A stretch of 64,000 bases of DNA from Streptomyces griseoviridis (lineage in GTDB: Bacteria; Actinomycetota; Actinomycetes; Streptomycetales; Streptomycetaceae), in NCBI RefSeq assembly GCF_005222485.1, contig NZ_CP029078.1, positions 7,999,501-8,063,500 on the forward strand, read 5' to 3'. Both the position numbers and the translations under genes were made by a program. The notes beneath the pieces are model-generated. The model had not been told where the DNA came from. It saw only the letters and a program-made list of their open reading frames with translations, and searched no databases. Below are positions 1 to 64,000 of this stretch, piece by piece (within the stretch, counting starts at the first letter, position 1; each line of letters begins with the position of its first letter).

Positions 1-1370
1 GGATCGACCAACAGCCGCTCCGGGGTGGGGAGTCGGCGGCCGATCTCGGCGTCGAAGGCGGCGAGCAGCCGCTCGCGCTCCGGTGCGGGCAGCCGCCGCC
101 GGCTGTCGGAGGCGACCCAGGCGCGGCCCGCCCGGTTGACGAACACCCGGCGCTTGCCGCTCGCCGCGGGCCGGTTGTGCAGGTGCTCGCGCACCGCGAG
201 CACCACCCGCCCGGCGACCCGCGGCGCGGCCTCCTCGGCCGCGGCCGCCACGGCGTCCCGCTCCCGCGGTGTGCCGGCCGTCCGCAGCAGCCGGTCGAGG
301 GAGCGCAGCAGCCGTCCGGGCGCCGACTCCAGCAGCCGCGCGGCCCCCACGACGTCGTCGGCGGCGAGGAGTTCCTCGACGCGGCTGTCGAACGTCCGCG
401 CCTCCAGGTCGCCGCGGGCGACGGCGAACACGTCGGCCGCGTGCGGCCACCGCGGGTACTCGTGCGGGTGCAGCCGCTCACCGAGCCGCTTCCACTGCTC
501 GCGGTGCGCGTGCACGTCGGCCAGCTTGGCGGGGGACGCCGCCACCACGGAGTCGAGGCCCGCGAGCAGCGCGCGCCGCACCGGGCGCGGCAACGTGGTG
601 AAGCGGGTGGGCTCCTGGAGGGTCACCGTGCCGCCGGACAGCGCGCGGGCCAGCCGCAGCACGTCGGTGACGGTGTCCAGGAGCAGCGGCGCGCCCGCCG
701 TCAGCCGGGCCTCGTTCACCAGTGCCCGGTTCTCCCTGACCGGGATCGCCGCGGGCTGCGGGCCGTCCACGCAGTGCGCGGCGAGCGCCCTCAGGTCGGG
801 CAGCACGTCATCGCCGAGCGGTGTGCGGCTGCCGGCGAGCGCCAGGTACAGCGCGCGGATCTCCTCCTCGGCCGGGCCGCCGAGATGCAGCACGGTCACC
901 CGGTCGCCCGCCGCCGCGATCAACTCGTCGTGCGCGGCCAGCAGTTCGGTGTACGTGTGCGGGTAGCGGCCGTACGAGGGGAGCGTCAGCAGGTTCACCA
1001 CGCCGATGCTCAGCCGGTCGAGGGTGCGCTCGCGGGCCGCCGGGTCGGCGAGCGCCTCGATGACGCACTCCCGCCAGAAGTCGAGGGTGTCCGGCACGTT
1101 CGCGGGGAAGTCGACGAAGTAGGCGTTGTGCCGGACGTGGTCGCCGGCCATCTCCCTGACCGTGCGCAGGGTGCGGACCGCCGTGTGGACGACCGCCGCC
1201 TCGGACAGGCCGGACAGCGACTCCAGCAGCTCAGCGGAGAGCTTGAACCCGGCCGCCATCAGGGCGGCGTCGAACTGCCGTGCCGCGACCGCCCCTTGGC
1301 CGGGGGAACCGGCGGGGCGGGGGAGTCGGAGGGTGTGCCGGACGACCAACTGTGCGAGGCGCTGGGACAT
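1..1370 (-). CDS. MXAN_6230/SCO0854-type RING-family protein, N-terminal part (C-terminus beyond window)
   Basis: An open frame runs leftward from an ATG at 1370 to the window edge without a stop, giving at least 456 residues. It begins MSQRLAQLVVRHTLRLPRPA and continues as a mostly helical soluble protein with several YGRYP/HPHEYPRWPH-type turns and no signal peptide. The text resembles the long actinobacterial/myxobacterial family named after MXAN_6230 and SCO0854, whose members carry a RING-type zinc-binding domain at the C-terminus; that domain would lie outside the window, so it is not seen. The cellular role of this family is not established. The gene diverges from the kinase-like gene at 1441 with a 70-bp gap. 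No clear Shine-Dalgarno precedes the ATG. The family name is recalled from sequence feel, the frame itself is certain. Confidence 0.7.
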   Translation of the reverse strand, partial: MSQRLAQLVVRHTLRLPRPAGSPGQGAVAARQFDAALMAAGFKLSAELLESLSGLSEAAVVHTAVRTLRTVREMAGDHVRHNAYFVDFPANVPDTLDFWRECVIEALADPAARERTLDRLSIGVVNLLTLPSYGRYPHTYTELLAAHDELIAAAGDRVTVLHLGGPAEEEIRALYLALAGSRTPLGDDVLPDLRALAAHCVDGPQPAAIPVRENRALVNEARLTAGAPLLLDTVTDVLRLARALSGGTVTLQEPTRFTTLPRPVRRALLAGLDSVVAASPAKLADVHAHREQWKRLGERLHPHEYPRWPHAADVFAVARGDLEARTFDSRVEELLAADDVVGAARLLESAPGRLLRSLDRLLRTAGTPRERDAVAAAAEEAAPRVAGRVVLAVREHLHNRPAASGKRRVFVNRAGRAWVASDSRRRLPAPERERLLAAFDAEIGRRLPTPERLLVD

Positions 1371-1440
1371 TCCGGCATGATCGCAGGGCCACGGGAGCAC
1401 CCGCACCCGGGTTTTCCCGCGCCGGTCGAGGAGCGTCCCG

Positions 1441-2559
1441 ATGCCGCAGAGCACCGCACCGTGCGATCCCGCCCGGCTGGCGGCCCACACCCGGGCGGGC
1501 GCGGCGCTCGCCCGGCTCGACGACCACCGGCTCGCCGACCTCGTGTCCCGCGCGCCCGCCCTGGGCACCGGCATCGGCGGCCGGGCGGCCACGCTGGAGG
1601 TGGCGGGCGTCCGGGTCTTCATCAAACGCGTCCCCCTGACCGACCTCGAACGGCGCCCGGAACACGTCCGTTCGACGGCCAACCTCTTCGGGCTGCCCCC
1701 GCACTACCAGTACGGCATCGGCTCGTCGGGCTTCGGCGCCTGGCGTGAGGTGGCCGCCCATCTCACGACCACCGCGTGGGTGCTGAGCGGCGCCTACCAG
1801 GGCTTCCCGCTGCTGCATCACTGGCGGGTGCTGCCCGACGGTCCGCCGACCGGGTTCGTCGACTTCCTGGGCGGGATCGACGGGGCGGTCGCGCACTGGG
1901 AGGGCTCGCCCGCGGTACGGCGGCGCCTGGAGGCCGTCGCCGGGGCCCGCGCGAGCCTGGTCCTGTTCCTGGAGTTCGTGCCGCACACCCTCGCCGACCG
2001 GCTCGCCGCGGACGCCGTCTCCCGCACCTGGGCGGAACGCGAACTGCTCCGGGGTACCGCGTTCATGAGCGGGCGCGGCTTCGTCCACTTCGACGCGCAC
2101 TTCGCCAACCTGCTGACCGACGGCCGCCGTCTCTACTTCGCCGACCTCGGCCTCGCCCTCGACTCCCGCTTCGAACTCACCGCGAACGAAAGGGAGTTTC
2201 ACGCCGAGCACCTGGTGTACGACCGTAGCCACAGCCTCACCCATCTGCTCCGCCACCATGTCCTCGACCGGGTGCGCGGCGGCCGGGACCTCGGTGCCTT
2301 CCTGCGGGCCTGGACCGAGGGCCGACGGCCCGACGACGTGCCCGCCGACCTCGCCGGGATCGTCGACCGGCACGCCGCGACCGCCCTGCTCTTCGACGCG
2401 TTCGCCCACCGCCTGCTCACCCGCGGCAGACGCACCCCGTTCCCCGGCGCCGCGCTGCGACGCTCCCTGTCCGCACCCGAGCCGGACACGGACCCCGAGC
2501 CGGACACCGAGCCCGGACCGCGCCGGGACCAGGGGCCGTCGACCTCGTCCACTCGTTGA
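1441..2559 (+). CDS. Protein-kinase-like (eukaryotic-type fold) protein
   Basis: 372 residues, cytosolic, no membrane segment. Kinase landmarks are readable: a glycine-containing segment GTGIGG near 42-47, the ATP-anchoring lysine K62 in VFIKRV, a candidate helix-C glutamate E103 in AWRE, a catalytic loop HFDAHFANLL with D218 and N223, and a metal-binding DLG (D235) in place of the usual DFG. This supports phosphotransfer activity on an unknown protein or small molecule. The C-terminal tail is an acidic proline-rich repeat (PEPDTDPEPDTEPGP), probably disordered. The ATG at 1441 follows a GAGGAG Shine-Dalgarno. It diverges from the RING-family gene, which may be a functional partner by adjacency only. 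An aminoglycoside-phosphotransferase-like enzyme is the main alternative. Confidence 0.75.
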   Translation: MPQSTAPCDPARLAAHTRAGAALARLDDHRLADLVSRAPALGTGIGGRAATLEVAGVRVFIKRVPLTDLERRPEHVRSTANLFGLPPHYQYGIGSSGFGAWREVAAHLTTTAWVLSGAYQGFPLLHHWRVLPDGPPTGFVDFLGGIDGAVAHWEGSPAVRRRLEAVAGARASLVLFLEFVPHTLADRLAADAVSRTWAERELLRGTAFMSGRGFVHFDAHFANLLTDGRRLYFADLGLALDSRFELTANEREFHAEHLVYDRSHSLTHLLRHHVLDRVRGGRDLGAFLRAWTEGRRPDDVPADLAGIVDRHAATALLFDAFAHRLLTRGRRTPFPGAALRRSLSAPEPDTDPEPDTEPGPRRDQGPSTSSTR

Positions 2560-2574
2560 TTACTCAACGCGGTG
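2547..2574. promoter_or_regulatory. Candidate PadR operator, CGTTGA-N4-TCAACG
   Basis: A perfect 6-bp inverted repeat (CGTTGA, spacer TTAC, TCAACG) lies just before the GTG start of the PadR gene at 2587. PadR regulators usually bind such dyads over their own promoter, so autorepression is the likely function; the assignment is by position. Confidence 0.5.
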
Positions 2575-2586
2575 TACCGTGAGCCC

Positions 2587-3171
2587 GTGGCTCTGCGCAA
2601 CGCGGTGATGGCCGCGCTTCTGGACGGTGAGGCGTCCGGGTACGACCTCGCCAAGGGCTTCGCGGCCTCCGTCGCCAACTTCTGGATGGCCACCCCGCAG
2701 CAGATCTACCGCGAACTGGAACGCATGGAGGGCGACGGGCTGGTCGCGGCCCGCGTGGTGACCCAGCAACGGCGCCCCAACAAGCGGCTGTTCTCGCTGA
2801 CCGAGGCGGGCCTCGCGGCCCTTCGCGGGTACGTCGAGGAGGCGCCCTCCAAGCCGCCGGCCATCCGGGACGAGCTGATGGTCAAGGTGCAGTGCGTCGA
2901 CATCGGCGACCCGGCGCCGGTCCGCGCAGCCGTCGTCGAACGGATGGAGCGGGCCGCCGTCAGACTCGCCCGCTACGAACGGATGCGGGAGCGGCTCCTC
3001 GACGGCCGCGACGAGGACACCTACCTCACCGGAGCCGACCGTGTCGGCCCCTTTCTCACATTGCTCGGCGGCATGGCACTGGAGCGGGCCAACCTCCAGT
3101 GGGGGGAGAGCGTGCTGAAAAGGCTGGACTTGCGGCACGCCGCCGACGGCGCCGCGCCCGGCCCACCGTGA
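2587..3171 (+). CDS. PadR-family transcriptional regulator
   Basis: 194 residues from the GTG at 2587, which gives the usual family start MALRNAVMAALLDGE; an upstream ATG at 2572 would add five unlikely residues. The N-terminal winged helix (about 1-75) contains GYDLAKGF and a recognition region around QIYRELERMEGDGLV; the C-terminal part (about 95-180) is the helical dimerisation region. PadR proteins repress adjacent efflux or stress genes and release DNA on binding small molecules. The MFS transporter gene begins 78 bp downstream on the same strand and is the obvious target. A perfect CGTTGA/TCAACG dyad precedes the gene. Confidence 0.9.
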   Translation: MALRNAVMAALLDGEASGYDLAKGFAASVANFWMATPQQIYRELERMEGDGLVAARVVTQQRRPNKRLFSLTEAGLAALRGYVEEAPSKPPAIRDELMVKVQCVDIGDPAPVRAAVVERMERAAVRLARYERMRERLLDGRDEDTYLTGADRVGPFLTLLGGMALERANLQWGESVLKRLDLRHAADGAAPGPP

Positions 3172-3235
3172 GCTGGTGCGACACTCCGTTCCTGGCGGCT
3201 GGCCGATAGCCGATGCGCGGGCGGGTGCGGCCCCC

Positions 3236-3241
3236 TAGAGT
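3236..3241 (+). promoter_or_regulatory. Possible -10 element (TAGAGT) of a leaderless MFS transcript
   Basis: TAGAGT fits the Streptomyces -10 pattern TAGNNT and ends 8 bp before the GTG at 3250, so transcription would start at or next to the start codon. No Shine-Dalgarno is visible before that GTG, which agrees with a leaderless mRNA. No good -35 was found. Confidence 0.35.
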
Positions 3242-3249
3242 GCGGCGCC

Positions 3250-4521
3250 GTGACCTTCTCCTCGAACACCACCGAACTCTGGCGCGACAAACCCTTTCTC
3301 CTCCTCGCCTCCGCCCGGACGATCTCGATCCTGGGCAGCGGATTCGCCCGGATCGCCCTGGGCTTCGCGGTCCTCGAACTGCCCGGCGCGGGCCCCGGCA
3401 GGCTCTCCCTCGTCCTGGCGTGTCAGGCCGTGCCGCAGCTGGTGTTCATCCTCGTCGGAGGGGTCATCGCGGACCGGGTGTCGCGCTCGCGCCTCATGGT
3501 GGTGTCCGACGTGCTGGGCGCCGCCGCCTACACGGGCCTCGCGGTCCTGGTGTTCACCGGTCACGCCCCCCTGTACCTGCTCTGTTCGCTGGCCTTCGCG
3601 GCCGGGGCGGCGAGCGCGCTGTTCCTCCCGGCGATGGAGGGCCTGGTCCCGCTGCTGGTACCCGCCGACCGGTTGCAGCGCGCCAACGGGCTGCTGCGGA
3701 TGGGCACCAACTCCTCGCTGCTGCTGGGCCTCGCCCTCTCCGGGATCACCGTCGCCTGGATCGGCGCGGGCTGGGCGCTGGCCCTGAACGCGGCGTCGTT
3801 CGTGGTGAGCGCCGTCCTCACGTTCCGGCTGCCGCGCTTCGTGCGCACCGCGAGAACGTCCACGGGATGGGCCGATCTCAAGGAGGGCTGGCGGGAGTTC
3901 TCCTCCCGGCAGTGGCTGTGGGCGGTCGTCGCCCAGTACGCGATCGTGGTCGCCGCCGTCAACGCCAACGTCGGCGTGCTGGGACCGCTGGTCGCCCACC
4001 GTGAACTGGGCGGCGCCAGGACCTGGTCGCTGATCGTGGCCGCGCAGGCGGTCGGCACCGTCGCGGGCGCGGGCCTGGCCGCCCGGGTGCGGGTCCGCCG
4101 CCCGATCCTGGTGGCGGTGCTCGCCACCTTCCCGGCCGCCGCGCCCATCGCGCTGCTCGCCGCGTCGGCCCCGATCTGGACGATCGTGGTGGCGATGTTC
4201 TTCGCGGGGGTCGCGGGAGACGTCTTCGGCGTCCTGTGGTCGACCACCATCCAACGGGAGATCCCCGAGGAGGCGCTCTCCCGGGTCAGCTCCTACGACC
4301 TGTTCGGCTCCCTCGCCTTCGCGCCGCTCGGGCTGCTGCTCGCCGGTCCCGTCGCCGCAGGCATCGGCCTCGACAACGCCCTCGCGGGCTGCGCCCTCCT
4401 CGTCGTCCTGGCCACGGCGGGGGCCCTCCTGGCACCCGAGGTCCGCTCGCTCACCGACCGTGAGGTGGCGGCGAAGACACCGGTCGCGGCCACGGCGGGC
4501 CCCGAACCGGAGGTGTCCTGA
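3250..4521 (+). CDS. MFS transporter (EntS/MFS_3-like exporter)
   Basis: 423 residues with about twelve hydrophobic segments, for example VFILVGGVIADRVSRSRL, where the short loop after helix 2 holds the MFS signature GG..ADRxxRSR. The protein resembles the MFS_3 group of drug and siderophore exporters. It sits in the cytoplasmic membrane and should use the proton gradient; the substrate cannot be read. The PadR gene immediately upstream is the likely local regulator. The start is GTG at 3250 with no ribosome site, possibly leaderless. A stem-loop separates it from the convergent TetR gene. Confidence 0.9.
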   Translation: MTFSSNTTELWRDKPFLLLASARTISILGSGFARIALGFAVLELPGAGPGRLSLVLACQAVPQLVFILVGGVIADRVSRSRLMVVSDVLGAAAYTGLAVLVFTGHAPLYLLCSLAFAAGAASALFLPAMEGLVPLLVPADRLQRANGLLRMGTNSSLLLGLALSGITVAWIGAGWALALNAASFVVSAVLTFRLPRFVRTARTSTGWADLKEGWREFSSRQWLWAVVAQYAIVVAAVNANVGVLGPLVAHRELGGARTWSLIVAAQAVGTVAGAGLAARVRVRRPILVAVLATFPAAAPIALLAASAPIWTIVVAMFFAGVAGDVFGVLWSTTIQREIPEEALSRVSSYDLFGSLAFAPLGLLLAGPVAAGIGLDNALAGCALLVVLATAGALLAPEVRSLTDREVAAKTPVAATAGPEPEVS

Positions 4522-4538
4522 CCGACGGCCCGCAGGGC

Positions 4539-4570
4539 GCCAGGGGCTGCCCGAGGCTCTGCCCCCTGGC
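4539..4570. terminator. Stem-loop between convergent MFS and TetR genes
   Basis: GCCAGGGG at 4539-4546 pairs with CCCCTGGC at 4563-4570 around a 16-nt loop. There is no U-tract, as is common in Streptomyces. It could serve both converging genes. Confidence 0.45.
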
Positions 4571-4594
4571 ACTCGGAGGCGCGCGTCCCGTCCG

Positions 4595-5266
4595 CTACCC
4601 GCGCAGGAGTCCGTGGGCGCAGAAGTCCCAGACCTCGTCGGCCGTGAGCGGGGCCTCCCCGTCCCGGCCGCCGGGCTGGGCGGCGAACAGCACGGTCCTG
4701 ACGGTCAGCTCCGCGACCCGGCGCGGGTCGACTCCCGTACGCAGCAAGCCCGTTGGCTCCAGCTCCGCCGTCAGCGCGGCGAACACCGCGACCACCGGCG
4801 CGACGGCCGCCCCCGTCGCGCGCGGGTGCGACACCAGCAGCCGGGGCGCGAAGTCGGCGAACAGCGGACGCCGGGCCCCGGCCGGGGAGGGCCGGACGCT
4901 CTCGAACAACTCCCGCACCACGCACCGGAGTCGCTCCCGCGGATCGTGCTGCCCCGCGGCGGCGGTACGCAGCCGCACGGCGGTCGTGGCCATCGCGTCC
5001 TCGAAGAGGGCGAGCAGCAACTCGTGCTTGCCGTCGAAGTGTTGGTAGAAGCTCCGCAGCGACTGACGCGACCGGTCGACGACCTCCTGCACGGTGAAGT
5101 CGGTCGTGCCCTTCTCCGCGACCACCGCCCGCGCCGCGTCCAGGAACCGGTCCACCCGCTCCTCGGCCCGGCGCTTGGCCGCCTGCGTGGACCGTTCGAC
5201 GGCGCGCCGCTTCCAGGCGGGCTCCTCGGCGGGGGTGTGCGGAGGCTGCTCCGACATCGATGCCAT
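4595..5266 (-). CDS. TetR-family transcriptional regulator
   Basis: About 223 residues if started at the ATG at 5266 (MASMSEQ); an ATG at 5257 and one at 5290 are alternatives. I avoid 5290 because it would place the palindrome ACGGTCCGT (5279-5287) inside the gene. The helix-turn-helix is in the segment from VDRFLDAARAVVAEKG to SFYQHFDGKHELLLALFEDA, a classic TetR N-terminus; the rest is the ligand/dimer domain. It lies 64 bp downstream of the MmyB-type gene on the same strand and may be co-transcribed with it. The ligand and target are not evident, though the small ACGGTCCGT palindrome upstream may be an operator. Confidence 0.88.
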   Translation of the reverse strand: MASMSEQPPHTPAEEPAWKRRAVERSTQAAKRRAEERVDRFLDAARAVVAEKGTTDFTVQEVVDRSRQSLRSFYQHFDGKHELLLALFEDAMATTAVRLRTAAAGQHDPRERLRCVVRELFESVRPSPAGARRPLFADFAPRLLVSHPRATGAAVAPVVAVFAALTAELEPTGLLRTGVDPRRVAELTVRTVLFAAQPGGRDGEAPLTADEVWDFCAHGLLRG

Positions 5267-5278
5267 GGGGAGAACAGT

Positions 5279-5287
5279 ACGGTCCGT
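5279..5287. promoter_or_regulatory. Small palindrome ACGGTCCGT before the TetR gene
   Basis: A 9-bp palindrome lies 13 bp upstream of the favoured TetR start. Its position fits an autoregulatory operator, but it is short enough to be chance. Confidence 0.25.
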
Positions 5288-5330
5288 CAACGGCGACCGG
5301 GGTCCGGCGCGGGCGCGGACGGCCCCCCGG

Positions 5331-6170
5331 TCACCCCACCAGGGACTGGGTGCCGAGGACAGCCAGCAGGTCGAGCCGCTCCGCGTCCTCGGTGCCCGGC
5401 TCGGCCGTGTAGATCAGCAGCGTCAGATCGTTGCCGGTGACGTGGAGGATGTCGCAGTCCAGGGTCAGCGCACCCACGTGCGGATGGTCGACGGTCTTGC
5501 GCGCACCCTCGTTCCGCACCACCGTGCCCTCCTCCCACAGCCCGGCGAACAGCGGGCTGTGCGAGCGCAACTCCGCTACCAGGCGCCGCAGTTCGGGGTC
5601 GGCCGGATAGCGCGCGGTGGCCGCACGCAGCTGCGACACCAGTCCCGTGCGGAAGTCCCGCAGCTCGTCCGGGGTGTGCCTGACCCGGCCGCCGGGTCCC
5701 AGGAAGGCGCGCCAGACGCTGTTGCGCTCGAAGCCGCTCCAGCCGGACGGGTCGCCCATCAGCGCCGCGTACATCGGGTTGGCCAGCAGCAGCGTCAACC
5801 CCGCGTCGTACACCCCCACCGGCACGTTCACCAGCCGGTCGAGCAGCCGCTGCACGCTCGGGGTGAGGTACGCCGGTACCCGCTCGGGACCCGGTGGCAC
5901 CAGGCCGGCCAGCCGGAACAGCAGCGCCCGCTCGTCCCCCGACAGCCGCAGCGCCCGCGCCAGGGCCTCCACGACCTGCCCGGACGGGTGGGCCGCCCGG
6001 CCCTGTTCGAGGCGGGTGACGTAGTCGACGGAGATGCCCGCGAGCAGCGCCAGCTCCTCGCGCCGCAGCCCGGCCGCGCGCCGGCGCCCCCCGGCCGGGA
6101 GCCCGGCCGACGCCGGCTCGACCCGGTCGCGCCAGCGGCGCAGCGCCTGCCCAAGCTCCGTGACGGTCAT
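5331..6170 (-). CDS. XRE-type helix-turn-helix regulator with MmyB-like ligand domain
   Basis: 279 residues from the ATG at 6170. Residues about 28-85 form the helix-turn-helix with the typical GLRREELALLAGISVDYVTR segment, and the C-terminal two thirds match the MmyB-like ligand-binding domain (PVGVYDAGLTLLLANPMYAALMG and a terminal LLAVLGTQSL). Proteins of this type in actinomycetes usually control a divergent short-chain dehydrogenase, and here an SDR starts 102 bp away in the opposite direction. A dyad CCTGG/CCAGG lies between them. The same arrangement recurs at 53327-55445 with a paralogous regulator. Confidence 0.92.
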   Translation of the reverse strand: MTVTELGQALRRWRDRVEPASAGLPAGGRRRAAGLRREELALLAGISVDYVTRLEQGRAAHPSGQVVEALARALRLSGDERALLFRLAGLVPPGPERVPAYLTPSVQRLLDRLVNVPVGVYDAGLTLLLANPMYAALMGDPSGWSGFERNSVWRAFLGPGGRVRHTPDELRDFRTGLVSQLRAATARYPADPELRRLVAELRSHSPLFAGLWEEGTVVRNEGARKTVDHPHVGALTLDCDILHVTGNDLTLLIYTAEPGTEDAERLDLLAVLGTQSLVG

Positions 6171-6202
6171 GCCCCCAGTGAACACGGTCGCGGGCCCGGC
6201 TG

Positions 6203-6223
6203 CCTGGTACCCGCAGTCCCAGG
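6203..6223. promoter_or_regulatory. Candidate operator CCTGG-N11-CCAGG between MmyB-type gene and SDR
   Basis: A 5-bp inverted repeat lies midway between the divergent starts and includes CCTGGTACC. The equivalent gap of the second pair (54227-54243) holds CCTGTACCTGG inside another dyad, so the shared CCTG-TACC wording may be the recognised motif. Confidence 0.35.
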
Positions 6224-6272
6224 AAAAAGGGTCTGCTGGCCCGCCCGGTGGCGCGGGCGCAGGGTGGAGGAC

Positions 6273-6980
6273 ATGACGACAACACTCATCACCGGAGCCA
6301 ACAAGGGCATCGGCTTCGAGACCGCCCGCCGGCTCGTCGAAGCAGGCCACACCGTCTATGTGGGGGCCCGTGACAGCGAGCGCGGCCGGCAGGCCGCGGA
6401 CCGGCTCGGCGCCAGGTTCGTGCAGCTCGACGTCACCGACGACACGTCCGTGCGGGCCGCCGTCGAGACCGTCGAGGCCGGCGGCGGACTCGACGTCCTC
6501 ATCAACAACGCCGGCATCGAGGGCAGGGGCGAGGGCAACACCGTGACCGGCGCGGCGGCCGTCACCGCCGACGACGTGCGCACCACCTTCGACACCAACT
6601 TCTTCGGCGTCGTGCGGGTCACCCACGCCTTCCTCCCGCTGCTGCGGCGCTCCGCGTCCCCGGTCGTGGTCAACGTCAGCAGCGGCCTGGCCTCCCTCAC
6701 CGCCCTCTCCGACCCCGACCACCCCGCGCACTTCTACCCGGGGATCGCCTACCCGGCGTCCAAGACGGCCGTGAACATGCTGACCGTGCAGTACGCGAAG
6801 GCGTTCCCGCAGCTGCGCGTCAACGCCGTCGAGCCCGGCTTCACCCGGACGGACCTCAACGGCAACACCGGGCACCAGACGGTCGCCGAGGGCGCGGAGA
6901 TCATCGTCCGGATGGCCCAGATCGGTCCCGACGGACCGACCGGCGGCTTCTTCGACGTCAACGGACCACTGCCCTGGTGA
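6273..6980 (+). CDS. Short-chain dehydrogenase/reductase (SDR)
   Basis: 235 residues starting at the ATG at 6273 after GGAGG. The Rossmann motif TGANKGIG is at residues 7-14, NNAG follows strand 4, and the catalytic Tyr/Lys pair is in YPASK. The C-terminus DGPTGGFFDVNGPLPW is typical of the carbonyl-reductase-like SDRs found beside MmyB-type regulators. It would reduce an aldehyde, ketone or quinone with NAD(P)H in the cytosol; the substrate is unknown. Expression is probably repressed by the divergent regulator at 5331-6170. Confidence 0.93.
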   Translation: MTTTLITGANKGIGFETARRLVEAGHTVYVGARDSERGRQAADRLGARFVQLDVTDDTSVRAAVETVEAGGGLDVLINNAGIEGRGEGNTVTGAAAVTADDVRTTFDTNFFGVVRVTHAFLPLLRRSASPVVVNVSSGLASLTALSDPDHPAHFYPGIAYPASKTAVNMLTVQYAKAFPQLRVNAVEPGFTRTDLNGNTGHQTVAEGAEIIVRMAQIGPDGPTGGFFDVNGPLPW

Positions 6981-6992
6981 ACGGGGCCCGAG

Positions 6993-7032
6993 CGGCGGCC
7001 GGGGGCGGGCAGGACCACGCTCCCGGCCGCCG
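6993..7032. terminator. Bidirectional stem-loop between SDR and otnC
   Basis: CGGCGGCCGGG (6993-7003) and CCCGGCCGCCG (7022-7032) form an 11-bp perfect stem with an 18-nt loop between converging genes. Confidence 0.5.
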
Positions 7033-7049
7033 GGCGTTTCCCCGCCAGG

Positions 7050-7709
7050 TCAGGCCGCGCCGCGCCGCTCGTCCGTCCAGCAGGAGCCGTACCTGACGGC
7101 CAGCGCCTCGGACTCCTCCGGGGTCAGCAGCCGGCCCGCGCGCGGGCCGAGCAGGAGCAGCAGGGCCGAGACCTCCTCGATCTCCACGGCCGCCTCGGCG
7201 GCGGCCCCGAGCGTGCCGCCCGCGGTGACCGGGCCGTGGTTCTGCAACAGGGCCGCGCGGCACGGGAAGGGCAGCCTCTCCAGGGCCGCCGCCTGCGCGG
7301 GGTCGCCGGGAGCCGCGTAGGGCAGCAGCGGCGTCTGCCCCACCCGCATCACGAAGTAGGGGGTGAGCGGCGGTATCGCGCTGCGCTCGGACCACGCGGG
7401 CAGGCAGGACGCGGCGACGGCCTGCCGGGAGTGCAGGTGCACCACGGCCCGGTTGGCGGGCTCGCGCCGGTAGAACGCCAGGTGGAGCGGGAACTCCTTG
7501 GACGGGCGCGGGCCGTCGAGGTGGCTGCCGTCGAGGTCGAGCACGGAGAGCGCGCCCGGGTCGAGCGCGGCGAGATCGGCGCCGGTCGGGGTGAGCAGGA
7601 CGCGGCCCGCGTCGTCGCGGACGCTGATGTTGCCGGACGAGCCGGGGCTCAGACCGAGCGCGGCGAGGTGGGCGGCCGTCCGGACGAGTTCGTCGCGAGG
7701 CGCGGTCAT
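7050..7709 (-). CDS. otnC: Class II aldolase/adducin family, 3-oxo-tetronate 4-phosphate decarboxylase-like (OtnC)
   Basis: 219 residues. The family is clear from SSGNISVRDDAG, the metal-binding VHLHS histidines and LLQNHGPV near residue 155. In tetronate catabolism OtnC decarboxylates 3-oxo-tetronate 4-phosphate to dihydroxyacetone phosphate and CO2. Its ATG overlaps the stop of the kinase gene otnK by four bases (ATGA at 7706-7709), so the two are translationally coupled; this pairing is the main support for the specific name over a fuculose-phosphate-aldolase role. It belongs to the divergent sugar-acid cluster that ends with the DeoR gene. Confidence 0.85.
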   Translation of the reverse strand: MTAPRDELVRTAAHLAALGLSPGSSGNISVRDDAGRVLLTPTGADLAALDPGALSVLDLDGSHLDGPRPSKEFPLHLAFYRREPANRAVVHLHSRQAVAASCLPAWSERSAIPPLTPYFVMRVGQTPLLPYAAPGDPAQAAALERLPFPCRAALLQNHGPVTAGGTLGAAAEAAVEIEEVSALLLLLGPRAGRLLTPEESEALAVRYGSCWTDERRGAA

Positions 7710-8983
7710 GCGAGCTGCTCCCAGGCCGTGGTGAAGATGTCGGTGGCGCCGAAGTTGCCGGACTTCAGCGCGAGGTCGATGGTTTCCGGGCGCCCGGAGG
7801 GGGCGACCTCGGCGCGGGCCCAGGTGACGCCGGGCGCGATGGGCGCGCCGATGGCCAGGGTGCGGGCGCGCAGCGCGGAGACGACGGCGCCCGAGGTCTC
7901 GCCGCCGGCCACCAGGAGCCGTCGGGCCCCGGCGTCGACGAGGTGGGACGCGCACCGGGCGAGGGCGCGTTCGACGAGGTCCGAGGCGGGTTCGGCGCCC
8001 GCGGGAGTCTCCTTCTCGACGTCCTCGGGGGTGGCGACGGCGTAGATCAGGGGCGGCCTGCCGGGGTCGGCGGCCCAGCTCCGCCGGGCGAAGGCGGTCA
8101 GCTCGGCGAGGGCGCCGTCGAAGTCGGCGCGCAGCGCGGCGAGGTCGAGGCGGCGGTGGGGGAGCAGGTCGAGGGCGTGGGCGACCTGGGCGCGGGTGGC
8201 GGCCGAGGCGCTGCCCGCGAGGACGACGGCGGGATCGCCCGGCCGGGAGGCGGGCGCGCTGCGGGCGGCGCCCCGGTGCGCTCCCTCGAACCCGACGGCG
8301 AGCCCCGCCGCGCCGGTGACCAGCGGGAAGTCCTCGGTGGCGGCGGCGATCACGGCCAGGTCCCGGTCGTCGACCGCGTCCACCACGGTGAGGGCGTCGG
8401 ACCGCTCCGGCGCGTCGAGGGCCGCGCGGAGCGCCTCGGGACCTGAGCGGACGGTCTCCAGGCCGACGCGGGCGACGGGACGCCGGGTCTGCGGTTCCAG
8501 CAGGCGGTGCACGCGCGAGTCGAGCATCGGCGTCAGGGGGTGGCGGCGCATCGGGCTCTCGTCGAGCAGCTCGTCGTGGACGAAGAGCCGCCCCCGGTAG
8601 ACGGTGCGTCCGGTCGCCGGGAACGACGGGACGACGACCGTCCGCCGCGCGTCCAGCGCGTCGAGGAGGGCGTCCGTGACCGGGCCGATGTTGCCCCGGG
8701 GCGTCGAGTCGAAGGTGGAGCAGTACTTGAGGTAGAACCGGCGGCAGCCGAGCGCCCGCAGCGCGTCGAGCGACCGGCGGGAGAGCGCGACGGCCTCGTC
8801 GACCGGGGCGGTCCTCGACTTCAGGGCCACGACGACGGCGTCGGCGTCCGTGAGCGCCGGGTCGGCGCCGTCGAGGGAGTCGGGTCCGACGGCGACCACG
8901 GTTCTGAATCCCCGTCCCACGAGCATCGTCGCGAGGTCGGTGGCTCCCGTGAAGTCGTCTGCGATGGCCCCGAGCGTCGGCAT
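7706..8983 (-). CDS. otnK: Four-carbon acid sugar kinase family, 3-oxo-tetronate kinase-like (OtnK)
   Basis: 425 residues, ATG at 8983. The N-terminus MPTLGAIADDFTGATDLATM is the hallmark of the DUF1537 acid-sugar kinases, and the C-terminal nucleotide-binding half has VAGGETSGAVVSALRAR followed by PGVTWARAE and LKSGNFGATDIF. OtnK phosphorylates 3-oxo-tetronate with ATP, making the substrate for OtnC, with which it overlaps by ATGA. A related C5 acid such as an oxo-isoapionate is the main alternative because homologous kinases act on it. It is divergent from the SAF-domain dehydrogenase across a 244-bp AT-richer gap with two GTTAAC boxes. Confidence 0.88.
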   Translation of the reverse strand: MPTLGAIADDFTGATDLATMLVGRGFRTVVAVGPDSLDGADPALTDADAVVVALKSRTAPVDEAVALSRRSLDALRALGCRRFYLKYCSTFDSTPRGNIGPVTDALLDALDARRTVVVPSFPATGRTVYRGRLFVHDELLDESPMRRHPLTPMLDSRVHRLLEPQTRRPVARVGLETVRSGPEALRAALDAPERSDALTVVDAVDDRDLAVIAAATEDFPLVTGAAGLAVGFEGAHRGAARSAPASRPGDPAVVLAGSASAATRAQVAHALDLLPHRRLDLAALRADFDGALAELTAFARRSWAADPGRPPLIYAVATPEDVEKETPAGAEPASDLVERALARCASHLVDAGARRLLVAGGETSGAVVSALRARTLAIGAPIAPGVTWARAEVAPSGRPETIDLALKSGNFGATDIFTTAWEQLA

Positions 8984-9051
8984 CAGTTCTCCTGCGTGCG
9001 GTCCTGACCACGACGGGCCCCAGCGGACCCCCGTGCTGATCTGTGAAATTA

Positions 9052-9099
9052 TGTTAACAGACTTTACGCATATGAGATCTAGTGATACACGTTGTTAAC
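9052..9099. promoter_or_regulatory. Two GTTAAC boxes, candidate DeoR operators in the otnK/dehydrogenase gap
   Basis: TGTTAACA (perfect 8-bp palindrome, 9052-9059) and GTTGTTAACC (GTTAAC at 9094-9099) stand 41 bp apart in the only AT-rich stretch between the divergent operons. A third GTTAAC (12036-12041) precedes the cluster's own DeoR gene. Shared rare words at both control regions suggest one regulator. Confidence 0.55.
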
Positions 9100-9227
9100 C
9101 GCTGCTTCCGACGTGCGCCGCGGTGACCCCGGCAGGACCGCGAACGACTCCGCGCGCCCTGCGGCCCGTCACCCGCCGACCACACCGGAAGCCCCCTCAG
9201 CCAGTGCGCGCTCATCGAGGAGAGCCC

Positions 9228-10631
9228 ATGAACCTGCACCACCTGTTCGCCGACAGCCCCGGCCGGACCGTGCGCTACGCGCTGTCCGGCGCCGGGGGCG
9301 GCTTCGCGCGGACCCTCCTCGCCCAGAGCCGCCTCATGCCGGGGCTGGCCCCGGCCGTCCTGTGCGACCGCGACCTGCCCCGGCTGCGCGCCCTGCTCGT
9401 CGAACTCGGCCACCACGACGACGAGCTGGCCGAGTGCCACGACACCGCCGCGGTCGCCGCCGCCGTCGACGCCGGACACCTCGCCCTGGTCGCCGACGCG
9501 TCCCTGCTGACGGCCGCCGCCTGGGACATCCTCGTGGAGGCCACCGGCAGCCCCGCCGACGGGCTCGCCATGGCCGAGCGGGCGCTGCGCGCGGGCCGCC
9601 ACGTGGCGATGGTCAGCAAGGAGGTCGACTCCGTCGCCGGACTGCACCTCGCCGCCCTCGCCGAGGAACGGGGCCTGGTCTACACCACGGCCGACGGCGA
9701 CCAGCCCGCCAACCTCATCGCCCTGATCACCTGGGCCGAACTGCTCGGCCTCGAGGTCGTCGCCGTCGGCAAGTCCACCGAGTACGACCTCGTCCTCGAC
9801 CCGGACACCGGGCGGCTCACCCAGCTCGACACCACCGTCGACGCGCCGGACCTCGCCGGGCTGCTGGAACTCGGCGACGACGTGCCCGCCACGGTCGCCG
9901 CCCGCGCCCGCGCCGTCGCCGCCCTGCCCACCGGCGCGACCGCCGACTACTGCGAGATGGCCGTCGTCGCCACCAACACCGGCTACCGGCCCGACACCGA
10001 GCTGATGCACTACCCGGTCGCCAGGATCGCCGAACTCGCCGACGTGTACCGGCCCGTGGACGAGGGCGGCATCCTCACCCGCACCGGCGTCGTCGACGTC
10101 TTCAGCGCCCTGCGGCTGCCCGGCGAGGCGTCGTTCGCGGGCGGCGTCTTCGTCGTCGTCCGCACCGGCGACCCGGTCACCTGGGAACTGCTGCGCGCCA
10201 AGGGCCACGTGGTCAGCCGGGACGGCCGGTTCGCCGCCGTCTACCTGCCCTACCACCTCATGGGCGTCGAGGCGCCCGTGTCGCTGCTCTCCGCCGTCCT
10301 GCACGGCCGGCCCTCGGGCGGCACCGACGCGCGGGCCCACGCCGTGCTCGCCGGCCGCGCCCGCACCGACCTGCCCGCCGGGACCGTCCTCGGCATGGGC
10401 GGCCACCACCACGACGTGACCGGCGTACAGGCCGTGCTGCTGCGCGGCGAGGACGCCCCCGGCGACGTCGCCCCGCTCTACCTGGCCGCGCACACCACCC
10501 TCGCGCGCCCGGTGGCCGCCGGCGACCTGCTCCGCCTCGACGACCTCGCCGACGCCGACGCCCACCTCCTCGACGCCTGGACCGCGGGCCGCTCCGCCCG
10601 CCCCGCGCCGGAAGGGAGCGTCCAGGCGTGA
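9228..10631 (+). CDS. NAD(P)-binding homoserine-dehydrogenase-like oxidoreductase with C-terminal SAF domain
   Basis: 467 residues from the ATG at 9228, preceded by GAGGAG. Residues about 15-130 are a Rossmann domain (SGAGGGFARTLLAQ; later VEATGSPADG and VSKEVD as in homoserine-dehydrogenase relatives); residues about 395-460 form a SAF domain (LYLAAHTTLARPVAAGDLL). The exact reaction is not established for this family. Its place opposite otnK-otnC and before a GntP permease suggests that it oxidises the imported sugar acid to the 3-oxo acid, taking the place of the LtnD, DenD or PdxA2 dehydrogenases of described tetronate pathways, none of which is present. Its stop overlaps the permease GTG by GTGA. 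Confidence 0.75.
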   Translation: MNLHHLFADSPGRTVRYALSGAGGGFARTLLAQSRLMPGLAPAVLCDRDLPRLRALLVELGHHDDELAECHDTAAVAAAVDAGHLALVADASLLTAAAWDILVEATGSPADGLAMAERALRAGRHVAMVSKEVDSVAGLHLAALAEERGLVYTTADGDQPANLIALITWAELLGLEVVAVGKSTEYDLVLDPDTGRLTQLDTTVDAPDLAGLLELGDDVPATVAARARAVAALPTGATADYCEMAVVATNTGYRPDTELMHYPVARIAELADVYRPVDEGGILTRTGVVDVFSALRLPGEASFAGGVFVVVRTGDPVTWELLRAKGHVVSRDGRFAAVYLPYHLMGVEAPVSLLSAVLHGRPSGGTDARAHAVLAGRARTDLPAGTVLGMGGHHHDVTGVQAVLLRGEDAPGDVAPLYLAAHTTLARPVAAGDLLRLDDLADADAHLLDAWTAGRSARPAPEGSVQA

Positions 10632-11986
10632 ACACCGATCTCCAGCACCTGCTCCTCGGGATCGGCGCCGTCGTCGTCCTCGTCCTGCTCATCACCAAGG
10701 CCAAGCTCCACCCGTTCCTCGCCCTCAGCCTCGCCGCCCTCGGACTCGGCGTCGCCGCCGGCATCGCTCCCGCCTCCGCCGTCGAGGCGTTCCAGGGCGG
10801 GTTCGGGGACGCCCTCGCCGGCGTCGGCCCGACCATCGGCCTCGGCACCCTGCTCGGCGGCATCCTGCTCGGCTCGGGCGGCGCCGACCGGATCGCCACC
10901 GTCTTCATCGGCGCCCGCCCCGTGCAGTGGATACCGGCCGCCATCACCGCCGCCGCCCTGCTGATCGGCATGCCCCACCTGTTCGACGTCAGCTTCGTCA
11001 TGCTGGTGCCGCTGGTGTACACCGTCGCCAAGCGCACCGGCACCCACCTGCTCTACGTCGGCCTGCCGATGGCCGCCGGACTCTACGTCTCCCACGGCCT
11101 GCTGCCCCCGCACCCTTCCCCCACCCTCGCCGTGTCGGCGTACGACGCGAGCACCGGCCTGACCATCCTCTACGGCCTGATCATCGGCATCCCGATGGCC
11201 GTCCTCACCGGCCCCCTGCTGACCAGGGTGATCAGCCGCTGGTTCGGACCCGCGCCCGACCTCGACAAGGGCCCGGTGCAGGCCACGACCACCGAACCCG
11301 ACCACCGCCGCAAGCCGGCCTCCTTCACCCTCGCCCTCATCACCGTCCTGCTGCCGCCCGGCCTCATGCTCATCGGCACCGTCGGCACCGCGAACACCGC
11401 CAAGGGCACCCTCCCGTACGACTTCTTCGCCGCCTGCGACTCCTCCGTGCTGTCGCTGCTCGCCGCCGTCGTCTTCGCGTTCTTCGCCCTCGGAGTCCGC
11501 TCCGGGTTCGGGCTCGGCCAGTTGCAGAAGATGGCGGCCAAGGGGCTCGGCCCGGTCGGCGGCATCATCCTCATCCTCGGCGCGGGCGGCGGCCTCAAGG
11601 CCATGCTGACCGAGACCGGCATCGACCAGCTGATCTCCGACTACGCGGTGGACTGGGCGATACCCCCGCTGCTCCTCGGCTGGCTGGTCGCCGCCCTCCT
11701 GCGGATCTGCCTCGGCTCGGCGACCGTCGCGACCGCCGCGGCCACCGCCATCGTCGCGCCGCTGCTCACCGCCTACCCGGGCACCTCGCCCGAGCTGATG
11801 GTGCTGGCCACCGCCTCGGGAGCGGTGATGCTCTCGCACGTCAACGACTCCGGATTCTGGCTGTTCAAGGAGTACTTCCAGCTCTCGGTCGCGCAGACCT
11901 TCCGCACCTGGACCCTGATGCTCTCCCTCCAGTCCCTGCTGAGCCTCGGCGGTGTGCTCCTGCTGAGCACCGTCGTGCACGGCTGA
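10628..11986 (+). CDS. GntP-family gluconate/sugar-acid permease
   Basis: 452 residues, GTG start at 10628 overlapping the preceding stop (GTGA). Hydrophobic throughout with about 12-14 membrane segments. GntP-family wording is clear: LLGSGGADRIATVFIGARPVQW, HGLLPPHPSPT, ILILGAGGGLKAMLTETGI, GSATVATAAATAIVAPLL and SHVNDSGFWLFKEYF. These permeases are proton symporters for gluconate and related acids in the cytoplasmic membrane. Here it should import the tetronate-like acid degraded by OtnK/OtnC. Translational coupling to the SAF-domain dehydrogenase ties uptake to first oxidation. Confidence 0.92.
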   Translation: MNTDLQHLLLGIGAVVVLVLLITKAKLHPFLALSLAALGLGVAAGIAPASAVEAFQGGFGDALAGVGPTIGLGTLLGGILLGSGGADRIATVFIGARPVQWIPAAITAAALLIGMPHLFDVSFVMLVPLVYTVAKRTGTHLLYVGLPMAAGLYVSHGLLPPHPSPTLAVSAYDASTGLTILYGLIIGIPMAVLTGPLLTRVISRWFGPAPDLDKGPVQATTTEPDHRRKPASFTLALITVLLPPGLMLIGTVGTANTAKGTLPYDFFAACDSSVLSLLAAVVFAFFALGVRSGFGLGQLQKMAAKGLGPVGGIILILGAGGGLKAMLTETGIDQLISDYAVDWAIPPLLLGWLVAALLRICLGSATVATAAATAIVAPLLTAYPGTSPELMVLATASGAVMLSHVNDSGFWLFKEYFQLSVAQTFRTWTLMLSLQSLLSLGGVLLLSTVVHG

Positions 11987-12025
11987 CGTTGACCCGTCGG
12001 TGACGGCCCGTGCGCCGTCACCGAC

Positions 12026-12049
12026 GTGATCATCGGTTAACGTCATCAC
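12026..12049. promoter_or_regulatory. Candidate DeoR autoregulatory site around GTTAAC
   Basis: GTGAT (12026-12030) and ATCAC (12045-12049) flank a GTTAAC core (12036-12041) 24 bp before the DeoR ATG. The core repeats the words found in the otnK/dehydrogenase gap. Confidence 0.45.
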
Positions 12050-12072
12050 CGTCGAGAGGAGACCCACCCACC

Positions 12073-12867
12073 ATGGCCGAGGATCGCAAGCACCCGCCTC
12101 TCATCCCCGACCAGCGCCGCGAGCAACTGCTGCGCCATCTACGGCGGGACGGCGTGCTGAGCGTGCAGCAGATCACCCAACTGCTCGGCGTCTCCCACAT
12201 GACGGTGCGCCGCGACATCGCCGAACTCGAACGCACCGGCCTGGTCTTCTCCGTCCCCGGCGGCGTCCGCATCGCCAGCACCATCAGCAGCGAACCCGGC
12301 TTCCACGACAAGACCGGGATGGAGCAGCCCCAGAAGGCCGCCATGGCCAAGGAGGCCGCCCGCCTGGTCCAGGACGGCATGACCGTCTACCTCGACGCGG
12401 GCACCACCCTGCTGGCCATGGCGCCCGTGCTGGCCCGGCTGAGCAGCCTCACCGTTATCACCAACGACTTCACCACCATGGGCCGGTTGATGTCCGCCGC
12501 GCACTTCGACCTCGTCCACACGGGCGGCCTGGTGGACGTCTCCAACCGGTCGAGCGTCGGCCGCCTCGCCGCGAACACCCTGCGCGACCTGGCGCTCGAC
12601 ATCGCCTTCATCAGCACCAGTTCCTGGGACCTGCTGCGCGGGGTCACCACCCCGTCCGAGATGAAGGTCGAGGTCAAACAGGCCGCCATGGCCTCCGCCG
12701 CGCACTCCGTGCTGGTCGCCGGGTCGTCGAAGTACGGCACCTTCGGCCGCTACCGGGTGGCACCACTGGCCTCGTACGACACGATCGTCACCGACGCCGA
12801 CCTCACCGAGGCCGCCGCGGAGGGCATCCGCTCCGCGGGCACCACGCTGGTGCGGGCGGGGGAGTGA
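12073..12867 (+). CDS. DeoR/GlpR-family transcriptional regulator of the sugar-acid cluster
   Basis: 264 residues, ATG at 12073. The N-terminal winged helix (about 15-70) contains LLRHLRRDGVLSVQQITQLLGVSHMTVRRDI with the family signature; the C-terminal sugar-phosphate sensor (about 85-250) has VYLDAGTTLLAMA and VLVAGSSKYGTFG. Such proteins repress carbohydrate operons until a phosphorylated intermediate binds. As last gene of the plus-strand operon it is the evident regulator, and GTTAAC words before it and before otnK are the likely binding sites. A strong hairpin follows the stop. Confidence 0.92.
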   Translation: MAEDRKHPPLIPDQRREQLLRHLRRDGVLSVQQITQLLGVSHMTVRRDIAELERTGLVFSVPGGVRIASTISSEPGFHDKTGMEQPQKAAMAKEAARLVQDGMTVYLDAGTTLLAMAPVLARLSSLTVITNDFTTMGRLMSAAHFDLVHTGGLVDVSNRSSVGRLAANTLRDLALDIAFISTSSWDLLRGVTTPSEMKVEVKQAAMASAAHSVLVAGSSKYGTFGRYRVAPLASYDTIVTDADLTEAAAEGIRSAGTTLVRAGE

Positions 12868-12872
12868 GGAAG

Positions 12873-12897
12873 GCCCCGGACGGCGTCCGTCCGGGGC
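12873..12897. terminator. Bidirectional hairpin between deoR-type gene and aldo/keto reductase
   Basis: An 11-bp perfect stem (GCCCCGGACGG at 12873-12883, CCGTCCGGGGC at 12887-12897) with a 3-nt loop lies 5 bp after the DeoR stop and 12 bp from the convergent stop. Confidence 0.75.
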
Positions 12898-12909
12898 GGC
12901 GGCCCGCGG

Positions 12910-13737
12910 TCAGCCCAGGGTGTCCGGGTCGGGGCCGGTGCGCAGCCCGCGGTCGAGCCCGGCGATCGACGTCATCTCCTCGTCGGTGAGGGCGAAGTCG
13001 AAGACGTCGATGTTCTCGCGGATCCGAACGGGCGTCACCGACTTGGGAATCACCACGTTGCCGAGCTGGAGGTGCCAGCGCAGCACCACCTGCGCGGGCG
13101 ACTTGCCGTGCCGTCCGGCGATCCCTCTCAGTACCGGGTCACCGAGCACCGCGCCCTGCGCGAGCGGGCTCCACGCCTCGGTGACGATCCCCGACTCGGC
13201 GTGCAGGGCGCGCAGTTCACGCTGCTGGAGGCCGGGGTGCAGCTCGATCTGGTTGACGGCGGGCACCGGCGCGCCGTCGGCGGTGAGCCGACGCAGGTGC
13301 GCGGGCGGGAAGTTGGAGACACCGGCCGCCCTGATCCGCCCGTCGGCGGCCAGCTTCCCGATCGCCCGCCACGACTGGCGGTACAGGTCCTGGGCGGGCG
13401 CGGGCCAGTGGATCAGATACAGGTCGACGTAGTCGAGGCCGAGTTTGGCGAGGCTCGCGTCGAACGCGCGGAGGGTGGCGTCGTACCCCTGGTCGTCGTT
13501 CCACAGCTTGGTGGTGACGAAGAGGTCCTCGCGGGCGAGGCCGGAACCGGCCAGAGCGGCGCCGACGCCGTTCTCGTTGCCGTAGACGGCGGCCGTGTCG
13601 ATGCTCCGGTAGCCGGCTTCGAGGGCGGCGGTGACGGCGGCCGTGGTCTCGGCGTCGGGCACCTGGAAGACACCGAAGCCGAGCTGGGGGATCTCGACGC
13701 CGCCGGTGAGCGTGACGGTGGGGACAGGGACGTTCAT
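12910..13737 (-). CDS. Aldo/keto reductase (2,5-diketo-gluconate reductase-like)
   Basis: 275 residues. The AKR tetrad is visible: Asp and Tyr in DTAAVYGNENGVG, Lys in VTTKLWN and His in LIHWPAP. The NADPH-binding end has VVIPKSVTPVRIRENIDVF. It would reduce aldehydes or ketones in the cytosol. The length is standard for bacterial AKR5-type reductases. It lies 80 bp downstream of the MFS gene on the same strand and may be co-transcribed with it under the MarR regulator. No specific substrate can be read. Confidence 0.94.
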   Translation of the reverse strand: MNVPVPTVTLTGGVEIPQLGFGVFQVPDAETTAAVTAALEAGYRSIDTAAVYGNENGVGAALAGSGLAREDLFVTTKLWNDDQGYDATLRAFDASLAKLGLDYVDLYLIHWPAPAQDLYRQSWRAIGKLAADGRIRAAGVSNFPPAHLRRLTADGAPVPAVNQIELHPGLQQRELRALHAESGIVTEAWSPLAQGAVLGDPVLRGIAGRHGKSPAQVVLRWHLQLGNVVIPKSVTPVRIRENIDVFDFALTDEEMTSIAGLDRGLRTGPDPDTLG

Positions 13738-13817
13738 GTGGGGTGCTTTCCTCGTGGGGTGGATGAGAGGGGAGGAGGGGATGACGGGGGGCGGGTGGTG
13801 TCCGCCGGTCGGGCCGG

Positions 13818-15041
13818 TCAGCGCCTGGCGGTGACCGCGGTGGCCCGCGCCGCCGACGGTGGCCGCCCGGTCCCCGTCGCGGCGGAACCCGCCTGCCGGG
13901 TACGCCGGTTGAGGAAGGCGGCCAGGAACGCCAGCAGCAGCGCCGAACCGGAGAGCAGGGCGCCGACCCAGTTCGGGGCGGTGTAGCCGAGGCCGGCCGA
14001 GATGACGACCCCGCCCAGCCAGGCGGCCAGCGCGTTGCCGAGGTTGAAGGCGCCGATGTTCGCGGCGGACGCCAGGGTCGGGGCGGCCGACGCCTGGTCG
14101 AGCACCCACTTCTGGAGCGGCGGCACGGTGGCGAAGCCGAGGGCGCCGACCAGCGTCAGCGTGATCGCGGCGAGCACCTTGTGGTGCGCGGTGGCCGTGA
14201 ACAGCAGCAGGGTCAGGGAGAGCGCGCCGAGCGCGGTGCACAGCATCGGCATCAGGGCGCGGTCGGCGAACCGCCCGCCCAGCAGGTTGCCGAGGAACAT
14301 CCCGGTGCCGAACAGTACGAGCAGCCAGGTCACCGCGCCCGCCGAGTACCCGGCGACCTCGGTCATCATCGGCGTGATGTAGGTGACGGCGGCGAAGACA
14401 CCGCCGTACCCGAGGACCGTCATCGCCATCGCCAGCCACACCTGGACGTTGCGGAAGGCGGCGAACTCGGCGCGGACGTCGGCGGATTCGGGCCGGCCCT
14501 CGTCGGGGACGAGCCGGGCCACGCCCAGCAGCCCGACCACGCCGAGCGCCGCGACGACGACGAACGTGACCCGCCACCCGGCGGCCTGCCCGATGTAGGT
14601 GCCGAGCGGGACGCCGACGATGTTGGCGACGGTCAGGCCCATGAACATCAGGGAGATGGCCGACGCCTTCCTGGCCGGTGCGACCAGGTTCGCGGCGACC
14701 ACCGAGCCGATGCCGAAGAAGGCGCCGTGCGCGAGCGAGGCGATGACCCGGCCGATCAGCATGATGCCGAAGACGGGGGCGGCGGCGGAGAGCGCGTTGC
14801 CCACGATGAACAGGCCCATGAGGAACATGAGCATCTTCTTGCGGGAGACCCTGGTGCCCAGGACGGTCAGCACGGGCGCTCCGAGGACGACGCCGAGGGC
14901 GTAGCCGGAGACCAGCCACCCCGCGGTGGGGATGGAGACACCGAACCCGGCGGCGACCTCGGGCAGCACGCCCATGATCACGAACTCGGTGGTGCCGATC
15001 CCGAAGGCCCCGATGGCCAGGGCCAGAAGGGCGAGAGGCAT
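13818..15041 (-). CDS. MFS drug-efflux transporter
   Basis: 407 residues beginning MPLALLALAIGAFGIGTTEF, with about twelve membrane segments and the efflux-type wording GTTEFVIMGVLPEVA, SGYALGVVLGAPVLT and ALGFATVPPLQKWVL of the AraJ/CmlR-like DHA1 group. It should export drugs or metabolites in exchange for protons. Three ATANTTGCARGC boxes lie in its upstream region just after the MarR gene, so MarR control is likely. The aldo/keto reductase follows in the same direction. Confidence 0.92.
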   Translation of the reverse strand: MPLALLALAIGAFGIGTTEFVIMGVLPEVAAGFGVSIPTAGWLVSGYALGVVLGAPVLTVLGTRVSRKKMLMFLMGLFIVGNALSAAAPVFGIMLIGRVIASLAHGAFFGIGSVVAANLVAPARKASAISLMFMGLTVANIVGVPLGTYIGQAAGWRVTFVVVAALGVVGLLGVARLVPDEGRPESADVRAEFAAFRNVQVWLAMAMTVLGYGGVFAAVTYITPMMTEVAGYSAGAVTWLLVLFGTGMFLGNLLGGRFADRALMPMLCTALGALSLTLLLFTATAHHKVLAAITLTLVGALGFATVPPLQKWVLDQASAAPTLASAANIGAFNLGNALAAWLGGVVISAGLGYTAPNWVGALLSGSALLLAFLAAFLNRRTRQAGSAATGTGRPPSAARATAVTARR

Positions 15042-15089
15042 GGGACGTACCTTCCAGGCGATTGCGTGTGATGCTTACGAGCGTCGACA

Positions 15090-15159
15090 ATAGTTGCAGG
15101 CGCGGGATAATTGCAAGCGCGTGGAGTGGTGAAGGCGGGTAGTGGTCGCCTGCAAGTAT
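15090..15159. promoter_or_regulatory. Three ATANTTGCARGC boxes, candidate MarR operators
   Basis: ATAGTTGCAGGC (15090-15101) and ATAATTGCAAGC (15107-15118) run on the plus strand 17 bp apart, and the same word occurs inverted as GCCTGCAAGTAT (15148-15159). They lie between the MarR stop and the MFS start, where a MarR repressor of the MFS gene should bind. Confidence 0.6.
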
Positions 15160-15213
15160 CTGGACGCGGAGGTGCGCCGTGCGCCCAGGGCCGGGTGTGC
15201 GGGGCATGGAAAA

Positions 15214-15238
15214 CCCCCGCCGACGTGCTCGGCGGGGG
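15214..15238 (-). terminator. Rho-independent-type terminator after the MarR gene
   Basis: A 10-bp perfect stem CCCCCGCCGA/TCGGCGGGGG with a 5-nt loop is followed on the minus strand by TTTTCC. It lies 15 bp past the MarR stop and separates it from the MFS promoter region. Confidence 0.75.
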
Positions 15239-15253
15239 CGGTGTCGTCGCAGG

Positions 15254-15712
15254 TCAGGCGGGGACGCGCAGCTCCTCGACGGTGCGGACCAGGGGGGTCA
15301 GCTCGGGGTTCTCGGCGGCCTCGTCGAGCGCCTCGCGCAGCGCCGCCTCGTTGGTCGGGCGGGCCTCTTCGAGCAGCCGCAGGCCGGCGTCGGTGACGTT
15401 GGTGTAGATCCCGCGCCGGTCGGTGGGGCAGAGATAGCGGGTCAGCAGCCCCCGGTCCTCCAGGCGGGTGACCAGCCGGGTCGTCGCGCTCTGGCTGAGC
15501 ACGACCGCGTCGGCGACCTGCTTCATCTGGAGGTGGCCGCCCTCGCCGTCGTGCTGCCTGCTGAGCACGTCGAGCAGCGAGTACTCCCGCACGCTCAGAT
15601 CGTGTCCTGCCTGTAGGGCGCGCTCGATGTGCGCCTCGATCCGGCCGTGCAGCAGCGAGAGGGCGTGCCAGCCCTGGGCGAGGGCGGTGAGTGCCGGGTC
15701 CGTCGCGGTCAT
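15254..15712 (-). CDS. MarR-family transcriptional regulator
   Basis: 152 residues, ATG at 15712. The winged helix is in the middle (about 40-110), with MKQVADAVVLSQSATTRLVTRLEDRGLL as DNA-recognition part and RYLCPTDRRGIYTNVTDAG as wing. MarR proteins repress efflux or stress genes and are released by phenolics or oxidants. A terminator follows the gene, and the MFS gene with its three TTGCA boxes starts beyond it, making the MFS/AKR pair the probable regulon. No clear redox cysteine pair is present. Confidence 0.93.
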   Translation of the reverse strand: MTATDPALTALAQGWHALSLLHGRIEAHIERALQAGHDLSVREYSLLDVLSRQHDGEGGHLQMKQVADAVVLSQSATTRLVTRLEDRGLLTRYLCPTDRRGIYTNVTDAGLRLLEEARPTNEAALREALDEAAENPELTPLVRTVEELRVPA

Positions 15713-15903
15713 GGGCCTGTGTCCTCCGTCCCGAGGTGACTGGCGTCCAGGATAGGGCATCCGCGAAATTGTCGGCGTGAGCCGATTGACGGCGTATGCA
15801 AACAGTCCCGTGGGCGGCGGGCGCGGAGGCTCGACGGCGGCCGGTCGGGGGAGCGGCGGGTGCTCCGTGGCGCCCGTCCGCCGTCCGCTGATAGACACGG
15901 CGG

Positions 15904-16473
15904 GTGACTGACACCAGCAACTCCCGTGGATTCAGGCCGGGCCTGTCGGGGCTCGTCGTGCCGGTGCCCGAGGCTGACCCCGTGGTCGGCGCCGTGCGCG
16001 ACCGGCTCGACCGGCACGCGCGGACCGGCGTCCCGGCACATGTCACGGTGCTCTTCCCGTTCCTCGACGCGAGCCTCCTCGACGACGGGACGCTCGCCGA
16101 GCTGGCGCGGACGTTCCGCGGACACCCGGCGTTCGACGCCCGCTTCGAGCGGTTCGGGCGCTTCCCCGGGCTCCTGCACCTGGCGCCTGAGCCCGACGCC
16201 CCGTTCCGCGCCCTCACCGCCGCGGTCACCGCCCGCTGGCCCGAAGTCCTGCCCTACGGAGGGAAGTTCGGCGACTCCGCGCCCCATCTCACGCTGGCGC
16301 AGGGCCAGAGCGACGCCGTCCTGGACGCGGCGGAGGCCGAGGTGCGCGACGGCCTTCCCGTCGTGACCCGGGTGGCCTCGGTGGATCTGGTGGTCCACGA
16401 CGGCACCGCATGGCGCCACCACACCGCGTTCCCCCTCGAAGGGCCTACGGCCGGGCCAAGTGCCGCATGGTGA
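15904..16473 (+). CDS. 2H phosphoesterase / 2'-5' RNA ligase family protein
   Basis: 189 residues from the GTG at 15904. Two HxT signatures mark the 2H fold: HVT with H46 (HVTVLFPF) and HLT with H128 (PHLTLAQ). Family members open 2',3'-cyclic phosphates or act on 2'-5' linkages in RNA or nucleotides; the substrate here is unknown. The gene is monocistronic. Its 3' end overlaps the convergent PucR gene by 29 bp (16445-16473), so the two transcripts must be antisense at their ends. Confidence 0.88.
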   Translation: MTDTSNSRGFRPGLSGLVVPVPEADPVVGAVRDRLDRHARTGVPAHVTVLFPFLDASLLDDGTLAELARTFRGHPAFDARFERFGRFPGLLHLAPEPDAPFRALTAAVTARWPEVLPYGGKFGDSAPHLTLAQGQSDAVLDAAEAEVRDGLPVVTRVASVDLVVHDGTAWRHHTAFPLEGPTAGPSAAW

Positions 16474-17458
16474 GGGCGAGATGGAGCCGGAGCCGGCCCT
16501 CGGGCGTGCGCAGCGGCCAGCCCAGCAGCTGCTCCGCGTGCGTCAACCGGTCCTGGAGCGTGGAGTGGTGGACGTTGACCGCGGCGGCAGCCGCCCGCTG
16601 ACTCGTCGTCGACACCACCGCGTGCAGGGTCGCCATCAGCCAGGGCGCCGCGGTCGCCGCCGCTTCGAGGGCCCTCACATCGGGCGGCGGCCGCTCGCCG
16701 GGCGCGACCAGTCCGGCGAGCAGGGCGACCCCGCCCAACTCCTCGGCGTGCACCACGCGAGGACCGGGGTCCTGCGCGGTGCCGTCCGCCGTGAAGCGCA
16801 GGGCGGTGCGCGCGTCGGCCCAGGAGCGCGGCAGGTCGAGGACGGCGACGGCGGGGCCGACGCCCAGCCGTCCGGGCGGCAGCGCGGTCTCGGGCGGGGG
16901 CGCGTCCGGGTGGCCGAGCAGGACGCGGGGGCGGCCGTCGGCCGAGGCGAGCGCGCGTACCAGGGTGCCGGGGGCGGCGCGCAGCCTGCGGGCCGCGTGC
17001 GCCCGGGTCGGCTCCGGTACCGTCGCGTCGAGCAGCGTCTCCAGCAGCGCCGGATCGTCGGCGGGGGAGAGCGGGGCGCGGCCCCTGGTGCGGTCGAGGA
17101 CGAGCCGGATCGCGGCGGCGGCCCGCTCCAGGATCACCGCGTCGACGACGCTCGGCCCGCTCGCCGTCCGCTCCAGCCACAGCGCGGGTCCGCCGCCGGG
17201 CTCCAGGACGGCGGCCGGCCAGCCGGCGTCGGCGGGCGGACCGTCGTCCACGCGGACCCCGTCGGGGCCGACCCGCACCCGCACTCCGCGCCCGGTGTCG
17301 ACCAGCCGCGCCGGACACCCGGCGAGCACCGCCGCGCCGCGCACCAGCGACTCCAGGCCCGCCCGGCTCTCGGTGAGCCGGTCGAAGTAGGAGATGACCT
17401 GGACCGCGGCCCCGGCGTCGGGATCCACCGCGGTCAGCCGTCCGGCCAGCTCTCTCAT
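16445..17458 (-). CDS. PucR/CdaR-type helix-turn-helix regulator
   Basis: 337 residues with start ATG at 17458 (MRELAGRLTAVDP). The C-terminal about 60 residues are the PucR helix-turn-helix (TSQRAAAAAVNVHHSTLQDRL and LGWPLRTPEGRLRLHLAL). The middle has a GGDEF-like degenerate region typical of this family, with a run of alternating leucines and valines. PucR-type regulators often activate purine, sugar-acid or hydrolase genes. The esterase gene lies 91 bp upstream on the same strand and could be co-transcribed. No ligand can be assigned. Confidence 0.85.
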   Translation of the reverse strand: MRELAGRLTAVDPDAGAAVQVISYFDRLTESRAGLESLVRGAAVLAGCPARLVDTGRGVRVRVGPDGVRVDDGPPADAGWPAAVLEPGGGPALWLERTASGPSVVDAVILERAAAAIRLVLDRTRGRAPLSPADDPALLETLLDATVPEPTRAHAARRLRAAPGTLVRALASADGRPRVLLGHPDAPPPETALPPGRLGVGPAVAVLDLPRSWADARTALRFTADGTAQDPGPRVVHAEELGGVALLAGLVAPGERPPPDVRALEAAATAAPWLMATLHAVVSTTSQRAAAAAVNVHHSTLQDRLTHAEQLLGWPLRTPEGRLRLHLALTMRHLARP

Positions 17459-17549
17459 ACGTTCATGGTGCGGTATGCGGCAGGGGAGGGGCAGCCCGCG
17501 GCCGGCACCCGTACCGCGCGGGCCGCGGCCCCCGCCCGCCCCCGCGCCC

Positions 17550-18527
17550 TCACCCCTGGCCCAGCACCCGCCGCACCCACTCGGTCTGTGCGGCGCGGGA
17601 CGCCCGGGACACCGCCGCCTGGGGCGCGAAGCCGTCGAAGCCGTGGAACCCGCCGGGCCAGACATGGAGTTCGGCGACCCCGCCCGCCTGCCAGATCCGC
17701 GACGCGTAGGCGACGACCTCGTCGCGGAAGGTCTCCGCCGAGCCGACGTCGAGGAAGGCGGGCGGCAGGCCGCTCAGATCCTCGGCGCGGGCCGCCGCCG
17801 CGTAGGGGGAGACGTCAGGGCCCCCGCGCCGGTCGCCGAGCAGGGCCGTCCAGCCGGTCTCGTTGGCGGTGCGGTCCCAGACGCCGAGGCCCGCCATCTG
17901 GCGGGCGGACGGAGTGTCGTTGCGGTCGTCCAGCATCGGGCAGAGCAGCACCTGTCCGAGCAGCCGCGGCCCCCCGCGGTCCCGGGCGAGGAGCGCGAGC
18001 GAGGCGCAGAGGCCGCCGCCCGCGCTGCCGCCGACGATCAGGACGCGGTCGGCGTCGGCGCCGATCTCCTCGGCGTGCCCCGCCGTCCAGAGCAGCCCGG
18101 CGTAGACGTCCTCGATCGGCGCCGGATGCGGGTGTTCGGGCGCCAGCCGGTACTCGACGGAGACGACGACCGCGTCCAGTTCCTTCGCCCACTCCAGCGG
18201 GCCGCTCATGCCGACCCGGTTGTTGCCGATGATCATTCCGCCGCCGTGCACGTGGTAGACGACCGGCAGCGGGCCCGGGGTGCGCGGTGCCTTGGGGCGG
18301 CAGATCAGCAGGGAGATCTCGGGATCGCCCGCCGCGCCAGGGACCGTGCGGTCCTCGACGTCGAAGTGGCCGTCGGCCGTCAGATCGAGCTGGGCCATGG
18401 TGTCGACGCCGGTGCTCTCCCGGAAGGCGTCGATCTCGTCGAGGGTGAGGCCGGGCGAGACGGTGTCCTTGATCAGTTCGAGGGCGGCGGCGAGTTCCGG
18501 GTCGAACGGGGGCGGTACGAGGGGCAT
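17550..18527 (-). CDS. Alpha/beta hydrolase, hormone-sensitive-lipase-type esterase
   Basis: 325 residues, ATG at 18527. The oxyanion motif HGGG (in YHVHGGGMIIG), the nucleophile elbow GGSAGG, an acid in DVGSAETFRDE and the terminal histidine in GGFHGFDGF define the HSL (family IV) esterase group. No signal peptide is seen, so it is cytosolic. Such enzymes hydrolyse short-chain or xenobiotic esters. It precedes the PucR gene in the same direction, which may be its regulator. Confidence 0.93.
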   Translation of the reverse strand: MPLVPPPFDPELAAALELIKDTVSPGLTLDEIDAFRESTGVDTMAQLDLTADGHFDVEDRTVPGAAGDPEISLLICRPKAPRTPGPLPVVYHVHGGGMIIGNNRVGMSGPLEWAKELDAVVVSVEYRLAPEHPHPAPIEDVYAGLLWTAGHAEEIGADADRVLIVGGSAGGGLCASLALLARDRGGPRLLGQVLLCPMLDDRNDTPSARQMAGLGVWDRTANETGWTALLGDRRGGPDVSPYAAAARAEDLSGLPPAFLDVGSAETFRDEVVAYASRIWQAGGVAELHVWPGGFHGFDGFAPQAAVSRASRAAQTEWVRRVLGQG

Positions 18528-18764
18528 GGCGTCTCCTCACGCGGGGCGGCGGCTCGTGACGGCCATGATCCGCGCCCGCCCGGCGCCCGGAGTGCCGCCG
18601 TCCGGCGGAACCTGCCCGCCGAACGGCGGGTGGCGGCCGGGGGAGCGCCGCCGCGGCGGGCGCGGGACCGGTAGTGCTGGTCACGTCGGCGCCGTCAGCG
18701 CCGTCAGCGCTGTCTGTCCACGTCCCGTCTGCCCCCGGAGCACCCCAGTGAACGAGTATCCGCA

Positions 18765-19706
18765 GTGAACGTCTCCACGGCCGTCTGGCTGCTGACCGTC
18801 GCGGTCCTGTGCGTGCTCGTCGCCGCTGACTTCTTCATCGGCCGCAAGCCGCACGACGTGTCGGTGAGGGAGGCCGGTGCCTGGACGGTCGTCTGGGTGG
18901 TCCTCGCCTGCCTCTTCGGGCTCGTGCTGTATCTGCGCGCGGGCGGCGGGCCGGCCGGTGAGTTCTTCGCGGGGTACATCACCGAGAAGTCGCTGAGCGT
19001 CGACAACCTCTTCGTCTTCGTCCTGATCATGGCGAAGTTCGCGGTGCCCTCCCAGTACCAGCAGCGGGTGCTGATGGTGGGCGTCCTGGTGGCCCTGGTG
19101 CTGCGGGCCGGTTTCATCGCGGCGGGCGCGGCGATCATCTCCACGTTCTCCTGGGTGTTCTACCTGTTCGGCGCCTTCCTGATCTGGACCGCGTGGAAAC
19201 TGGTGCAGGACGCGCGCAGGCAGGGGCACGACGAGGAGTTCGAGGAGAACAAGCTCCTGAAGGCGGTGGAGAGACGGTTCGGGGTGGCCGACCGCTACCA
19301 CGGCACCAAGCTGTGGATCGAGCAGGACGGCAAGCGGGTCATGACCCCGATGCTGGTGGTGATGCTCGCGATCGGCACCACCGACGTCCTGTTCGCGCTG
19401 GACTCGATCCCCGCCATCTACGGCCTCACCCAGGACCCGTACATCGTGTTCACGGCCAACGCGTTCGCGCTGATGGGCCTGCGGCAGCTGTACTTCCTCA
19501 TCGGCGGGCTGCTCAAGCGGCTGGTCCACCTCAGCTACGGCCTGTCGATCATCCTCGGCTTCATCGGCGTCAAACTGGTGCTGCACGCGCTGCACGAGTC
19601 CGGCGTCCATGTCCCGCAGATCGGCATCCCGTTCTCGCTCGGCTTCATCGTCCTGGTCCTCCTGATCACCACCCTCACCAGCCTCTACGCGTCGCGGAAG
19701 GCGTAG
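18765..19706 (+). CDS. TerC-family integral membrane protein
   Basis: 313 residues starting at a GTG at 18765. About eight membrane helices with TerC signatures: EKSLSVDNLFVFVLIMAKF, GTTDVLFALDSIPAIYGLTQDPYIVFTAN (given here as separate helices) and NAFALMGLRQLYFL with acidic membrane residues. TerC proteins are linked to tellurite resistance and to manganese or calcium export in the cytoplasmic membrane. No other ter genes are nearby. The 237-bp upstream gap has a short CGTCAGCGC repeat but no recognisable manganese riboswitch. Confidence 0.93.
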   Translation: MNVSTAVWLLTVAVLCVLVAADFFIGRKPHDVSVREAGAWTVVWVVLACLFGLVLYLRAGGGPAGEFFAGYITEKSLSVDNLFVFVLIMAKFAVPSQYQQRVLMVGVLVALVLRAGFIAAGAAIISTFSWVFYLFGAFLIWTAWKLVQDARRQGHDEEFEENKLLKAVERRFGVADRYHGTKLWIEQDGKRVMTPMLVVMLAIGTTDVLFALDSIPAIYGLTQDPYIVFTANAFALMGLRQLYFLIGGLLKRLVHLSYGLSIILGFIGVKLVLHALHESGVHVPQIGIPFSLGFIVLVLLITTLTSLYASRKA

Positions 19707-19755
19707 CCCCGGCCGGGCACGGGCCGCGCCGCGACCGCCGGCCGGGCGAAAAGCC

Positions 19756-19786
19756 TTGACTTGGAGCGCGCTCCAAGATCTAGCGT
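19756..19786 (+). promoter_or_regulatory. MerR-type promoter: TTGACT, 19-bp spacer with palindrome, TAGCGT
   Basis: -35 TTGACT (19756-19761) and -10 TAGCGT (19781-19786) are separated by 19 bp, and the spacer carries the perfect 18-bp palindrome CTTGGAGCGCGCTCCAAG (19760-19777). A long spacer with a central dyad is the signature of MerR-family activation, and the sequence resembles AdhR/NmlR-type boxes. It drives the LLM oxidoreductase at 19826. Confidence 0.8.
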
Positions 19787-19825
19787 CACAGGTGACGGTG
19801 ATGGCCCGGACGGACGGAGTCGGAG

Positions 19826-20695
19826 ATGCGGGTCGGCGTACACATCAACCAGTTCGGCAACCGCGGTGGAGCCCCCGCGCTCGGGGCCGAACTCGCCGCG
19901 GCGGGCCGGGCCGCCGAGGCGGCCGGGGTCAGCTGGCTCTCGGTCATGGACCACTACTTCCAGATGGAGTTCAACGGCGGCGCCGAGGAACCCATGCTGG
20001 AGGCCTACACCACCCTCGGCTATCTCGCGGGCCAGACCTCGACGGTCCAGCTCGGCGCCCTGGTGACCGGCGTGACCTACCGGCATCCCGGGCTGCTCGC
20101 CAAGATCGCCACCACCCTCGACGTCCTGTCCGGCGGACGGGCCACCCTCGGCATCGGGGCCGCCTGGTACGACCGTGAGCACGAGGGGCTCGGGGTGCCC
20201 TTCCCGCCGCTCGCCGAGCGGTTCGAGCGGCTCGACGAGGCGCTGCGGATCTGCCTCCAGATGTGGGACCCCGAGAACAACGGCCCCTTCGAGGGCCGGC
20301 ACTACCGGCTCGCCGAGACGCTCTGCGTACCGGCCCCGGTCAGCGAGCCGCGCCCCGAGATCATGATCGGCGGCAGCGGCGAGAAGAAGACCCTGCGGCT
20401 GGTCGCCCGGCACGGCGACGCCTGCAACCTCTTCGCGACCTCGCCGGACGAGGTGCGGCACAAGATCGACGTGCTGCGCGGGCACTGCGACACCGAGGGG
20501 CGCGACTTCGGCGACATCCGGGTGACCATCACCCACATGGGGGAGGGCGACGTCGACACCGTCGTCCGCGGCCTGTCCGGGTACGCCAAGCTCGGCATCG
20601 ACACCGTGATCTTCGGTCCGCGCACCGGTGACGTGGCCGCCTGGATCGAGGAGTTCGCGGCGCCCGCCGTGCCGCGGCTCGCGGAGCTGGACTGA
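19826..20695 (+). CDS. LLM-class (F420-dependent type) oxidoreductase
   Basis: 289 residues, ATG at 19826. The luciferase-like TIM barrel is evident from MRVGVHINQFGNRGG, SVMDHYFQM, GALVTGVTYRHPGLLAK, LSGGRATLGIGAAWYDRE and the late GGSGEKKTLRLVARHGDACN. This branch in actinobacteria normally uses coenzyme F420 for hydride transfer. The substrate is unknown. Its promoter is of MerR type with a 19-bp spacer, so induction by a thiol-reactive or aldehyde stress is plausible, though the regulator is not adjacent. A strong hairpin follows the gene. Confidence 0.9.
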   Translation: MRVGVHINQFGNRGGAPALGAELAAAGRAAEAAGVSWLSVMDHYFQMEFNGGAEEPMLEAYTTLGYLAGQTSTVQLGALVTGVTYRHPGLLAKIATTLDVLSGGRATLGIGAAWYDREHEGLGVPFPPLAERFERLDEALRICLQMWDPENNGPFEGRHYRLAETLCVPAPVSEPRPEIMIGGSGEKKTLRLVARHGDACNLFATSPDEVRHKIDVLRGHCDTEGRDFGDIRVTITHMGEGDVDTVVRGLSGYAKLGIDTVIFGPRTGDVAAWIEEFAAPAVPRLAELD

Positions 20696-20737
20696 GCACG
20701 GCCGGGGGCCGGGTCGGGTCGTCGCGACGACGACGCG

Positions 20738-20774
20738 GAGGGGGCCCGAGCCGTGGTGCGGCTCGGGCCCCCTC
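20738..20774. terminator. Strong bidirectional hairpin between LLM and FMN reductase genes
   Basis: A perfect 15-bp stem (20738-20752 with 20760-20774) around a 7-nt loop lies between the two convergent stop codons. Confidence 0.8.
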
Positions 20775-20788
20775 GTGCGGGCGGGTCG

Positions 20789-21352
20789 TCAGGCGGCGGC
20801 CGGCGCGCCCGCGTGGCCGTGCAGACGGGCGACCACCTCGGTCAGCTGCGCGGCGACCTCGGTGTCGTCGGCCGGGTGGGTGCCGGCGAAGCGGGTCAGC
20901 GAGCCGGGGATCGAGAGCTTGATGTCCTCGATGACCTTGCCACCGGCGATGCCGACGGCCTTGCGGGCCTCGTCCTGCGCCCACACGCCGCCGTACTGGC
21001 CGAACGCGGTGCCGACCACGGCGACCGGCTTGCCGCCGAAGGCGCCGGCGCCGTACGGGCGCGACAGCCAGTCGATGGCGTTCTTCAGGACGGCCGGGAT
21101 GGTGCCGTTGTACTCGGGGGAGAACAGCAGGAACGCGTCGGCGGCCTGGGCGGCGGCGCGCAGCCTGGCGGCGGCGGCCGGGACCGAGCCCTCGACGTCG
21201 ACGTCCTCGTTGTAGAAGGGGATCTCGGCCAGACCCTCGAACAGCTCGACGTCCGCGCCCTCCGGGGCCAGCTTGACGGCGGCCTCGGCGAGCTGACGGT
21301 TGTGCGAACCGGCGCGAAGGCTGCCGACGAGCGCAAGAATGCGAACAGACAT
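20789..21352 (-). CDS. NADPH-dependent FMN reductase family oxidoreductase
   Basis: 187 residues from the ATG at 21352 (MSVRILALVGSLRAGS); the longer frame to 21376 has no merit. The FMN phosphate loop GSLRAGSHN and the flavodoxin-like SPEYNGTIPAVLKNAIDWL are typical of the NADPH:FMN/quinone reductase group (ChrR/SsuE-like). It would reduce flavin, quinone or azo compounds in the cytosol. The divergent TetR at 21469 shares a gap containing two GGACCNNGGTCC boxes, one close to each start, so it is the probable repressor. Confidence 0.92.
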   Translation of the reverse strand: MSVRILALVGSLRAGSHNRQLAEAAVKLAPEGADVELFEGLAEIPFYNEDVDVEGSVPAAAARLRAAAQAADAFLLFSPEYNGTIPAVLKNAIDWLSRPYGAGAFGGKPVAVVGTAFGQYGGVWAQDEARKAVGIAGGKVIEDIKLSIPGSLTRFAGTHPADDTEVAAQLTEVVARLHGHAGAPAAA

Positions 21353-21390
21353 GCGAACTCCAAGATGCTGAAACATTGCCGTAACGATCC

Positions 21391-21438
21391 GGACCGGGGT
21401 CCGTTTAAATTTCTACCACCCTAACCGGACCACGGTCC
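21391..21438. promoter_or_regulatory. Two GGACC-NN-GGTCC TetR-type boxes
   Basis: GGACCGGGGTCC (21391-21402) and GGACCACGGTCC (21427-21438) share flanks CC before and GTTT-like T-rich text after, with starts 36 bp apart. They sit between the divergent FMN reductase and TetR genes. Confidence 0.7.
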
Positions 21439-21468
21439 AGTTTCTTCCTGATGCTTTACGCTGTCTTC

Positions 21469-22131
21469 ATGTCCGCCTCGCTGCCCCCCTTCCCGGAGCC
21501 TCAAGACGTCCTCGGCGAGCCCGAGTTGCTCCAGGTCGGCACGGTCGAGGACGAACCCTGCCTGCGCGCCGACGCGGCCCGCAACCGGGCCAGACTGCTG
21601 GAGGCCGCCGCCCGGCTGATCGCCGAGCACGGCGCGGCCGGGGTCACCATGGAGGCGGTCGCGGCCGCCGCCCGGGTGGGCAAGGGGACGGTCTTCCGAC
21701 GGTTCGGCGACCGCACCGGGCTGCTCATGGCGCTGCTCGACCACTCGTCGAAGAAGCTCCAGGCCGACTTCCTCGGCGGCCCGCCGCCGCTGGGCCCCGG
21801 GGCGCCCCCGCTGGAGCGGCTGCGGGCGTTCGGGGTGGCCGTCCTCTACCGCTCGGCCGAACAGCTCGATCTGCAACTCGCCGCCCAGCCCGACCCGACC
21901 CGGAAGTTCGCCCACCCGTCGGTGGACGCGCTCACCACGCATGTCTGCGTCCTGCTGCGGCAGATCACGCCGGACGCCGACTGCGAGCTGCTGGCCAGGA
22001 CCCTGATGGGCTACCTCGACCCCGCCCTCATCCACCATCTGACCAAGCAGCGCGGGATGTCCCTAGAGCGGCTGGAGATCGGCTGGGCCGACCTGGTCGC
22101 CCGCCTGACCCGGACCGAACCGCCCCGCTGA
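21469..22131 (+). CDS. TetR-family regulator of the FMN reductase
   Basis: 220 residues with the ATG at 21469 (MSASLPPFPEP); a start at 21451 would add six residues. After a 30-residue tail the helix-turn-helix runs from LRADAARNRARLLEAAARLIAEHG to VGKGTVFRRFGDRTGLLMALLDH. The rest is the ligand domain. The divergent FMN reductase and the twin operator boxes in the gap make it a local repressor. The ligand is unknown, perhaps a quinone or electrophile. Confidence 0.92.
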   Translation: MSASLPPFPEPQDVLGEPELLQVGTVEDEPCLRADAARNRARLLEAAARLIAEHGAAGVTMEAVAAAARVGKGTVFRRFGDRTGLLMALLDHSSKKLQADFLGGPPPLGPGAPPLERLRAFGVAVLYRSAEQLDLQLAAQPDPTRKFAHPSVDALTTHVCVLLRQITPDADCELLARTLMGYLDPALIHHLTKQRGMSLERLEIGWADLVARLTRTEPPR

Positions 22132-22180
22132 CCCGCCGGGCCGGCGTGAGGTGACACGGCTCGGGTCGTCCGGGCCTGGC

Positions 22181-23332
22181 TCAGGCCGTCCGCGCCTCGT
22201 CGTGCGCGCCGAACATGTCCAGCAGCCCCTGCGGCGCGTCGGCGCGGAACAGCAACTCCCCGCTGTGCGCCGACGCGGACGCCGACGCCTCGGCGCGCGG
22301 GAACAGCTCCGCCTCGTACGCGGCGAGCGCGGCCTCCGTGTCACCCGGGTGCTCGACCAGCGCGAGCGCCAGTGCGGCGCCGTCGAGCAGCGCGAGGTTC
22401 GCGCCCTCGCCCGCGAACGGCGACATCAGGTGCGCCGCGTCGCCGAGCAGCGTGACACCCGGCACCCGCGCCCAGCGGTGACCGGTCGGCAGGGCGTACA
22501 CGCGGCGCGGCACCAGCGGTCCGTCGGCGTCCGCGACCAGGGCGCGCAGGCTCGGGTCCCAGTCCGCGAACTCCGCGAGCACCGTCGACTTCGCCGCCCC
22601 GGTGTCGGTGAAGTCGATGGAGTCGAGCCACTCCTCGGGCGCCCTGACCGCCGCGTACACATGGAGGCTGCCGTCGCTCTCCCGGTGGGCGAGGAAGCCC
22701 CGGCCGTGGCCGAGCGCGAAGAAGAACCCGGAGCCGATCACCGCGCCCGACGCCGGGTGCCGGGTGTCCGCGTCGCGCAGGTCGGCCTCGACGAACGAGA
22801 CGCCGGTGTAGACGGGTTCGGCGTCCGACAGCAGCGGGCGGATCCGCGACCAGGCGCCGTCCGCGCCGACCAGCAGCTCCGTGGTGAGGGCCGTGCCGTC
22901 GGCGAGGGTCACCTCGTGCCGGCCGCCGCCCAGCGGACGGGCCCCGGTGACCTTCACGCCCCAGTGGACCGTGCCGTCGGGCAGTGAGCCGAGCAGCAGG
23001 TCGCGCAGGTCGCCGCGGTCGATCTCGGGACGGTCGCCGGTGCCGTCGTCGGACTCCTCGCGGCGCACCACGGCCCGCTGGTCGAGGATGCGCAGGGCCT
23101 CGCCGCCCTGGTGGACGAGGGCGCGGAACTCCTCGTACAGCCCGGCGGCGCGCAGCGCCTCCTGCCCGGAGTCGCTGTGGATGTCGAGCATGCCGCCCTG
23201 GGTGCGGGCGGCGGGGGAGGCGTCCAGGTCCAGGACGGTCGCGGCGATCCCGTGCACGTGGAGCACCCGGGCGAGGGCGAGGCCGCCGAGTCCGGCGCCG
23301 ACGATCAGAACGGGGTGGTGGGTGGTGGTCAT
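22181..23332 (-). CDS. FAD-dependent monooxygenase (TetX/PHBH-like)
   Basis: 383 residues, ATG at 23332. FAD motifs are clear: GAGLGGLALARVL at the N-terminus, DRGDLRDLLL (RxxL-like) and GVTLLGDAAHLMSPFAGEGANLAL (GD motif). The resemblance to TetX-like flavoprotein hydroxylases suggests hydroxylation of an aromatic or polyketide, with NAD(P)H. No antibiotic gene cluster is nearby, so a resistance or detoxification role is a guess. The TetR gene upstream at 23491 has the same direction, with a 158-bp gap made of imprecise GTGCGGCC repeats. Confidence 0.9.
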   Translation of the reverse strand: MTTTHHPVLIVGAGLGGLALARVLHVHGIAATVLDLDASPAARTQGGMLDIHSDSGQEALRAAGLYEEFRALVHQGGEALRILDQRAVVRREESDDGTGDRPEIDRGDLRDLLLGSLPDGTVHWGVKVTGARPLGGGRHEVTLADGTALTTELLVGADGAWSRIRPLLSDAEPVYTGVSFVEADLRDADTRHPASGAVIGSGFFFALGHGRGFLAHRESDGSLHVYAAVRAPEEWLDSIDFTDTGAAKSTVLAEFADWDPSLRALVADADGPLVPRRVYALPTGHRWARVPGVTLLGDAAHLMSPFAGEGANLALLDGAALALALVEHPGDTEAALAAYEAELFPRAEASASASAHSGELLFRADAPQGLLDMFGAHDEARTA

Positions 23333-23344
23333 GACGGTCTCCTC

Positions 23345-23410
23345 GAAGGTCGGTGTGGCGGTGTGGCCGTGCGGCCGTGCGGCCGTGTTGCCGTGCGGCC
23401 GTGTGACGGC
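23345..23410. repeat. Degenerate GTGCGGCC-type short repeats
   Basis: The gap between the FAD monooxygenase and TetR genes holds several imprecise copies of GTGTGGC/GTGCGGCC. No gene or clear promoter is visible in them; slippage is the simple explanation. Confidence 0.5.
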
Positions 23411-23490
23411 GTGCCGGCCCGTCGGCGGGCGCGGGCCCGCCGACTTCGGCCGTGGCCCGTGGTTAGTGGCCCGTCGCCCCTGGCCCGTGG

Positions 23491-24162
23491 TCAGTGGGTG
23501 ACGGCGGTCCGTTCGATGCCGGCGATCAGTGCCCGCAGCGCCCAGGAGAGCCGCTCGGCGGGCTCGCCCGACAGCAGCTCGCCTGCCAGCGCCGCGACGT
23601 GCGGATGGGTGCCCGCGTCGATGTCGCGCACGGCGCGGTGGACGGCGTCCCAGTCCTCGGCGGGCGCCTCGGCCGCGTGCTCGGCGGCCGTCGCGGTGGC
23701 GTGCTGGAGCAGCAGGTCGACGCCCCAGGCGGCCTGCGCCGACGGCACCCCGCCCTCGTCCAGCAGGGCCAGCAGCGTCTCGATGAGGTTCAGGTAGTGC
23801 GGCCCGCTGGGCCGGGCGGTGAGCGCGGAGCGGGCCAGCGTCGGGTGGTCGAAGAGCATCAGGGCGTACGCCGTGAGCACCCCTTCGAGCCGCTCGCGCC
23901 ACGGGCCCTCGGCGGGTGCGGGCCCGATCGTCCCGAGCAGTTCGTCCAGGACGGCCGCGTGCAGTTCGGCGGTGTTGCGGACGTAGACGTAGAGCGAGGC
24001 GGGGCCGGTGTCCAGCTCCTGCGCCAGGCGCCGCATGGTCACCTTCGGCAGTCCTTCGGCACGCAGCACGGCGACGGCGGCGGCCACGATGCCCTCCCTG
24101 GTCAGGGCGGCCTTGGCGGGGCGCTCACGGCGGCTGCGCGGGGTGTCGGGTCGGTCGGTCAT
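23491..24162 (-). CDS. TetR-family regulator (TetR_C type)
   Basis: 223 residues, ATG at 24162. The helix-turn-helix is LTREGIVAAAVAVLRAEGL to TGPASLYVYVRNTAELHAAVLDELLG, where SLYVYV is typical of the tetracycline-repressor branch. The long C-terminal domain matches the TetR_C type. Three GAACAWGTTC palindromes lie immediately upstream, spaced 15 bp, so strong autoregulation is expected. The FAD monooxygenase downstream on the same strand is the likely co-regulated gene. Confidence 0.92.
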   Translation of the reverse strand: MTDRPDTPRSRRERPAKAALTREGIVAAAVAVLRAEGLPKVTMRRLAQELDTGPASLYVYVRNTAELHAAVLDELLGTIGPAPAEGPWRERLEGVLTAYALMLFDHPTLARSALTARPSGPHYLNLIETLLALLDEGGVPSAQAAWGVDLLLQHATATAAEHAAEAPAEDWDAVHRAVRDIDAGTHPHVAALAGELLSGEPAERLSWALRALIAGIERTAVTH

Positions 24163-24176
24163 GGCTCCACCGTAAC

Positions 24177-24216
24177 GAACATGTTCGCTGCGAACAAGTT
24201 CGTGACGAACATGTTC
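24177..24216. promoter_or_regulatory. Three GAACAWGTTC palindromes at exact 15-bp spacing
   Basis: GAACATGTTC (24177-24186), GAACAAGTTC (24192-24201) and GAACATGTTC (24207-24216) stand at a strict 15-bp period, 14 bp upstream of the TetR start. Repeated perfect dyads next to a TetR gene are operators by position. Confidence 0.8.
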
Positions 24217-24307
24217 GTAAAGAAGTGGGCGGTGTCAGTTCCGAGAGTCATCAAGACTTGACGGCGAAGTTCCCCGACCCGAAACAAGCCGCACAGGTTC
24301 TGCAAAG

Positions 24308-25354
24308 ATGCGGTACGTCATGGTGCAGATACCGAAAACGCCCGCGTCCTCGTCTCCCGCACCGCGCTCCGTCCCCACGAGCGCCGATGTGGCCCGACTG
24401 GCCGGAGTCTCGCGCGCGACCGTCTCCTACGTCCTCAACAACACCAGTGCCGTACGCATCAGCGAGCCCACCAGGCGCCGCGTCCACGACGCCGCCAAGG
24501 AACTCGGGTACGTGCCGCACGCCGCCGCCCGCAGCCTGCGCGCCGGGCAGAGCCGCCTGGTCGTGATGCCCGCCCCGGCCTTCCCGGTCGGCCCGCTGTA
24601 CAGCCGGTTCATGACCGAACTCCAATGGGCGCTCGGCCGCCTCGACTACACCGTGGTCCAGTTCGGCACCGTCGGCCTGCACGGCGACGAGGCCGTGCGC
24701 GCCTGGGCCGAACTGCGCCCGGTCGCCGTCCTGGTGGCCGGCGCGCAACTCGACCCCCAGGGCGTCGCCGTGCTCAAGCGGGCGGGCGCCCGCGCCGTCG
24801 TCACCCTCGGCCCCGAGGCCGTCGAGGGCGCGCACGCCCTGCTCATGGACCACACCGCCGTCGGCCGGCGCGCGGGCCGCCACCTCCACGACGTCGGACG
24901 GCGCCGTATCGGCGTCGTCGTGCCCGCGGAGGCCGGCCTCGAAGCCTTCTCGCAGCCCCGGCTGCGGGGCGTGCGCGACGCCCTCGACGGCACCGGCGCC
25001 ACCGTGACCGAACTGCCGCTCGCCTACGAGGAGGGGGCCGCGGCCCGGCTCGCCGCCCGCTGGCCCGACCTCGGCCTCGACGGCCTGTTCGCCTACAACG
25101 ACGAGTACGCGATGCTGCTGATGCGGGCCCTCCAGGACCGGGGCGTGCGCGTCCCCCACGACACGGCGGTGATCGGCGCGGACGATCTGATGCTCGGACG
25201 GCTGTTACGGCCCCGGCTCAGCACCGTCCATCTCGAACTGCCCTCAGGGCGCGACCTCGCCGAACTGGTCGACCGCGCGGTCCGCACCCCTGGCCTGCCG
25301 ACCGAACGGCACACCGTGCTCGGGGCCGAGGTCGTCCACCGCGAGTCGAGCTGA
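24308..25354 (+). CDS. LacI-family transcriptional regulator with a TTA codon
   Basis: 348 residues if started at 24308; an ATG at 24320 is as good, and neither has a clear ribosome site. The LacI helix-turn-helix is at about 22-70 (TSADVARLAGVSRATVSYVL), followed by a periplasmic-binding-protein-like sensor domain (LVVMPAPAFPVGPLYSRF; DGLFAYNDEYAMLLMRAL). No sugar gene lies beside it, so its regulon must be elsewhere. Codon 300 (25205-25207) is TTA, in GRLLRP. In Streptomyces this codon needs the bldA tRNA, so translation may be tied to development or late growth. Confidence 0.9.
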   Translation: MRYVMVQIPKTPASSSPAPRSVPTSADVARLAGVSRATVSYVLNNTSAVRISEPTRRRVHDAAKELGYVPHAAARSLRAGQSRLVVMPAPAFPVGPLYSRFMTELQWALGRLDYTVVQFGTVGLHGDEAVRAWAELRPVAVLVAGAQLDPQGVAVLKRAGARAVVTLGPEAVEGAHALLMDHTAVGRRAGRHLHDVGRRRIGVVVPAEAGLEAFSQPRLRGVRDALDGTGATVTELPLAYEEGAAARLAARWPDLGLDGLFAYNDEYAMLLMRALQDRGVRVPHDTAVIGADDLMLGRLLRPRLSTVHLELPSGRDLAELVDRAVRTPGLPTERHTVLGAEVVHRESS

Positions 25355-25384
25355 GGCCACCACCCCGACCGTGTGCACGACAGA

Positions 25385-25417
25385 CGGCGGCCCGCCCCGC
25401 TCCGGGGCGGACCGCCG
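25385..25417. terminator. Interrupted hairpin between LacI and thioredoxin genes
   Basis: CCGCCCCG and CGGGGCGG pair around CTC, with an outer CGGCGG/CCGCCG helix separated by a small bulge. It lies between convergent stops. Confidence 0.6.
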
Positions 25418-25450
25418 CTCGATCCCGTGCGCCGCGCGCGCGGACCGCTC

Positions 25451-25840
25451 TCACTGGCCGTTCTGCTCGGCCTGTCCCTGCGCCTGCTGCTCGGCGACCG
25501 ACTTGCGGACCTCGTCCATGTCCAGCTTCCTGGCCTGCCCGATGACATCCGTCAGCGACGCCTCCGGCAGGGCGCCCGGCTGGGCGAAGACCGCGACCTG
25601 GTCGCGGACGATCATCAGCGTCGGGATCGACTGGATACCGAAGGCCGCCGCCAGCTCCGGCTGCGCCTCGGTGTCGACCTTGCCGAAGACCAGGTCCGGG
25701 TTCTCCTCGGCGGCCTTCTCGTAGACAGGCGCGAACTGACGGCACGGCCCGCACCACGACGCCCAGAAGTCGATCAGGACGAACTCGTTGTCCGTGACCG
25801 TCTGGTCGAAGTTCTCCTTGGTCAGCTCCACGGTGCTCAT
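25451..25840 (-). CDS. trxA: Thioredoxin
   Basis: 129 residues from the ATG at 25840 (MSTVELTKENFD); a start at 25849 is possible. The active site WCGPC has C30 and C33, the cis-proline is in SIPTLM, and the FGKVDTEAQPELAAAFGIQ segment is standard. The C-terminal tail of about 20 residues is rich in Gln and Glu and longer than usual. It reduces protein disulfides in the cytosol. It diverges from a flavoprotein with a redox CxxxxC at 25987, but no thioredoxin reductase is present, so electron supply from that neighbour is only a possibility. Confidence 0.95.
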   Translation of the reverse strand: MSTVELTKENFDQTVTDNEFVLIDFWASWCGPCRQFAPVYEKAAEENPDLVFGKVDTEAQPELAAAFGIQSIPTLMIVRDQVAVFAQPGALPEASLTDVIGQARKLDMDEVRKSVAEQQAQGQAEQNGQ

Positions 25841-25986
25841 GGTGTGCATCCCTGCTTCCTCGTATCGGGCCTCGGGCCTGGCCTCGTGCCGGTGCGACGC
25901 CGTCCGCAGCAACGCGGTCGGCCGGTGACGTATTCCGCGCCCCTACCCGTGTGGCCCGACGGCACACCACCCACCAGACTGACCCC

Positions 25987-27417
25987 ATGACGGAAACGGA
26001 AACCATCGCGTACGACGTCGTGGTGCTCGGGGCCGGGCCCGTGGGGGAGAACGTCGCCGACCGCACCCGCGCGGCCGGCCTCTCCACCGCGGTCGTGGAG
26101 AGCGAACTGGTCGGCGGCGAGTGCTCCTACTGGGCCTGCATGCCCAGCAAGGCCCTGCTGCGCCCGGTGATCGCCCAGGCCGACGCCCGCCGCCTGCCCG
26201 GCCTCGCCCAGGCCGTACAAGGCCCCCTCGACACGTCCGCGGTGCTCGCACGACGCGACGACTACACCTCCCACTGGAAGGACGACGGCCAGGTCCACTG
26301 GGTCGAAGGCATCGGAGCCGCGCTCCACCGCGGCCACGGCCGCCTCACCGGCGACCGCACGGTCACCGTGACCGGCCCCGACGGCACCCGCACGGTGCTC
26401 ACCGCGCGGCACGCCGTCGCCGTGTGCACCGGCACCGGCGCCGTCCTGCCCGACCTGCCAGGACTCGCCGACGTACGGCCCTGGACCAGCCGCGAGGCCA
26501 CCAGCGCGCGGACCGCGCCCGGACGGCTCCTGGTGGTCGGCGGCGGCGTCGTGGCCGTCGAGATGGCCACCGCCTGGCAGGCGCTCGGCTCCCGCGTCAC
26601 CCTCCTGGTGCGCGGCAAGGGCCTGCTCAACCGGATGGAGCCGTTCGCGGGCGAACTGGTCGCCGACGCCCTCACCGAAGCCGGCGTCGACGTCCGCACC
26701 GGCACCTCGGTCACCGCGGTGACCAGGGAGAACGGCACGGTCGTCGCCACCACCGACACGGGCGGGCGGATCGAGGCCGACGAGATCCTCTTCGCGACCG
26801 GCCGCTCCCCGCGCACCGGGGACATCGGCCTGGAGACGGTCGGCCTCGAACCCGGCTCCTGGCTCACCGTCGACGACACCCTCCGTGTCACCGGCAACGA
26901 GTGGCTCTACGCGGTCGGCGACGTCAACCACCGCGCGCTCCTCACCCACCAGGGCAAGTACCAGGCGCGCATCGCGGGCGCGGCCATCGCGGCCCGCGCC
27001 GCGGGCGAGGACGTGGTCGCCGAGCCCTGGGGCGCGCACGCCGCGACCGCCGACCACGCGGCCGTCCCCCAGGTCGTCTTCACCGACCCGGAGGCGTCGT
27101 CCGTCGGCCTCTCCCTCGCCGAGGCCGAACAGGCCGGACACCGGGTGCGCGCCGTCGACGTCGACCTCTCCTCGGTCGCCGGGGCCGGCCTCTACGGCGA
27201 CGGCTACCGGGGCCGCGCCCGGATGGTCGTCGACCTGGAACGGGAGACCGTGCTCGGCGTCACCTTCGTCGGACCCGGCGTCGGCGAACTGATCCACTCC
27301 GCGACGATCGCCGTCGTCGGAGAGGTCCCGCTCGCCCGCCTGTGGCACGCCGTCCCGTCCTACCCGACGATCAGCGAGGTCTGGCTGCGGCTGCTCGAGG
27401 CGTACCGGGACAACTGA
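25987..27417 (+). CDS. Pyridine nucleotide-disulfide oxidoreductase, class I-like flavoprotein
   Basis: 476 residues, ATG at 25987. FAD motif GAGPVGENVADRT, redox pair C46 and C51 in GGECSYWACMPSK, NAD(P) motif VVGGGVVAVEMATAWQALG, second FAD motif YAVGDVN, and the C-terminal dimerisation domain are all present. At the place of the usual catalytic HPT..SE it reads SYPTISE, so the His is replaced by Tyr as in mercuric-reductase-like proteins, but it lacks both the N-terminal metal-binding domain and the terminal CC of MerA. It may reduce a small disulfide, quinone or unknown acceptor. It is divergent from thioredoxin. Confidence 0.88.
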   Translation: MTETETIAYDVVVLGAGPVGENVADRTRAAGLSTAVVESELVGGECSYWACMPSKALLRPVIAQADARRLPGLAQAVQGPLDTSAVLARRDDYTSHWKDDGQVHWVEGIGAALHRGHGRLTGDRTVTVTGPDGTRTVLTARHAVAVCTGTGAVLPDLPGLADVRPWTSREATSARTAPGRLLVVGGGVVAVEMATAWQALGSRVTLLVRGKGLLNRMEPFAGELVADALTEAGVDVRTGTSVTAVTRENGTVVATTDTGGRIEADEILFATGRSPRTGDIGLETVGLEPGSWLTVDDTLRVTGNEWLYAVGDVNHRALLTHQGKYQARIAGAAIAARAAGEDVVAEPWGAHAATADHAAVPQVVFTDPEASSVGLSLAEAEQAGHRVRAVDVDLSSVAGAGLYGDGYRGRARMVVDLERETVLGVTFVGPGVGELIHSATIAVVGEVPLARLWHAVPSYPTISEVWLRLLEAYRDN

Positions 27418-27424
27418 GGCAGGA

Positions 27425-27462
27425 GCCGGGGAGCCGCGCCGACACCGGCGCGGCTCCCCGGC
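27425..27462. terminator. Strong bidirectional hairpin between flavoprotein and peptide deformylase genes
   Basis: A perfect 16-bp stem (27425-27440 with 27447-27462) with a 6-nt loop sits between the convergent stops. Confidence 0.8.
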
Positions 27463-27467
27463 CGGGC

Positions 27468-28112
27468 TCACGGCAGCTCGAAGCCGAGCGCCTCGGCGGC
27501 CCGCCGCGGCGTCGGCTGGGCCCAGCGCGCGGCCACCGCCTCGTTCGACGACAGCGAGCGCGGCTCGGCACGGTCCAGGTACAGCGTGCCGTCGAGGTGA
27601 TCCGTCTCGTGCTGCACGATCCGCGCGGGCCAGCCGGCGAAGACCTCGTCGACGGCCCGCCCGTGCTCGTCCTCGCAGCGCAGCCGCACCTCGGCCGCCC
27701 GGTCCACCACCGCCTGCCAGCCCGGCACGCTCAGACAGCCCTCGAAGAACGCGGCCCGCCGGTCACCGACCGGCTCGTACGACGGATTGACCAGCACCCG
27801 GAACGGCAGCGGCACCCGCCCGCGCGCCTCACGGACCTCGTCCGGGACCGGCGCCGGATCCTCGACCACCGCGATCCGCAGCGCCACCCCGACCTGCGGC
27901 GCGGCCACCCCCACCCCCGGCGCCGCGTGCATCGTGACGCGCAGCGCCTCGACGAAACGGGCCAGCAGCGCGGGGTCCAACTGCCCGGTGAACGGCGCCG
28001 CCGCCGACCTGAGCACCGGGTCACCGGCCGTGACGATGGGCAACGGGCCCTCGGTGGCGAGGAGTTCCTCGACCCGCTGGGCAAGGGGCACGGCAGCGTG
28101 GGGAGATGACAT
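27468..28112 (-). CDS. def: Peptide deformylase
   Basis: 214 residues with ATG at 28112. The three deformylase motifs are intact: GVGVAAPQVG (GxGLAAxQ type, about 66-75), EGCLSVPG with metal ligand C126, and HETDHLDG with H168, E169 and H172. It removes the N-formyl group from nascent proteins. Actinomycetes have several def copies; this one stands alone, without the usual fmt neighbour, so it is probably an extra rather than the main copy. It is divergent from the PepSY gene. Confidence 0.95.
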   Translation of the reverse strand: MSSPHAAVPLAQRVEELLATEGPLPIVTAGDPVLRSAAAPFTGQLDPALLARFVEALRVTMHAAPGVGVAAPQVGVALRIAVVEDPAPVPDEVREARGRVPLPFRVLVNPSYEPVGDRRAAFFEGCLSVPGWQAVVDRAAEVRLRCEDEHGRAVDEVFAGWPARIVQHETDHLDGTLYLDRAEPRSLSSNEAVAARWAQPTPRRAAEALGFELP

Positions 28113-28255
28113 CGCCCCAGGATGACACGCGCCACCACCCCCCAACGACAACCGTGTGACGCAGGCCACTTCGCCGGACGGGAACTCAGGGCACTCCGTC
28201 ACCGACTCCTGCACCGCAACCCCCGCCCGACATCCCCGTCCCCCGGAGACCGCCG

Positions 28256-29713
28256 ATGCCCACCGCTTCCCCCACCACCACGGACGAGGCCCCCAGACCC
28301 GCGGCCCCGCCCCCGACCCCCGGCGTCTGGGCCCCGCTGCGCCCCCTGGTCCTGCGCCTGCACTTCTACGCGGGCGTGTTCGTCGCGCCCTTCCTGCTGA
28401 TCGCCGCCGCCACCGGCTTCCTCTACGCGGGCGCCTTCCAGGTCGAGAAGTGGGTGTACGCCCACGAGTTGACCGTGCCGGCCGGCACCTCGGAGATACC
28501 GGTGTCGGAGCAGGTCGCGGCCGCCCGCACGGCGTACCCCGAGGGCACCGTCGCCGCCGTCAGGCCCGCCCCCGAGTCCGACGCCACCACCCGCGTCCTG
28601 CTCTCCGGCGTCAAGGGCGTCGCCGCCACCCACACGCTCGCCGTGTTCGTCGACCCGTACACCGGCGAGGTGCGCGGCGCACTCGAACAGTACGGTTCGT
28701 CCGGCGCGCTCCCGCTGCGCACCTGGATCGACGAGTTCCACCGCGATCTCCACCTCGGCGAAACCGGCCGCCTCTACAGCGAGTTCGCCGCGAGCTGGCT
28801 GTGGGTGATCGCGGGTGGCGGCCTGGTGCTGTGGTTCTCCCGCCGCCGCGCCCTGCGCCGGGTCCGCGGCACCACGGGCCGGCGCCGCACCCTCGGTCTG
28901 CACGGCACGGTCGGCGCCTGGGCCGCGGCCGGCTTCCTCTTCCTGTCCGCGACCGGACTCACCTGGTCCACGTACGCGGGCGCCCACATCGACGAACTGC
29001 GCACCTCGCTCGGCCAGTCCACCCCCTCGGTGGCGGCGACGGCGGGCGGCGACCACGCGGGCCACGGGGCCTCGGCCGCGGCCGGGAGCGCCGAGCGCGG
29101 CGTCGGCCTCGACCGGGTCCTCGCTGCGGCCCGCGCCGAGGGGCTGGGCGACCCGGTCGAGATCGTCCCGCCCGCCGACGAGACGTCCGCGTACGTCGTC
29201 CGGCAGATCCAGCGCAGTTGGCCCGAGAAACAGGACGCGGTCGCCGTCGACCCGACCACCGGCGAGGTCACCGACGTCGTGCGCTTCGACGACTACCCGG
29301 TGCTGGCCAAGCTGACCCGCTGGGGCATCGACCTGCACACGGGCGTCCTGTTCGGTGTGGTCAACCAACTCCTGCTGATGGCCCTCGCGTCGAGCCTGGT
29401 CCTGCTCATCGGGTGGGGCTACCTGATGTGGTGGCGGCGCGGCCGGGGCGGCGCCTTCGGCCGTCCGATCCCGCGCGGCGCCTGGCAGCAGGTGTCGCCA
29501 CGGCTCCTCGTCCCGCTGGCCGCGGGGATCGCCGTGCTCGGCTACTTCGTCCCGCTCCTCGGGATACCGCTGGCCGGTTTCCTCGCCGTCGACGCGGCCC
29601 TCGGGGAGATCGCCCACCGCCGCGGACGCGCCGGACGCGCCGGACGCACGGGGACGACGGAGCCGAAGGAGACGCCAGCGGCCACGGAAGCGAAAGAGAC
29701 AGCGGAGACGTAG
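28256..29713 (+). CDS. PepSY-associated transmembrane-helix protein (iron-reductase-like)
   Basis: 485 residues, ATG at 28256. After a Pro/Ala-rich N-terminus come a membrane helix (about 38-62), a PepSY-type extracytoplasmic domain, paired helices near 183-203 and 225-248, a second PepSY-like domain with a GGDHAGHG His-rich segment, and helices near 375-400 and 420-445. Histidines in LRLHFYAG, EFHRDLHL, LGLHGTVG and DLHTGVLF are placed as in b-type heme or ferric-reductase relatives of this family. The function is not settled; iron or siderophore reduction is common. The tail is a Glu/Thr-rich repeat interrupted by the stop. Confidence 0.85.
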   Translation: MPTASPTTTDEAPRPAAPPPTPGVWAPLRPLVLRLHFYAGVFVAPFLLIAAATGFLYAGAFQVEKWVYAHELTVPAGTSEIPVSEQVAAARTAYPEGTVAAVRPAPESDATTRVLLSGVKGVAATHTLAVFVDPYTGEVRGALEQYGSSGALPLRTWIDEFHRDLHLGETGRLYSEFAASWLWVIAGGGLVLWFSRRRALRRVRGTTGRRRTLGLHGTVGAWAAAGFLFLSATGLTWSTYAGAHIDELRTSLGQSTPSVAATAGGDHAGHGASAAAGSAERGVGLDRVLAAARAEGLGDPVEIVPPADETSAYVVRQIQRSWPEKQDAVAVDPTTGEVTDVVRFDDYPVLAKLTRWGIDLHTGVLFGVVNQLLLMALASSLVLLIGWGYLMWWRRGRGGAFGRPIPRGAWQQVSPRLLVPLAAGIAVLGYFVPLLGIPLAGFLAVDAALGEIAHRRGRAGRAGRTGTTEPKETPAATEAKETAET

Positions 29714-29785
29714 GAGACGGCGGAGACGCCAGAGACGCCGGAGACGGTGAGGAAGGCGGAGACAGCCGAGGCGGCGGGGACGTGA
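29658..29785 (+). repeat. GGAGACG-type repeat tract across the PepSY stop codon
   Basis: GAGACG units (Glu-Thr) separated by one codon run from within the PepSY gene past its TAG (29711-29713). The same frame stays open and Glu-Thr-rich for 23 more codons to TGA at 29783-29785. The stop therefore lies inside the repeat and not at its end. Confidence 0.75.
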
Positions 29786-29844
29786 CCCGGCCCGGAGGTG
29801 CCGGGCCCGGTCGTCCCCGCCGCCGGGCGGAGGGCAGCCGCTGA

Positions 29845-30225
29845 TCAGACCCCGGGGGCCGGCGCGGCGCCGTCCTCGAAGTCACCGGCGAGGGCGGCGG
29901 CGATCCGCAGCTGGGTCTCCGCCTCCTCGGCCCTTCCCTGCCGCTCCAGGGTCCGGCCGAGCATCAGCCGGGCGTAGTGCTCGACCGGGTCCCGCTCCAC
30001 GATGGAGCGCAACTCGCGCTCCGCACGCCCCAGTTGGGCCGAGTGGTAGTAGGACCTGGCCAGCAGCAGCCGCGGCCCGGTCTGCTCGGGCACCTCCTCG
30101 ACCAGACCGTCGAGGACGTGCGCGGCGGCCGTGTACTCCTTGGAGTCGAAGAACAGCCGGGCGCGCTCCCAACGCTCCGCGGGCGTCCCGTGGGCGTAGT
30201 AGGCCGAGTCGAATGTGGTGTTCAC
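29845..30225 (-). CDS. Tetratricopeptide-repeat protein
   Basis: 126 residues with the GTG at 30225, chosen because a full AAGGAGGT Shine-Dalgarno (30231-30238) stands five bases upstream. Two to three TPR units are readable (ERWERARLFFDSKEYTAAAHVLDGLVEE; HYARLMLGRTLERQGRAEEAETQL). It is a small cytosolic scaffold or chaperone-like protein, common as a single gene in Streptomyces. The partner is unknown. It is divergent from the pirin gene, with an AT-richer GAATATTC word in the gap. Confidence 0.88.
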   Translation of the reverse strand: MNTTFDSAYYAHGTPAERWERARLFFDSKEYTAAAHVLDGLVEEVPEQTGPRLLLARSYYHSAQLGRAERELRSIVERDPVEHYARLMLGRTLERQGRAEEAETQLRIAAALAGDFEDGAAPAPGV

Positions 30226-30371
30226 GGGTGACCTCCTTCGCGGGGCACAACCGATGCCGTTGGTTGAATATTCCACTACTCATGCCGGTGCACCCGCGCC
30301 GGTGTTCGAGGGGTGCCGCCGACCGGGGGACACGCTGACGGGGCGGCCCTGACGGGACTAGGTTGTGGCCC

Positions 30372-31337
30372 ATGAGCAATCTTGATCGCGAGGCCGTGCC
30401 CGCCGTCTGCGGTGGCCGCGGCTTCGTCGTGGCGGAACCCGTACGGGAACTCCTCAGCCCGCGGCACGTCAAGCTCGGCGAGTCCACCGAGGTCCGCCGC
30501 CTGCTGCCCAACCTGGGCCGTCGCATGGTCGGAGCGTGGTGCTTCGTCGACCACTACGGTCCCGACGACATCGCCGACGAGCCCGGCATGCAGGTCCCGC
30601 CGCACCCGCACATGGGCCTGCAGACGGTGAGCTGGCTGCACGAGGGCGAGGTGCTGCACCGCGACTCGACCGGCAGCCTCCAGACCATCCGCCCACGGGA
30701 ACTGGGCCTGATGACCTCCGGCCGGGCGATCAGCCACTCCGAGGAGAGCCCCAGGTCGCACGCCCGCTTCCTGCACGGCGCCCAGCTGTGGGTGGCGCTG
30801 CCGGACAGCGACCGGCACACCGACCCGCACTTCGAGCACCACGGCGACCTGCCGCTCGTCACCGCGCCCGGCCTGCGGGCCACCCTCATCCTGGGCTCCC
30901 TCGACGGAGCGACGTCACCGGGGACCACCTACACCCCGATCGTCGGCGCCGACCTCGCGCTCACGCGCGGCGCGGACGTACGCGTCCCGCTGGAACCGGA
31001 CTTCGAGTACGCGGTCCTCGCCATGTCGGGCGAGGCCCACGTCGACGGTGTGCCGCTGCTGCCGGGTTCGATGCTCTACCTCGGCTGCGGCCGCACGGAG
31101 CTGCCGGTCCGGGCGGAGTCGGACGCGGGCCTGATGCTGCTGGGCGGCGAGCCGTTCGACGAGGAACTGATCATGTTCTGGAACTGGATCGGCCGGACCC
31201 AGGAGGAGATCGAACAGGCGCGGGCCGACTGGACGACGGGCACCCGGTTCGGCGAGGTGAAGGGCTACGACGGCACGCCGCTCCCGGCTCCGCCGCTGCC
31301 GCCGGGGCAACTGAAGCCGCGGGGGAGACTGCGCTGA
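30372..31337 (+). CDS. Pirin family protein (bicupin)
   Basis: 321 residues with ATG at 30372. The pirin N-terminal cupin is typical: GAWCFVDHYGPD, the metal-binding PPHPHMGLQTVSWLHEGEV with H78 and H80, and GLMTSGRAISHSEESP. The C-terminal cupin has PLLPGSMLYLGCGRTEL and ends with FWNWIGRTQEEIEQARADW. Bacterial pirins bind iron; some are quercetinases, others affect redox or acyl-CoA metabolism. The role here is unknown. Downstream to the TetR gene there is only a 26/28-bp imperfect direct repeat. Confidence 0.93.
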   Translation: MSNLDREAVPAVCGGRGFVVAEPVRELLSPRHVKLGESTEVRRLLPNLGRRMVGAWCFVDHYGPDDIADEPGMQVPPHPHMGLQTVSWLHEGEVLHRDSTGSLQTIRPRELGLMTSGRAISHSEESPRSHARFLHGAQLWVALPDSDRHTDPHFEHHGDLPLVTAPGLRATLILGSLDGATSPGTTYTPIVGADLALTRGADVRVPLEPDFEYAVLAMSGEAHVDGVPLLPGSMLYLGCGRTELPVRAESDAGLMLLGGEPFDEELIMFWNWIGRTQEEIEQARADWTTGTRFGEVKGYDGTPLPAPPLPPGQLKPRGRLR

Positions 31338-31374
31338 CCTGCTGAGACCCGCGACGGGGTCGCCCGGGAGCGGC

Positions 31375-31428
31375 GTCCGGGGACTCCCGTGCGCGGAGCC
31401 GTCCGGGGGGACTTCCGTGCGCGGAGCC
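31375..31428. repeat. Imperfect direct repeat after pirin
   Basis: Two copies of a unit containing CCGTGCGCGGAGCC (31375-31400 and 31401-31428) lie between the convergent pirin and TetR stops. Confidence 0.6.
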
Positions 31429-31461
31429 GCCGGGCGGTCCTGGCCTCCGCGGCCGAGCCGA

Positions 31462-32094
31462 CTACGCCCGCGCCCCCACCGTTCCCAGGCAGAGCAGGAC
31501 GTGGCGGCGGGCGACCTCCTCCGCGCTGAGCGGGCCGTCGGCGCGGTACCAGTTGGCGACGCCCTGGCACATGATCAGGACCGCCCGTACCGCGTCCGCC
31601 GGGATGGGGGTGGTGAAGGCGCCCTCACTGACGCCGGTCCTGACGGTGTCGAGCAGCATGTGTTCGAGGTAGTCGCGCAGCGCGATGTAGCGGGCCCGGT
31701 TGTCCGGTTCGAGGCTGCGGATCTCGGTGTCGAGGAAGGCCAGGCCCTTGCGGTGGGCCATGTACAGCACGATCGACTCCACCATCGCGCAGAAGCGGGG
31801 GAGCGGTTCCTCGCCGGCCTCCTCGGCCGCCGCCCGGCACCGGTCGAGGACGTCCTTCATCGACGTCTCGAGCAACGTCGCCAGCAGGGCCTGCTTGTTG
31901 GCGTAGTGGTAGTACAGGGCCGGGACGGTGACGCCGACCCGCGCGGCGATCTCCCGCACCGAAGTGCCGTGGTAGCCCTGCTCGTTGAACGCCTCCATGG
32001 CGTGCAGCAGGATCGGGTGCAGATCGAGCCCGCCGTACGCGCGCCAGTGTCCGCGGGCGGTCTCCTGGCCGGTCCGGCCGCTCTGCGTGTTCAT
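31462..32094 (-). CDS. TetR-family regulator of the acyl-CoA operon
   Basis: 210 residues, ATG at 32094. The helix-turn-helix is HPILLHAMEAFNEQGYHG to VPALYYHYANKQALLATLLE. The C-terminal part resembles TetR proteins that govern fatty-acid degradation in actinobacteria. It is divergent from the racemase gene heading the beta-oxidation operon, and the 307-bp gap contains two different palindromes, so it very probably represses that operon and is released by an acyl-CoA. Confidence 0.92.
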   Translation of the reverse strand: MNTQSGRTGQETARGHWRAYGGLDLHPILLHAMEAFNEQGYHGTSVREIAARVGVTVPALYYHYANKQALLATLLETSMKDVLDRCRAAAEEAGEEPLPRFCAMVESIVLYMAHRKGLAFLDTEIRSLEPDNRARYIALRDYLEHMLLDTVRTGVSEGAFTTPIPADAVRAVLIMCQGVANWYRADGPLSAEEVARRHVLLCLGTVGARA

Positions 32095-32225
32095 CGGGAC
32101 TCCTCGCGATCCGCGGCCGGGACCACGGGCCGGGCTGGACGGCACCGCGCCGGACGGTACGGGCGTGGACGGACGGTACGTGCGCGGACGGTACGCGGCT
32201 GCGCTCGACTGGATCGCCGCCGCGG

Positions 32226-32249
32226 GACTTACCGATCGCTCGGTAAGTC
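32226..32249. promoter_or_regulatory. Candidate TetR operator GACTTACCGA-N4-TCGGTAAGTC
   Basis: A perfect inverted repeat with 10-bp arms and 4-bp spacer lies between the TetR and racemase genes. It is the strongest dyad in the gap. Confidence 0.75.
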
Positions 32250-32321
32250 TACGTGAGCCCCTCCTCAACTCGCCATCAAATCCTGCCGCTTGGCCCATTG
32301 ACCCCTCTCCGTCCGGCGCTC

Positions 32322-32343
32322 TAGCGTCTTTAGCGAGCGCTAA
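32322..32343 (+). promoter_or_regulatory. Racemase-operon promoter end and second palindrome TTAGCG-AG-CGCTAA
   Basis: TAGCGT (32322-32327) fits a Streptomyces -10, and the 14-bp palindrome TTAGCGAGCGCTAA (32330-32343) covers the expected start of transcription. It differs from the upstream dyad, hinting at a second regulator. Confidence 0.5.
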
Positions 32344-32401
32344 GTAGGTGCCGTCGGGAGTGAACCCGACGGCAGCCGCGCCGATGCCCGGAAGGGGACC
32401 G

Positions 32402-33616
32402 ATGAGCCCGACCGACGAACCTGTCCGCCCCTGCGCGCCGCCCGCCGCCGCGACGGTCAGACGGGCCGGACCGCTGGCGGGGGTCCGGGTGGTGGAACTC
32501 GCCGGGATCGGGCCCGCGCCGTTCGCGGCGATGCTGCTCGGCGATCTCGGGGCGGACGTCGTCCGCGTGGACCGGCCCGTCGCCTCCGAGTTGAGCGTCG
32601 AGCCCCGCTTCGACCTCACGGGCCGCAACAAGCGCTCCGTGCTCGTCGACCTCAAGGCCGCCGAAGGCCCCGCGACCGTGCTCGCCCTCGCCGCCCGCGC
32701 CGACATCCTCGTCGAGGGCTACCGCCCCGGCGTCGCCGAACGCCTCGGCGTCGGCCCCGAGGAGTGCCTCGCCGTCAACCCGGCGCTCGTGTACGGGCGG
32801 ATGACCGGCTGGGGGCAGCAAGGACCGCTCGCCGCCCGCGCAGGACACGACATCGACTACCTCGCCACCTCGGGCCTGCTCGGCATGATCGGGCCCTTCG
32901 AAGGACCGCCGGCCATCCCCGCCAACCTGCTCGGCGACTACGCGGGCGGCTCGCTCTATCTCGTCGTCGGCGTCCTGTCCGCGCTGCTGATGGCGCGGGT
33001 GGCAGGCGCGGGGCAGGTCGTGGACGCCGCCATCGTGGACGGCGCCGCCCACCTCAGCTCCGTCGTCCGCGGCATGGCGGCCGCCGGCTCCTGGCAGGAC
33101 GCGCGGGGGCGGAACCTCCTCGACGGCGGCTGCCCCTACTACACCGTGTACGAGACGGGCGACGGCGGCTGGATGGCGGTCGGCGCGCTGGAACCGAGGT
33201 TCTACGCCCTCTTCGTCTCCCTGCTCGGCCTCGCCGCCGACGGACTGCCCGACCGCACGGACCGCCGCAACTGGCCCGCGCTGCGGGACGCGTTCGCCCG
33301 CCGGTTCAAGACCGCGAGCCGGGACGCGTGGGCCGACGTCTTCGAGGGCACCGACGCCTGCGCCGCCCCCGTGCTCTCGCTGACCGAGGCCGCCCGCCAT
33401 CCGCACCTCGCCGGGCGCGGCACGTTCACCGAGGTGGACGGCATCGTCCAGCCCGCCCCCGCGCCCCGCTTCTCCGCCACGTCGGGAGCGCTGCGCCGAC
33501 CGCCCGCGACGCCCGGCGCCGACCACGCGGAGGTGGCCCGCGACTGGCAGGTGGACGCCCTGCGTCCGGCACCCGCGGGCGCGGGGCGCGCCGCCGAGGA
33601 AGGAAGCGGCTCGTGA
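32402..33616 (+). CDS. CaiB/BaiF-fold CoA protein, alpha-methylacyl-CoA racemase-like
   Basis: 404 residues from the ATG at 32402 after GGAAGGGGA. The N-terminus PLAGVRVVELAGIGPAPFAAMLLGDLGADVVRV and the segment GRMTGWGQQGPLAARAGHDIDYLA are those of alpha-methylacyl-CoA racemases, with the catalytic His in GHDI and Asp in GDYAGGS. The enzyme swaps R and S 2-methylacyl-CoA so that acyl-CoA dehydrogenase can act on methyl-branched chains from isoprenoids or sterols. It heads a six-gene beta-oxidation operon and overlaps the next gene by GTGA. A plain CoA transferase is the alternative. Confidence 0.87.
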   Translation: MSPTDEPVRPCAPPAAATVRRAGPLAGVRVVELAGIGPAPFAAMLLGDLGADVVRVDRPVASELSVEPRFDLTGRNKRSVLVDLKAAEGPATVLALAARADILVEGYRPGVAERLGVGPEECLAVNPALVYGRMTGWGQQGPLAARAGHDIDYLATSGLLGMIGPFEGPPAIPANLLGDYAGGSLYLVVGVLSALLMARVAGAGQVVDAAIVDGAAHLSSVVRGMAAAGSWQDARGRNLLDGGCPYYTVYETGDGGWMAVGALEPRFYALFVSLLGLAADGLPDRTDRRNWPALRDAFARRFKTASRDAWADVFEGTDACAAPVLSLTEAARHPHLAGRGTFTEVDGIVQPAPAPRFSATSGALRRPPATPGADHAEVARDWQVDALRPAPAGAGRAAEEGSGS

Positions 33617-34638
33617 AGCTCTCCACCACCCTGGAGTACGCCGCCGACCCGCGCGCCGCCGCCGACCGGGCCGCCGCCCTGGAACGCGCCGGACTCGACG
33701 CCGTCTGGGTCGCCGAGGCGTACGGCTTCGACTCACCGACGATCATGGGCTACCTGGCCGCCCGCACCGAGCGGATGCTGATCGGCTCGGCCGTCATCAA
33801 CGTCTACTCGCGCACCCCCGCCCTCATCGCGCAGACCGCGGCCGGCCTCGACGCCCTGACCGGCGGACGCGCCGTCCTCGGCATCGGGGCCTCGGGACCG
33901 CAGGTCGTGGAGGGCTGGCACGGCCGCCGCTACGACCGGCCGCTCGGCCGCACCCGGGAGACCATCACCCTGGCCCGCCGCATCTGGCGGCGCGAGGTCA
34001 TCGAGCACCACGGCATCACCGACCTGCCGCTGCCCCCGGAGAAGGGCGGCACCCTCGGCCGGCCGCTCAAGCTCCTCACCCACCCGGTGCGCCCCGCCAT
34101 CCCGATCCAGGTCGCCGCCCTCGGCCCGGCCAACGTCCGGATGACCGCCGAACTCGCCGACGGCTGGCTGCCGTTCCTCTACGTCCCCGAACACGCGGCC
34201 AAGGTCTGGGGCGCCCCGCTCGCCGAAGGCACCGCCCGCCGCGACCCCGCCCTCGGGCCGCTCGACGTCGTCGCGGGCGGACCCCTCGCCATCGGCCCGG
34301 ACGCCGAGGCCGTCCGCGACCGGCTGCGCCCGCTGATCGCCCTGTACGTCGGCGGCATGGGCGCACCCGGCCGCAACTTCTACCACGACCTGATGTGCGC
34401 CTACGGCTACGAGGCCGAGGCCCACGCCGTCCAGCGGCACTTCCTCGCCGGACGCAGACGGGACGCGGAATCCGCCGTTCCCGCCGAACTCTGCGCGCTC
34501 GCCAGCCTCGCAGGCCCGGAGGGGTACGTACGCGAACGCGTCGAGGCGTTCCGGGAGTCGGGCGTCACCGTCCTCGACGTCACGCCCGTGGGACCCGACC
34601 AGGAACGCCTCGTCGAACGGATCAAGGAGTGGCTGTGA
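33613..34638 (+). CDS. LLM-class F420-dependent-type oxidoreductase
   Basis: 341 residues, GTG at 33613 overlapping the racemase stop by GTGA. The luciferase-like barrel is shown by MKLSTTLEYAADPRAAADRA, AVWVAEAYGFDSPTIMGYLA, LIGSAVINVYSRTPALIAQ and LTGGRAVLGIGASGPQVVEGWHG, which is the pattern of actinobacterial F420 enzymes near acyl-CoA genes. Its specific reaction is unknown; hydride transfer to an acyl or isoprenoid intermediate is possible. The tight coupling on both sides ties it to the pathway. Confidence 0.9.
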   Translation: MKLSTTLEYAADPRAAADRAAALERAGLDAVWVAEAYGFDSPTIMGYLAARTERMLIGSAVINVYSRTPALIAQTAAGLDALTGGRAVLGIGASGPQVVEGWHGRRYDRPLGRTRETITLARRIWRREVIEHHGITDLPLPPEKGGTLGRPLKLLTHPVRPAIPIQVAALGPANVRMTAELADGWLPFLYVPEHAAKVWGAPLAEGTARRDPALGPLDVVAGGPLAIGPDAEAVRDRLRPLIALYVGGMGAPGRNFYHDLMCAYGYEAEAHAVQRHFLAGRRRDAESAVPAELCALASLAGPEGYVRERVEAFRESGVTVLDVTPVGPDQERLVERIKEWL

Positions 34639-35783
34639 CCGCGACCAGGGACCTCTACACCCCCGACCACGAGGCGTTCCGGGACACCGTGCGCGCCTTC
34701 CTCGCCAAGGAGGTGCTGCCCCACCACGCCCGCTGGGAGCAGGAGGGCGTGGTCAGCCGCGAGGTGTGGCGGGCCGCCGGAGAGCGGGGCCTGCTCGGGC
34801 TCGCGGTGCCCGAGGAGTACGGCGGCGGAGGCACCGACGACTTCCGCTACAGCGCCGTCCTCATCGAGGAGTTCGCCCGCGCCGGGGCCTCGGGGCTCGC
34901 CATCAGCCTGCACAACGACATCGTCGGGCCCTACCTCACCACCCTGGCCACCGAGGAGCAGAAGCGCCGCTGGCTCCCCGGCCACACCTCCGGGCGACTC
35001 GTCACCGCCGTCGCCATGAGCGAACCGGGCGCCGGGTCCGACCTCCAGGGCATCAGGACCACCGCCACCGACGAGGGCGACCACTACCTGCTCAACGGCT
35101 CCAAGACCTTCATCTCCAACGGCATCCTGGCCGACCTGGTCGTGGTGGTGGCCCGCACCACCCCCGAGGGCGGCCGCGCGGGGCAGAGCCTGCTGGTGGT
35201 GGAGCGCGGCATGCCCGGCTTCGAGCGCGGCCGCAACCTCGACAAGATCGGCCAGAAGGCCCAGGACACCGCCGAGTTGTTCTTCCGGGACGTCCGGGTC
35301 CCCAAGGAGAACCTGCTCGGCGAGGAGAACCGCGCCTTCCCCGCCCTGATGGCCCACCTCGCCCAGGAGCGGCTGGCCATCGCGGTCGGCGCGGCGGCCA
35401 CCGCCGAACACGTCCTAGGACTCACCCTCACCCACGTCAAGAACCGCGAGGCGTTCGGACATCCGCTCGCCCACCTCCAGCACGTCCGCTTCGAGGCCGC
35501 CGAGATGGCCACCGAGTGCGCCGTCACCCGCGGCTTCGTCGACCAGTGCGTCCTGGACCACTGCCGGGGCCAACTGGACGCCGTCCGCGCCGCGATGGCC
35601 AAGTGGTGGGCGACCGAACTCCAGAAGCGGATCGCCGACCGGTGCCTCCAACTCCACGGCGGATACGGCTACATGACGGAGTATCCGGTGGCCAGAGCCT
35701 TCCTGGACGGCCGCGTCCAGACGATCTACGGCGGCACCACCGAGATCATGAAGGAGATCATCGGCCGCTCCCTGCTGCGCTGA
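34635..35783 (+). CDS. Acyl-CoA dehydrogenase
   Basis: 382 residues, GTG at 34635 overlapping the previous stop by GTGA. Acyl-CoA dehydrogenase signatures are complete: [42 protein letters not shown] and the catalytic glutamate in [18 protein letters not shown]. It introduces the 2,3-double bond in an acyl-CoA using FAD and electron-transfer flavoprotein. With a racemase in front, a 2-methyl-branched substrate is expected. Length and motifs match the short/branched-chain group. Confidence 0.95.
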
Positions 35784-35841
35784 GCACCCGGCATCCCGCC
35801 CCCCGACCGGCTCCGCCCCACCCCAGCGACGGAAGGCTCCC

Positions 35842-37056
35842 GTGACCACCGAGGCGTACCTGTACGAGGCGATCCGCACCCCGCGCGGACGCGGCAAGGC
35901 CGGCGGTGCCCTGCACGGCACCAAACCCGTCGACCTGGTCGTCGGACTGATCGACGAGATCAGGCGCAGACTGCCGGGACTCGACCCGGCCGGCATCGAC
36001 GACATCGTCCTGGGCGTCGTCAGCCCGGTCGGCGACCAGGGCGGCGACCTCGCCCGCACCGCCGCCCTCGCGGCCGGCCTGCCCGACACCGTCGCGGGCG
36101 TGCAGACGAACCGCTTCTGCGCCTCCGGCCTCGAAGCCGTCAACCTGGCCGCCGCCAAGGTCCGTTCGGGCTGGGAGGAGCTGGTCGTCGCGGGCGGCGT
36201 CGAGTCCATGTCCCGGGTCCCGATGGGCAGCGACGGCGGGGCCTGGTCGATGGACCCGCGCACCAACTTCGACACCGGATTCGTCCCCCAGGGCGTCGGC
36301 GCCGACCTGATCGCCACCCTGGAGGGGTTCACCCGCGAGGACGTGGACGCCTACGCGGCCACCTCGCAGGCCAGGGCCGCCGAGGCGTGGAAGCTCGGCC
36401 GGTTCGACCGCTCCGTCGTCCCGGTGCGCGACCGCGCCGGACTGACGGTCCTCGACCGGGACGAACACCTCAGGCCCGGCACCACCGTCACCTCGCTCGC
36501 CGCGCTGACACCGTCGTTCGCCGAGATCGGGACGCGCGGCGGCTTCGACGCCGTCGCCCTCCAGAAGTACCACTGGGTCGAACGGATCGACCACGTCCAC
36601 CACGCGGGCAACTCCTCCGGCATCGTGGACGGCGCCGCCCTCACCCTCATCGGGTCCGCCGCCGCGGGGGAGCGGTACGGGCTGCGGCCCCGGGCCCGCG
36701 TCGTCTCCGCCGCCGTCTCGGGAGCCGACCCGACGATCATGCTGACCGGACCCGCGCCCGCCTCCCGCAAGGCCCTCGCCAAGGCCGGGCTGCGCACCCG
36801 CGACCTCGACCTCGTGGAGATCAACGAGGCGTTCGCCGCCGTCGTCCTGCGCTTCGCGCGCGAGATGGAACTCGACCAGGACCTCGTCAACGTCAACGGC
36901 GGAGCCATCGCCATGGGGCACCCGCTCGGCGCCACCGGCGCCATGATCCTCGGCACCCTCGTCGACGAACTGGAGGCCCGCGGCGGGCGCTACGGCCTCG
37001 CCACGCTGTGCGTCGGCGCCGGCATGGGGATCGCCACGGTCGTCGAACGCCTCTGA
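35842..37056 (+). CDS. Acetyl-CoA acyltransferase (thiolase)
   Basis: 404 residues, GTG at 35842. The nucleophilic cysteine is C93 in [13 protein letters not shown], and the C-terminal motifs [16 protein letters not shown] and [14 protein letters not shown] carry the second Cys and His. It cleaves 3-oxoacyl-CoA with CoA to acetyl-CoA (or propionyl-CoA when the chain is methyl-branched). It follows the acyl-CoA dehydrogenase after 58 bp and precedes the fused hydratase/dehydrogenase by 69 bp. Confidence 0.95.
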
Positions 37057-37125
37057 CCCGGCGCCCTCCCCGCACCCCCACCGCCACCCGGACAGGCCCG
37101 CCCGCGCGACGAGAGAGGCACCCCG

Positions 37126-39309
37126 ATGGACACGCCCGCCCCGAGCCGCACCATCCGCTGGGAGGGTGACGACGACCACGTCGTCACCCTCGTCCTCGAC
37201 GACCCCGACCAGTCGGCCAACACCATGAACGCGGCGTTCATCGACTCCCTTGACGCCGTCGTCGACCGCCTCGCGACCCGCCGCGACACCCTGCGGGGCG
37301 TCATCGTCACCTCCGCCAAGAAGACCTTCTTCGCCGGCGGCGACCTGCGGGACCTGATCGCCGTCACCCCCGAGACCGCCGGGCGCTCCTTCGAGGCGGG
37401 ACTGCGCGTCAAACGCGCGCTGCGCACGTTGGAGACCCTGGGCGTGCCCGTCGTCGCCGCCCTCGGCGGCGCGGCCCTCGGCGGGGGGTACGAGATCGCC
37501 CTCGCGTGCCACCACCGCGTCCTGCTCGACCGCCCCTCCGCCCGGGTCGGCCTCCCCGAGGTCACCTTCGGGCTGCTGCCCGCGGGCGGCGGAGTGACCC
37601 GCACCGTCCGCATGTTCGGCGTCACCGAAGCGCTGACCAAGGTGCTCCTTGACGGACGCCGGTACGCCCCCGCCGAGGCGCTGGCCGCGGGCCTGGTCGA
37701 CGAGACCGCCGCCGACGCGTCCGAACTGACCGCACGGGCAAGGGCGTTCATCGACGCCCACCCCGACGCGCGGCAGCCCTGGGACGTCGCGGGGTTCCGC
37801 ATCCCCGGCGGCACCCCCGACCGGCCCGAACTGGCCGCCACGCTCCCCGCCCTGCCCGCGCTGTTCCGCGAGAGGCTCGGCGGCGCCCCCTACCCGGCCC
37901 CGCGCGCCGTCCTCGCGGCCGCCGTCGAGGGCGCCCAGGTCGACCTCGACACCGCGTTCGTGATCGAGAGCCGCCACCTCACCGAACTGGTCCTGGGGCA
38001 GACCACCAAGAACATGATCCAGGGACACTTCTTCGACCTGAGGACCGTCGAGTCGGGGGCCGGACGGCCGCGCGGAGTGCCGTCGGGCACCGTCCGCAAG
38101 GTCGCCGTCCTGGGCGCCGGGATGATGGGCGCGGGCATCGCCCACGCCTGCGCCCGCGCGGGCATCGACGTGGTCCTGAAGGACACCACGCGGGAGGCCG
38201 CCGCCCGCGGCAGGGCCCACTCGGCGGGCATCCTGGAACGGGCCCTGCGCCAGGGCCGCACCACCGAGGCGGATCGGGACGCGCTGCTCGCCCGCATCAC
38301 CCCCACCGCCGACCCCGAGGAACTGGCGGGCTGCGACGCGGTGATCGAGGCGGTCTTCGAGGACCCGGCCGTCAAGGGCGAGGCGTTCCGGGAGGCCGAG
38401 AAGCACGTCGCCGCCGACGCGCTGCTCTGCTCCAACACCTCCACCCTCCCCATCGCCGGCCTCGCCGAGGCCGTCCGGCGCCCCGACGACTTCATCGGCC
38501 TGCACTTCTTCTCCCCGGTGCACCGGATGCGGCTGGTCGAGATCGTCAAGGGGCCGCGGACCGGCCCCCTGGCCCTCGCCCGCGCCTTCGACCTGGTGCG
38601 GCAGATCGGCAAGACCCCGATCGTCGTCAACGACAGCCGGGGCTTCTTCACCTCACGCGTCATCGGCCGCTTCCTCGACGAGGGCGTGGCGATGCTCGCC
38701 GAGGGCCACGACCCGGCCACCGTCGAACAGGCGGCGGCGCGGGCCGGCTACCCCGCGAAGGTGCTCGCCCTGATGGACGAACTCACCCTCACCCTGCCCC
38801 GGCGCATCCGCGAGGAGAACCGCGCCGCCGTCGAGAAGGCCGGCGGGACCTGGCGACCGCACCCGGCGGACGCCGTCGTCGACCGCATGATCGACGAGTT
38901 CGGCCGCACCGGACGCGCCGCCGGAGCCGGTTTCTACGACTACCGGGACGGACGCCGCGGCGGACTCTGGCCCGGCCTGCGCGAACACTTCACCGACCCC
39001 GCCCTGAACGGCGCCGACCTCACCGGACTCGGCGAGCGGATGCTCTTCGTCGAGGCACTGGACGCGGTGCGCTGCCTGGCCGAGGGTGTCCTCGTCTCGG
39101 TCGCGGACGCCAACGTCGGCTCCCTGCTGGGCATCGGCTTCCCCGCCTGGACCGGCGGCGTCCTCACCTACGTCAACGGCTACCCCGGCGGCCTGCCGGG
39201 CTTCCTCACCCGCGCGCGGGAGCTGCGCGACCGCCACGGCGACCGCTTCGCCCCGCCCGACCTGCTCGTCCGCATGGCCGCGAACGGCGAGACCTTCACC
39301 GACCGCTGA
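37126..39309 (+). CDS. Fused enoyl-CoA hydratase / 3-hydroxyacyl-CoA dehydrogenase (FadB/FadJ type)
   Basis: 727 residues, ATG at 37126. Residues about 10-200 are the crotonase domain (FFAGGDLRDL; LGGGYEIALACHHRV; GLPEVTFGLLPAGGG). Residues about 320-500 are the NAD-binding dehydrogenase (KVAVLGAGMMGAGIAHACARAG; LHFFSPVHRMRLVEIV with the catalytic His), followed by two C-terminal helical dimer domains. It does hydration and oxidation of beta-oxidation in one chain. It is the actinobacterial monofunctional-chain FadB and needs no separate beta subunit since the thiolase precedes it. Confidence 0.95.
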   Translation: MDTPAPSRTIRWEGDDDHVVTLVLDDPDQSANTMNAAFIDSLDAVVDRLATRRDTLRGVIVTSAKKTFFAGGDLRDLIAVTPETAGRSFEAGLRVKRALRTLETLGVPVVAALGGAALGGGYEIALACHHRVLLDRPSARVGLPEVTFGLLPAGGGVTRTVRMFGVTEALTKVLLDGRRYAPAEALAAGLVDETAADASELTARARAFIDAHPDARQPWDVAGFRIPGGTPDRPELAATLPALPALFRERLGGAPYPAPRAVLAAAVEGAQVDLDTAFVIESRHLTELVLGQTTKNMIQGHFFDLRTVESGAGRPRGVPSGTVRKVAVLGAGMMGAGIAHACARAGIDVVLKDTTREAAARGRAHSAGILERALRQGRTTEADRDALLARITPTADPEELAGCDAVIEAVFEDPAVKGEAFREAEKHVAADALLCSNTSTLPIAGLAEAVRRPDDFIGLHFFSPVHRMRLVEIVKGPRTGPLALARAFDLVRQIGKTPIVVNDSRGFFTSRVIGRFLDEGVAMLAEGHDPATVEQAAARAGYPAKVLALMDELTLTLPRRIREENRAAVEKAGGTWRPHPADAVVDRMIDEFGRTGRAAGAGFYDYRDGRRGGLWPGLREHFTDPALNGADLTGLGERMLFVEALDAVRCLAEGVLVSVADANVGSLLGIGFPAWTGGVLTYVNGYPGGLPGFLTRARELRDRHGDRFAPPDLLVRMAANGETFTDR

Positions 39310-39382
39310 CCCGCAACACGGACCACGCCCCTCCGCACGGACCGTCCCACCCGCCCCGCACCGCGTACCACAGGAGGCCGCC

Positions 39383-41293
39383 ATGGCACCCGAGCCGCCA
39401 GCCGCCGACGACGCGGCAGACCCGCCGACCCTGCCGCTGCTCGTGGCGCGCGACGCCCTGCTCCACCCCCACCTGCCGGCCCTGTCCTGGCGCACCCGGG
39501 ACACCGACGGCTGGACCACCCTCACCTGGAGCCAGGTCGCCCAGCACACCACCCGCCTCGCCGCCGGATACGCCGCCCTCGGTGTCGGACCCGGCGACCA
39601 CGTCCTGCTCATGATGGCCAACCGCCCCGAACACTGGCTCTCCGACCTGGCGTTGACGAGACTCGGCGCCGTCCCGGTCAGCGTCTACGGCACCTCGGCG
39701 CCCCCGCAGATCCGGCACATCGCCCGCAACTGCCGGGCCCCTCTCGTCGTCGTCGAGAACGCGACCCAGGTCAGGGCCTGGGCCCCGCTGCTCGACGACC
39801 CCGACACCCCGCTCGCCCGCCTGGTCGTGGCCGAACCGCACCAGGAGGGCATCCACCTGCCCTACGCCGCCCTGCTGCGCGAACCCGTGCCGGACGGCTT
39901 CGAGAAGAACCTCGACGGCGCCCGCCCCGACGATCCGCTGACCGTCGTCTACACCTCGGGCACCACCGGCGAACCCAAGGGCGTGGTGCTGACGCACCGC
40001 CAGGTGCTGGCCAACGCCCGTGCCCTGGACGCGGTGGTGGAGCTGCCGCCGCACGTCGAGCACATCTGCTACCTGCCGCTCGCCCACATCGCCGAACGCA
40101 TGCTGGGCCTCTACCTGCCCTGCCACCGCGCCTCGCACGTGTACCTGTGCGCCGACCCGGCCGCCGTCCCCGCGGCGGTGCGCGAGGTACGGCCCCGCCA
40201 GTTCTTCGGCGTGCCGCGGATCTGGGAGAAGCTCGCCACGACCCTGCGGGCCGGGATCGCGCGCCTGCCCGAGGAGCGGCGCCGCGCCGTCGAGGAGGCG
40301 GCGCGGGTCGCCCGCGAGCACATCGCCCACCGCGAGCGCGGCGAGCACGTGCCGCCCGACCTCGAAACGGCGTACCGCACGGCCCGCGAAGAGGTGCTGG
40401 TCCCGCTGCTGTCGCTCGGCGGACTCGACCGGATCACCTGGGCGGCCAGCGCCTCCGCCCCGATGCCACCGGACGTCGTCGCGTTCTGGGCGGGGCTCGG
40501 GATCGTGGTCATGGATGCCTGGGGGCTGACCGAGACCACCGGGGTCGCGACCTCCAACAGCCCCCGCGCGGGCTTCCGCCTCGGCTCCGTCGGCCGGCCC
40601 GTCTCCTGCGCCGAGGTGCGCACCGCGGCGGACGGCGAACTCCAGGTCCGGGGCGCCTCGGTCTTCGCCGGCTATCTGCGCCCCGGAGGACCGCCGGACT
40701 CACCGCTGGACGCGGACGGCTGGCTGGCCACCGGTGACATCGGCCGCGTCGACGACGACGGCTTCGTCTGGATCACGGATCGGAAGAAGGAGATGATCGT
40801 CACCTCGACCGGCAAGAACGTCTCCCCGGCCCTCGTGGAGAACACCCTGAAGGAACACCCGCTGATCGGCCAGGCCCTCGTCCACGGCGACCGCCGCTCC
40901 TACGTGGTCGCCCTGCTGGTGCTCGACACCGAAGCGGCCCTGGCCTGGGCCGCCGACCGCGGGATCGACGCGGGCGCCGATCCCTCTGATCCCGCCGATC
41001 CCTCTGATCCCGCCGATCCCTCTGATCCCGCCGATCCCGCTGATCCCGTCAATCCCGCTGATTCCGCCTATCTCGTCGCGCTGGCCGCGCATCCGGCGCT
41101 GCGGGAGGAGATCGAGCACGCGGTCGCCGCGGCCAACAGCCGCCTCAACCGGACCGAACAGGTGAAGAGGTACCAGCTGCTGACCGACGAATGGGGCCCC
41201 GCCACCGGCGAGTTGACCCCGTCGCTCAAGCTGCGCCGCCGGGTCGTCCACGACCGCTACGCCGTCCAACTCGCCGCGCTCTACGAGGACTGA
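39383..41293 (+). CDS. Long-chain acyl-CoA synthetase (AMP-forming), FadD15-like
   Basis: 636 residues, ATG at 39383 after AGGAGG. The AMP-binding P-loop is YTSGTTGEPKGVVLTH, followed by DAWGLTETTGVAT and ATGDIGRVDDDGFVWITDRKKEMIVTSTGKNVSP. The family is the long-chain type with a C-terminal TPSLKLRRRVV lid. It activates a fatty or isoprenoid acid to CoA and so feeds the operon. An unusual 30-residue Asp-Pro-rich insert (DPSDPA units, 40979-41068) sits in the C-terminal domain, encoded by tandem 18-bp repeats. It closes the operon, followed by a 22-bp hairpin. Confidence 0.94.
   Translation: MAPEPPAADDAADPPTLPLLVARDALLHPHLPALSWRTRDTDGWTTLTWSQVAQHTTRLAAGYAALGVGPGDHVLLMMANRPEHWLSDLALTRLGAVPVSVYGTSAPPQIRHIARNCRAPLVVVENATQVRAWAPLLDDPDTPLARLVVAEPHQEGIHLPYAALLREPVPDGFEKNLDGARPDDPLTVVYTSGTTGEPKGVVLTHRQVLANARALDAVVELPPHVEHICYLPLAHIAERMLGLYLPCHRASHVYLCADPAAVPAAVREVRPRQFFGVPRIWEKLATTLRAGIARLPEERRRAVEEAARVAREHIAHRERGEHVPPDLETAYRTAREEVLVPLLSLGGLDRITWAASASAPMPPDVVAFWAGLGIVVMDAWGLTETTGVATSNSPRAGFRLGSVGRPVSCAEVRTAADGELQVRGASVFAGYLRPGGPPDSPLDADGWLATGDIGRVDDDGFVWITDRKKEMIVTSTGKNVSPALVENTLKEHPLIGQALVHGDRRSYVVALLVLDTEAALAWAADRGIDAGADPSDPADPSDPADPSDPADPADPVNPADSAYLVALAAHPALREEIEHAVAAANSRLNRTEQVKRYQLLTDEWGPATGELTPSLKLRRRVVHDRYAVQLAALYED
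40979..41068 (+). repeat. 18-bp minisatellite inside the acyl-CoA synthetase gene
   Basis: Three exact copies of GATCCCTCTGATCCCGCC (40979-41032) are followed by degenerate half-units to 41068, encoding 30 residues of DPSDPA/DPADPV text. The period is a multiple of three, so copy changes keep the frame. Confidence 0.95.
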
Positions 41294-41306
41294 GCCGCCC
41301 AGGACG

Positions 41307-41356
41307 GCGCGCAGGGCCGGTCGCACCCCCTCCCGGGTGCGACCGGCCCTGCGCGC
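41307..41356. terminator. Very strong 22-bp perfect hairpin between convergent genes
   Basis: Positions 41307-41328 are the exact reverse complement of 41335-41356 with a 6-nt loop. It stands between the acyl-CoA synthetase stop and the convergent acyl-CoA dehydrogenase stop and should terminate both transcripts. Confidence 0.9.
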
Positions 41357-41365
41357 TGCCCCCGG

Positions 41366-42496
41366 TCAGAGTCCGTAGCTCTTGCCGATGATGTCCCGCT
41401 GGATCTCGCTGGTCCCGCCGTACACCGTGGAGACGACCGCGGCCCGCAGATGGCGCTCCATGCCGTACTCGGTGGCGTAGCCGTACCCGCCCATCATCTG
41501 CATGCACTCCAGCGCGACCCGCTTGGCGGTCTCGGTCGCCTTGAGCTTGGCCATCGACGCCTCCCGGGGGAAGAGCCGCTCCGGCTCCGCGTCGCAGTCC
41601 GCGGCCACCTCCCGCACCAGCAGCCGGGCGCACTCGATCTCGGTGGCCAGATCGGCGACCCGGTGCCGCAGGGCCTGGAACGAGCCGATCGGCCGCCCGA
41701 ACTGCTCGCGTTCACGCAGGTAGGAGACCGCGTCGTCGAAGGCGCGGCGGGCCAGCCCCAGCATGTTCGCGGCGAGGAAGAGGCGTTCGTCGTTGAGCCC
41801 GGCCATCAGCTGCGGCCAGCCCTCGCCCACCGCGCCCACCACCGCGTCCGCGGGCAGCCGCACACCGGTCAGGAACACGTCGTTGACCTCACGGCCGCCC
41901 ATCGTCTCGATGCCCCGCACCTCCACCCCCGGGGTGTCCATCGGGACGTGGAACATGGTCAGCCCGCGGTGCTTCTCCGGGCCGGTGCGGGCCACCAGCA
42001 GCATGCTGTCGGCGAGGTGCGCGTTGGAGATCCACGTCTTCTGCCCCTCGACCGACCAGTCCCCGTCGGGCCGTCGCTCGGCCCGGCAGCGCAGCGCTCC
42101 CACGTCCGAGCCGGCCGCCGGTTCCGACATCGCGATCGACAGCACCCGCCCGCGCACCGCGCTGCCCAGGACCTCCCGGCGCTGCTTCGCCGAGGCGAAC
42201 CGGGCGAAGGCGCGGGCGGTGATGACGGTGGTGACGAACCCGCCGGCCGGGACCAGCCCGTAGGTGATCTCCTCCAGGAACACGCACGCGTCGGCGAGGC
42301 CGCCGCCCGCACCGCCGTACTCCTCGGGCAGGCACACCCCGAGCCACCCCAGGTCCGCCAGTTTCCGGTAGATCACCGCATCGTGCGGGGTGCGTGCGGC
42401 GCCGGCCTGACGGTCCTGGTCCGCGCACTCGCGTTTGGCGAAGTCGCGGACGGCGGCGGCGAGAGCGGCCTGTTCCTCGGTCAGTCGGCTTCCCAT
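41366..42496 (-). CDS. Acyl-CoA dehydrogenase (second copy)
   Basis: 376 residues, ATG at 42496. Motifs: LGVCLPEEYGGAGGG, IAMSEPAAGSDVGAL, TWISNAHLAD, MMGGYGYATEYGMERHLRAA and the catalytic glutamate in VYGGTSEIQRDIIGKSYGL. It differs from the copy at 34635 in the start region (MGSRLTEEQAALAAAVRDF). It faces the six-gene operon and is divergent from a TetR gene at 42594, whose product probably controls it. The substrate could again be a branched acyl-CoA. Confidence 0.95.
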   Translation of the reverse strand: MGSRLTEEQAALAAAVRDFAKRECADQDRQAGAARTPHDAVIYRKLADLGWLGVCLPEEYGGAGGGLADACVFLEEITYGLVPAGGFVTTVITARAFARFASAKQRREVLGSAVRGRVLSIAMSEPAAGSDVGALRCRAERRPDGDWSVEGQKTWISNAHLADSMLLVARTGPEKHRGLTMFHVPMDTPGVEVRGIETMGGREVNDVFLTGVRLPADAVVGAVGEGWPQLMAGLNDERLFLAANMLGLARRAFDDAVSYLREREQFGRPIGSFQALRHRVADLATEIECARLLVREVAADCDAEPERLFPREASMAKLKATETAKRVALECMQMMGGYGYATEYGMERHLRAAVVSTVYGGTSEIQRDIIGKSYGL

Positions 42497-42541
42497 GGGG
42501 AATCTCCCTCGTGCGTCGTGATCCCCGGACCACCGGTGTGG

Positions 42542-42562
42542 CACAGGGATATGGTTGCTGTG
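42542..42562. promoter_or_regulatory. Weak dyad CACAG-N11-CTGTG between acyl-CoA dehydrogenase and TetR
   Basis: A 5-bp inverted repeat with 11-bp spacer in the 97-bp divergent gap, near the TetR start. Placement supports an operator, strength does not. Confidence 0.35.
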
Positions 42563-42593
42563 TCCATGTCTCTCGGGGTGGGAGCGCCGGCCC

Positions 42594-43223
42594 ATGACGA
42601 CGGCTTCTGAGCACGACTCCGCGCTGGTCCGGGCGATGGCCAGGCCCGAGCCCGAGGAGAAGGTGGCGCGCCGCATCCTCGACGCGGCGCTCGAGCAGTT
42701 CACCACCTTCGGTCTGCGCAGGTCCTCGATGGACGACGTCGCCAAGCGCGCCGGGCTGTCCCGGGTGACGGTCTACCGCCGCTTCCGGAACAAGGACGGA
42801 CTGGTCGAGGCCTGCCTGCTGCGGGAGGGCAGCCGGTTCTTCGCCCAGTTGGACGCCGCCGTGGCCGATCTGCCCTCCATGGAGGAGCGGGTCGTCGAGG
42901 GGTTCGTCGTCGCCCTGCGCCACTCCCGTGAACACCCCTTGTTCGGTGGGTTGTTGAGGCTGGAACCGGAGGTGGTGCTGCCCTACCTCACGGTCAAGGG
43001 CGGCCCCTACCTGTCGGCCACCACCGAGTACCTGAGCGGCCATCTCCGCCGGGCCCAGAGGGCCGAGGGCCGTCCGGACAGCGATACGGGGCCGCTGGCC
43101 GAGCTGATGGTCCGGGTCGCTGTCTCCTTCCTCCTCAACCCGGCCGGCCGCATCGACCTCGGCGACGAGGAGCGGACCCGGGCCTTCGCCCGCCGCTACC
43201 TCGCCCCCCTGATCGGCGTCTGA
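42594..43223 (+). CDS. TetR-family regulator
   Basis: 209 residues from the ATG at 42594 (MTTASEHDSALVRAMARPEP); the upstream ATG in the same frame at 42555 is less likely. The helix-turn-helix runs from VARRILDAALEQFTTFGLRRSS to SRVTVYRRFRNKDGLVEACLLRE. The rest is ligand domain. It is divergent from the acyl-CoA dehydrogenase and convergent with the aldehyde dehydrogenase 19 bp away, so it probably governs one or both. Confidence 0.92.
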   Translation: MTTASEHDSALVRAMARPEPEEKVARRILDAALEQFTTFGLRRSSMDDVAKRAGLSRVTVYRRFRNKDGLVEACLLREGSRFFAQLDAAVADLPSMEERVVEGFVVALRHSREHPLFGGLLRLEPEVVLPYLTVKGGPYLSATTEYLSGHLRRAQRAEGRPDSDTGPLAELMVRVAVSFLLNPAGRIDLGDEERTRAFARRYLAPLIGV

Positions 43224-43242
43224 CCGGCGGGACCGCGGCCGG

Positions 43243-44754
43243 TCAGCGGCGCCGATGCAGCCCCCGCACCAGCGCCACGGCCCGCGCCTTCGCGGCGGCC
43301 GGGGTGCGGAACGAGGTCAGGTCGACCGGCGCGGCGAACCTGCGGACGGTCACCGACTGCGGCGCGGTGAACGACAGCAGCCCCTCGGCGCCGTGCACCC
43401 GCCCGAACCCCGAATCCCCCGACCCGCCGAACGGCAGCGCCGGTACGGCGGCGAACCCCAGCACTGAGTTGACCGACACCGCCCCCGCCCGCAGCCGCGC
43501 GGCCAGCGCGGCGCCGGTACGCCGGCTGCCGCAGAACACGGCGGCGCCCAGCGCGTACCGGGAGGCGTCGGCCAGCCGCACCGCCTCGTCGACGTCGGTC
43601 ACCGCGTTCACCACGACCACCGGCCCGAAGGTCTCCTCGGTCAGGGCGGGGCAGTCCTCGGGGACACCGGTGAGCACCACCGGCGCGACGACGTTCCCCG
43701 CGACCGAGTCCGTCCCGCCCCACAGGGCCTCGGCGCCGGCCGCCAGCGCCTCGGTGATGTGCCGTCGCACCACCTCCGCCTGGCCCGGCATGGTCATCGG
43801 GCCGTACGACGCGTCGGACCCGGCCCCTGGGCGCAGGTCGCGGGCCCGCTCCACGATCCGCCGGCACAGCTCCTCGTGGATCTCCCGCACGGCGTAGACG
43901 CGTTCGACGCCCGCGCAGGTCTGTCCCGCGTTGCCCATCGCCCCCCAGACGACGGCGTCCGCCGCCGCGTCCAGATCGGCGTCGGCCGCGACGATCACCG
44001 CGTCCTTGCCACCGCACTCCGCGAGGAGCGGGGTCAGCGACTCGGCGCACACCGCCATCACCCGGCGCGCGGTGCCGGGCGACCCGGTGAACGCCACCTT
44101 GTCGACGCCCGACCTGGCCAGCGCCTCACCGGTCGGTCCCGCGCCGGTGACCACGGTGAGCAGCCCGGCGGACTCCGGCACCGCCGCGTCGAACGCCTCG
44201 GCGAGGGCCGCCCCGGTGGCCGGGGTGTACTCCGACGGCTTGAACACCACGCCGTTGCCCGCCGCGAGCGCGTACCCGATCGACCCCATCGGGGTGTACA
44301 CCGGGTAGTTCCACGGGCCGATCACCCCGATCACGCCGAGCGGCCTGTGCACCAGCGTCGCCGACTGGTTCGCGGCGAGCCAGCCCGAGCGCACCCGGCG
44401 GCGCCGCAGCAGCCGTCCGGCGTGCCGGGCCGCCCAGTCCAGGTGCACGAGCGTCAGCAGGAGTTCGAGTTCCGCGTCGGCGCGGGGTTTGCCGGTCTCG
44501 GCGGCCACGGTCGCCGCCACCGCGTCCAGGCGGGCGGCGAGTTCCCGCTTCCAGGTGAGCAGAGCGGAGCGGCGCTCCGCGGCGGGCAGCGCCGCCCAGC
44601 GCCCGGCGGCCTCGCGGCTGCGGCGTACCGCGTCCGCCACGTCGTCCGGGCCGTGCACCGGGTGGTCGGCGAGCACCCGCCCGGTGGCGGGGTCGCGGGA
44701 GGCGAAGGTGGTCGGCCCCGCCGGTGGCGGTGCGGCCGGTGTGGTGTGCGTCAT
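43243..44754 (-). CDS. Aldehyde dehydrogenase family (succinate-semialdehyde-type)
   Basis: 503 residues with ATG at 44754 after AGGAGC. The ALDH fold is shown by GVIGVIGPWNYPVYTPMGSIGYALAAGNGVVFKPSEYTP (given as continuous domain), FTGSPGTARRV, the general base in LLAECGGKDA and the nucleophilic cysteine in GNAGQTCAGVERV. It oxidises an aldehyde to an acid with NAD(P). It is the second gene after an MpaB-family oxygenase (73-bp gap) and divergent from lcp, so oligo-isoprenoid aldehydes from rubber cleavage are a natural substrate by context. Confidence 0.93.
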   Translation of the reverse strand: MTHTTPAAPPPAGPTTFASRDPATGRVLADHPVHGPDDVADAVRRSREAAGRWAALPAAERRSALLTWKRELAARLDAVAATVAAETGKPRADAELELLLTLVHLDWAARHAGRLLRRRRVRSGWLAANQSATLVHRPLGVIGVIGPWNYPVYTPMGSIGYALAAGNGVVFKPSEYTPATGAALAEAFDAAVPESAGLLTVVTGAGPTGEALARSGVDKVAFTGSPGTARRVMAVCAESLTPLLAECGGKDAVIVAADADLDAAADAVVWGAMGNAGQTCAGVERVYAVREIHEELCRRIVERARDLRPGAGSDASYGPMTMPGQAEVVRRHITEALAAGAEALWGGTDSVAGNVVAPVVLTGVPEDCPALTEETFGPVVVVNAVTDVDEAVRLADASRYALGAAVFCGSRRTGAALAARLRAGAVSVNSVLGFAAVPALPFGGSGDSGFGRVHGAEGLLSFTAPQSVTVRRFAAPVDLTSFRTPAAAKARAVALVRGLHRRR

Positions 44755-44827
44755 CACTGCTCCTGGGAGGTTCTGTCGATCACCGGGATGCCGTTCCTCT
44801 GGACCTGCCGCGCCCGCGTGACCCGGG

Positions 44828-45745
44828 TCAGCCGTCCGCTTCCGGGCGCGGGCGCGCCGCCCGGCCCGGCGGCTGCTCGTCGGGCAGCGGCAGCAGGGGC
44901 CGCTCGGTGGCCCAGTGCGGGCCGAGGTCGTCCAGGGTCCAGCCGAAGGGGTAGCTGCGGGGCCGGGGGCGGTGCGGCCACCGGTCGGGCCGGGCGGGCA
45001 GCAGGCGTACCAGCCGGGCGCGGGCCCGCAGCGAGCGGTGCGCGACGGTGCGCAGCCACCGCGGCTGAACCGGCAGCCCGAGCGCGCTGAGCAGGGGTTC
45101 GTCGAGCACGGCCAGGGCGACGCGCGCCGCCAACGGGCGTACGGGGCGCGGGAAGACGTCGAGGACGGTGCGCAACGTCGCCGCTGCCACCCGCCGGTTG
45201 GCGGGGTCGAAGGCGAACATCGCGCGCTCGTAGGCGTCGTGGAGGCGTTCGAAGGCCGCGTAGTCCTCGGGGACGCCGCTGATGCCCATCCGCTCACCCA
45301 TCCGCCGGCCCACCCGGGCCAGACTCTCCACCTCGGCGGGAATCAGCGGACGCCAGCCGTAGCGGTCGATCCAGCGCTTGGGGCCGACCACGGTGGTGGC
45401 CAGCACGTACAGATAGTCCTCGTTGGGGATGCGGTAGCGGTGGTGGATGCGGTTGAGACGGCGGACGGTGTCCCGCCCGTGCGCGGAGTCCATCCCCTCG
45501 CGGACCATCTCGTAGGCGATCAGCACGGTGTCGTCGTAGCGCTTGCGCCCGGCCCGCTCGAACTCCTGGGTGCGGTCGAGGAGTCGGGAGATCCGGGGCA
45601 CGCCGTAGTCGCGCAGGAAGGCGACGGACACGCCCTGGAGGTAGTCCCAGGGGAACTCGTACTGGGTGAGCAGCCAGAAGATCCGCTCGTGGTCCCGCTC
45701 GGGATCGAGCCGTTCGATCTGGCGCAGCCGCCGGTAACGGCCCAT
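44828..45745 (-). CDS. MpaB/Lcp-superfamily (DUF2236) oxygenase-like protein
   Basis: 305 residues, ATG at 45745 with a strong AAGGAGG site. The central part reads as a DUF2236/MpaB domain: RKRYDDTVLIAYEM, RLNRIHHRYRIPNEDYLY, where the His in NRIHHRY is a candidate heme ligand, and VVGPKRWIDRYGWRPL. Unlike the Lcp protein it has no signal peptide, so it should act in the cytosol. MpaB relatives cleave double bonds of prenyl side chains. It is co-directional with the aldehyde dehydrogenase and divergent from lcp across 367 bp. Its substrate is not known. Confidence 0.82.
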   Translation of the reverse strand: MGRYRRLRQIERLDPERDHERIFWLLTQYEFPWDYLQGVSVAFLRDYGVPRISRLLDRTQEFERAGRKRYDDTVLIAYEMVREGMDSAHGRDTVRRLNRIHHRYRIPNEDYLYVLATTVVGPKRWIDRYGWRPLIPAEVESLARVGRRMGERMGISGVPEDYAAFERLHDAYERAMFAFDPANRRVAAATLRTVLDVFPRPVRPLAARVALAVLDEPLLSALGLPVQPRWLRTVAHRSLRARARLVRLLPARPDRWPHRPRPRSYPFGWTLDDLGPHWATERPLLPLPDEQPPGRAARPRPEADG

Positions 45746-45849
45746 GGACGGTGCCTCCTTGACCCCTCGGGGTGTCGGACGGAGGAGGAGGTGCGGGGGA
45801 GGGGCCGCCGAGGAGCGGGACCCCGTCGAGAGACTCGAAGATACAAAAA

Positions 45850-45878
45850 CTATTCACTTGTTTCCGCCGGGACGTCAA
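45850..45878 (-). promoter_or_regulatory. Candidate promoter of the MpaB-like/aldehyde dehydrogenase operon
   Basis: On the minus strand TTGACG (45878-45873) and GAATAG (45855-45850) have a 17-bp spacer in an AT-rich island about 105 bp upstream of the ATG. Confidence 0.4.
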
Positions 45879-45975
45879 GAGCGCGGACACGGCGGCCGGG
45901 TGACGGCGCCGAGGCCGCGGGCGCCGGGGCGAAACCGCTCGCGATCCGCCGCCCCGACGGGGTCGGTCAGGGCCA

Positions 45976-46004
45976 TTGCCGACCGTGGTGCGGCTCGCTA
46001 TGTT
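45976..46004 (+). promoter_or_regulatory. Candidate lcp promoter TTGCCG-N17-TATGTT
   Basis: -35 TTGCCG (45976-45981) and -10 TATGTT (45999-46004) at 17-bp spacing, just before a large dyad. The leader to the ATG is about 100 bp. Confidence 0.55.
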
Positions 46005-46014
46005 AATCAAAAAT

Positions 46015-46044
46015 CACACGCCCTGAAACAATCCAGGACGTGTG
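46015..46044. promoter_or_regulatory. Candidate lcp operator: 11-bp imperfect inverted repeat
   Basis: CACACGCCCTG (46015-46025) and CAGGACGTGTG (46034-46044) match at 10 of 11 pairs with an 8-nt spacer. It starts 11 bp after the -10, the place for a repressor such as the tandem TetR next to lcp. Confidence 0.6.
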
Positions 46045-46112
46045 CGTTGCACAACTCGCCAGTCAGAACGGCCCATTGCGCCGCCTGACCCATCAGGGAA
46101 GCGAGTAAGTCA

Positions 46113-47309
46113 ATGGAGAATCTCAGCAGGCGCGGCATGCTGTCCCTCGGCGTCGCGCTCGGCCTCGTCGGCGCGACGGGACCCGGCAGGGCGTGGGCCG
46201 CACCGGGCGCGACGGCCCCGGCGGGCAGCGCCACCGGCCCCGAGTACGTCTGGGACGCGGCGGCCGATCCGCTGATGGCCTCGGTGATCGACAACGGCCA
46301 GGTCCCGGCGGTCAACGCCGCCTGGGCGTCCTGGGTGAACAACAACGACCCGCTGCCCAGCGGCCTGCCCGCCGACGTCACCGCCTACCTCACGACCGTC
46401 AACAAGCTGCCCACCTGGGCCGACCCCGCCAAACTGGCCCGCGCCGCCGACTTCAACCGCCGCAGGGACACCTACCTGTTCATGCTCTACGGCCTCGGCA
46501 GCGGCATCATGAGCACCGTGATCCCGCGCGAGGCCCGCAGCGTCTACTGGTCGGCGGGCGGCGCCAACATGCAGGACCGCGCGGCCAAGACGTTCACCTT
46601 CGGCTACGACCTCTCCCAGCTCGGCGCCTTCGCGCCGACGGGACAGTTCGTCGTCACCGCCAACAAGACACGCATGGTGCACGCCGCCGTACGCCATCTG
46701 CTGCCCCGGTCGCCGCACTGGACGGCGGTGGCCGACGAGTCCGTGCCGATCAGCGCCGCCGACATCCTGGTCACCTTCCACAGCCTCGGCACCTACGTCC
46801 GCCGCCGGATGCTCGACTGGGGCGTCCCCATGCCGGCCGCCGACCAGGAGGCGTTCCTGCACGCCTGGCAGGTCGCCATCCATCTGCTCGGCGTGCCGGA
46901 CGAGCACATCCCGCAGAGCTGGGCCGCGGCCGAGGCGCAGTCGGCCCAGGTGCTCACCCCGATCCTCACCCCGACCCCCGAGGGCATCGAGCTGGCGGAG
47001 GACCTGCTCGGGCTGACCGCCCAGATCGACCTCGGCATCACCCGAGGCGTCCTCAACGAGTTCGTGCGCTACGTCCTCAGCGACCAGGTCGGCGACTGGC
47101 TCGGCCTGAAGCGCGACTACGCTGCGGCGACCCTCGTCCGCACCGGCTGGCCCGCGTTCATCCTCTTCCGCGAGGGGCTGTCACCCGTCCTGCCGGGCGC
47201 CTTCTACATGTTCGACCAACTCCTGCGCGCCCTCGCCATGTTGTTCCTCAACAAGGGCTCGTCCTCGACCACCACCCCCATCACCATCCCCACCGGGAAC
47301 AGGGCGTAG
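46113..47309 (+). CDS. lcp: Latex clearing protein (rubber oxygenase), Tat-exported b-type heme enzyme
   Basis: 398 residues, ATG at 46113. The twin-arginine signal SRRGMLSLG leads to a cleavage site AWA/AP near residue 29. The mature protein matches the Lcp of Streptomyces sp. K30: its catalytic set is retained at a constant offset of 8, namely E140 (E148 in K30), R156, K159 and T160 (R164, K167, T168), and the heme His H190 (H198) in TRMVHAAVRHLLP. Lcp cleaves poly(cis-1,4-isoprene) with O2 to oligo-isoprenoids ending in an aldehyde and a ketone. The K30 numbers are from memory of the published structure. It is divergent from the MpaB-like oxygenase and convergent with the tandem TetR. Confidence 0.93.
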   Translation: MENLSRRGMLSLGVALGLVGATGPGRAWAAPGATAPAGSATGPEYVWDAAADPLMASVIDNGQVPAVNAAWASWVNNNDPLPSGLPADVTAYLTTVNKLPTWADPAKLARAADFNRRRDTYLFMLYGLGSGIMSTVIPREARSVYWSAGGANMQDRAAKTFTFGYDLSQLGAFAPTGQFVVTANKTRMVHAAVRHLLPRSPHWTAVADESVPISAADILVTFHSLGTYVRRRMLDWGVPMPAADQEAFLHAWQVAIHLLGVPDEHIPQSWAAAEAQSAQVLTPILTPTPEGIELAEDLLGLTAQIDLGITRGVLNEFVRYVLSDQVGDWLGLKRDYAAATLVRTGWPAFILFREGLSPVLPGAFYMFDQLLRALAMLFLNKGSSSTTTPITIPTGNRA

Positions 47310-47384
47310 CCGGACGGGACGGGACGACCGGCCCCCGCGACCCGAGGCCGGCCCGGCCGCAACCCCCTTGCCCGGCAGGCCCGT

Positions 47385-48548
47385 TCAGACGCCGAGGGCG
47401 CTCACGACCAGCGCGGTCACGGCGTCACGGTGGGCCGGCGTGTCCCGCCACCGCAGTTCGCGTCCGGCCTCCACCACCGCGCCGAACCCCGCGTGCACCA
47501 GCACCCGGGCCTGACGCGGGTCGAGTTCGGGACGGACCAGGCGCAACTGCTGCTCCCAGACGGCGATGTGCTCGCGCTGGGCGACCACCAGCGACCGCCG
47601 CAGGTCGGCCGGGAGCCCGGGGAGTTCGGCCTCCGCGACGCTGTTGAGGGCGGTGTGCTCGAAGCTGTAGGCGACATACGTCGCCGCCAGCGCGCCCACG
47701 GCGGCCCGCGGACCGGTCACCTCCCGCAGGCTCCGCTCCGCGCCCTGCGCCAGCAGCCCCGCGGCCTGGAGGCACGCCGCCACCAGGATGTCGACCTTGC
47801 CGGGGTAGTGCCGGTAAAGCGCGGACGGCGCGAGCCCCACGGCCTCCGCGATCTGCCCGTTGGTCACGTGGGCGAACCCGTCGCGCGCGAACAGCGGGAC
47901 GGCCGCGGCGAGGATCTCCGCGCGCCGCGTCCGCGGCACCGGCAGGGCGGGCAGCTCGACGGGCCGGGCGCTGTCGCGGGCGGTGAACGGGTCGCTCGTC
48001 GCCACCCGCAGCGCGGACGCCAGGAGGAGTTCCTCGCACCGGCGTTGGGCGATCGACGTGTGGTGCATCGCGATGGACCCGATCACCCCGAGGGCCGCCA
48101 CCGCCCGCAGCCGGCCGTCCGGCAGCGGCCGCCCGGCCCGCACGGCCTCGTCGACGCGCCCGACCACCTGGGCGAACTTCGCCCGCAGCCGCGGCCGGTC
48201 CTCGTCGTCGAGGTACCGGGCCTCCCACCGGTAGACGCCGCCCGAGGCGCGGTGCGCGACGCTCACCCGGGTGACGGACGCCAGCACCTCGGCCAGGTCG
48301 CCGTCGGGGGGCACCTCGGCGAGCGCGGCGACGAGCCGGTCCGCCATGACGTCGGCGCACTCGGCGAAGAGCGCGTACTTGTTGGGGAAGTGCCGGTACA
48401 GGGCCGCGGCGGTGATGCCCACGCCCGCGGCGATCTTCTCCATGGACGCGGCGTGGTAGCCGACGTCGCTGAAGGCTCGACCGGCCGCCTCGATGATGAG
48501 CTGCCTGCGGTTGCGGGGCCGGGCCGCCGAGGTCGGACCGGCGGTCAC
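47385..48548 (-). CDS. Tandem TetR regulator: two TetR helix-turn-helix modules in one chain
   Basis: 387 residues, GTG at 48548. A first TetR N-terminal module is at about 15-60 (LIIEAAGRAFSDVGYHAAS to TAAALYRHFPNKYALFAEC) and a second at about 210-255 (ILAAAVPLFARDGFAHVT to LAPSALYRHYPGKVDILVAA), each followed by its own helical ligand region. This is nearly two regulators fused. Its stop is 75 bp from that of lcp, so it is the likely lcp regulator, with the dyad at 46015-46044 as target; this is an inference. Confidence 0.9.
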   Translation of the reverse strand: MTAGPTSAARPRNRRQLIIEAAGRAFSDVGYHAASMEKIAAGVGITAAALYRHFPNKYALFAECADVMADRLVAALAEVPPDGDLAEVLASVTRVSVAHRASGGVYRWEARYLDDEDRPRLRAKFAQVVGRVDEAVRAGRPLPDGRLRAVAALGVIGSIAMHHTSIAQRRCEELLLASALRVATSDPFTARDSARPVELPALPVPRTRRAEILAAAVPLFARDGFAHVTNGQIAEAVGLAPSALYRHYPGKVDILVAACLQAAGLLAQGAERSLREVTGPRAAVGALAATYVAYSFEHTALNSVAEAELPGLPADLRRSLVVAQREHIAVWEQQLRLVRPELDPRQARVLVHAGFGAVVEAGRELRWRDTPAHRDAVTALVVSALGV

Positions 48549-48753
48549 GGCCGGACAGGCGGATGCGGAGGCGGGGCCATGCGGTCAGTCAATCACACCT
48601 GATGCGGAGGTCAGAGGGCCATCCGAGAGGAGAACCGTTCCGGGGTGGGGCCGGAGTGCTGCCACCGGGTGGGGCCGCGGCCACCGCGCTCCGGCTCCGC
48701 CGCCGTCACCCGCAGCTGCCAGGCCCCGGGATACGCCGCCCCACCCCGCCCGG

Positions 48754-49161
48754 GTACGCGCCGTCGCCCCGCCGGCTCTGCTGACGCTCGCCCTGCCCGG
48801 CTGCTCTTCCTGGGTCTGCACCGACACGACGGCGGAGCGCGGTGAGGCCGGGGCCAGGGTGCGGGGCGTGGACACGGACGGGCAGCCTCTCGGCGTCACC
48901 GCCGTGGTCGTCGACCGGAGCCTTGACCCCCACCCGCAGGTGCCCACCGAAGCCGACCAGGTCCACTTCCGCTTCCGCTTCGACGGCACCGATGAACCTT
49001 CCGACCCCGCGGTGGACGCCTGCGCGGTCGACGAGGAGCGCGTGACGTCGGGGTGTCAGACGGCCCCCTCGTCCCGGGCGTCCGGCCCGGCCGACGATCC
49101 CCGCACGGGCGACACCTGGCTCGCCGTCGAGCACCCGAGCGGGTTGACGGAGTCCTGCTGA
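48754..49161 (+). pseudogene. Possible decayed lipoprotein-like gene
   Basis: An open frame encodes LLTLALPGCSSWVCTDTTAE, a lipobox-like start, then GVTAVVVDRSLDPHPQVP and a Cys-containing C-terminus. No ATG, GTG or TTG start lies just before the lipobox; the nearest in-frame starts are far upstream inside the tandem TetR gene. The final 40 residues become low in hydrophobicity as if shifted out of frame. It may be a remnant of a secreted lipoprotein or a chance frame. The rest of the 700-bp stretch 48549-49250 shows nothing I can support. Confidence 0.3.
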
Positions 49162-49250
49162 TCCCTTCAGGGTGCCGACAGCGACGCCGTCCCGCGCGCC
49201 CCGGCCGGCCTGCTGCGGCTCACGAGCCTGAGCCGGCCGATCGCCGTGCC

Positions 49251-50516
49251 TCACGAGCGGCCGTGCGACGCTTCCGGTTCGCGCGGCGCCGTCCGGGCCC
49301 GGCGGGGGAGCAGGAGCGGGGTGGCCAGGATGAGCAGCCCCGCGACCGTGAGGGCGGTGCGCGGGCCGGTGGCGTCGGCGAGCACTCCGGTGAGCGCGGT
49401 GAGGACGGCGACGGACGCCTGCTGTCCGATCGACCAGGCCGACAGGGTGCGGGCGACGAGCTGGGCGGGGGTGTGTTCGAGCCGGTAGGTGGCGAGCACC
49501 GGGCTGTACAGGCTCATGTTGATGATGATCGCCAGCTCGACGGCCATCACGGTGACGAGGCCGACGACGCCGGGACGGACGAAGGCCAGGCCGATCAACC
49601 AGACGGCGCGCAGCGTGCCGACGGTCCGGAAGACCCGGTCCTGGCCGAAGCGGGCCACGACACGGCGGGCCAGCCGCGAGCCGATGAGCCCGCCGAGGCA
49701 GGGGACGGCGAAGGCGAGGCCGTACTGCCAGGGCGGGAACCCGAGCCGGCGCAGCAGGAGCACGGCCAGCAGCGGTTCGGTGGCCATGATCAGCCCGGCG
49801 ACGAGCAGTTGGTTGAGGTAGAGCGACCGCAGACCGGGGTGGCCCATGATGTGCCGCCAGCCGTCGAGCAGCGCGCCCGCCCGCACCGGGCCCCTGCCGG
49901 CCGTGAGCGGCGCTTCCCGCGGTCCGCGCGGCGCCGGTTCCCGGCCGCGGATCGCCGTGAGGCACAGCGCCGAGAGCAGGTAGCTGAGAGCGTCGGCCAC
50001 CACGGTGGTGACGGGCCCGAAGAGGCCGATCGCCGCCCCGCCGAGCGGTGGCCCCACCGCGATGGAGCTCCAGTTCGTGGACTCGAACCGCGCGTTGGCG
50101 ACGAGCAGGTCGTCCGGTCGGACGAGGGCCTTGAGATGGGCGCCGCCGGCCGCGTTGAACGCGATCTTGGCCGCGGCGACCACCGCCGAGATCACCAGCA
50201 GCTGGACGAAACCGAGCCGGCCGAGGGCGTAGGCGACCGGGATCGTCGCCATGGCCGCGAACCTGGCCAGGTCCATCATGATCATGACCTGGCGCTTGCG
50301 CCGGAACTCCACCCACGGCGCGAGCGGCACCGCGATCAGCGCACCCATCGCGGGCCCCACCGCGGACAGCGCGGACACCTGCGCCGGCCCGGCGTGCACC
50401 ACCAGCACGGCGATCAGCGGCAACGCCCCGAACCCGAGCCCCGACCCGTAGGCGCTCACCGCGTAGGACGCCCACAGCCAGCCGAACGGCCGGCCCAACC
50501 GGCTCCTGCCCACCAT
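49251..50516 (-). CDS. MFS transporter (MFS_3-type exporter)
   Basis: 421 residues with the ATG at 50516 (MVGRSRLGRPFGWLWASY). About twelve membrane segments and the loop-2/3 signature APWVEFRRKRQVMIMMD mark an MFS_3 exporter. Direction of transport should be outward; the substrate is not visible. It is divergent from a LysR gene, with an ACAACC/GGTTGT dyad in the gap, so LysR control is likely. It differs from the exporter at 3250 and is not a recent duplicate. Confidence 0.9.
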   Translation of the reverse strand: MVGRSRLGRPFGWLWASYAVSAYGSGLGFGALPLIAVLVVHAGPAQVSALSAVGPAMGALIAVPLAPWVEFRRKRQVMIMMDLARFAAMATIPVAYALGRLGFVQLLVISAVVAAAKIAFNAAGGAHLKALVRPDDLLVANARFESTNWSSIAVGPPLGGAAIGLFGPVTTVVADALSYLLSALCLTAIRGREPAPRGPREAPLTAGRGPVRAGALLDGWRHIMGHPGLRSLYLNQLLVAGLIMATEPLLAVLLLRRLGFPPWQYGLAFAVPCLGGLIGSRLARRVVARFGQDRVFRTVGTLRAVWLIGLAFVRPGVVGLVTVMAVELAIIINMSLYSPVLATYRLEHTPAQLVARTLSAWSIGQQASVAVLTALTGVLADATGPRTALTVAGLLILATPLLLPRRARTAPREPEASHGRS

Positions 50517-50622
50517 GCCCAGCGCACTCCCTCGACAGCCCGCCCGCACAAGCCGGCGTTGACCGGAGAGAGGTAAGCGGCCAGGGCCGTGCCAGGTCAA
50601 ACAACGGACCCACCGGGAATCC

Positions 50623-50637
50623 ACAACCATCGGTTGT
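50623..50637. promoter_or_regulatory. Candidate LysR site ACAACC-ATC-GGTTGT
   Basis: A perfect 6-bp inverted repeat with 3-nt spacer, 43 bp before the LysR start and between the divergent MFS and LysR genes. Confidence 0.5.
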
Positions 50638-50679
50638 TCCCTAAGGTGGGGCGGTCAACTGTTCCTGAGGTGGGCCGAC

Positions 50680-51651
50680 GTGGATCTCGAAGCAGTACGC
50701 ACCTTTGTCGCCGTCGCGGAAGCGGGCCGGTTCCAGCGAGCCGCCGTCGACCTGTCGATCACCCAGCAGGCCGTCTCCAAACGTGTCGCCGCGTTGGAGG
50801 GCGACCTCGGCGTGCGGCTGTTCACCCGTGCCCCGCGCGGCGCCGAACTCACCATCGACGGGCGGGCGTTCCTGCCCCACGCCCGCGAACTGCTGCGCGT
50901 CGCCGAGCGGGCCGGCGCCTCCGTGCGCCCCGGCAGCCGTCCGCTGCGCGTCGACGTGATCGCCTCGCGCAGCGCGCAGTCGGGCCTGATGCGCGGCTTC
51001 CACCGCGCACATCCCGGCATCGACCTCGACGTGATGATGCTGTTCGACATCGAGACGGCCGTCACCGCCCTGCGCTCCGGCGCGATCGACGCGTCCTTCC
51101 GCGCCGTCGCCGCGCCCGGCCGGCCCCTTCCCGAGGACATCGCGTCCGTCCGGGTGCTCGACGAGCCGCTCCAGCTCCTCACCGGCCCGGCCCACGCGCT
51201 GGCGGGCGCCCGGTCGGTGCCCCTCGCGCGGCTCACCGGGCACCGGATCTGGATGCCCGGCATCGCCCCCGGTACCGAGTGGGGCGCCTACTACGACGAC
51301 CTGATCGCCGCGTTCGGCCTCACCATCGAGGTGACCGGCCCCAACTTCGGTTCCGACGCGCTCCTCGACACCATCGCCGACACCCCGGCCCTGGCCACCT
51401 TCATGGGCGAGCACAGCCGCCTCATCTGGCCCGCCGACCACGGCCTGCGCCGCATCCCGGTCACCGACCCGACGCCCGTCTACCCGCACTCGCTGCTCTG
51501 GCACCGCGACAACCCCCACCCGGCGCTGGCCACCCTCCGCGACCACCTCGCCGCCACGACACCGGGCCAAGGCGCCCCCGGGACCTGGGTACCGGACTGG
51601 GTCACCCGGCACCGACCGCCCCCGGACGACCGGAAACCCGACGTCCCGTGA
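50680..51651 (+). CDS. LysR-family transcriptional regulator
   Basis: 323 residues from GTG at 50680. The N-terminal winged helix is typical (MDLEAVRTFVAVAEAGRFQRAA and ITQQAVSKRVAALEGDLGVRLFTR), and the C-terminal substrate-binding domain starts near residue 88. LysR regulators usually act on the divergent gene, here the MFS exporter, and repress themselves. The inducer is not evident. Confidence 0.94.
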   Translation: MDLEAVRTFVAVAEAGRFQRAAVDLSITQQAVSKRVAALEGDLGVRLFTRAPRGAELTIDGRAFLPHARELLRVAERAGASVRPGSRPLRVDVIASRSAQSGLMRGFHRAHPGIDLDVMMLFDIETAVTALRSGAIDASFRAVAAPGRPLPEDIASVRVLDEPLQLLTGPAHALAGARSVPLARLTGHRIWMPGIAPGTEWGAYYDDLIAAFGLTIEVTGPNFGSDALLDTIADTPALATFMGEHSRLIWPADHGLRRIPVTDPTPVYPHSLLWHRDNPHPALATLRDHLAATTPGQGAPGTWVPDWVTRHRPPPDDRKPDVP

Positions 51652-51662
51652 GCGCCCGGCGG

Positions 51663-51692
51663 CCCGCCCCCTCCGAGGTCGGAGGAGGCGGG
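51663..51692. terminator. Hairpin between LysR and esterase genes
   Basis: Left arm 51663-51676 pairs with 51679-51692 with a single C/A mismatch. It lies between convergent stops. Confidence 0.65.
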
Positions 51693-51709
51693 CGCCCGCG
51701 TGCCGTGGG

Positions 51710-52648
51710 TCACTTGGATTCGAGGCGTCCCAGCGGGTGCCCGTCCGCGAGGACCGTCCGCGCGGTGTCCCAGTCGCCGTGGTCGACGCCGGTGACGTGG
51801 CGCAGGTAGGCGAGGGTGACCTGCTGCACGAGAGCGACGCGCTCAGGGTCCTCGTCGGTGGTCTCCGCCACCCGGTAGCCGGAGATGCCGCCGAGAAAGT
51901 GCTCGCCGCCGTGGACGGTGAGCAGGCTCTTGTCGCCCCGGCTGAGGGTGTAGGGGTCGGTCGTCCAGGCCGGGCCCCGGGTGGAGAGCGGCAGATCGTC
52001 CTTGTCCCCGGCGACGACGAGACCGGGGGCGGTGATGTGGGAGAAGTCCTGATCGCGCAGCCAGGGAAGGTTCTCGCGGGCGAAGGGGGTCAGCTCGTCG
52101 CCGCCCCTGCCCGCGGTGGCGAGCTGGACGCTGGCCATGACCCGCGCGTCGGACAGGTCCTCGGCGATCCCGGTCTGCGGGTCCTTGACACGCAGGCCCA
52201 CCAGGATGCCGGCGGTCTGGCCGCCGAAGGAGTGTCCGGCCGCGACGACGCGACGGTGGTCCACCCGGCCCGCGAGTCCCGGCACGGCCGCCTCCAGCGT
52301 GCCGAGGTGGTCCAGGACGCGCCGCACGTCCTGGACCCGGTGGCGCCACATCTCGGGCCTGCGGGGATCGTCCTCGGCGATGCCGAACCGCTTGGAGTCC
52401 AGGTGGGTGGCCTGGACGACGACGAAGCCACCGGACGCCCAGTGGTCGACCAGGGGTGCGTAGCCGTCCAGATCGGAGCCGAACCCGTGAGCGAACAGCA
52501 CGACGGGCAGGCCGGTGCCGGTCACGGGGGCGGTGACGCGGACATGCAGGTCCGCGCCGCGCCCCGGCGCGCTCAGCACGAGGGGCCTGACCGACACGGT
52601 CGGGGTGGGGGCGGGGCCGGTGAGACCGGTCGTCCGGTGCGTGGTCAT
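51710..52648 (-). CDS. Alpha/beta hydrolase (chlorophyllase/dienelactone-hydrolase-like esterase)
   Basis: 312 residues with ATG at 52648. The oxyanion region LFAHGFGSDLDGYAPLVDHW, the nucleophile elbow AAGHSFGGQTAG and a late VHGGEHFLGG with the likely catalytic His define the fold. No signal peptide is evident, so the cytosol is expected. Substrates of this group are small esters. It is divergent from the MerR gene at 52888, which may activate it. Confidence 0.88.
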   Translation of the reverse strand: MTTHRTTGLTGPAPTPTVSVRPLVLSAPGRGADLHVRVTAPVTGTGLPVVLFAHGFGSDLDGYAPLVDHWASGGFVVVQATHLDSKRFGIAEDDPRRPEMWRHRVQDVRRVLDHLGTLEAAVPGLAGRVDHRRVVAAGHSFGGQTAGILVGLRVKDPQTGIAEDLSDARVMASVQLATAGRGGDELTPFARENLPWLRDQDFSHITAPGLVVAGDKDDLPLSTRGPAWTTDPYTLSRGDKSLLTVHGGEHFLGGISGYRVAETTDEDPERVALVQQVTLAYLRHVTGVDHGDWDTARTVLADGHPLGRLESK

Positions 52649-52828
52649 GCGTCTGTCTGCCTTTCGGGGGCGGCGGGGCGAGTGAGGTGGAGGAGGCGCT
52701 CGGCCTCGCCCCCGGCCGTGGTGGCGCGGTGTCCTCACTCACGGAACAGTCCATGGGGTTCGATTTATGTTCATGCGTGACCAACGGGACGAATCCCGCG
52801 GTGTCGATCACGTCGGCTACGCTAAAAC

Positions 52829-52844
52829 TTGACGTCGACGTGAA
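52829..52844. promoter_or_regulatory. Candidate MerR site TT-N-ACGTCGACGT-N-AA
   Basis: A 16-bp palindrome with a perfect ACGTCGACGT core overlaps a CTTGAC -35-like word between the divergent esterase and MerR genes. Confidence 0.55.
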
Positions 52845-52887
52845 AGGCAAGAGGCTGTGGCCCAGGTCACGGCAGAGGGAGTCGGAC

Positions 52888-53268
52888 ATGCGCATCGGGG
52901 AACTCGCCCGCCGCACGGGCGTCACCACCCGGGCCCTGCGGTACTACGAGGAGCAGGAGCTGCTCGCCCCCGAGCGCAGCGGCAGCGGCCAGCGCCACTA
53001 CGCGGAGGACGCCGTCGACCGGATCCATCTGATCCGTCAGCTGTACGCCGCCGGCCTGTCGAGCAAGGTCATCGCCGCGCTCACGCCCTGCGTCATCGAC
53101 GGCAGGGCCACCCCCGAGCTGCTGAAGCGCCTGGCCGAGGAACGCGATCACCTCGACCGGCACATCGCGGACCTCACCCACACCAGGGACCGGCTCGACT
53201 CGGTCATCGCGGGCGCCTCGTCCAACCTGCGCACCGGCGACCCCTGCCGACGGGACACGGCCACCTGA
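52888..53268 (+). CDS. MerR-family transcriptional regulator
   Basis: 126 residues from the ATG at 52888 (MRIGELARRTGVTTRALRYY). The MerR winged helix covers residues 1-70, and a coiled coil follows (ELLKRLAEERDHLDRHIADL). Only two cysteines are seen, not the SoxR cluster or a metal-type Cys set, so an organic effector is likelier. It is divergent from the esterase and shares the ACGTCGACGT site. Confidence 0.93.
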   Translation: MRIGELARRTGVTTRALRYYEEQELLAPERSGSGQRHYAEDAVDRIHLIRQLYAAGLSSKVIAALTPCVIDGRATPELLKRLAEERDHLDRHIADLTHTRDRLDSVIAGASSNLRTGDPCRRDTAT

Positions 53269-53326
53269 GCGGTGCCCCCGCGGCGACGCCGGCCACCGCC
53301 CCGGCAGCCCCCCACGCCCGGCCGGT

Positions 53327-54175
53327 TCAGCGGACGGTCCGGAAGTCCTGCGTCCCGATCGTCCGCAGCAGTTCGAGCTTCTCGCGGGCGTCCGTACCCT
53401 CCGTCGGGAAGAACGCCAGAACCCTGGTGTCCGCGTCGGGCGAGAGGATGATCTCGCAGGTCAGGTGAAGGAGGCCGACCTCGGGGTGCAGGAACCTCTT
53501 CCGGTCGAAGCGGTGCACCGCGACCTCGTGGCGCTCCCACAGGGCACGGAACTCCTCGCTGCGTCGCAGCAGGCCGTCGACCAGAGCGGTGACGTCCGCG
53601 TCGCTCCCGCGCCGTGCCGCGGTGGCCCGCAGATCGCTGACGTGTGCGCGGGAGTGCCGTGGCCGGTCCTCCTCAGGGAAACAGGTCCGCAGGGCCGGCT
53701 CGGTGAACCACCGCCACACGATGTTCGCGGCGCGGTCGCTCCGGTGCGCCACGGTCCACCCCAGGGTGATCGCGGCGACGGTGTTCTGCCACAGCACGTC
53801 GCCCAGGTCGCTGACGACACACGCCGGGACGTCGTCGAGTCGCTCCAGCAGACTCATCACCCCGGGCCGTACGTACCCGCCCGCACGCCGGGCAGGTGGC
53901 GTGAACCCGGCCAGGTGGTACAGGTGGTCGCGCTCGTCGGGATCGCAGCGCAGTGTGCGGGCCAGCGACGCCACGATGGTCTCGGAGGGGTTCGCGCCAC
54001 GGCACTGCTCCAGCCGGGCGTAGTAGTCCGCGGAGATGTTCGCCAGCAGGGCCACCTCGTCGCGCCGCAGACCCGGCGTGCGGCGCCGCACGCCCTCGGG
54101 CAGACCTATGTCGACGGGGCGCAGCAGCTCCCGGCGGCGGCGGAGGAAGTCAGCGAGGCCAGGACGGTCGATCAT
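53327..54175 (-). CDS. XRE-type helix-turn-helix regulator with MmyB-like ligand domain (second copy)
   Basis: 282 residues, ATG at 54175. The helix-turn-helix has TPGLRRDEVALLANISADYYARLEQ, and the MmyB-like domain has PACVVSDLGDVLWQNTVAAITLGW and ends LLRTIGTQDFRTV. It is a clear paralogue of the regulator at 5331-6170 but not a recent copy. As there, the divergent gene is an SDR, which is its likely target through the dyad at 54227-54243. Confidence 0.92.
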   Translation of the reverse strand: MIDRPGLADFLRRRRELLRPVDIGLPEGVRRRTPGLRRDEVALLANISADYYARLEQCRGANPSETIVASLARTLRCDPDERDHLYHLAGFTPPARRAGGYVRPGVMSLLERLDDVPACVVSDLGDVLWQNTVAAITLGWTVAHRSDRAANIVWRWFTEPALRTCFPEEDRPRHSRAHVSDLRATAARRGSDADVTALVDGLLRRSEEFRALWERHEVAVHRFDRKRFLHPEVGLLHLTCEIILSPDADTRVLAFFPTEGTDAREKLELLRTIGTQDFRTVR

Positions 54176-54226
54176 GCGGCCAGTAGACCCCGGCGCCGTC
54201 CCCGCCGGGTAGTCGCCAGCCGGGGA

Positions 54227-54243
54227 CAGCCTGTACCTGGCTG
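54227..54243. promoter_or_regulatory. Candidate operator dyad CAGCC...GGCTG for MmyB-type regulator
   Basis: CAGCCTGTACCTGGCTG has 5-bp outer arms and extra matches. It lies between the divergent MmyB-type gene and SDR and shares the CCTG-TACC wording of the first pair. Confidence 0.4.
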
Positions 54244-54406
54244 CGGCACCGCCGTTCGGTGATCCTGGTGCCGAGAGGGGAGACGCGGCCGTGGCGCCCC
54301 GGTGGCCGAGGCCACCGGACACGGGCGGGGCCGTCCCCTCCGTCGTTCGAGCCAGCCCCCCGCTCCGCCGTCGCGCCGTCGAACCATGCGGTGCGGACGT
54401 GCGGGT

Positions 54407-54441
54407 CCCGCACCCCGCCGGGGCGGCGGGCGGGGTGCGGG
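54407..54441 (+). other. Stable stem-loop in the SDR leader
   Basis: CCCGCACCCCGCC (54407-54419) and GGCGGGGTGCGGG (54429-54441) form a 13-bp perfect stem 38 bp before the SDR ATG. It may be an attenuator or a 5' mRNA stabiliser; the rest of the 304-bp gap shows nothing further beside the dyad at 54227. Confidence 0.55.
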
Positions 54442-54479
54442 CTCCCGTCAGCAAGAACATGAATCCAGGAGGAACGGCC

Positions 54480-55445
54480 ATGACCACGGTCCTGATCACC
54501 GGCGGCCACTCGGGCATCGGTCTCGCCGCGGCACGGACCCTCGCCGCGCGCCGCACCGACCTCGTTCTCGCCGGTCGCAGCGTGGAGCGCATGCGAGGGG
54601 TCGCCGACGAGCTGAGCGCGGAGCACGGTGTGTCCGTCACGACGCTGACGCTCGACACCTCGTCGCTCGCCTCGGTCAGAGCCGCCGCCACGCGGTTCCG
54701 TACGATGCTCGACTCCGGTGCGGTACCGGGGCTGGACGCGCTCCTCTGCAACGCGGGAGGCCGCTTCGACGGCGACATCTCCTACAGCCTCGACGGCTAC
54801 GAGACGACGTTCGCGACCAACTGCCTGGGCCACTTCCTCCTCGTCGAGCTGCTTCTCCCGAGCCTCGCCGAGCACGGCCGCGTCGTCTACACGGCCAGCG
54901 GGACCCACGACCCGGACTCGATGGACGGCCGCCTGGTCGGTGCCGCGGTGGAGCCGGACGCCGTCGCGCTGGCCGCCGAAGGCAAGGACGGCGGCAAGGC
55001 GCTGTCCGCAGGCAAGCGCTACTCCACCTCCAAGCTGTGCACCGTGATGTACGCCTACGAGCTGGACCGGCGGCTGCGCAGGGCCCACAGCTCGGTGTCC
55101 TCGATCGCCTACGATCCGGGAGCCGTGCCGGGGACGGGATTCCTCCGCGACCTGCCGAAGCCGGTGCGGTGGCTCTCGAACACGGCCGCCATGGGATGGG
55201 TCTCGAAACGCGTCGGCGTCACCACGTCCGACGTGGAGTTCTCGGGCGCCTCGCTGGCCGCGCTCGCCACCGACCCCGGCTACGCGCAGGCGTCCGGCAC
55301 GTACTTCCAGGCTCACGACGGGACCCTCTCGGCCGTCCGCTCCGCGCGGCTCTCCTACGACGAACGGCGCGCGGCACAGCTGTGGGACGACTCCAAGCGC
55401 CTCGTCCGCCTGACCGGCGACGAGGAGCCGGCCCAGCTCCGGTAG
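54480..55445 (+). CDS. Short-chain dehydrogenase/reductase (light-dependent-protochlorophyllide-reductase/retinol-dehydrogenase type)
   Basis: 321 residues, ATG at 54480 after AGGAGGA. The cofactor motif TGGHSGIGLAAAR, CNAGG, a TASGTHDPD strand and the catalytic YSTSK are present. The long form with a C-terminal extension (YDERRAAQLWDDSKRLVRL) matches the retinol/protochlorophyllide-reductase-like SDRs. It should reduce or oxidise a hydrophobic carbonyl compound with NADP(H). It is divergent from the MmyB-type regulator. Confidence 0.92.
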   Translation: MTTVLITGGHSGIGLAAARTLAARRTDLVLAGRSVERMRGVADELSAEHGVSVTTLTLDTSSLASVRAAATRFRTMLDSGAVPGLDALLCNAGGRFDGDISYSLDGYETTFATNCLGHFLLVELLLPSLAEHGRVVYTASGTHDPDSMDGRLVGAAVEPDAVALAAEGKDGGKALSAGKRYSTSKLCTVMYAYELDRRLRRAHSSVSSIAYDPGAVPGTGFLRDLPKPVRWLSNTAAMGWVSKRVGVTTSDVEFSGASLAALATDPGYAQASGTYFQAHDGTLSAVRSARLSYDERRAAQLWDDSKRLVRLTGDEEPAQLR

Positions 55446-55595
55446 ACGGCCTGCCCCGCCGGGGCGCGCACGGCCACTGCCGCACCGCCCCTGCCACCGG
55501 CGCCGGCCGCGCCGAGGACCGCCCGGAGCGCGAGCCCGAGCCCGAGCGCTCGACCCGGCGCACGCCGTGACGCCCGGATGCGCCATACTCCCCCG

Positions 55596-56084
55596 ATGAG
55601 GTCACGCACGTCCCAGGGCAGCCCGCCGGTCACGATACGACGGGCCGTCGCACGGGACGCCAAGCGGCTCACGCGGCTCGTGCGGGGATCGAGCGCCTAC
55701 ACGGGGAAGTACGCGTCGGCGGTCGCCGGCTACCGGGTCGGTCCCGACTACATCGAGGCCCACCGCGCCTTCGTGGCCGTCGGCGCCGACGAGGACGAGG
55801 GCCGGGTCCTCGGGTTCTACTCCCTCGTCCTCGATCCGCCCGAGCTGGATCTGCTGTTCGTCGCCGACGAGGCCCAGGGGCGGGGTATCGGCCGGCTGCT
55901 CGTGGCGCACATGCGGTCCGAGGCCCGCGCCGCCGGGCTCGACCGTCTCACGGTCGTGTCGCACCTTCCCGCCGAGGACTTCTACCACCGCGTCGGCGCG
56001 GTCCGGACCGGAACCGTGTACGCGAACCCGCCGGCCGTGCCGTGGGACCGCCCCGAGTTCGAGTTCCGCATCTCCCCGGAGTGA
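55596..56084 (+). CDS. GNAT-family N-acetyltransferase
   Basis: 162 residues with ATG at 55596; the first strand starts at VTIRRAVARDAKRLTRLV. The acetyl-CoA loop is LLFVADEAQGRGIGRLLVAHM, and the last segment DFYHRVGAVRTGTV holds the typical Tyr and motif B. It acetylates an amine of unknown identity in the cytosol. It is the last plus-strand gene before the P450 operon and lies between the SDR and the convergent ferredoxin reductase. Confidence 0.92.
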   Translation: MRSRTSQGSPPVTIRRAVARDAKRLTRLVRGSSAYTGKYASAVAGYRVGPDYIEAHRAFVAVGADEDEGRVLGFYSLVLDPPELDLLFVADEAQGRGIGRLLVAHMRSEARAAGLDRLTVVSHLPAEDFYHRVGAVRTGTVYANPPAVPWDRPEFEFRISPE

Positions 56085-56119
56085 CAGGGCGCGCCGGTCC
56101 GGGGGCCGGCCCCACCACG

Positions 56120-56141
56120 CTCCCCGCCGACGCCCGGGGAG
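56120..56141. terminator. Hairpin between GNAT and ferredoxin reductase genes
   Basis: CTCCCCG (56120-56126) pairs with CGGGGAG (56135-56141) with an 8-nt loop, 7 bp from the ferredoxin reductase stop. Confidence 0.5.
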
Positions 56142-56147
56142 CCGGGT

Positions 56148-57356
56148 TCACGCCGTCGCCGGGAGGCTGGTGGCCTCCGACCAGGTGCGGCCCGCCGCCA
56201 GCGCCGCGCGCCAGGGGCGGACGGCTCTGGGCGGCATCCCGACGGCCAGGACTCCGCTGAGTCTGTCACCGGTCCGGTAGGCGGCGAGGAAGTGGAGGGA
56301 GTCCAGGTCTCCCTCGATGACGGCGACCTGCTGGTGGCCGCGCAGGTACCCGTACGCCTGGATCTTCAGGTCGTACTGGTCGGACCAGAAGTAGGGCACC
56401 GGGGCGAACGGCCGCGGGGTGCCGGCGTCGAGGATGTTGCGGGCCACGGCCAGACCGTGTTCGGCGGCGTGGGCGCGGTGTTCGACGCGCATGGGCCGGC
56501 CGAAGAGGGGGTTGAACCAGCGGGCCACGTCGCCCACGCCCCAGACGCGGGGAGCCGCGGCGCTGTACCGGTCGCAGAGCAGGCCGTCGTCGACGGGCAG
56601 TCCGCTGCCCTCGAGCCACTCGGTGTTCGGCAGCGAACCGATGCCGACCAGGACGTCGTCGGCGTGGACGGTGCTGCCGTCGGTCAGTTCGACGCCGGTC
56701 ACCTGCCCGTGGGCGGGGTCGGTGAGGACGCGGGCGACCGCGGTCCCGGTGCGCAGGTCGACGCCGTGCTCCAGGTGGGCCCGGCTCAGCGCGGTGCCGA
56801 TGGCGGAGCCCACCGCGTGGGCCAGCGGCACGGGCGCGGGCTCCACCATGGTGACCCGCACGCCGAGGCCGCGGCCGACGGCGGCGGCCTCCGCGCCGAT
56901 GAATCCGGCGCCGACCACCACCAGCCGACGTCCCGGTGCCAGCCGCGCTCTGAGGCGCAGCGCGTCCTCCAGGGTGCGCAGCGTGTGCAGTCCGTCGAGC
57001 GGGGCCTCCGCGCCGGGCAGCCGGCGCGGCCGGACTCCGGTGGCGACGACGAGGTGGTCGTAGCCCAGGTGCTCCCCGTCCGCCAGGGACACGGTGCGGG
57101 TGCCCGGGTCGACGGCGGTGGCCGCGGTCGCCAGCAGCCACCGCGCGTCGAGGGCCCGCAGCTCCGCGGGCGGGCGCAGCGGCAGGCGGTCGGGCGCCCA
57201 CGCCCCGGAGAGGATCTGCTTGGACAGCGGCGGCCGGTCGTACGGCGGGTGCGCCTCGTCACCGACGACGGTGAGCGCGCCGTCGTAGCCGAGTCGGCGC
57301 AGCCCCTCCGCGGTGGCCAGCCCGCCGGCCGAGGCGCCGACGACGACGGTGTGCAT
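56148..57356 (-). CDS. FAD/NAD(P)-dependent ferredoxin reductase
   Basis: 402 residues, ATG at 57356. N-terminal FAD site VVVGASAGGLATAEGLRRLG, NAD(P) site VVVGAGFIGAEAAAVGRGLG, conserved YDRPPLSKQ and WGVGDVARW, and a C-terminal domain with DQYDLKIQAYGYL are typical of the ferredoxin-reductase (BenC/CamA-like) family. It passes electrons from NAD(P)H to the ferredoxin gene just upstream, with which it shares TGATG (one base overlap). It closes the P450 operon. Confidence 0.95.
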   Translation of the reverse strand: MHTVVVGASAGGLATAEGLRRLGYDGALTVVGDEAHPPYDRPPLSKQILSGAWAPDRLPLRPPAELRALDARWLLATAATAVDPGTRTVSLADGEHLGYDHLVVATGVRPRRLPGAEAPLDGLHTLRTLEDALRLRARLAPGRRLVVVGAGFIGAEAAAVGRGLGVRVTMVEPAPVPLAHAVGSAIGTALSRAHLEHGVDLRTGTAVARVLTDPAHGQVTGVELTDGSTVHADDVLVGIGSLPNTEWLEGSGLPVDDGLLCDRYSAAAPRVWGVGDVARWFNPLFGRPMRVEHRAHAAEHGLAVARNILDAGTPRPFAPVPYFWSDQYDLKIQAYGYLRGHQQVAVIEGDLDSLHFLAAYRTGDRLSGVLAVGMPPRAVRPWRAALAAGRTWSEATSLPATA

Positions 57357-57553
57357 CAGCCCTCCTCGACGTGGATGGCGGCGGCGGGGCAGACCAGGGC
57401 CGACTCGCGTGCGGCGGCGTGGTGTTCGGCGGGCGGGTGCTCATTCAGCAGCACGACCATGCCGTCCTCGTCACGCTGGTCGAAGACGTCGGGAGCGACC
57501 AGTACACACTGTCCTGAGGCAACGCACTTGGGGACATCGACCTCTACGCGCAC
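57356..57553 (-). CDS. [3Fe-4S]-type ferredoxin
   Basis: 65 residues, GTG at 57553 after AAAGGAAG. Three cluster cysteines are C10, C16 and C55 (in KCVASGQC and ALVCPAAAI). The fourth ligand position is absent, as in the 3Fe-4S ferredoxins that serve actinomycete P450s. It carries electrons from the reductase (overlap TGATG) to the P450 55 bp upstream. The length is usual. Confidence 0.95.
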   Translation of the reverse strand: MRVEVDVPKCVASGQCVLVAPDVFDQRDEDGMVVLLNEHPPAEHHAAARESALVCPAAAIHVEEG

Positions 57554-57608
57554 GGGAGTTCTTCCTTTCGTGGGGGGGGAGATGCTGGTTTCGGGCGGTC
57601 GTCCGCCG

Positions 57609-58820
57609 TCAGCGGGTGACCATCAGCTCAAGGACTCCGTAGTTGGTCCCGTGCTCGTCCATCGGGACCTGTTCCGCGGGGACCGCGAGGCGCAGCTCGG
57701 GGAAGCGGGCGAAGACGCGCGGCAGGACGGTCTTCAGCTCGGCGCGGGCGATGTTCTGTCCCAGGCACTGGTGGACGCCGTACCCGAACGCCAGATGGCG
57801 GATGATCTTCCGGTCGAAGTCCAGGGTGTCGGGGGCGTCGAACGTCCTCGGGTCGCGGTTGGCGGCGTTCATGCCGACCACCACGAGGTCGCCCTCGCGG
57901 ATGTGCTGCCCGCCGAGTTCGAGGTCCTCCTTGGCGACCCGGCCGAGGCCGAACTGCACGATCGTCAGGTAGCGCATCAGCTCCTCGACCGCCGGGCCCG
58001 CGGTCCTGTCCGGGTCCGCGAGGAGCTTGCGCCTCTGCTCGGGGTGGGTGAGGAGGGTGAGCGTGGACAGGCCCATCATGGCGGCGGTGGTGTCGTGCCC
58101 GGCGAACAGCAGGAGCACCCCCATGCCGATGAGCTGCCGGTCGGTGACGATGGAGCCCTCGGCGTCGGCGATCCGGATCAGCTCGGCGATCAGCCCCTCG
58201 GTCGACTTGCTGCGCCGCTTGTCCGCCACGAGCTGGGTGATGTAGTCGATCAGCCACTTCGCGCCCCGGTCGCGTTCCTCACGGCTGCGGGACATGTCCA
58301 TCATCGCCTGGGTCGCGTGGTGGAAGCCGTCCCGGTCCGCGTAGGGCACGCCGAGCAGTTCACAGATGACCAGGCAGGGGATGGGCAGCGCCATGGCCTC
58401 GACGAAGTCGAAGGTCTCGGGTCCCGCGGCGATGGCGTCGAGGTGCTCGTCGACGATCCGGTCCAGGTAGGGCTGGAGCCTGGCCGCCACGCTCTTGGGC
58501 GTGAAACGACCGGCCAGCAGACGGCGGTACGAGCTGTGATCGGGCTCGTCCATCATCACGAAGACCGGGTCGAACGGCGCGTCCTGCCCCGCCTCGGTGG
58601 CCTCGCCCGGCCGGGTGTCGTGGCGGGGGCGCATCGCGGACATGCGCGGGTCGGCGAAGACCTGGCTGCCCTCCTCGAAACGGGTGACGAGCCAGCCGGT
58701 CAGGCCGTTGGGGAACCGTACCCGGGTGACGGGCCGGTCCTCGCGCAGGCTGTCGTACTCGACGGGCGGGTCGAGCCGGGTGGCGCGCCTGACGGGCATC
58801 TGCGGGAGGGTCTCGGTCAT
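57609..58820 (-). CDS. Cytochrome P450 (CYP105-like)
   Basis: 403 residues, ATG at 58820. The heme loop FGYGVHQCLG holds C352, the I-helix has LLLFAGHDTTA with the oxygen-activating Thr, and the K-helix has EELMRYL (ExxR). N-terminal wording (GWLVTRFEEGSQVFADPRMSAMR) resembles the CYP105 family of xenobiotic and polyketide hydroxylases. It is a soluble class I P450 with its own ferredoxin and reductase downstream. Its start overlaps the stop of the fusion dehydrogenase by ATGA, so the two products probably act in one route. Confidence 0.95.
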   Translation of the reverse strand: MTETLPQMPVRRATRLDPPVEYDSLREDRPVTRVRFPNGLTGWLVTRFEEGSQVFADPRMSAMRPRHDTRPGEATEAGQDAPFDPVFVMMDEPDHSSYRRLLAGRFTPKSVAARLQPYLDRIVDEHLDAIAAGPETFDFVEAMALPIPCLVICELLGVPYADRDGFHHATQAMMDMSRSREERDRGAKWLIDYITQLVADKRRSKSTEGLIAELIRIADAEGSIVTDRQLIGMGVLLLFAGHDTTAAMMGLSTLTLLTHPEQRRKLLADPDRTAGPAVEELMRYLTIVQFGLGRVAKEDLELGGQHIREGDLVVVGMNAANRDPRTFDAPDTLDFDRKIIRHLAFGYGVHQCLGQNIARAELKTVLPRVFARFPELRLAVPAEQVPMDEHGTNYGVLELMVTR

Positions 58821-60175
58821 CGGATGTCCTTCGTGGGGGAGACGTCGGCGATGGCGTCCGCGATGCCCTGCTGGGCCGCGGTGGCGTTGCACCAGCCGAC
58901 GTAGTAGGCGAGGTGGAGAACGGCTTCGCGGAGCTGATCGGGGGTCAGCTCCCGGTTGTGCAGGGCTCCTCGGGCCTGGACGCGGATGAGGTCGGCGCGG
59001 CCCAGGGAGGCGCCGACCCCCAGGGTGAGCAGTCGGCGGTCGCGGACGGAGAGCCCGTCGCGGCTCCAGATGTCGGCGAAGAGGTGCTCGACGGTCTCGT
59101 CCAGATACGGTTCGGTCGCGTCCGGCAGGGTGGAGCTGAATCCCGGTCCGTAGACCTGGTCCATGAGGCGCAGGCCGCGTGCCCTGGCATCGCCCGCAGG
59201 CTCGGCCTGGTGGTCGAGGGTCCGCCGGTCGGCGGCCTGGTGGTCGAGGGTCCGCCGGTCGGCGGGCTGCCGGTCCGCGGGCTGTCGCTCGGCGGGCTGC
59301 CGGTCGAGGGTCTGGCGGGCGTGTGCGCGGGCGACGTCCACCAGCGGTACGGGGACGCCGAGTTCGGCGGCGAGGGCGCGGGCGGCGTCGAGGTCCTTCG
59401 CCATCAGCGGCTCGATCTTGTCCGCCAGGGCGTCGGGCAGCGCGCCCTCACCCGCGGTCCGCAGGCGCAGCAGTTGGAGCAGGGTCGTGCCGCCGGGGTC
59501 CGCGGTGTCGATCACCTCGGTGAGCCGGGCCGGGTCGACGCCCGCGGCCTCGACGAGGGCGACGGCCTCGGCGACGGTGCGCCAGCCGCCGTAGGTGACG
59601 ACGTTGCGGGCGATCTTGGTGGCCATGCCGGCGCCGAGCGGCCCGCAGTGCACCACCTTCCTCGCCCAGCCGTCCAGCACCGGCAGCGCGCGGTCGACCA
59701 CGTCCTGGTCGCCGCCGAGGATGGCGACCATGCCGTTCTCGGCCGCCCGGTCGCCGGGAGTGACCCCGCAGTCGAGGAAGCCGACGCCCGCGTCGGCGCA
59801 GGCCGCCGCCAACTCGCGGACGACCGGCAGTTCGACGGTGGCCAGCAGTACCAGGGTGAGGCCGGGCCGGGCGCCCTTCAGCAGTCCGTCCGCGCCGCCG
59901 ATCACCTCCCGGGCCTGCGCCGCGTCGACCACCGCGACCATGACGACGTCGCTCGCCGCCGCCACCTCGGCGGGGGAGCCGAGCGGCGCGGGGACCCCGG
60001 GCAGGCCGTCCGCGGCGGTCGGCCTGATGTCGTACACGGCCGGGACGAGTCCGCTGGTGGCGAGGCTGACGGCGACGCCGCCGCCGATCATGCCGAGCCC
60101 GACCACTCCGGCACGGAGACTCCCGTCGGCCCGGTCCGCTCCGTGGCGGGGGTCGGCATCAGGGGGAACCCTCAC
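58817..60175 (-). CDS. Fusion of 3-hydroxyisobutyrate-dehydrogenase-like and carboxymuconolactone-decarboxylase-like domains
   Basis: 452 residues, ATG at 60175. Residues about 20-285 form a 6PGDH/HIBADH-like dehydrogenase: NAD(P) site RAGVVGLGMIGGGVAVSLAT and catalytic K187 in GAGMATKIARN. Residues about 330-452 form a carboxymuconolactone-decarboxylase-like domain (FSSTLPDATEPYLDETVEHLF, RALLT-type helix, VLHLAYYVGWCNA), without a CxxC. They are joined by a linker of QPADR/RTLDHQ repeats (about 289-325). It is coupled to the P450 by ATGA. The joint reaction is unknown; a two-step oxidation/decarboxylation is an attractive guess. A TetR-type dyad precedes it. Confidence 0.85.
   Translation of the reverse strand: MRVPPDADPRHGADRADGSLRAGVVGLGMIGGGVAVSLATSGLVPAVYDIRPTAADGLPGVPAPLGSPAEVAAASDVVMVAVVDAAQAREVIGGADGLLKGARPGLTLVLLATVELPVVRELAAACADAGVGFLDCGVTPGDRAAENGMVAILGGDQDVVDRALPVLDGWARKVVHCGPLGAGMATKIARNVVTYGGWRTVAEAVALVEAAGVDPARLTEVIDTADPGGTTLLQLLRLRTAGEGALPDALADKIEPLMAKDLDAARALAAELGVPVPLVDVARAHARQTLDRQPAERQPADRQPADRRTLDHQAADRRTLDHQAEPAGDARARGLRLMDQVYGPGFSSTLPDATEPYLDETVEHLFADIWSRDGLSVRDRRLLTLGVGASLGRADLIRVQARGALHNRELTPDQLREAVLHLAYYVGWCNATAAQQGIADAIADVSPTKDIR
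59210..59316 (-). repeat. 30-bp tandem repeat encoding the fusion-protein linker
   Basis: Two near-identical 30-bp units followed by shorter degenerate ones encode the alternating QPADR and RTLDHQ text. The period is a multiple of three, so length changes leave both domains in frame. Confidence 0.85.
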
Positions 60176-60200
60176 AACGCCTCCAAACTGGTTGCCTCAG

Positions 60201-60221
60201 TCACCTAACTAAGTTCAGTGA
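60201..60221. promoter_or_regulatory. Candidate TetR operator of the P450 operon
   Basis: Arms TCACNNAACT and AGTTNNGTGA surround one central base 26 bp before the fusion-gene ATG. Sixteen of twenty positions pair, and the TetR gene next to it is the likely source of the binding protein. Confidence 0.65.
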
Positions 60222-60288
60222 GGGACGTTACTCCTCCGGGTCCGGCTCGTCCACGGGAGGAGAGAGGTGGGCCGAAAATCAACCTCGG

Positions 60289-61071
60289 CTAACGGCCTGC
60301 CTGTTCAGGGGTGTCGACGTCGGTGGCCGGCGCCTGCCCGGGGGCGGGGCCGAGCGCCGCGATGGACCGGATCCGCAGGGACACCGGATTCGCCGCGGCC
60401 GACGGCCACGCCCGGTCGGCGCCGGGGGCGGGGGCCACCAGCGCGTCGAGGAGCCCGTCGGCCACGTCGAGGAGCAGACCGTCGAGCGAGGAGTCGTCGA
60501 AGAGGCTGTGTGTCAGCGACACGCTGCCGTGCAGCCCGGCCCAGAGCGTGTGCGCGGCCTGCTCCACCGGCATCGCGAGCCCGTACCCCTCCTCGCGGCA
60601 CCGCCCGAACGCCTCCCGGAGGTTGCCCGACACCTGGCGGGCCGGATGCCTGCTGATCCGGGCGGCGTCCACCTCCGGCTGGCGGACCTCGAACATCAGC
60701 CGGTAGTGGCCGGGGTGGGCCAGACCGAACCTGCAGTACGCGTGGGCCTGCGCCCGCAGCCGCTCCCTGGCTCCCCGCGAGGCGGCCGCGGCGTCATCGG
60801 CGGCCATCCGGGACGCGAGGTCCTCGTACCGGGAGGCGAGCGCCGCCCACAGCAGCTCCGTCTTGTCGGCGAAGTGCAGGTAGATGCTGGGCGCCGACAC
60901 GCCCACCTCGGCCGCGACCGCGCGGACCGTCAGCTTCTCGATGCCGCCCCATTCGGCCAGCAGCCGGTGCACCGCCGCCAGGATGTCCCGGCGCAGGAGC
61001 TCGCCCTGGCCCCGCGGGCTGCGCCCCCGGCCCGTCCCCGTGCCGCCACCGTTCGATCCGGCCTTGACCAC
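60289..61071 (-). CDS. TetR-family regulator, probably of the P450 operon
   Basis: 260 residues from a GTG at 61071 (start uncertain; a poorly spaced GAGGTG lies upstream). The helix-turn-helix runs from RRDILAAVHRLLAEWGG to SAPSIYLHFADKTELLWAAL. A longer C-terminus than usual ends in a Pro/Ala-rich tail. Its stop is 113 bp upstream of the fusion gene in the same direction, and the dyad at 60201-60221 lies between, so it probably represses the P450 operon. Confidence 0.9.
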   Translation of the reverse strand: MVKAGSNGGGTGTGRGRSPRGQGELLRRDILAAVHRLLAEWGGIEKLTVRAVAAEVGVSAPSIYLHFADKTELLWAALASRYEDLASRMAADDAAAASRGARERLRAQAHAYCRFGLAHPGHYRLMFEVRQPEVDAARISRHPARQVSGNLREAFGRCREEGYGLAMPVEQAAHTLWAGLHGSVSLTHSLFDDSSLDGLLLDVADGLLDALVAPAPGADRAWPSAAANPVSLRIRSIAALGPAPGQAPATDVDTPEQAGR

Positions 61072-61205
61072 TGCCCATCACCTCACCGATGGAGCGTACG
61101 CGGCCGGGGCGCGGCCCTGGTCGCCCCGGCCGCGACGGATACCGCGCGCCAGGTGCGACCCCCGTCTTCGGAGTGCGACACGCGCCGCCGTCGCCGCCGA
61201 GCGGT

Positions 61206-61871
61206 TCAGGCGCGGGGCAGTGCGCCCAGGAGCGTCATGGTGAAGGAGATCCGCAGGGCGTCCCGCAGCTCCAGGTTGAGCGCGCCGAGTGCGGGTTCGT
61301 CCTCGTAGGCGGCGGCGAGGCTGGCCGGCGGTGGTGCGTACGCCGACAGGGCGCCCGCCGAGACCAGGCTCATCAGGCAGAACAGCTGCGCGTCGGCGCC
61401 GAGTTCGGGCAGGTGGCGGCTCATGAGCCCGGCCATGTCCGCGAGCCGGGTGAGGGAGGAGCGCTTGTGCCGCTTGACCACCTCGACCGAGACGTTGTGT
61501 TCGAGGACGCCGCCCTGGGCGCCGAAGAGGTCGCACAGCACCACCCGGCCGGCCAGTGACCGGCTGAGGACCTCGGCCACCTGCCTCGCGCGCACCTCCG
61601 GTGCCGCGTCCGCCTCGACGCCCGCGGCCAGCTCGTCCGCCAGCTCGGCGAGCCACCTGCCAAGGAAGACGTCCAGCAGTTCGAGCAGCACCGCCTCGCG
61701 CGACTCGAAGTACCGCAGGACGTTCGACTTGGCCAGGCCCACCCGACGGCTCAGCTCGTTGAGGCTCACCTCGGCCACCGGCATCTCGTCGAGCATCGCC
61801 GCCGCCGTGTCCAGGATCGCCCGGCGGCGGATCTCCCGCTGCTCCTCGCTTCGCGCCCGCTGGAATGTCAC
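61206..61871 (-). CDS. TetR-family regulator of the divergent SDR
   Basis: 221 residues from a GTG at 61871 (MTFQRARSEEQREIRRRAIL). The helix-turn-helix continues with VAEVSLNELSRRVGLAKSNVLRYFESREAVLLELL. The C-terminus resembles the TetR group with a GLM/LVSAG-rich ligand domain. The SDR starts 98 bp away on the other strand, and three GACCGNCGGTC boxes fill that gap. Direct repression and autoregulation are strongly suggested. Confidence 0.93.
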   Translation of the reverse strand: MTFQRARSEEQREIRRRAILDTAAAMLDEMPVAEVSLNELSRRVGLAKSNVLRYFESREAVLLELLDVFLGRWLAELADELAAGVEADAAPEVRARQVAEVLSRSLAGRVVLCDLFGAQGGVLEHNVSVEVVKRHKRSSLTRLADMAGLMSRHLPELGADAQLFCLMSLVSAGALSAYAPPPASLAAAYEDEPALGALNLELRDALRISFTMTLLGALPRA

Positions 61872-61890
61872 GACCTCAGCCTAGCTTAAA

Positions 61891-61954
61891 GACCGCCGGT
61901 CCCTTGACAGGAGACCGGCGGTCTCTTACGTTCTCTCTTAACAGACCGACGGTT
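61891..61954. promoter_or_regulatory. Three GACCGNCGGTC boxes over the SDR promoter
   Basis: Boxes at 61891-61901 (GACCGCCGGTC), 61913-61923 (GACCGGCGGTC) and 61944-61954 (GACCGACGGTT). The consensus promoter TTGACA (61904-61909), 17-bp spacer, TACGTT (61927-61932) is embedded in them: box 1 touches the -35, box 2 fills the spacer, box 3 lies after the start. This is a textbook repressor layout. Confidence 0.85.
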
Positions 61955-61969
61955 TATTAGGAGTGGGCG

Positions 61970-62893
61970 ATGAGTGGCGACTGGACCGAGCAGCACATCC
62001 CTGACCAGCACGGCCGAGTGGCGATCGTGACCGGCGCCAACACCGGGCTCGGCTTCGAGACCGCCCGGATGCTCGCCGGGCGCGGGGCGCGTGTGGTCCT
62101 CGCCGTCCGCGACATCGAGAAGGGCAGGCGGGCGGCGGCCCGCATCGCCGGCGACGTCACCGTCCAGGCACTCGACCTGACCTCCCTCGACTCGATCAGG
62201 TCCGCCGCGGCCGACCTGCGCGCCACCCACCCGCGCATCAACCTCCTGATCAACAACGCGGGGGTGATGTACACCCCGAAGCGGACCACCGCCGACGGCT
62301 TCGAGCTGCAGTTCGGCACCAACCACCTCGGCCACTTCGCCCTCACCGGACTGCTGCTCGACCGGCTCCTGCCCGTCCCCGGCTCCCGCGTCGTCACGGT
62401 CAGCAGCACCGGCCACCGCATCCGGGCCGCCATCCACTTCGACGACCTCCAGTGGGAGCGCTCGTACAGCCGCGTCGGCGCCTACGGACAGGCCAAACTG
62501 GCCAACCTGATGTTCACCTACGAACTGCAGCGCCGGCTCGCCCCGCACGGCACCACGGTCGCGGTGGCGGCCCACCCCGGCCTGTCCAACACCGAACTCG
62601 CCCGCAACACACCCGCCGCGCTCCGTCTGCCCGTCGGCTGGCTCGCGCCGCTGCTCACCCAGGACGCCGAGATGGGCGCCCTGCCCACCCTGCGCGCCGC
62701 CACCGACCCGGCCGTCACCGGCGGCCAGTACTACGGTCCCGGCAACCGGGGGGAGATCCGGGGATATCCGAAACTGGTCACCTCCAGCCCCGCATCCCAC
62801 GACCAGGACACCCAGCGGCGCCTGTGGACCGTCTCCGAGGAACTCACCGGGGTGACCTTCCCCGCGCTGACCGCGCAGCGCGCGGATTCCTGA
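61970..62893 (+). CDS. Short-chain dehydrogenase/reductase (retinol-dehydrogenase-like)
   Basis: 307 residues, ATG at 61970. Cofactor motif VTGANTGLGFETARML, NNAG in LLINNAGVMYTP, catalytic Ser in TVSSTGHRIRAAIHFDD and the YGQAK pair. The C-terminal half matches the WW-domain/retinol-dehydrogenase-like SDRs of Streptomyces. It should act on a lipophilic alcohol or aldehyde with NADP(H). It stands behind a strong promoter with three TetR boxes. Its stop codon begins a tandem-repeat tract. Confidence 0.94.
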   Translation: MSGDWTEQHIPDQHGRVAIVTGANTGLGFETARMLAGRGARVVLAVRDIEKGRRAAARIAGDVTVQALDLTSLDSIRSAAADLRATHPRINLLINNAGVMYTPKRTTADGFELQFGTNHLGHFALTGLLLDRLLPVPGSRVVTVSSTGHRIRAAIHFDDLQWERSYSRVGAYGQAKLANLMFTYELQRRLAPHGTTVAVAAHPGLSNTELARNTPAALRLPVGWLAPLLTQDAEMGALPTLRAATDPAVTGGQYYGPGNRGEIRGYPKLVTSSPASHDQDTQRRLWTVSEELTGVTFPALTAQRADS

Positions 62894-62996
62894 GACGCGA
62901 CGGGGCGCCCGGGACGACGGGGTCCTGAGACGGCGGCGGGGCGTCCGGGGCAATGGGGTCCTGAGACCGCGGCGGGGCGCCCGGGGCGACGGGCCG
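62888..62996 (+). repeat. 36-bp tandem repeats starting at the SDR stop codon
   Basis: Two near-exact 36-bp units (62901-62936 and 62937-62972), a third partial unit from 62973 and a partial copy (TCCTGAGAC) at the stop. Each unit has GTCCTGAGAC and CGGGGCG words. The rest of the 318-bp gap to 63211 has only the short repeat at 63131 and no gene I can support. Confidence 0.85.
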
Positions 62997-63130
62997 CCCG
63001 GCTTCGTGGCCTGAAGGGGCCGCGCTGACCTGCGGGGACGCGGCGACGGCGATGCTGACGGCCGGTGTCGCAGCCCGCGGGAGCGGTAGATTGGGCGGGA
63101 CCCAGAAGCACCCGCCCCTGACGCCCGCCG

Positions 63131-63160
63131 GCAGGTGGCCGCAGGTGGCCGCAGGTGGCG
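63131..63160 (+). repeat. Three GCAGGTGGC-type 10-bp tandem units before blaI-type gene
   Basis: GCAGGTGGCC, GCAGGTGGCC and GCAGGTGGCG follow each other about 50 bp before the BlaI-type start. They may be promoter-near slippage or a direct-repeat operator. Confidence 0.7.
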
Positions 63161-63211
63161 GACCAGCCGCGACGGGCCTCACGGCACTCTGGGCGGGAAG
63201 GACGGACAGGG

Positions 63212-63595
63212 ATGTCGGGCAAGGGGCGCAACGAGAGACGTCAGCACGGCGAACTCGTCGCGGACGTGCTGGCGGTGCTGTGGGCGGCGGGCAGGCCGAT
63301 GACCGCCCAGCAGGTGAACACCGCGCTGGACAAGGGGCTGGCCAGAACGACGATGGCCACGATCCTGAGCCGCCTCCACGAGAAGGGCACGCTGCGCCGG
63401 ACACCGGTGACGCGCGGGTTCGCCTACGAGCCGGTGCAGGACGAGGCGGGGCTCGTCGCGGGCCGGATGCGGCGCGAACTGGAGAGCGATCCCCGCCGCG
63501 ACCTGGTGCTGAAACGGTTCGTGTCGTCCTTGTCCGAGGACGACGAGGAGACCCTGCGGCGGCTGCTCCTGCAAGCCGGGGACGAGCCCGAGTGA
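63212..63595 (+). CDS. BlaI/MecI/CopY-family transcriptional repressor
   Basis: 127 residues with ATG at 63212. The winged helix (about 10-75) has LVADVLAVLWAAGRPMTAQQVNTAL and ARTTMATILSRLHEKGTLRR as typical of BlaI, followed by a short dimerisation tail. In beta-lactamase systems the M56 sensor protease cleaves this repressor. Its stop overlaps the M56 gene by GTGA, giving the usual pair. No beta-lactamase gene is in the window. Confidence 0.93.
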   Translation: MSGKGRNERRQHGELVADVLAVLWAAGRPMTAQQVNTALDKGLARTTMATILSRLHEKGTLRRTPVTRGFAYEPVQDEAGLVAGRMRRELESDPRRDLVLKRFVSSLSEDDEETLRRLLLQAGDEPE

Positions 63596-64000
63596 CGTAC
63601 GCGCTGGTCCTGGTCGTGGTGACCCTGGCCTTCCCGTGGGGCGGGGTGGCCGTCGCGGGTCGTCTCGCCGACCGGCTGCCGCCTCGCTCGGCGTGCCGGG
63701 TGCTGACCGGCGCGGCCGTCCTGCTGGCGGCCGGGACGGTCTCCGCGCTGGTCGGCCTGGCCCACGTCCCGTTCCTCGCCGCGCTCGAGCGGTTGCCGTT
63801 GGCGCGGGTCCTCGACGTGTGGCCCGCGGCGGTGCCCCTCGCCGGTGCCGCCGGAGCGGTGCTGCTCGCGCACCTGGTGCTGCTGGCGCGGCGCTGGTCC
63901 CGGCACCGTTCACTGATCCGGCGTGCCTGGCTGTCGGTGGACGGGGGCGCCGGGGACGGGGACCTGCTGGTGATCCCCGGCCGTCACGTGGACGCCTTCG
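63592..64000 (+). CDS. M56-family (BlaR1-type) sensor metallopeptidase, N-terminal part
   Basis: The first 136 codons from the GTG at 63592, overlapping the BlaI-type stop by GTGA; it runs off the window end. Visible parts are membrane segments ALVLVVVTLAFPWGGVAVA, VLTGAAVLLAAGTVSALVGL and VPLAGAAGAVLLAHLVLLA, followed by a cytosolic loop and LLVIPGRHVDAF. The protease HExxH expected after it lies outside. It would sense a cell-wall or other signal and cleave the adjacent repressor. Confidence 0.85.
   Translation, partial: MTYALVLVVVTLAFPWGGVAVAGRLADRLPPRSACRVLTGAAVLLAAGTVSALVGLAHVPFLAALERLPLARVLDVWPAAVPLAGAAGAVLLAHLVLLARRWSRHRSLIRRAWLSVDGGAGDGDLLVIPGRHVDAF

Follow-up and report, generated by a model that had tools for sequence, protein, structure and literature searches.

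The latex clearing protein LcpK30 cuts its polymer into oligo-isoprenoids that carry an aldehyde end and a ketone end. In the lcp-oxiAB locus of Streptomyces sp. K30, the gene for the exported Lcp lies near that of an enzyme oxidizing the aldehyde end, and the Streptomyces griseoviridis segment described here likewise combines a predicted exported Lcp with a nearby gene of this kind; compared by gene content rather than with the K30 OxiAB sequence, the segment differs in having an aldehyde dehydrogenase (ALDH), a β-oxidation operon and an MpaB, and no OxiAB-like gene. An lcp locus without oxiAB has been described in Streptomyces sp. AC04842, in the order racemase-TetR-hypothetical-ADH-TetR-lcp-MpaB; both lcp genes of that strain are reported to be upregulated on rubber, and the available text is inconsistent as to which of lcp1 and lcp2 lacks oxiAB (PMC9108482). 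This order resembles the canonical order of the relatives examined below, of which our segment is a permuted version without the ADH and GXWXG genes, and the available description of the AC04842 locus does not include an LLM oxidoreductase, FadD, acyl-CoA dehydrogenases (ACADs) or ALDH as part of it (PMC9108482). AC04842 was the only case among the matches listed when the open-access literature was searched for an lcp neighborhood with acyl-CoA or aldehyde dehydrogenase, and nothing in that literature was found to link F420 or luciferase-like enzymes with lcp and rubber degradation.

Two further systems bear on the steps after Lcp. ALDHs for oligo-isoprene aldehydes are known from Gordonia polyisoprenivorans VH2, which lacks OxiAB genes, and from Nocardia farcinica NBRC 15532 (PMC9782182); the available text does not describe them as an lcp cluster, and we liken them to the present ALDH by role, not identity. 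Loss of Mcr in strain VH2 abolished polyisoprene use (as cited in PMC9108482). In Streptomyces coelicolor, SCOfadAB_3 (SCO6785-6789) is an oleate-induced operon involved in the oxidation of fatty acids; an E. coli fadBA mutant is complemented by it on both laurate and oleate, and triacylglycerol rises when the operon is lost (PMC5539140). The operon is described there, as far as the available text goes, as a fatty-acid β-oxidation cluster without mention of lcp.

Composition of the segment

We examined a stretch of 64,000 nucleotides (the window), in which 17 kb holds lcp, mpaB, ALDH, a racemase, two ACADs, thiolase, FadB, an acyl-CoA ligase and three TetR genes. Every gene that the first-pass annotation had named around lcp was recovered at or near its expected position, and an F420-type luciferase-like (LLM) oxidoreductase at 33613-34638, absent from that inventory, is added here. 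The features are as follows.

31462..32094, minus strand: tetR1 regulator, divergent from the operon (TetR_C_24, 89.4 bits)
32228..32247, plus strand: tetR1-racemase palindrome, candidate TetR1 operator, upstream of tetR1 in relatives
32330-32343: second palindrome, TTAGCGAGCGCTAA, in the tetR1-racemase gap
32402..33616, plus strand: predicted alpha-methylacyl-CoA racemase, Mcr (MCR 1x74, 395.7 bits; motifs GHDIDYL, GDYAGGS)
33613..34638, plus strand: LLM-class F420-dependent oxidoreductase, Rv3520c type (TIGR03559, 457.7 bits; cut-off 335)
34650..35783 (start approximate), plus strand: acyl-CoA dehydrogenase 1, ACAD1 (Acyl-CoA_dh_1, 137.3 bits)
35842..37056, plus strand: thiolase, FadA (Thiolase_C, 155.5 bits; Thiolase_N, 152.6 bits)
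37126..39309, plus strand: FadB, fused enoyl-CoA hydratase/3-hydroxyacyl-CoA dehydrogenase (M. tuberculosis FadB 4b3h, 861 bits)
39400..41293 (start approximate), plus strand: acyl-CoA ligase, FadD11-like, type I (AMP-binding, 229.4 bits)
41366..42496, minus strand: acyl-CoA dehydrogenase 2, ACAD2 (Acyl-CoA_dh_1, 174.4 bits)
42594..43223, plus strand: tetR2 regulator (TetR_N, 58.1 bits)
43243..44754, minus strand: ALDH, GabD2-like (Aldedh, 405.9 bits; GQTC motif)
44828..45745, minus strand: mpaB, oxygenase of the MpaB/Lcp haem-protein fold (signal peptide not seen by eye)
45847..45863, minus strand: conserved palindromic element AAACAAGTGAATAGTTT upstream of mpaB, candidate TetR2 operator
45999..46018, plus strand: LcpRB-type operator TATGTTAAT-N2-AAAATCACA over the -10-like TATGTT of lcp (exact match to the operator as quoted in PMC8235351)
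46113..47309, plus strand: lcp, predicted latex clearing protein (rubber oxygenase) with a Tat-type signal (PF09995, 54.7 bits; LcpK30 5o1l, 416.6 bits)
47385..48548, minus strand: tetR3, LcpRB-type TetR regulator (two N-terminal HTH (TetR_N) stretches)

The CoA_transf_3 gene at 32402-33616 scores 395.7 bits against M. tuberculosis MCR 1x74 and at most 140.7 bits against a CoA-transferase, so that its product is, as judged from sequence, racemase-like rather than transferase-like, in line with the earlier assignment. Its GHDIDYL and GDYAGGS motifs sit at positions that we take to be the catalytic His126 and Asp156 of MCR. The scores of the GabD2-like ALDH and of the FadD11-like ligase both lie below the curated cut-offs of their families. 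The alignment of LcpK30 (5o1l) to the product of 46113..47309 spans residues 1-393 of 398, and E148, R164, K167, T168 and H198, which make up the Lcp catalytic residue list in the available text of PMC12724181, are all identical when the alignment is read by eye; together with SRRGML near the N-terminus, a Tat signal likewise read by eye, these residues bear out the claim of a Tat-type Lcp with a full catalytic set, and the protein is by prediction a latex clearing protein that cleaves polyisoprene.

MpaB had been annotated as an MpaB-like oxygenase, and it does share the fold of 8s1j and Lcp. Its closest solved structure is the trans-anethole oxygenase 8s1j, at 18% identity, and the nitrile rubber oxygenase Nro1 is an MpaB-family haem oxygenase (PMC12724181); judged by spacing, the present protein has Ala where the Nro1/Lcp Arg-x-x-Lys motif has its Arg. 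Lys68, Arg69 and His101 of MpaB are invariant across 19 sequences, which is compatible with haem binding and no more. ALDH is encoded 73 bases downstream of mpaB, and the two genes are perhaps on one transcript.

The claimed absence of OxiAB was borne out in the window, and as oxiAB is not beside lcp the locus does not belong to the K30 lcp-oxiAB type. We also considered OxiAB elsewhere in the genome, where a PF02738 (MoCoBD_1) search gave three places, all outside the window; the proteins share 26.1-29.5% identity with the OxiB-like protein encoded near lcp in genome G284 (the reference here, in place of K30 OxiB), and none is close to it. Among seven regions around more distant lcp genes, 20 kb being seen, an OxiB-like protein occurs in G284 and was not found in G280, G105, G053, G123, G087 or G221, so that retention of oxiAB by the distant lcp pairs within 20 kb is not confirmed. 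The suggestion that an ALDH replaces OxiAB gains from the position of the ALDH gene near lcp and from the precedents in Gordonia VH2 and N. farcinica (PMC9782182, in its available text), and this ALDH is a probable aldehyde-oxidizing enzyme of OxiAB-free Streptomyces. Between 30 and 48 kb, 2-kb windows have a G+C content of 71.7-75.1%, which lies in the surrounding range and does not suggest recently acquired DNA of odd composition; a tRNA search found none.

Linkage and co-occurrence with lcp

We compared 392 genomes of the genus (taken to be Streptomyces from the named lcp loci, two of which share contig coordinates with G221 and G161), scoring the best few candidates per genome, dropping tblastn matches that covered less than half of the query (less than 45% in some counts), and treating G130 and G338 as undetermined in counts. 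At E 1e-100, lcp was present in 44/392 genomes, a number that may be low because distant lcp genes score near this cut. ALDH (E 1e-150, 53-100% identity) was found in 38/392 genomes, 33 with lcp and 5 without, leaving 11 with lcp only and 343 with neither (Fisher 3e-33, a value that, like those below, ignores kinship of the genomes); restriction to at least 66% identity gave 31 with lcp and 4 without. The type-I FadD occurred in 25/392 genomes, 23 with lcp and 2 without, against 21 with lcp only and 346 with neither (Fisher 6e-23), and the related type-II FadD, included as a specificity control, was weakly linked to lcp (11/56, p 0.04). At 63% identity or more, mpaB is present in 19 lcp-free genomes, and with a tetR2-like gene it also adjoins the core operon in lcp-free G149 and G358. 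ALDH and the type-I ligase thus track lcp most closely, and MpaB less so.

The first-pass annotation would have been undercut had lcp and the gene set never traveled together. The outcome favors it: operon genes share the lcp contig in 17 of the 36 genomes with a window-type lcp, do not in another 17, and cannot be told in 2. Most linked relatives have the order lcp-lcpRB-ADH-GXWXG-operon-ALDH-mpaB, with tetR2 between ACAD2 and ALDH; the relatives' GXWXG gene had no match elsewhere in the genome at E 1e-5, weak evidence from a search without a positive control. Several reduced blocks lack the racemase, ACAD1, thiolase and FadB, in a gene-content tally whose identity cut-offs were chosen after earlier results were seen and in which some blanks are contig or fetch ends; G116 has ligase and ALDH despite its blanks. 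Other genomes of the genus, and Actinophytocola, have an lcp island of a second type that brings its own ALDH, ACAD and FadD and, in G308 and G312, ADH and GXWXG. No operon was seen close to lcp in the six named loci from Amycolatopsis, two from Dactylosporangium and one from Rhizocola, some of them on short contigs. Since much of the gene set recurs near lcp in relatives, the grouping of lcp with candidate degradation genes is probably meaningful, and the genes may act jointly.

The operon also connects with S. coelicolor: published promoter primers of SCO6785 map to the tetR1-racemase gap in relatives whose operon is linked to lcp, and in these operons the SCO6789 primer coincides with the start of FadB. 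The SCO6788_F, SCO6731_F, SCO6732_F and SCO6730 promoter primers had no match in the loci compared. By gene count, the S. coelicolor lcp presumably lies near SCO6780.

Operators and a proposed route

TetR3, a TetR protein with two N-terminal HTH domains encoded next to lcp, fits the LcpRB type, and a tetR of this type lies near lcp in 32/35 named lcp loci. The LcpRB operator is a single genomic site, at lcp (up to 3 mismatches, 8.96 Mb), and within that whole-genome scope none was found at the operon or ALDH; GCTATGTTA is present in 66/70 lcp upstream regions. The element upstream of mpaB occurs in 17/23 mpaB upstream regions (up to 3 mismatches), including those of lcp-free G149 and G358, with 1 site in the window versus 0 in shuffles, and the palindrome between tetR1 and the racemase is found in 37/37 tetR1 upstream regions (up to 3 mismatches). 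In these regional counts some species appear twice because the named loci (L008-L042) overlap the G genomes. A single operator for the whole island was considered and set aside, as the LcpRB site does not recur at the operon or mpaB-ALDH. Thus lcp, the operon and mpaB-ALDH each carry different conserved operator-like elements, so that the picture of one pathway under one control is not supported and co-induction is not implied. The differing elements and the oleate-induced SCO6785-6789 counterpart suggest that the β-oxidation operon is probably common to fatty acids and rubber products.

We favor, with fair confidence, the reading that the segment is a polyisoprene (rubber-type polyterpene) utilization locus of Streptomyces, of a recurrent OxiAB-free kind. 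In the route that we infer, lcp under LcpRB control would yield an exported Lcp that cuts extracellular polymer to oligo-isoprenoids with aldehyde and ketone ends, and these would enter the cell. ALDH would convert the aldehyde end to an acid and FadD the acid to a CoA ester; Mcr would set the 2-methyl stereochemistry, and the acyl-CoA dehydrogenases, FadB and thiolase would carry out β-oxidation in a shared flux. MpaB may act on imported oligomers by cleaving a C=C bond, feeding ALDH, and a possible role of the F420-dependent LLM enzyme is the reduction of a dienoyl or enoyl intermediate.

Alternative readings and significance

The operon could be an ordinary fatty-acid β-oxidation operon that merely adjoins lcp, only lcp and its regulator being concerned with rubber. 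The complementation, oleate induction and triacylglycerol effect reported for SCO6785-6789 (PMC5539140) accord with such a role, as does the racemase, found at E 1e-110 or better in 373/392 genomes; this reading partly overlaps the favored one where the operon is shared. We judge it unlikely, as ALDH and the type-I FadD occur almost exclusively in genomes with lcp and the lcp-linked racemase forms a group apart from the core copy, present in the window genome as well (C1:7672613). In a tree of 34 rows whose bootstrap is not fully settled, a 100/100 branch parts the racemases of 17 lcp-linked blocks and G133 from 16 core or type-II copies. Within 20 kb of the core operon, in the genome's own copy and eight lcp-free loci other than that of G089, no LLM, FadD, ACAD2, ALDH, tetR2 or mpaB was found; in lcp-free G089, LLM and FadD are at the core locus with ALDH and mpaB further on; the core locus of G247 carries a type-II FadD.

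The block might instead degrade methyl-branched isoprenoids of another kind (phytol, squalene, carotenoid or plant terpene acids), Lcp providing just one of several inputs, a reading that we hold possible though doubtful. Among lcp-free genomes, G024 and G109 have the type-I block, and G089, G090, G109, G290 and G389 have ALDH; no overlooked lcp emerged in these six genomes at E 1e-20, with the query that matched the 44 genomes. Type-II FadD, ALDH and mpaB lie within ~10 kb in lcp-free G089 and G090, and the likeness of MpaB to a trans-anethole oxygenase points the same way. However, 33 of the 38 ALDH genomes carry lcp, and the ALDH of lcp-free G024 was found for residues 273-504 only. That the neighborhood reflects chance and the common descent of a few lineages, and carries no functional meaning, would agree with the relatedness of the genomes, which the Fisher tests ignore, and with the 17/36 window-type lcp genomes that lack the operon next to lcp. 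We consider this highly improbable: lcp and block are linked in two orders, four genomes (G133, G217, G087 and G364) keep both on different contigs, in other genomes, one of them Actinophytocola, lcp has a second such set of functions around it, and in G105 and G087 FadB-, ALDH-, ACAD2- or FadD-like genes lie near the more distant lcp pairs.

Returning to the favored rubber-utilization reading, a bolder form of it is that the cluster is a complete OxiAB-independent rubber-to-CoA route with two rounds of oxidative cleavage (by Lcp outside the cell and, coupled to ALDH, by the MpaB-fold enzyme within it) and with an F420-dependent LLM reductase in the role that usually falls to 2,4-dienoyl-CoA reductase, the set circulating in Streptomyces as a rearrangeable module; we put this forward tentatively, as an unlikely proposal. 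In bacterial rubber degradation it is the steps after Lcp that are poorly known, and the genes that follow lcp through the genus give a short, testable list, with ALDH and the type-I FadD first, then LLM and MpaB. Two literatures are thereby joined, as the S. coelicolor fatty-acid operon SCO6785-6789 appears to be the operon that is linked to lcp in relatives.

Gene order and putative control of lcp

The window (C1:7999501-8063500) belongs to an 8.96-Mb genome on a single contig. The features needed here are as follows.

31.4-48.6 kb, island, in order: tetR1 (-), racemase (+), LLM, an F420-dependent luciferase-like oxidoreductase (+), ACAD1 (+), thiolase (+), FadB (+), FadD, an acyl-CoA ligase (+), ACAD2 (-), tetR2 (+), ALDH (-), mpaB (-), lcp, rubber oxygenase (+), tetR3, lcpRB-type regulator (-)
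45999-46018, LcpRB operator upstream of lcp
51710-52738, hydrolase ~3 kb past the island, its PETase-like match being weak (30.1 bits against a cut-off of 28)

The racemase and LLM genes overlap at a GTGA junction read from the sequence, suggesting that the plus-strand genes from racemase to FadD form one operon. Between mpaB and ALDH, which share a strand, there are 73 bases. By its match to LcpK30, the window Lcp carries the five catalytic residues. The operator is an exact copy of the LcpRB operator sequence quoted in a review (PMC8235351) and spans a -10-like TATGTT located 17 bases from TTGCCG, the two together forming a putative lcp promoter. Elsewhere in the genome no further LcpRB operator site occurs at ≤3 mismatches. 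The adjoining tetR3 product contains two TetR_N stretches, matching the description of LcpRB. The genome has five MPAB_Lcp_cat places overall, and a distant Lcp-like protein with 28% identity to the window Lcp is encoded at C1:8593927-8594919 (locus L007).

Linkage of lcp and operon among relatives

Across 392 genomes of the genus, probably Streptomyces to judge by named lcp loci (G numbers; G000 is the window genome), lcp is present in 44, 36 of which have the window type (≥76% identity). FadD matches are bimodal, with type I (≥72%) in 25 genomes and type II (61-68%) in 56, and lcp is also present in 23/25 type-I versus 11/56 type-II genomes, Fisher tests on such co-occurrence ignoring the kinship of the genomes.

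Position of type-I FadD relative to lcp (25 genomes)
On the lcp contig, 13: G000, G095, G116, G118, G131, G155, G195, G221 (also locus L011), G237, G246, G306, G334, G335
Locus appears to run across contig ends, 2: G283, G386
Operon head adjoins lcp, FadD elsewhere, 2: G339, G041
lcp on a separate contig, 4: G133, G217, G087, G364
Linkage not scorable, 2: G130, G338
lcp not found, 2: G024, G109

The first-pass annotation had described a putative rubber catabolic island around lcp, and its neighbourhood recurs when other lcp genomes are searched: operon genes lie on the lcp contig in 17/36 window-type lcp genomes, the window counted (first three rows). The type-I operon was not seen at lcp in another 17/36, among them G346, which retains GXWXG, tetR2, ALDH and mpaB, and G245, where a type-II operon lies ~9 kb off; contigs are too short to score in G130 and G338 (2/36).

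The usual order in relatives is lcp, lcpRB, ADH, GXWXG, tetR1, operon, ACAD2, tetR2, ALDH, mpaB, although mpaB is not terminal within the stretches seen of G155, G335, G246, G118 and G195. The window differs in having lcp-lcpRB behind mpaB and in lacking ADH/GXWXG. Because G133 carries the block (operon plus the ACAD2-tetR2-ALDH-mpaB set) at a site sharing the window's left flank, with lcp on a different contig, a separate rearrangement perhaps united lcp and block in the window lineage.

A second lcp island type (G308, G312, G161, G289, G059, G002, G123, and loci L012, L020 and L037, the last from Actinophytocola) encodes an ACAD and an ALDH of another kind on the other strand from lcp, joined there in G308 and G312 by ADH and GXWXG, and has another FadD beyond lcpRB. 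Around the more distant lcp pairs of G105 (L136) and G087 (L140), genes resembling FadB, ALDH, ACAD2 or FadD occur as well, with 43-64% identity. In two lcp-free genomes, G173 (L177) and G054 (L178), type-II FadD lies within ~8 kb of a MoCoBD-type protein ~54% identical to one in the window genome.

Putative specialised steps and a probably shared operon

The window-type ALDH was found in 38 genomes, 33 with lcp (at ≥66% identity, 35 and 31), and mpaB at ≥63% in 47, 28 with lcp. The racemase occurs in 373/392 genomes at E 1e-110, so its presence says nothing about rubber. Eleven lcp genomes lack the window-type ALDH: seven have the other island type (G059, G103, G123, G161, G289, G308, G312), whose own ALDH was not detected in G103, and four the more distant lcp only (G006, G277, G280, G329). 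No OxiB-like gene was seen in 20 kb around the more distant lcp of G280, the one fetched of these four.

Among 23 block-bearing genomes, with post-hoc cut-offs and with blanks at contig and fetch ends included, the parts seen were tetR1 22, tetR2 22, ALDH 21, FadD 21, LLM 18, ACAD2 18, mpaB 16, racemase 14, ACAD1 13, thiolase 9 and FadB 9. Reduced blocks retain FadD, tetR2 and mostly ALDH and have lost general beta-oxidation genes, which are also present as core copies. The lcp-free genome G024 keeps part of the block, with ALDH found as residues 273-504 only (L166, 8916-9610). This retention, together with the partial ALDH, suggests that the specialised steps are those of ALDH and FadD.

The operon region has palindromes of its own, and mpaB-ALDH carries a different element. 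Both published promoter primers for S. coelicolor SCO6785 match letter for letter in the tetR1-operon gap of lcp-linked loci (among 183 loci compared, forward in 2 and reverse in 14), the match in a reduced block (L040) sits before LLM, and an SCO6789 primer matches the FadB start in 4 loci; no core locus fetched matched these primers. According to PMC5539140, the SCO6785-6789 cluster is oleate-induced and contributes to triacylglycerol turnover. The palindromes, the primer matches and this oleate induction suggest that the beta-oxidation operon is probably shared between fatty acids and rubber products and not dedicated to the rubber pathway. The earlier proposal that all these genes act as one pathway is supported as regards linkage to lcp (17/36); the differing elements and the oleate-induced cluster speak against one dedicated pathway under one control. 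Separately, the window genome has a second, core racemase-ACAD1-thiolase-FadB operon, 71-80% identical (C1:7672613-7673716, L075), within 20 kb of which no window-type LLM, FadD, ALDH or mpaB was seen.

Relation to described loci

The AC04842 locus is drawn, per the Figure 3 legend of PMC9108482, as racemase, TetR, hypothetical, ADH, TetR, lcp, MpaB, which resembles the usual order in the relatives; the lcp neighbourhood as such is therefore not wholly new. Within the open-access literature covered, we did not see the ALDH-FadD-LLM set described as belonging to this neighbourhood. The lcp-ALDH-FadD-LLM locus is strongly testable.
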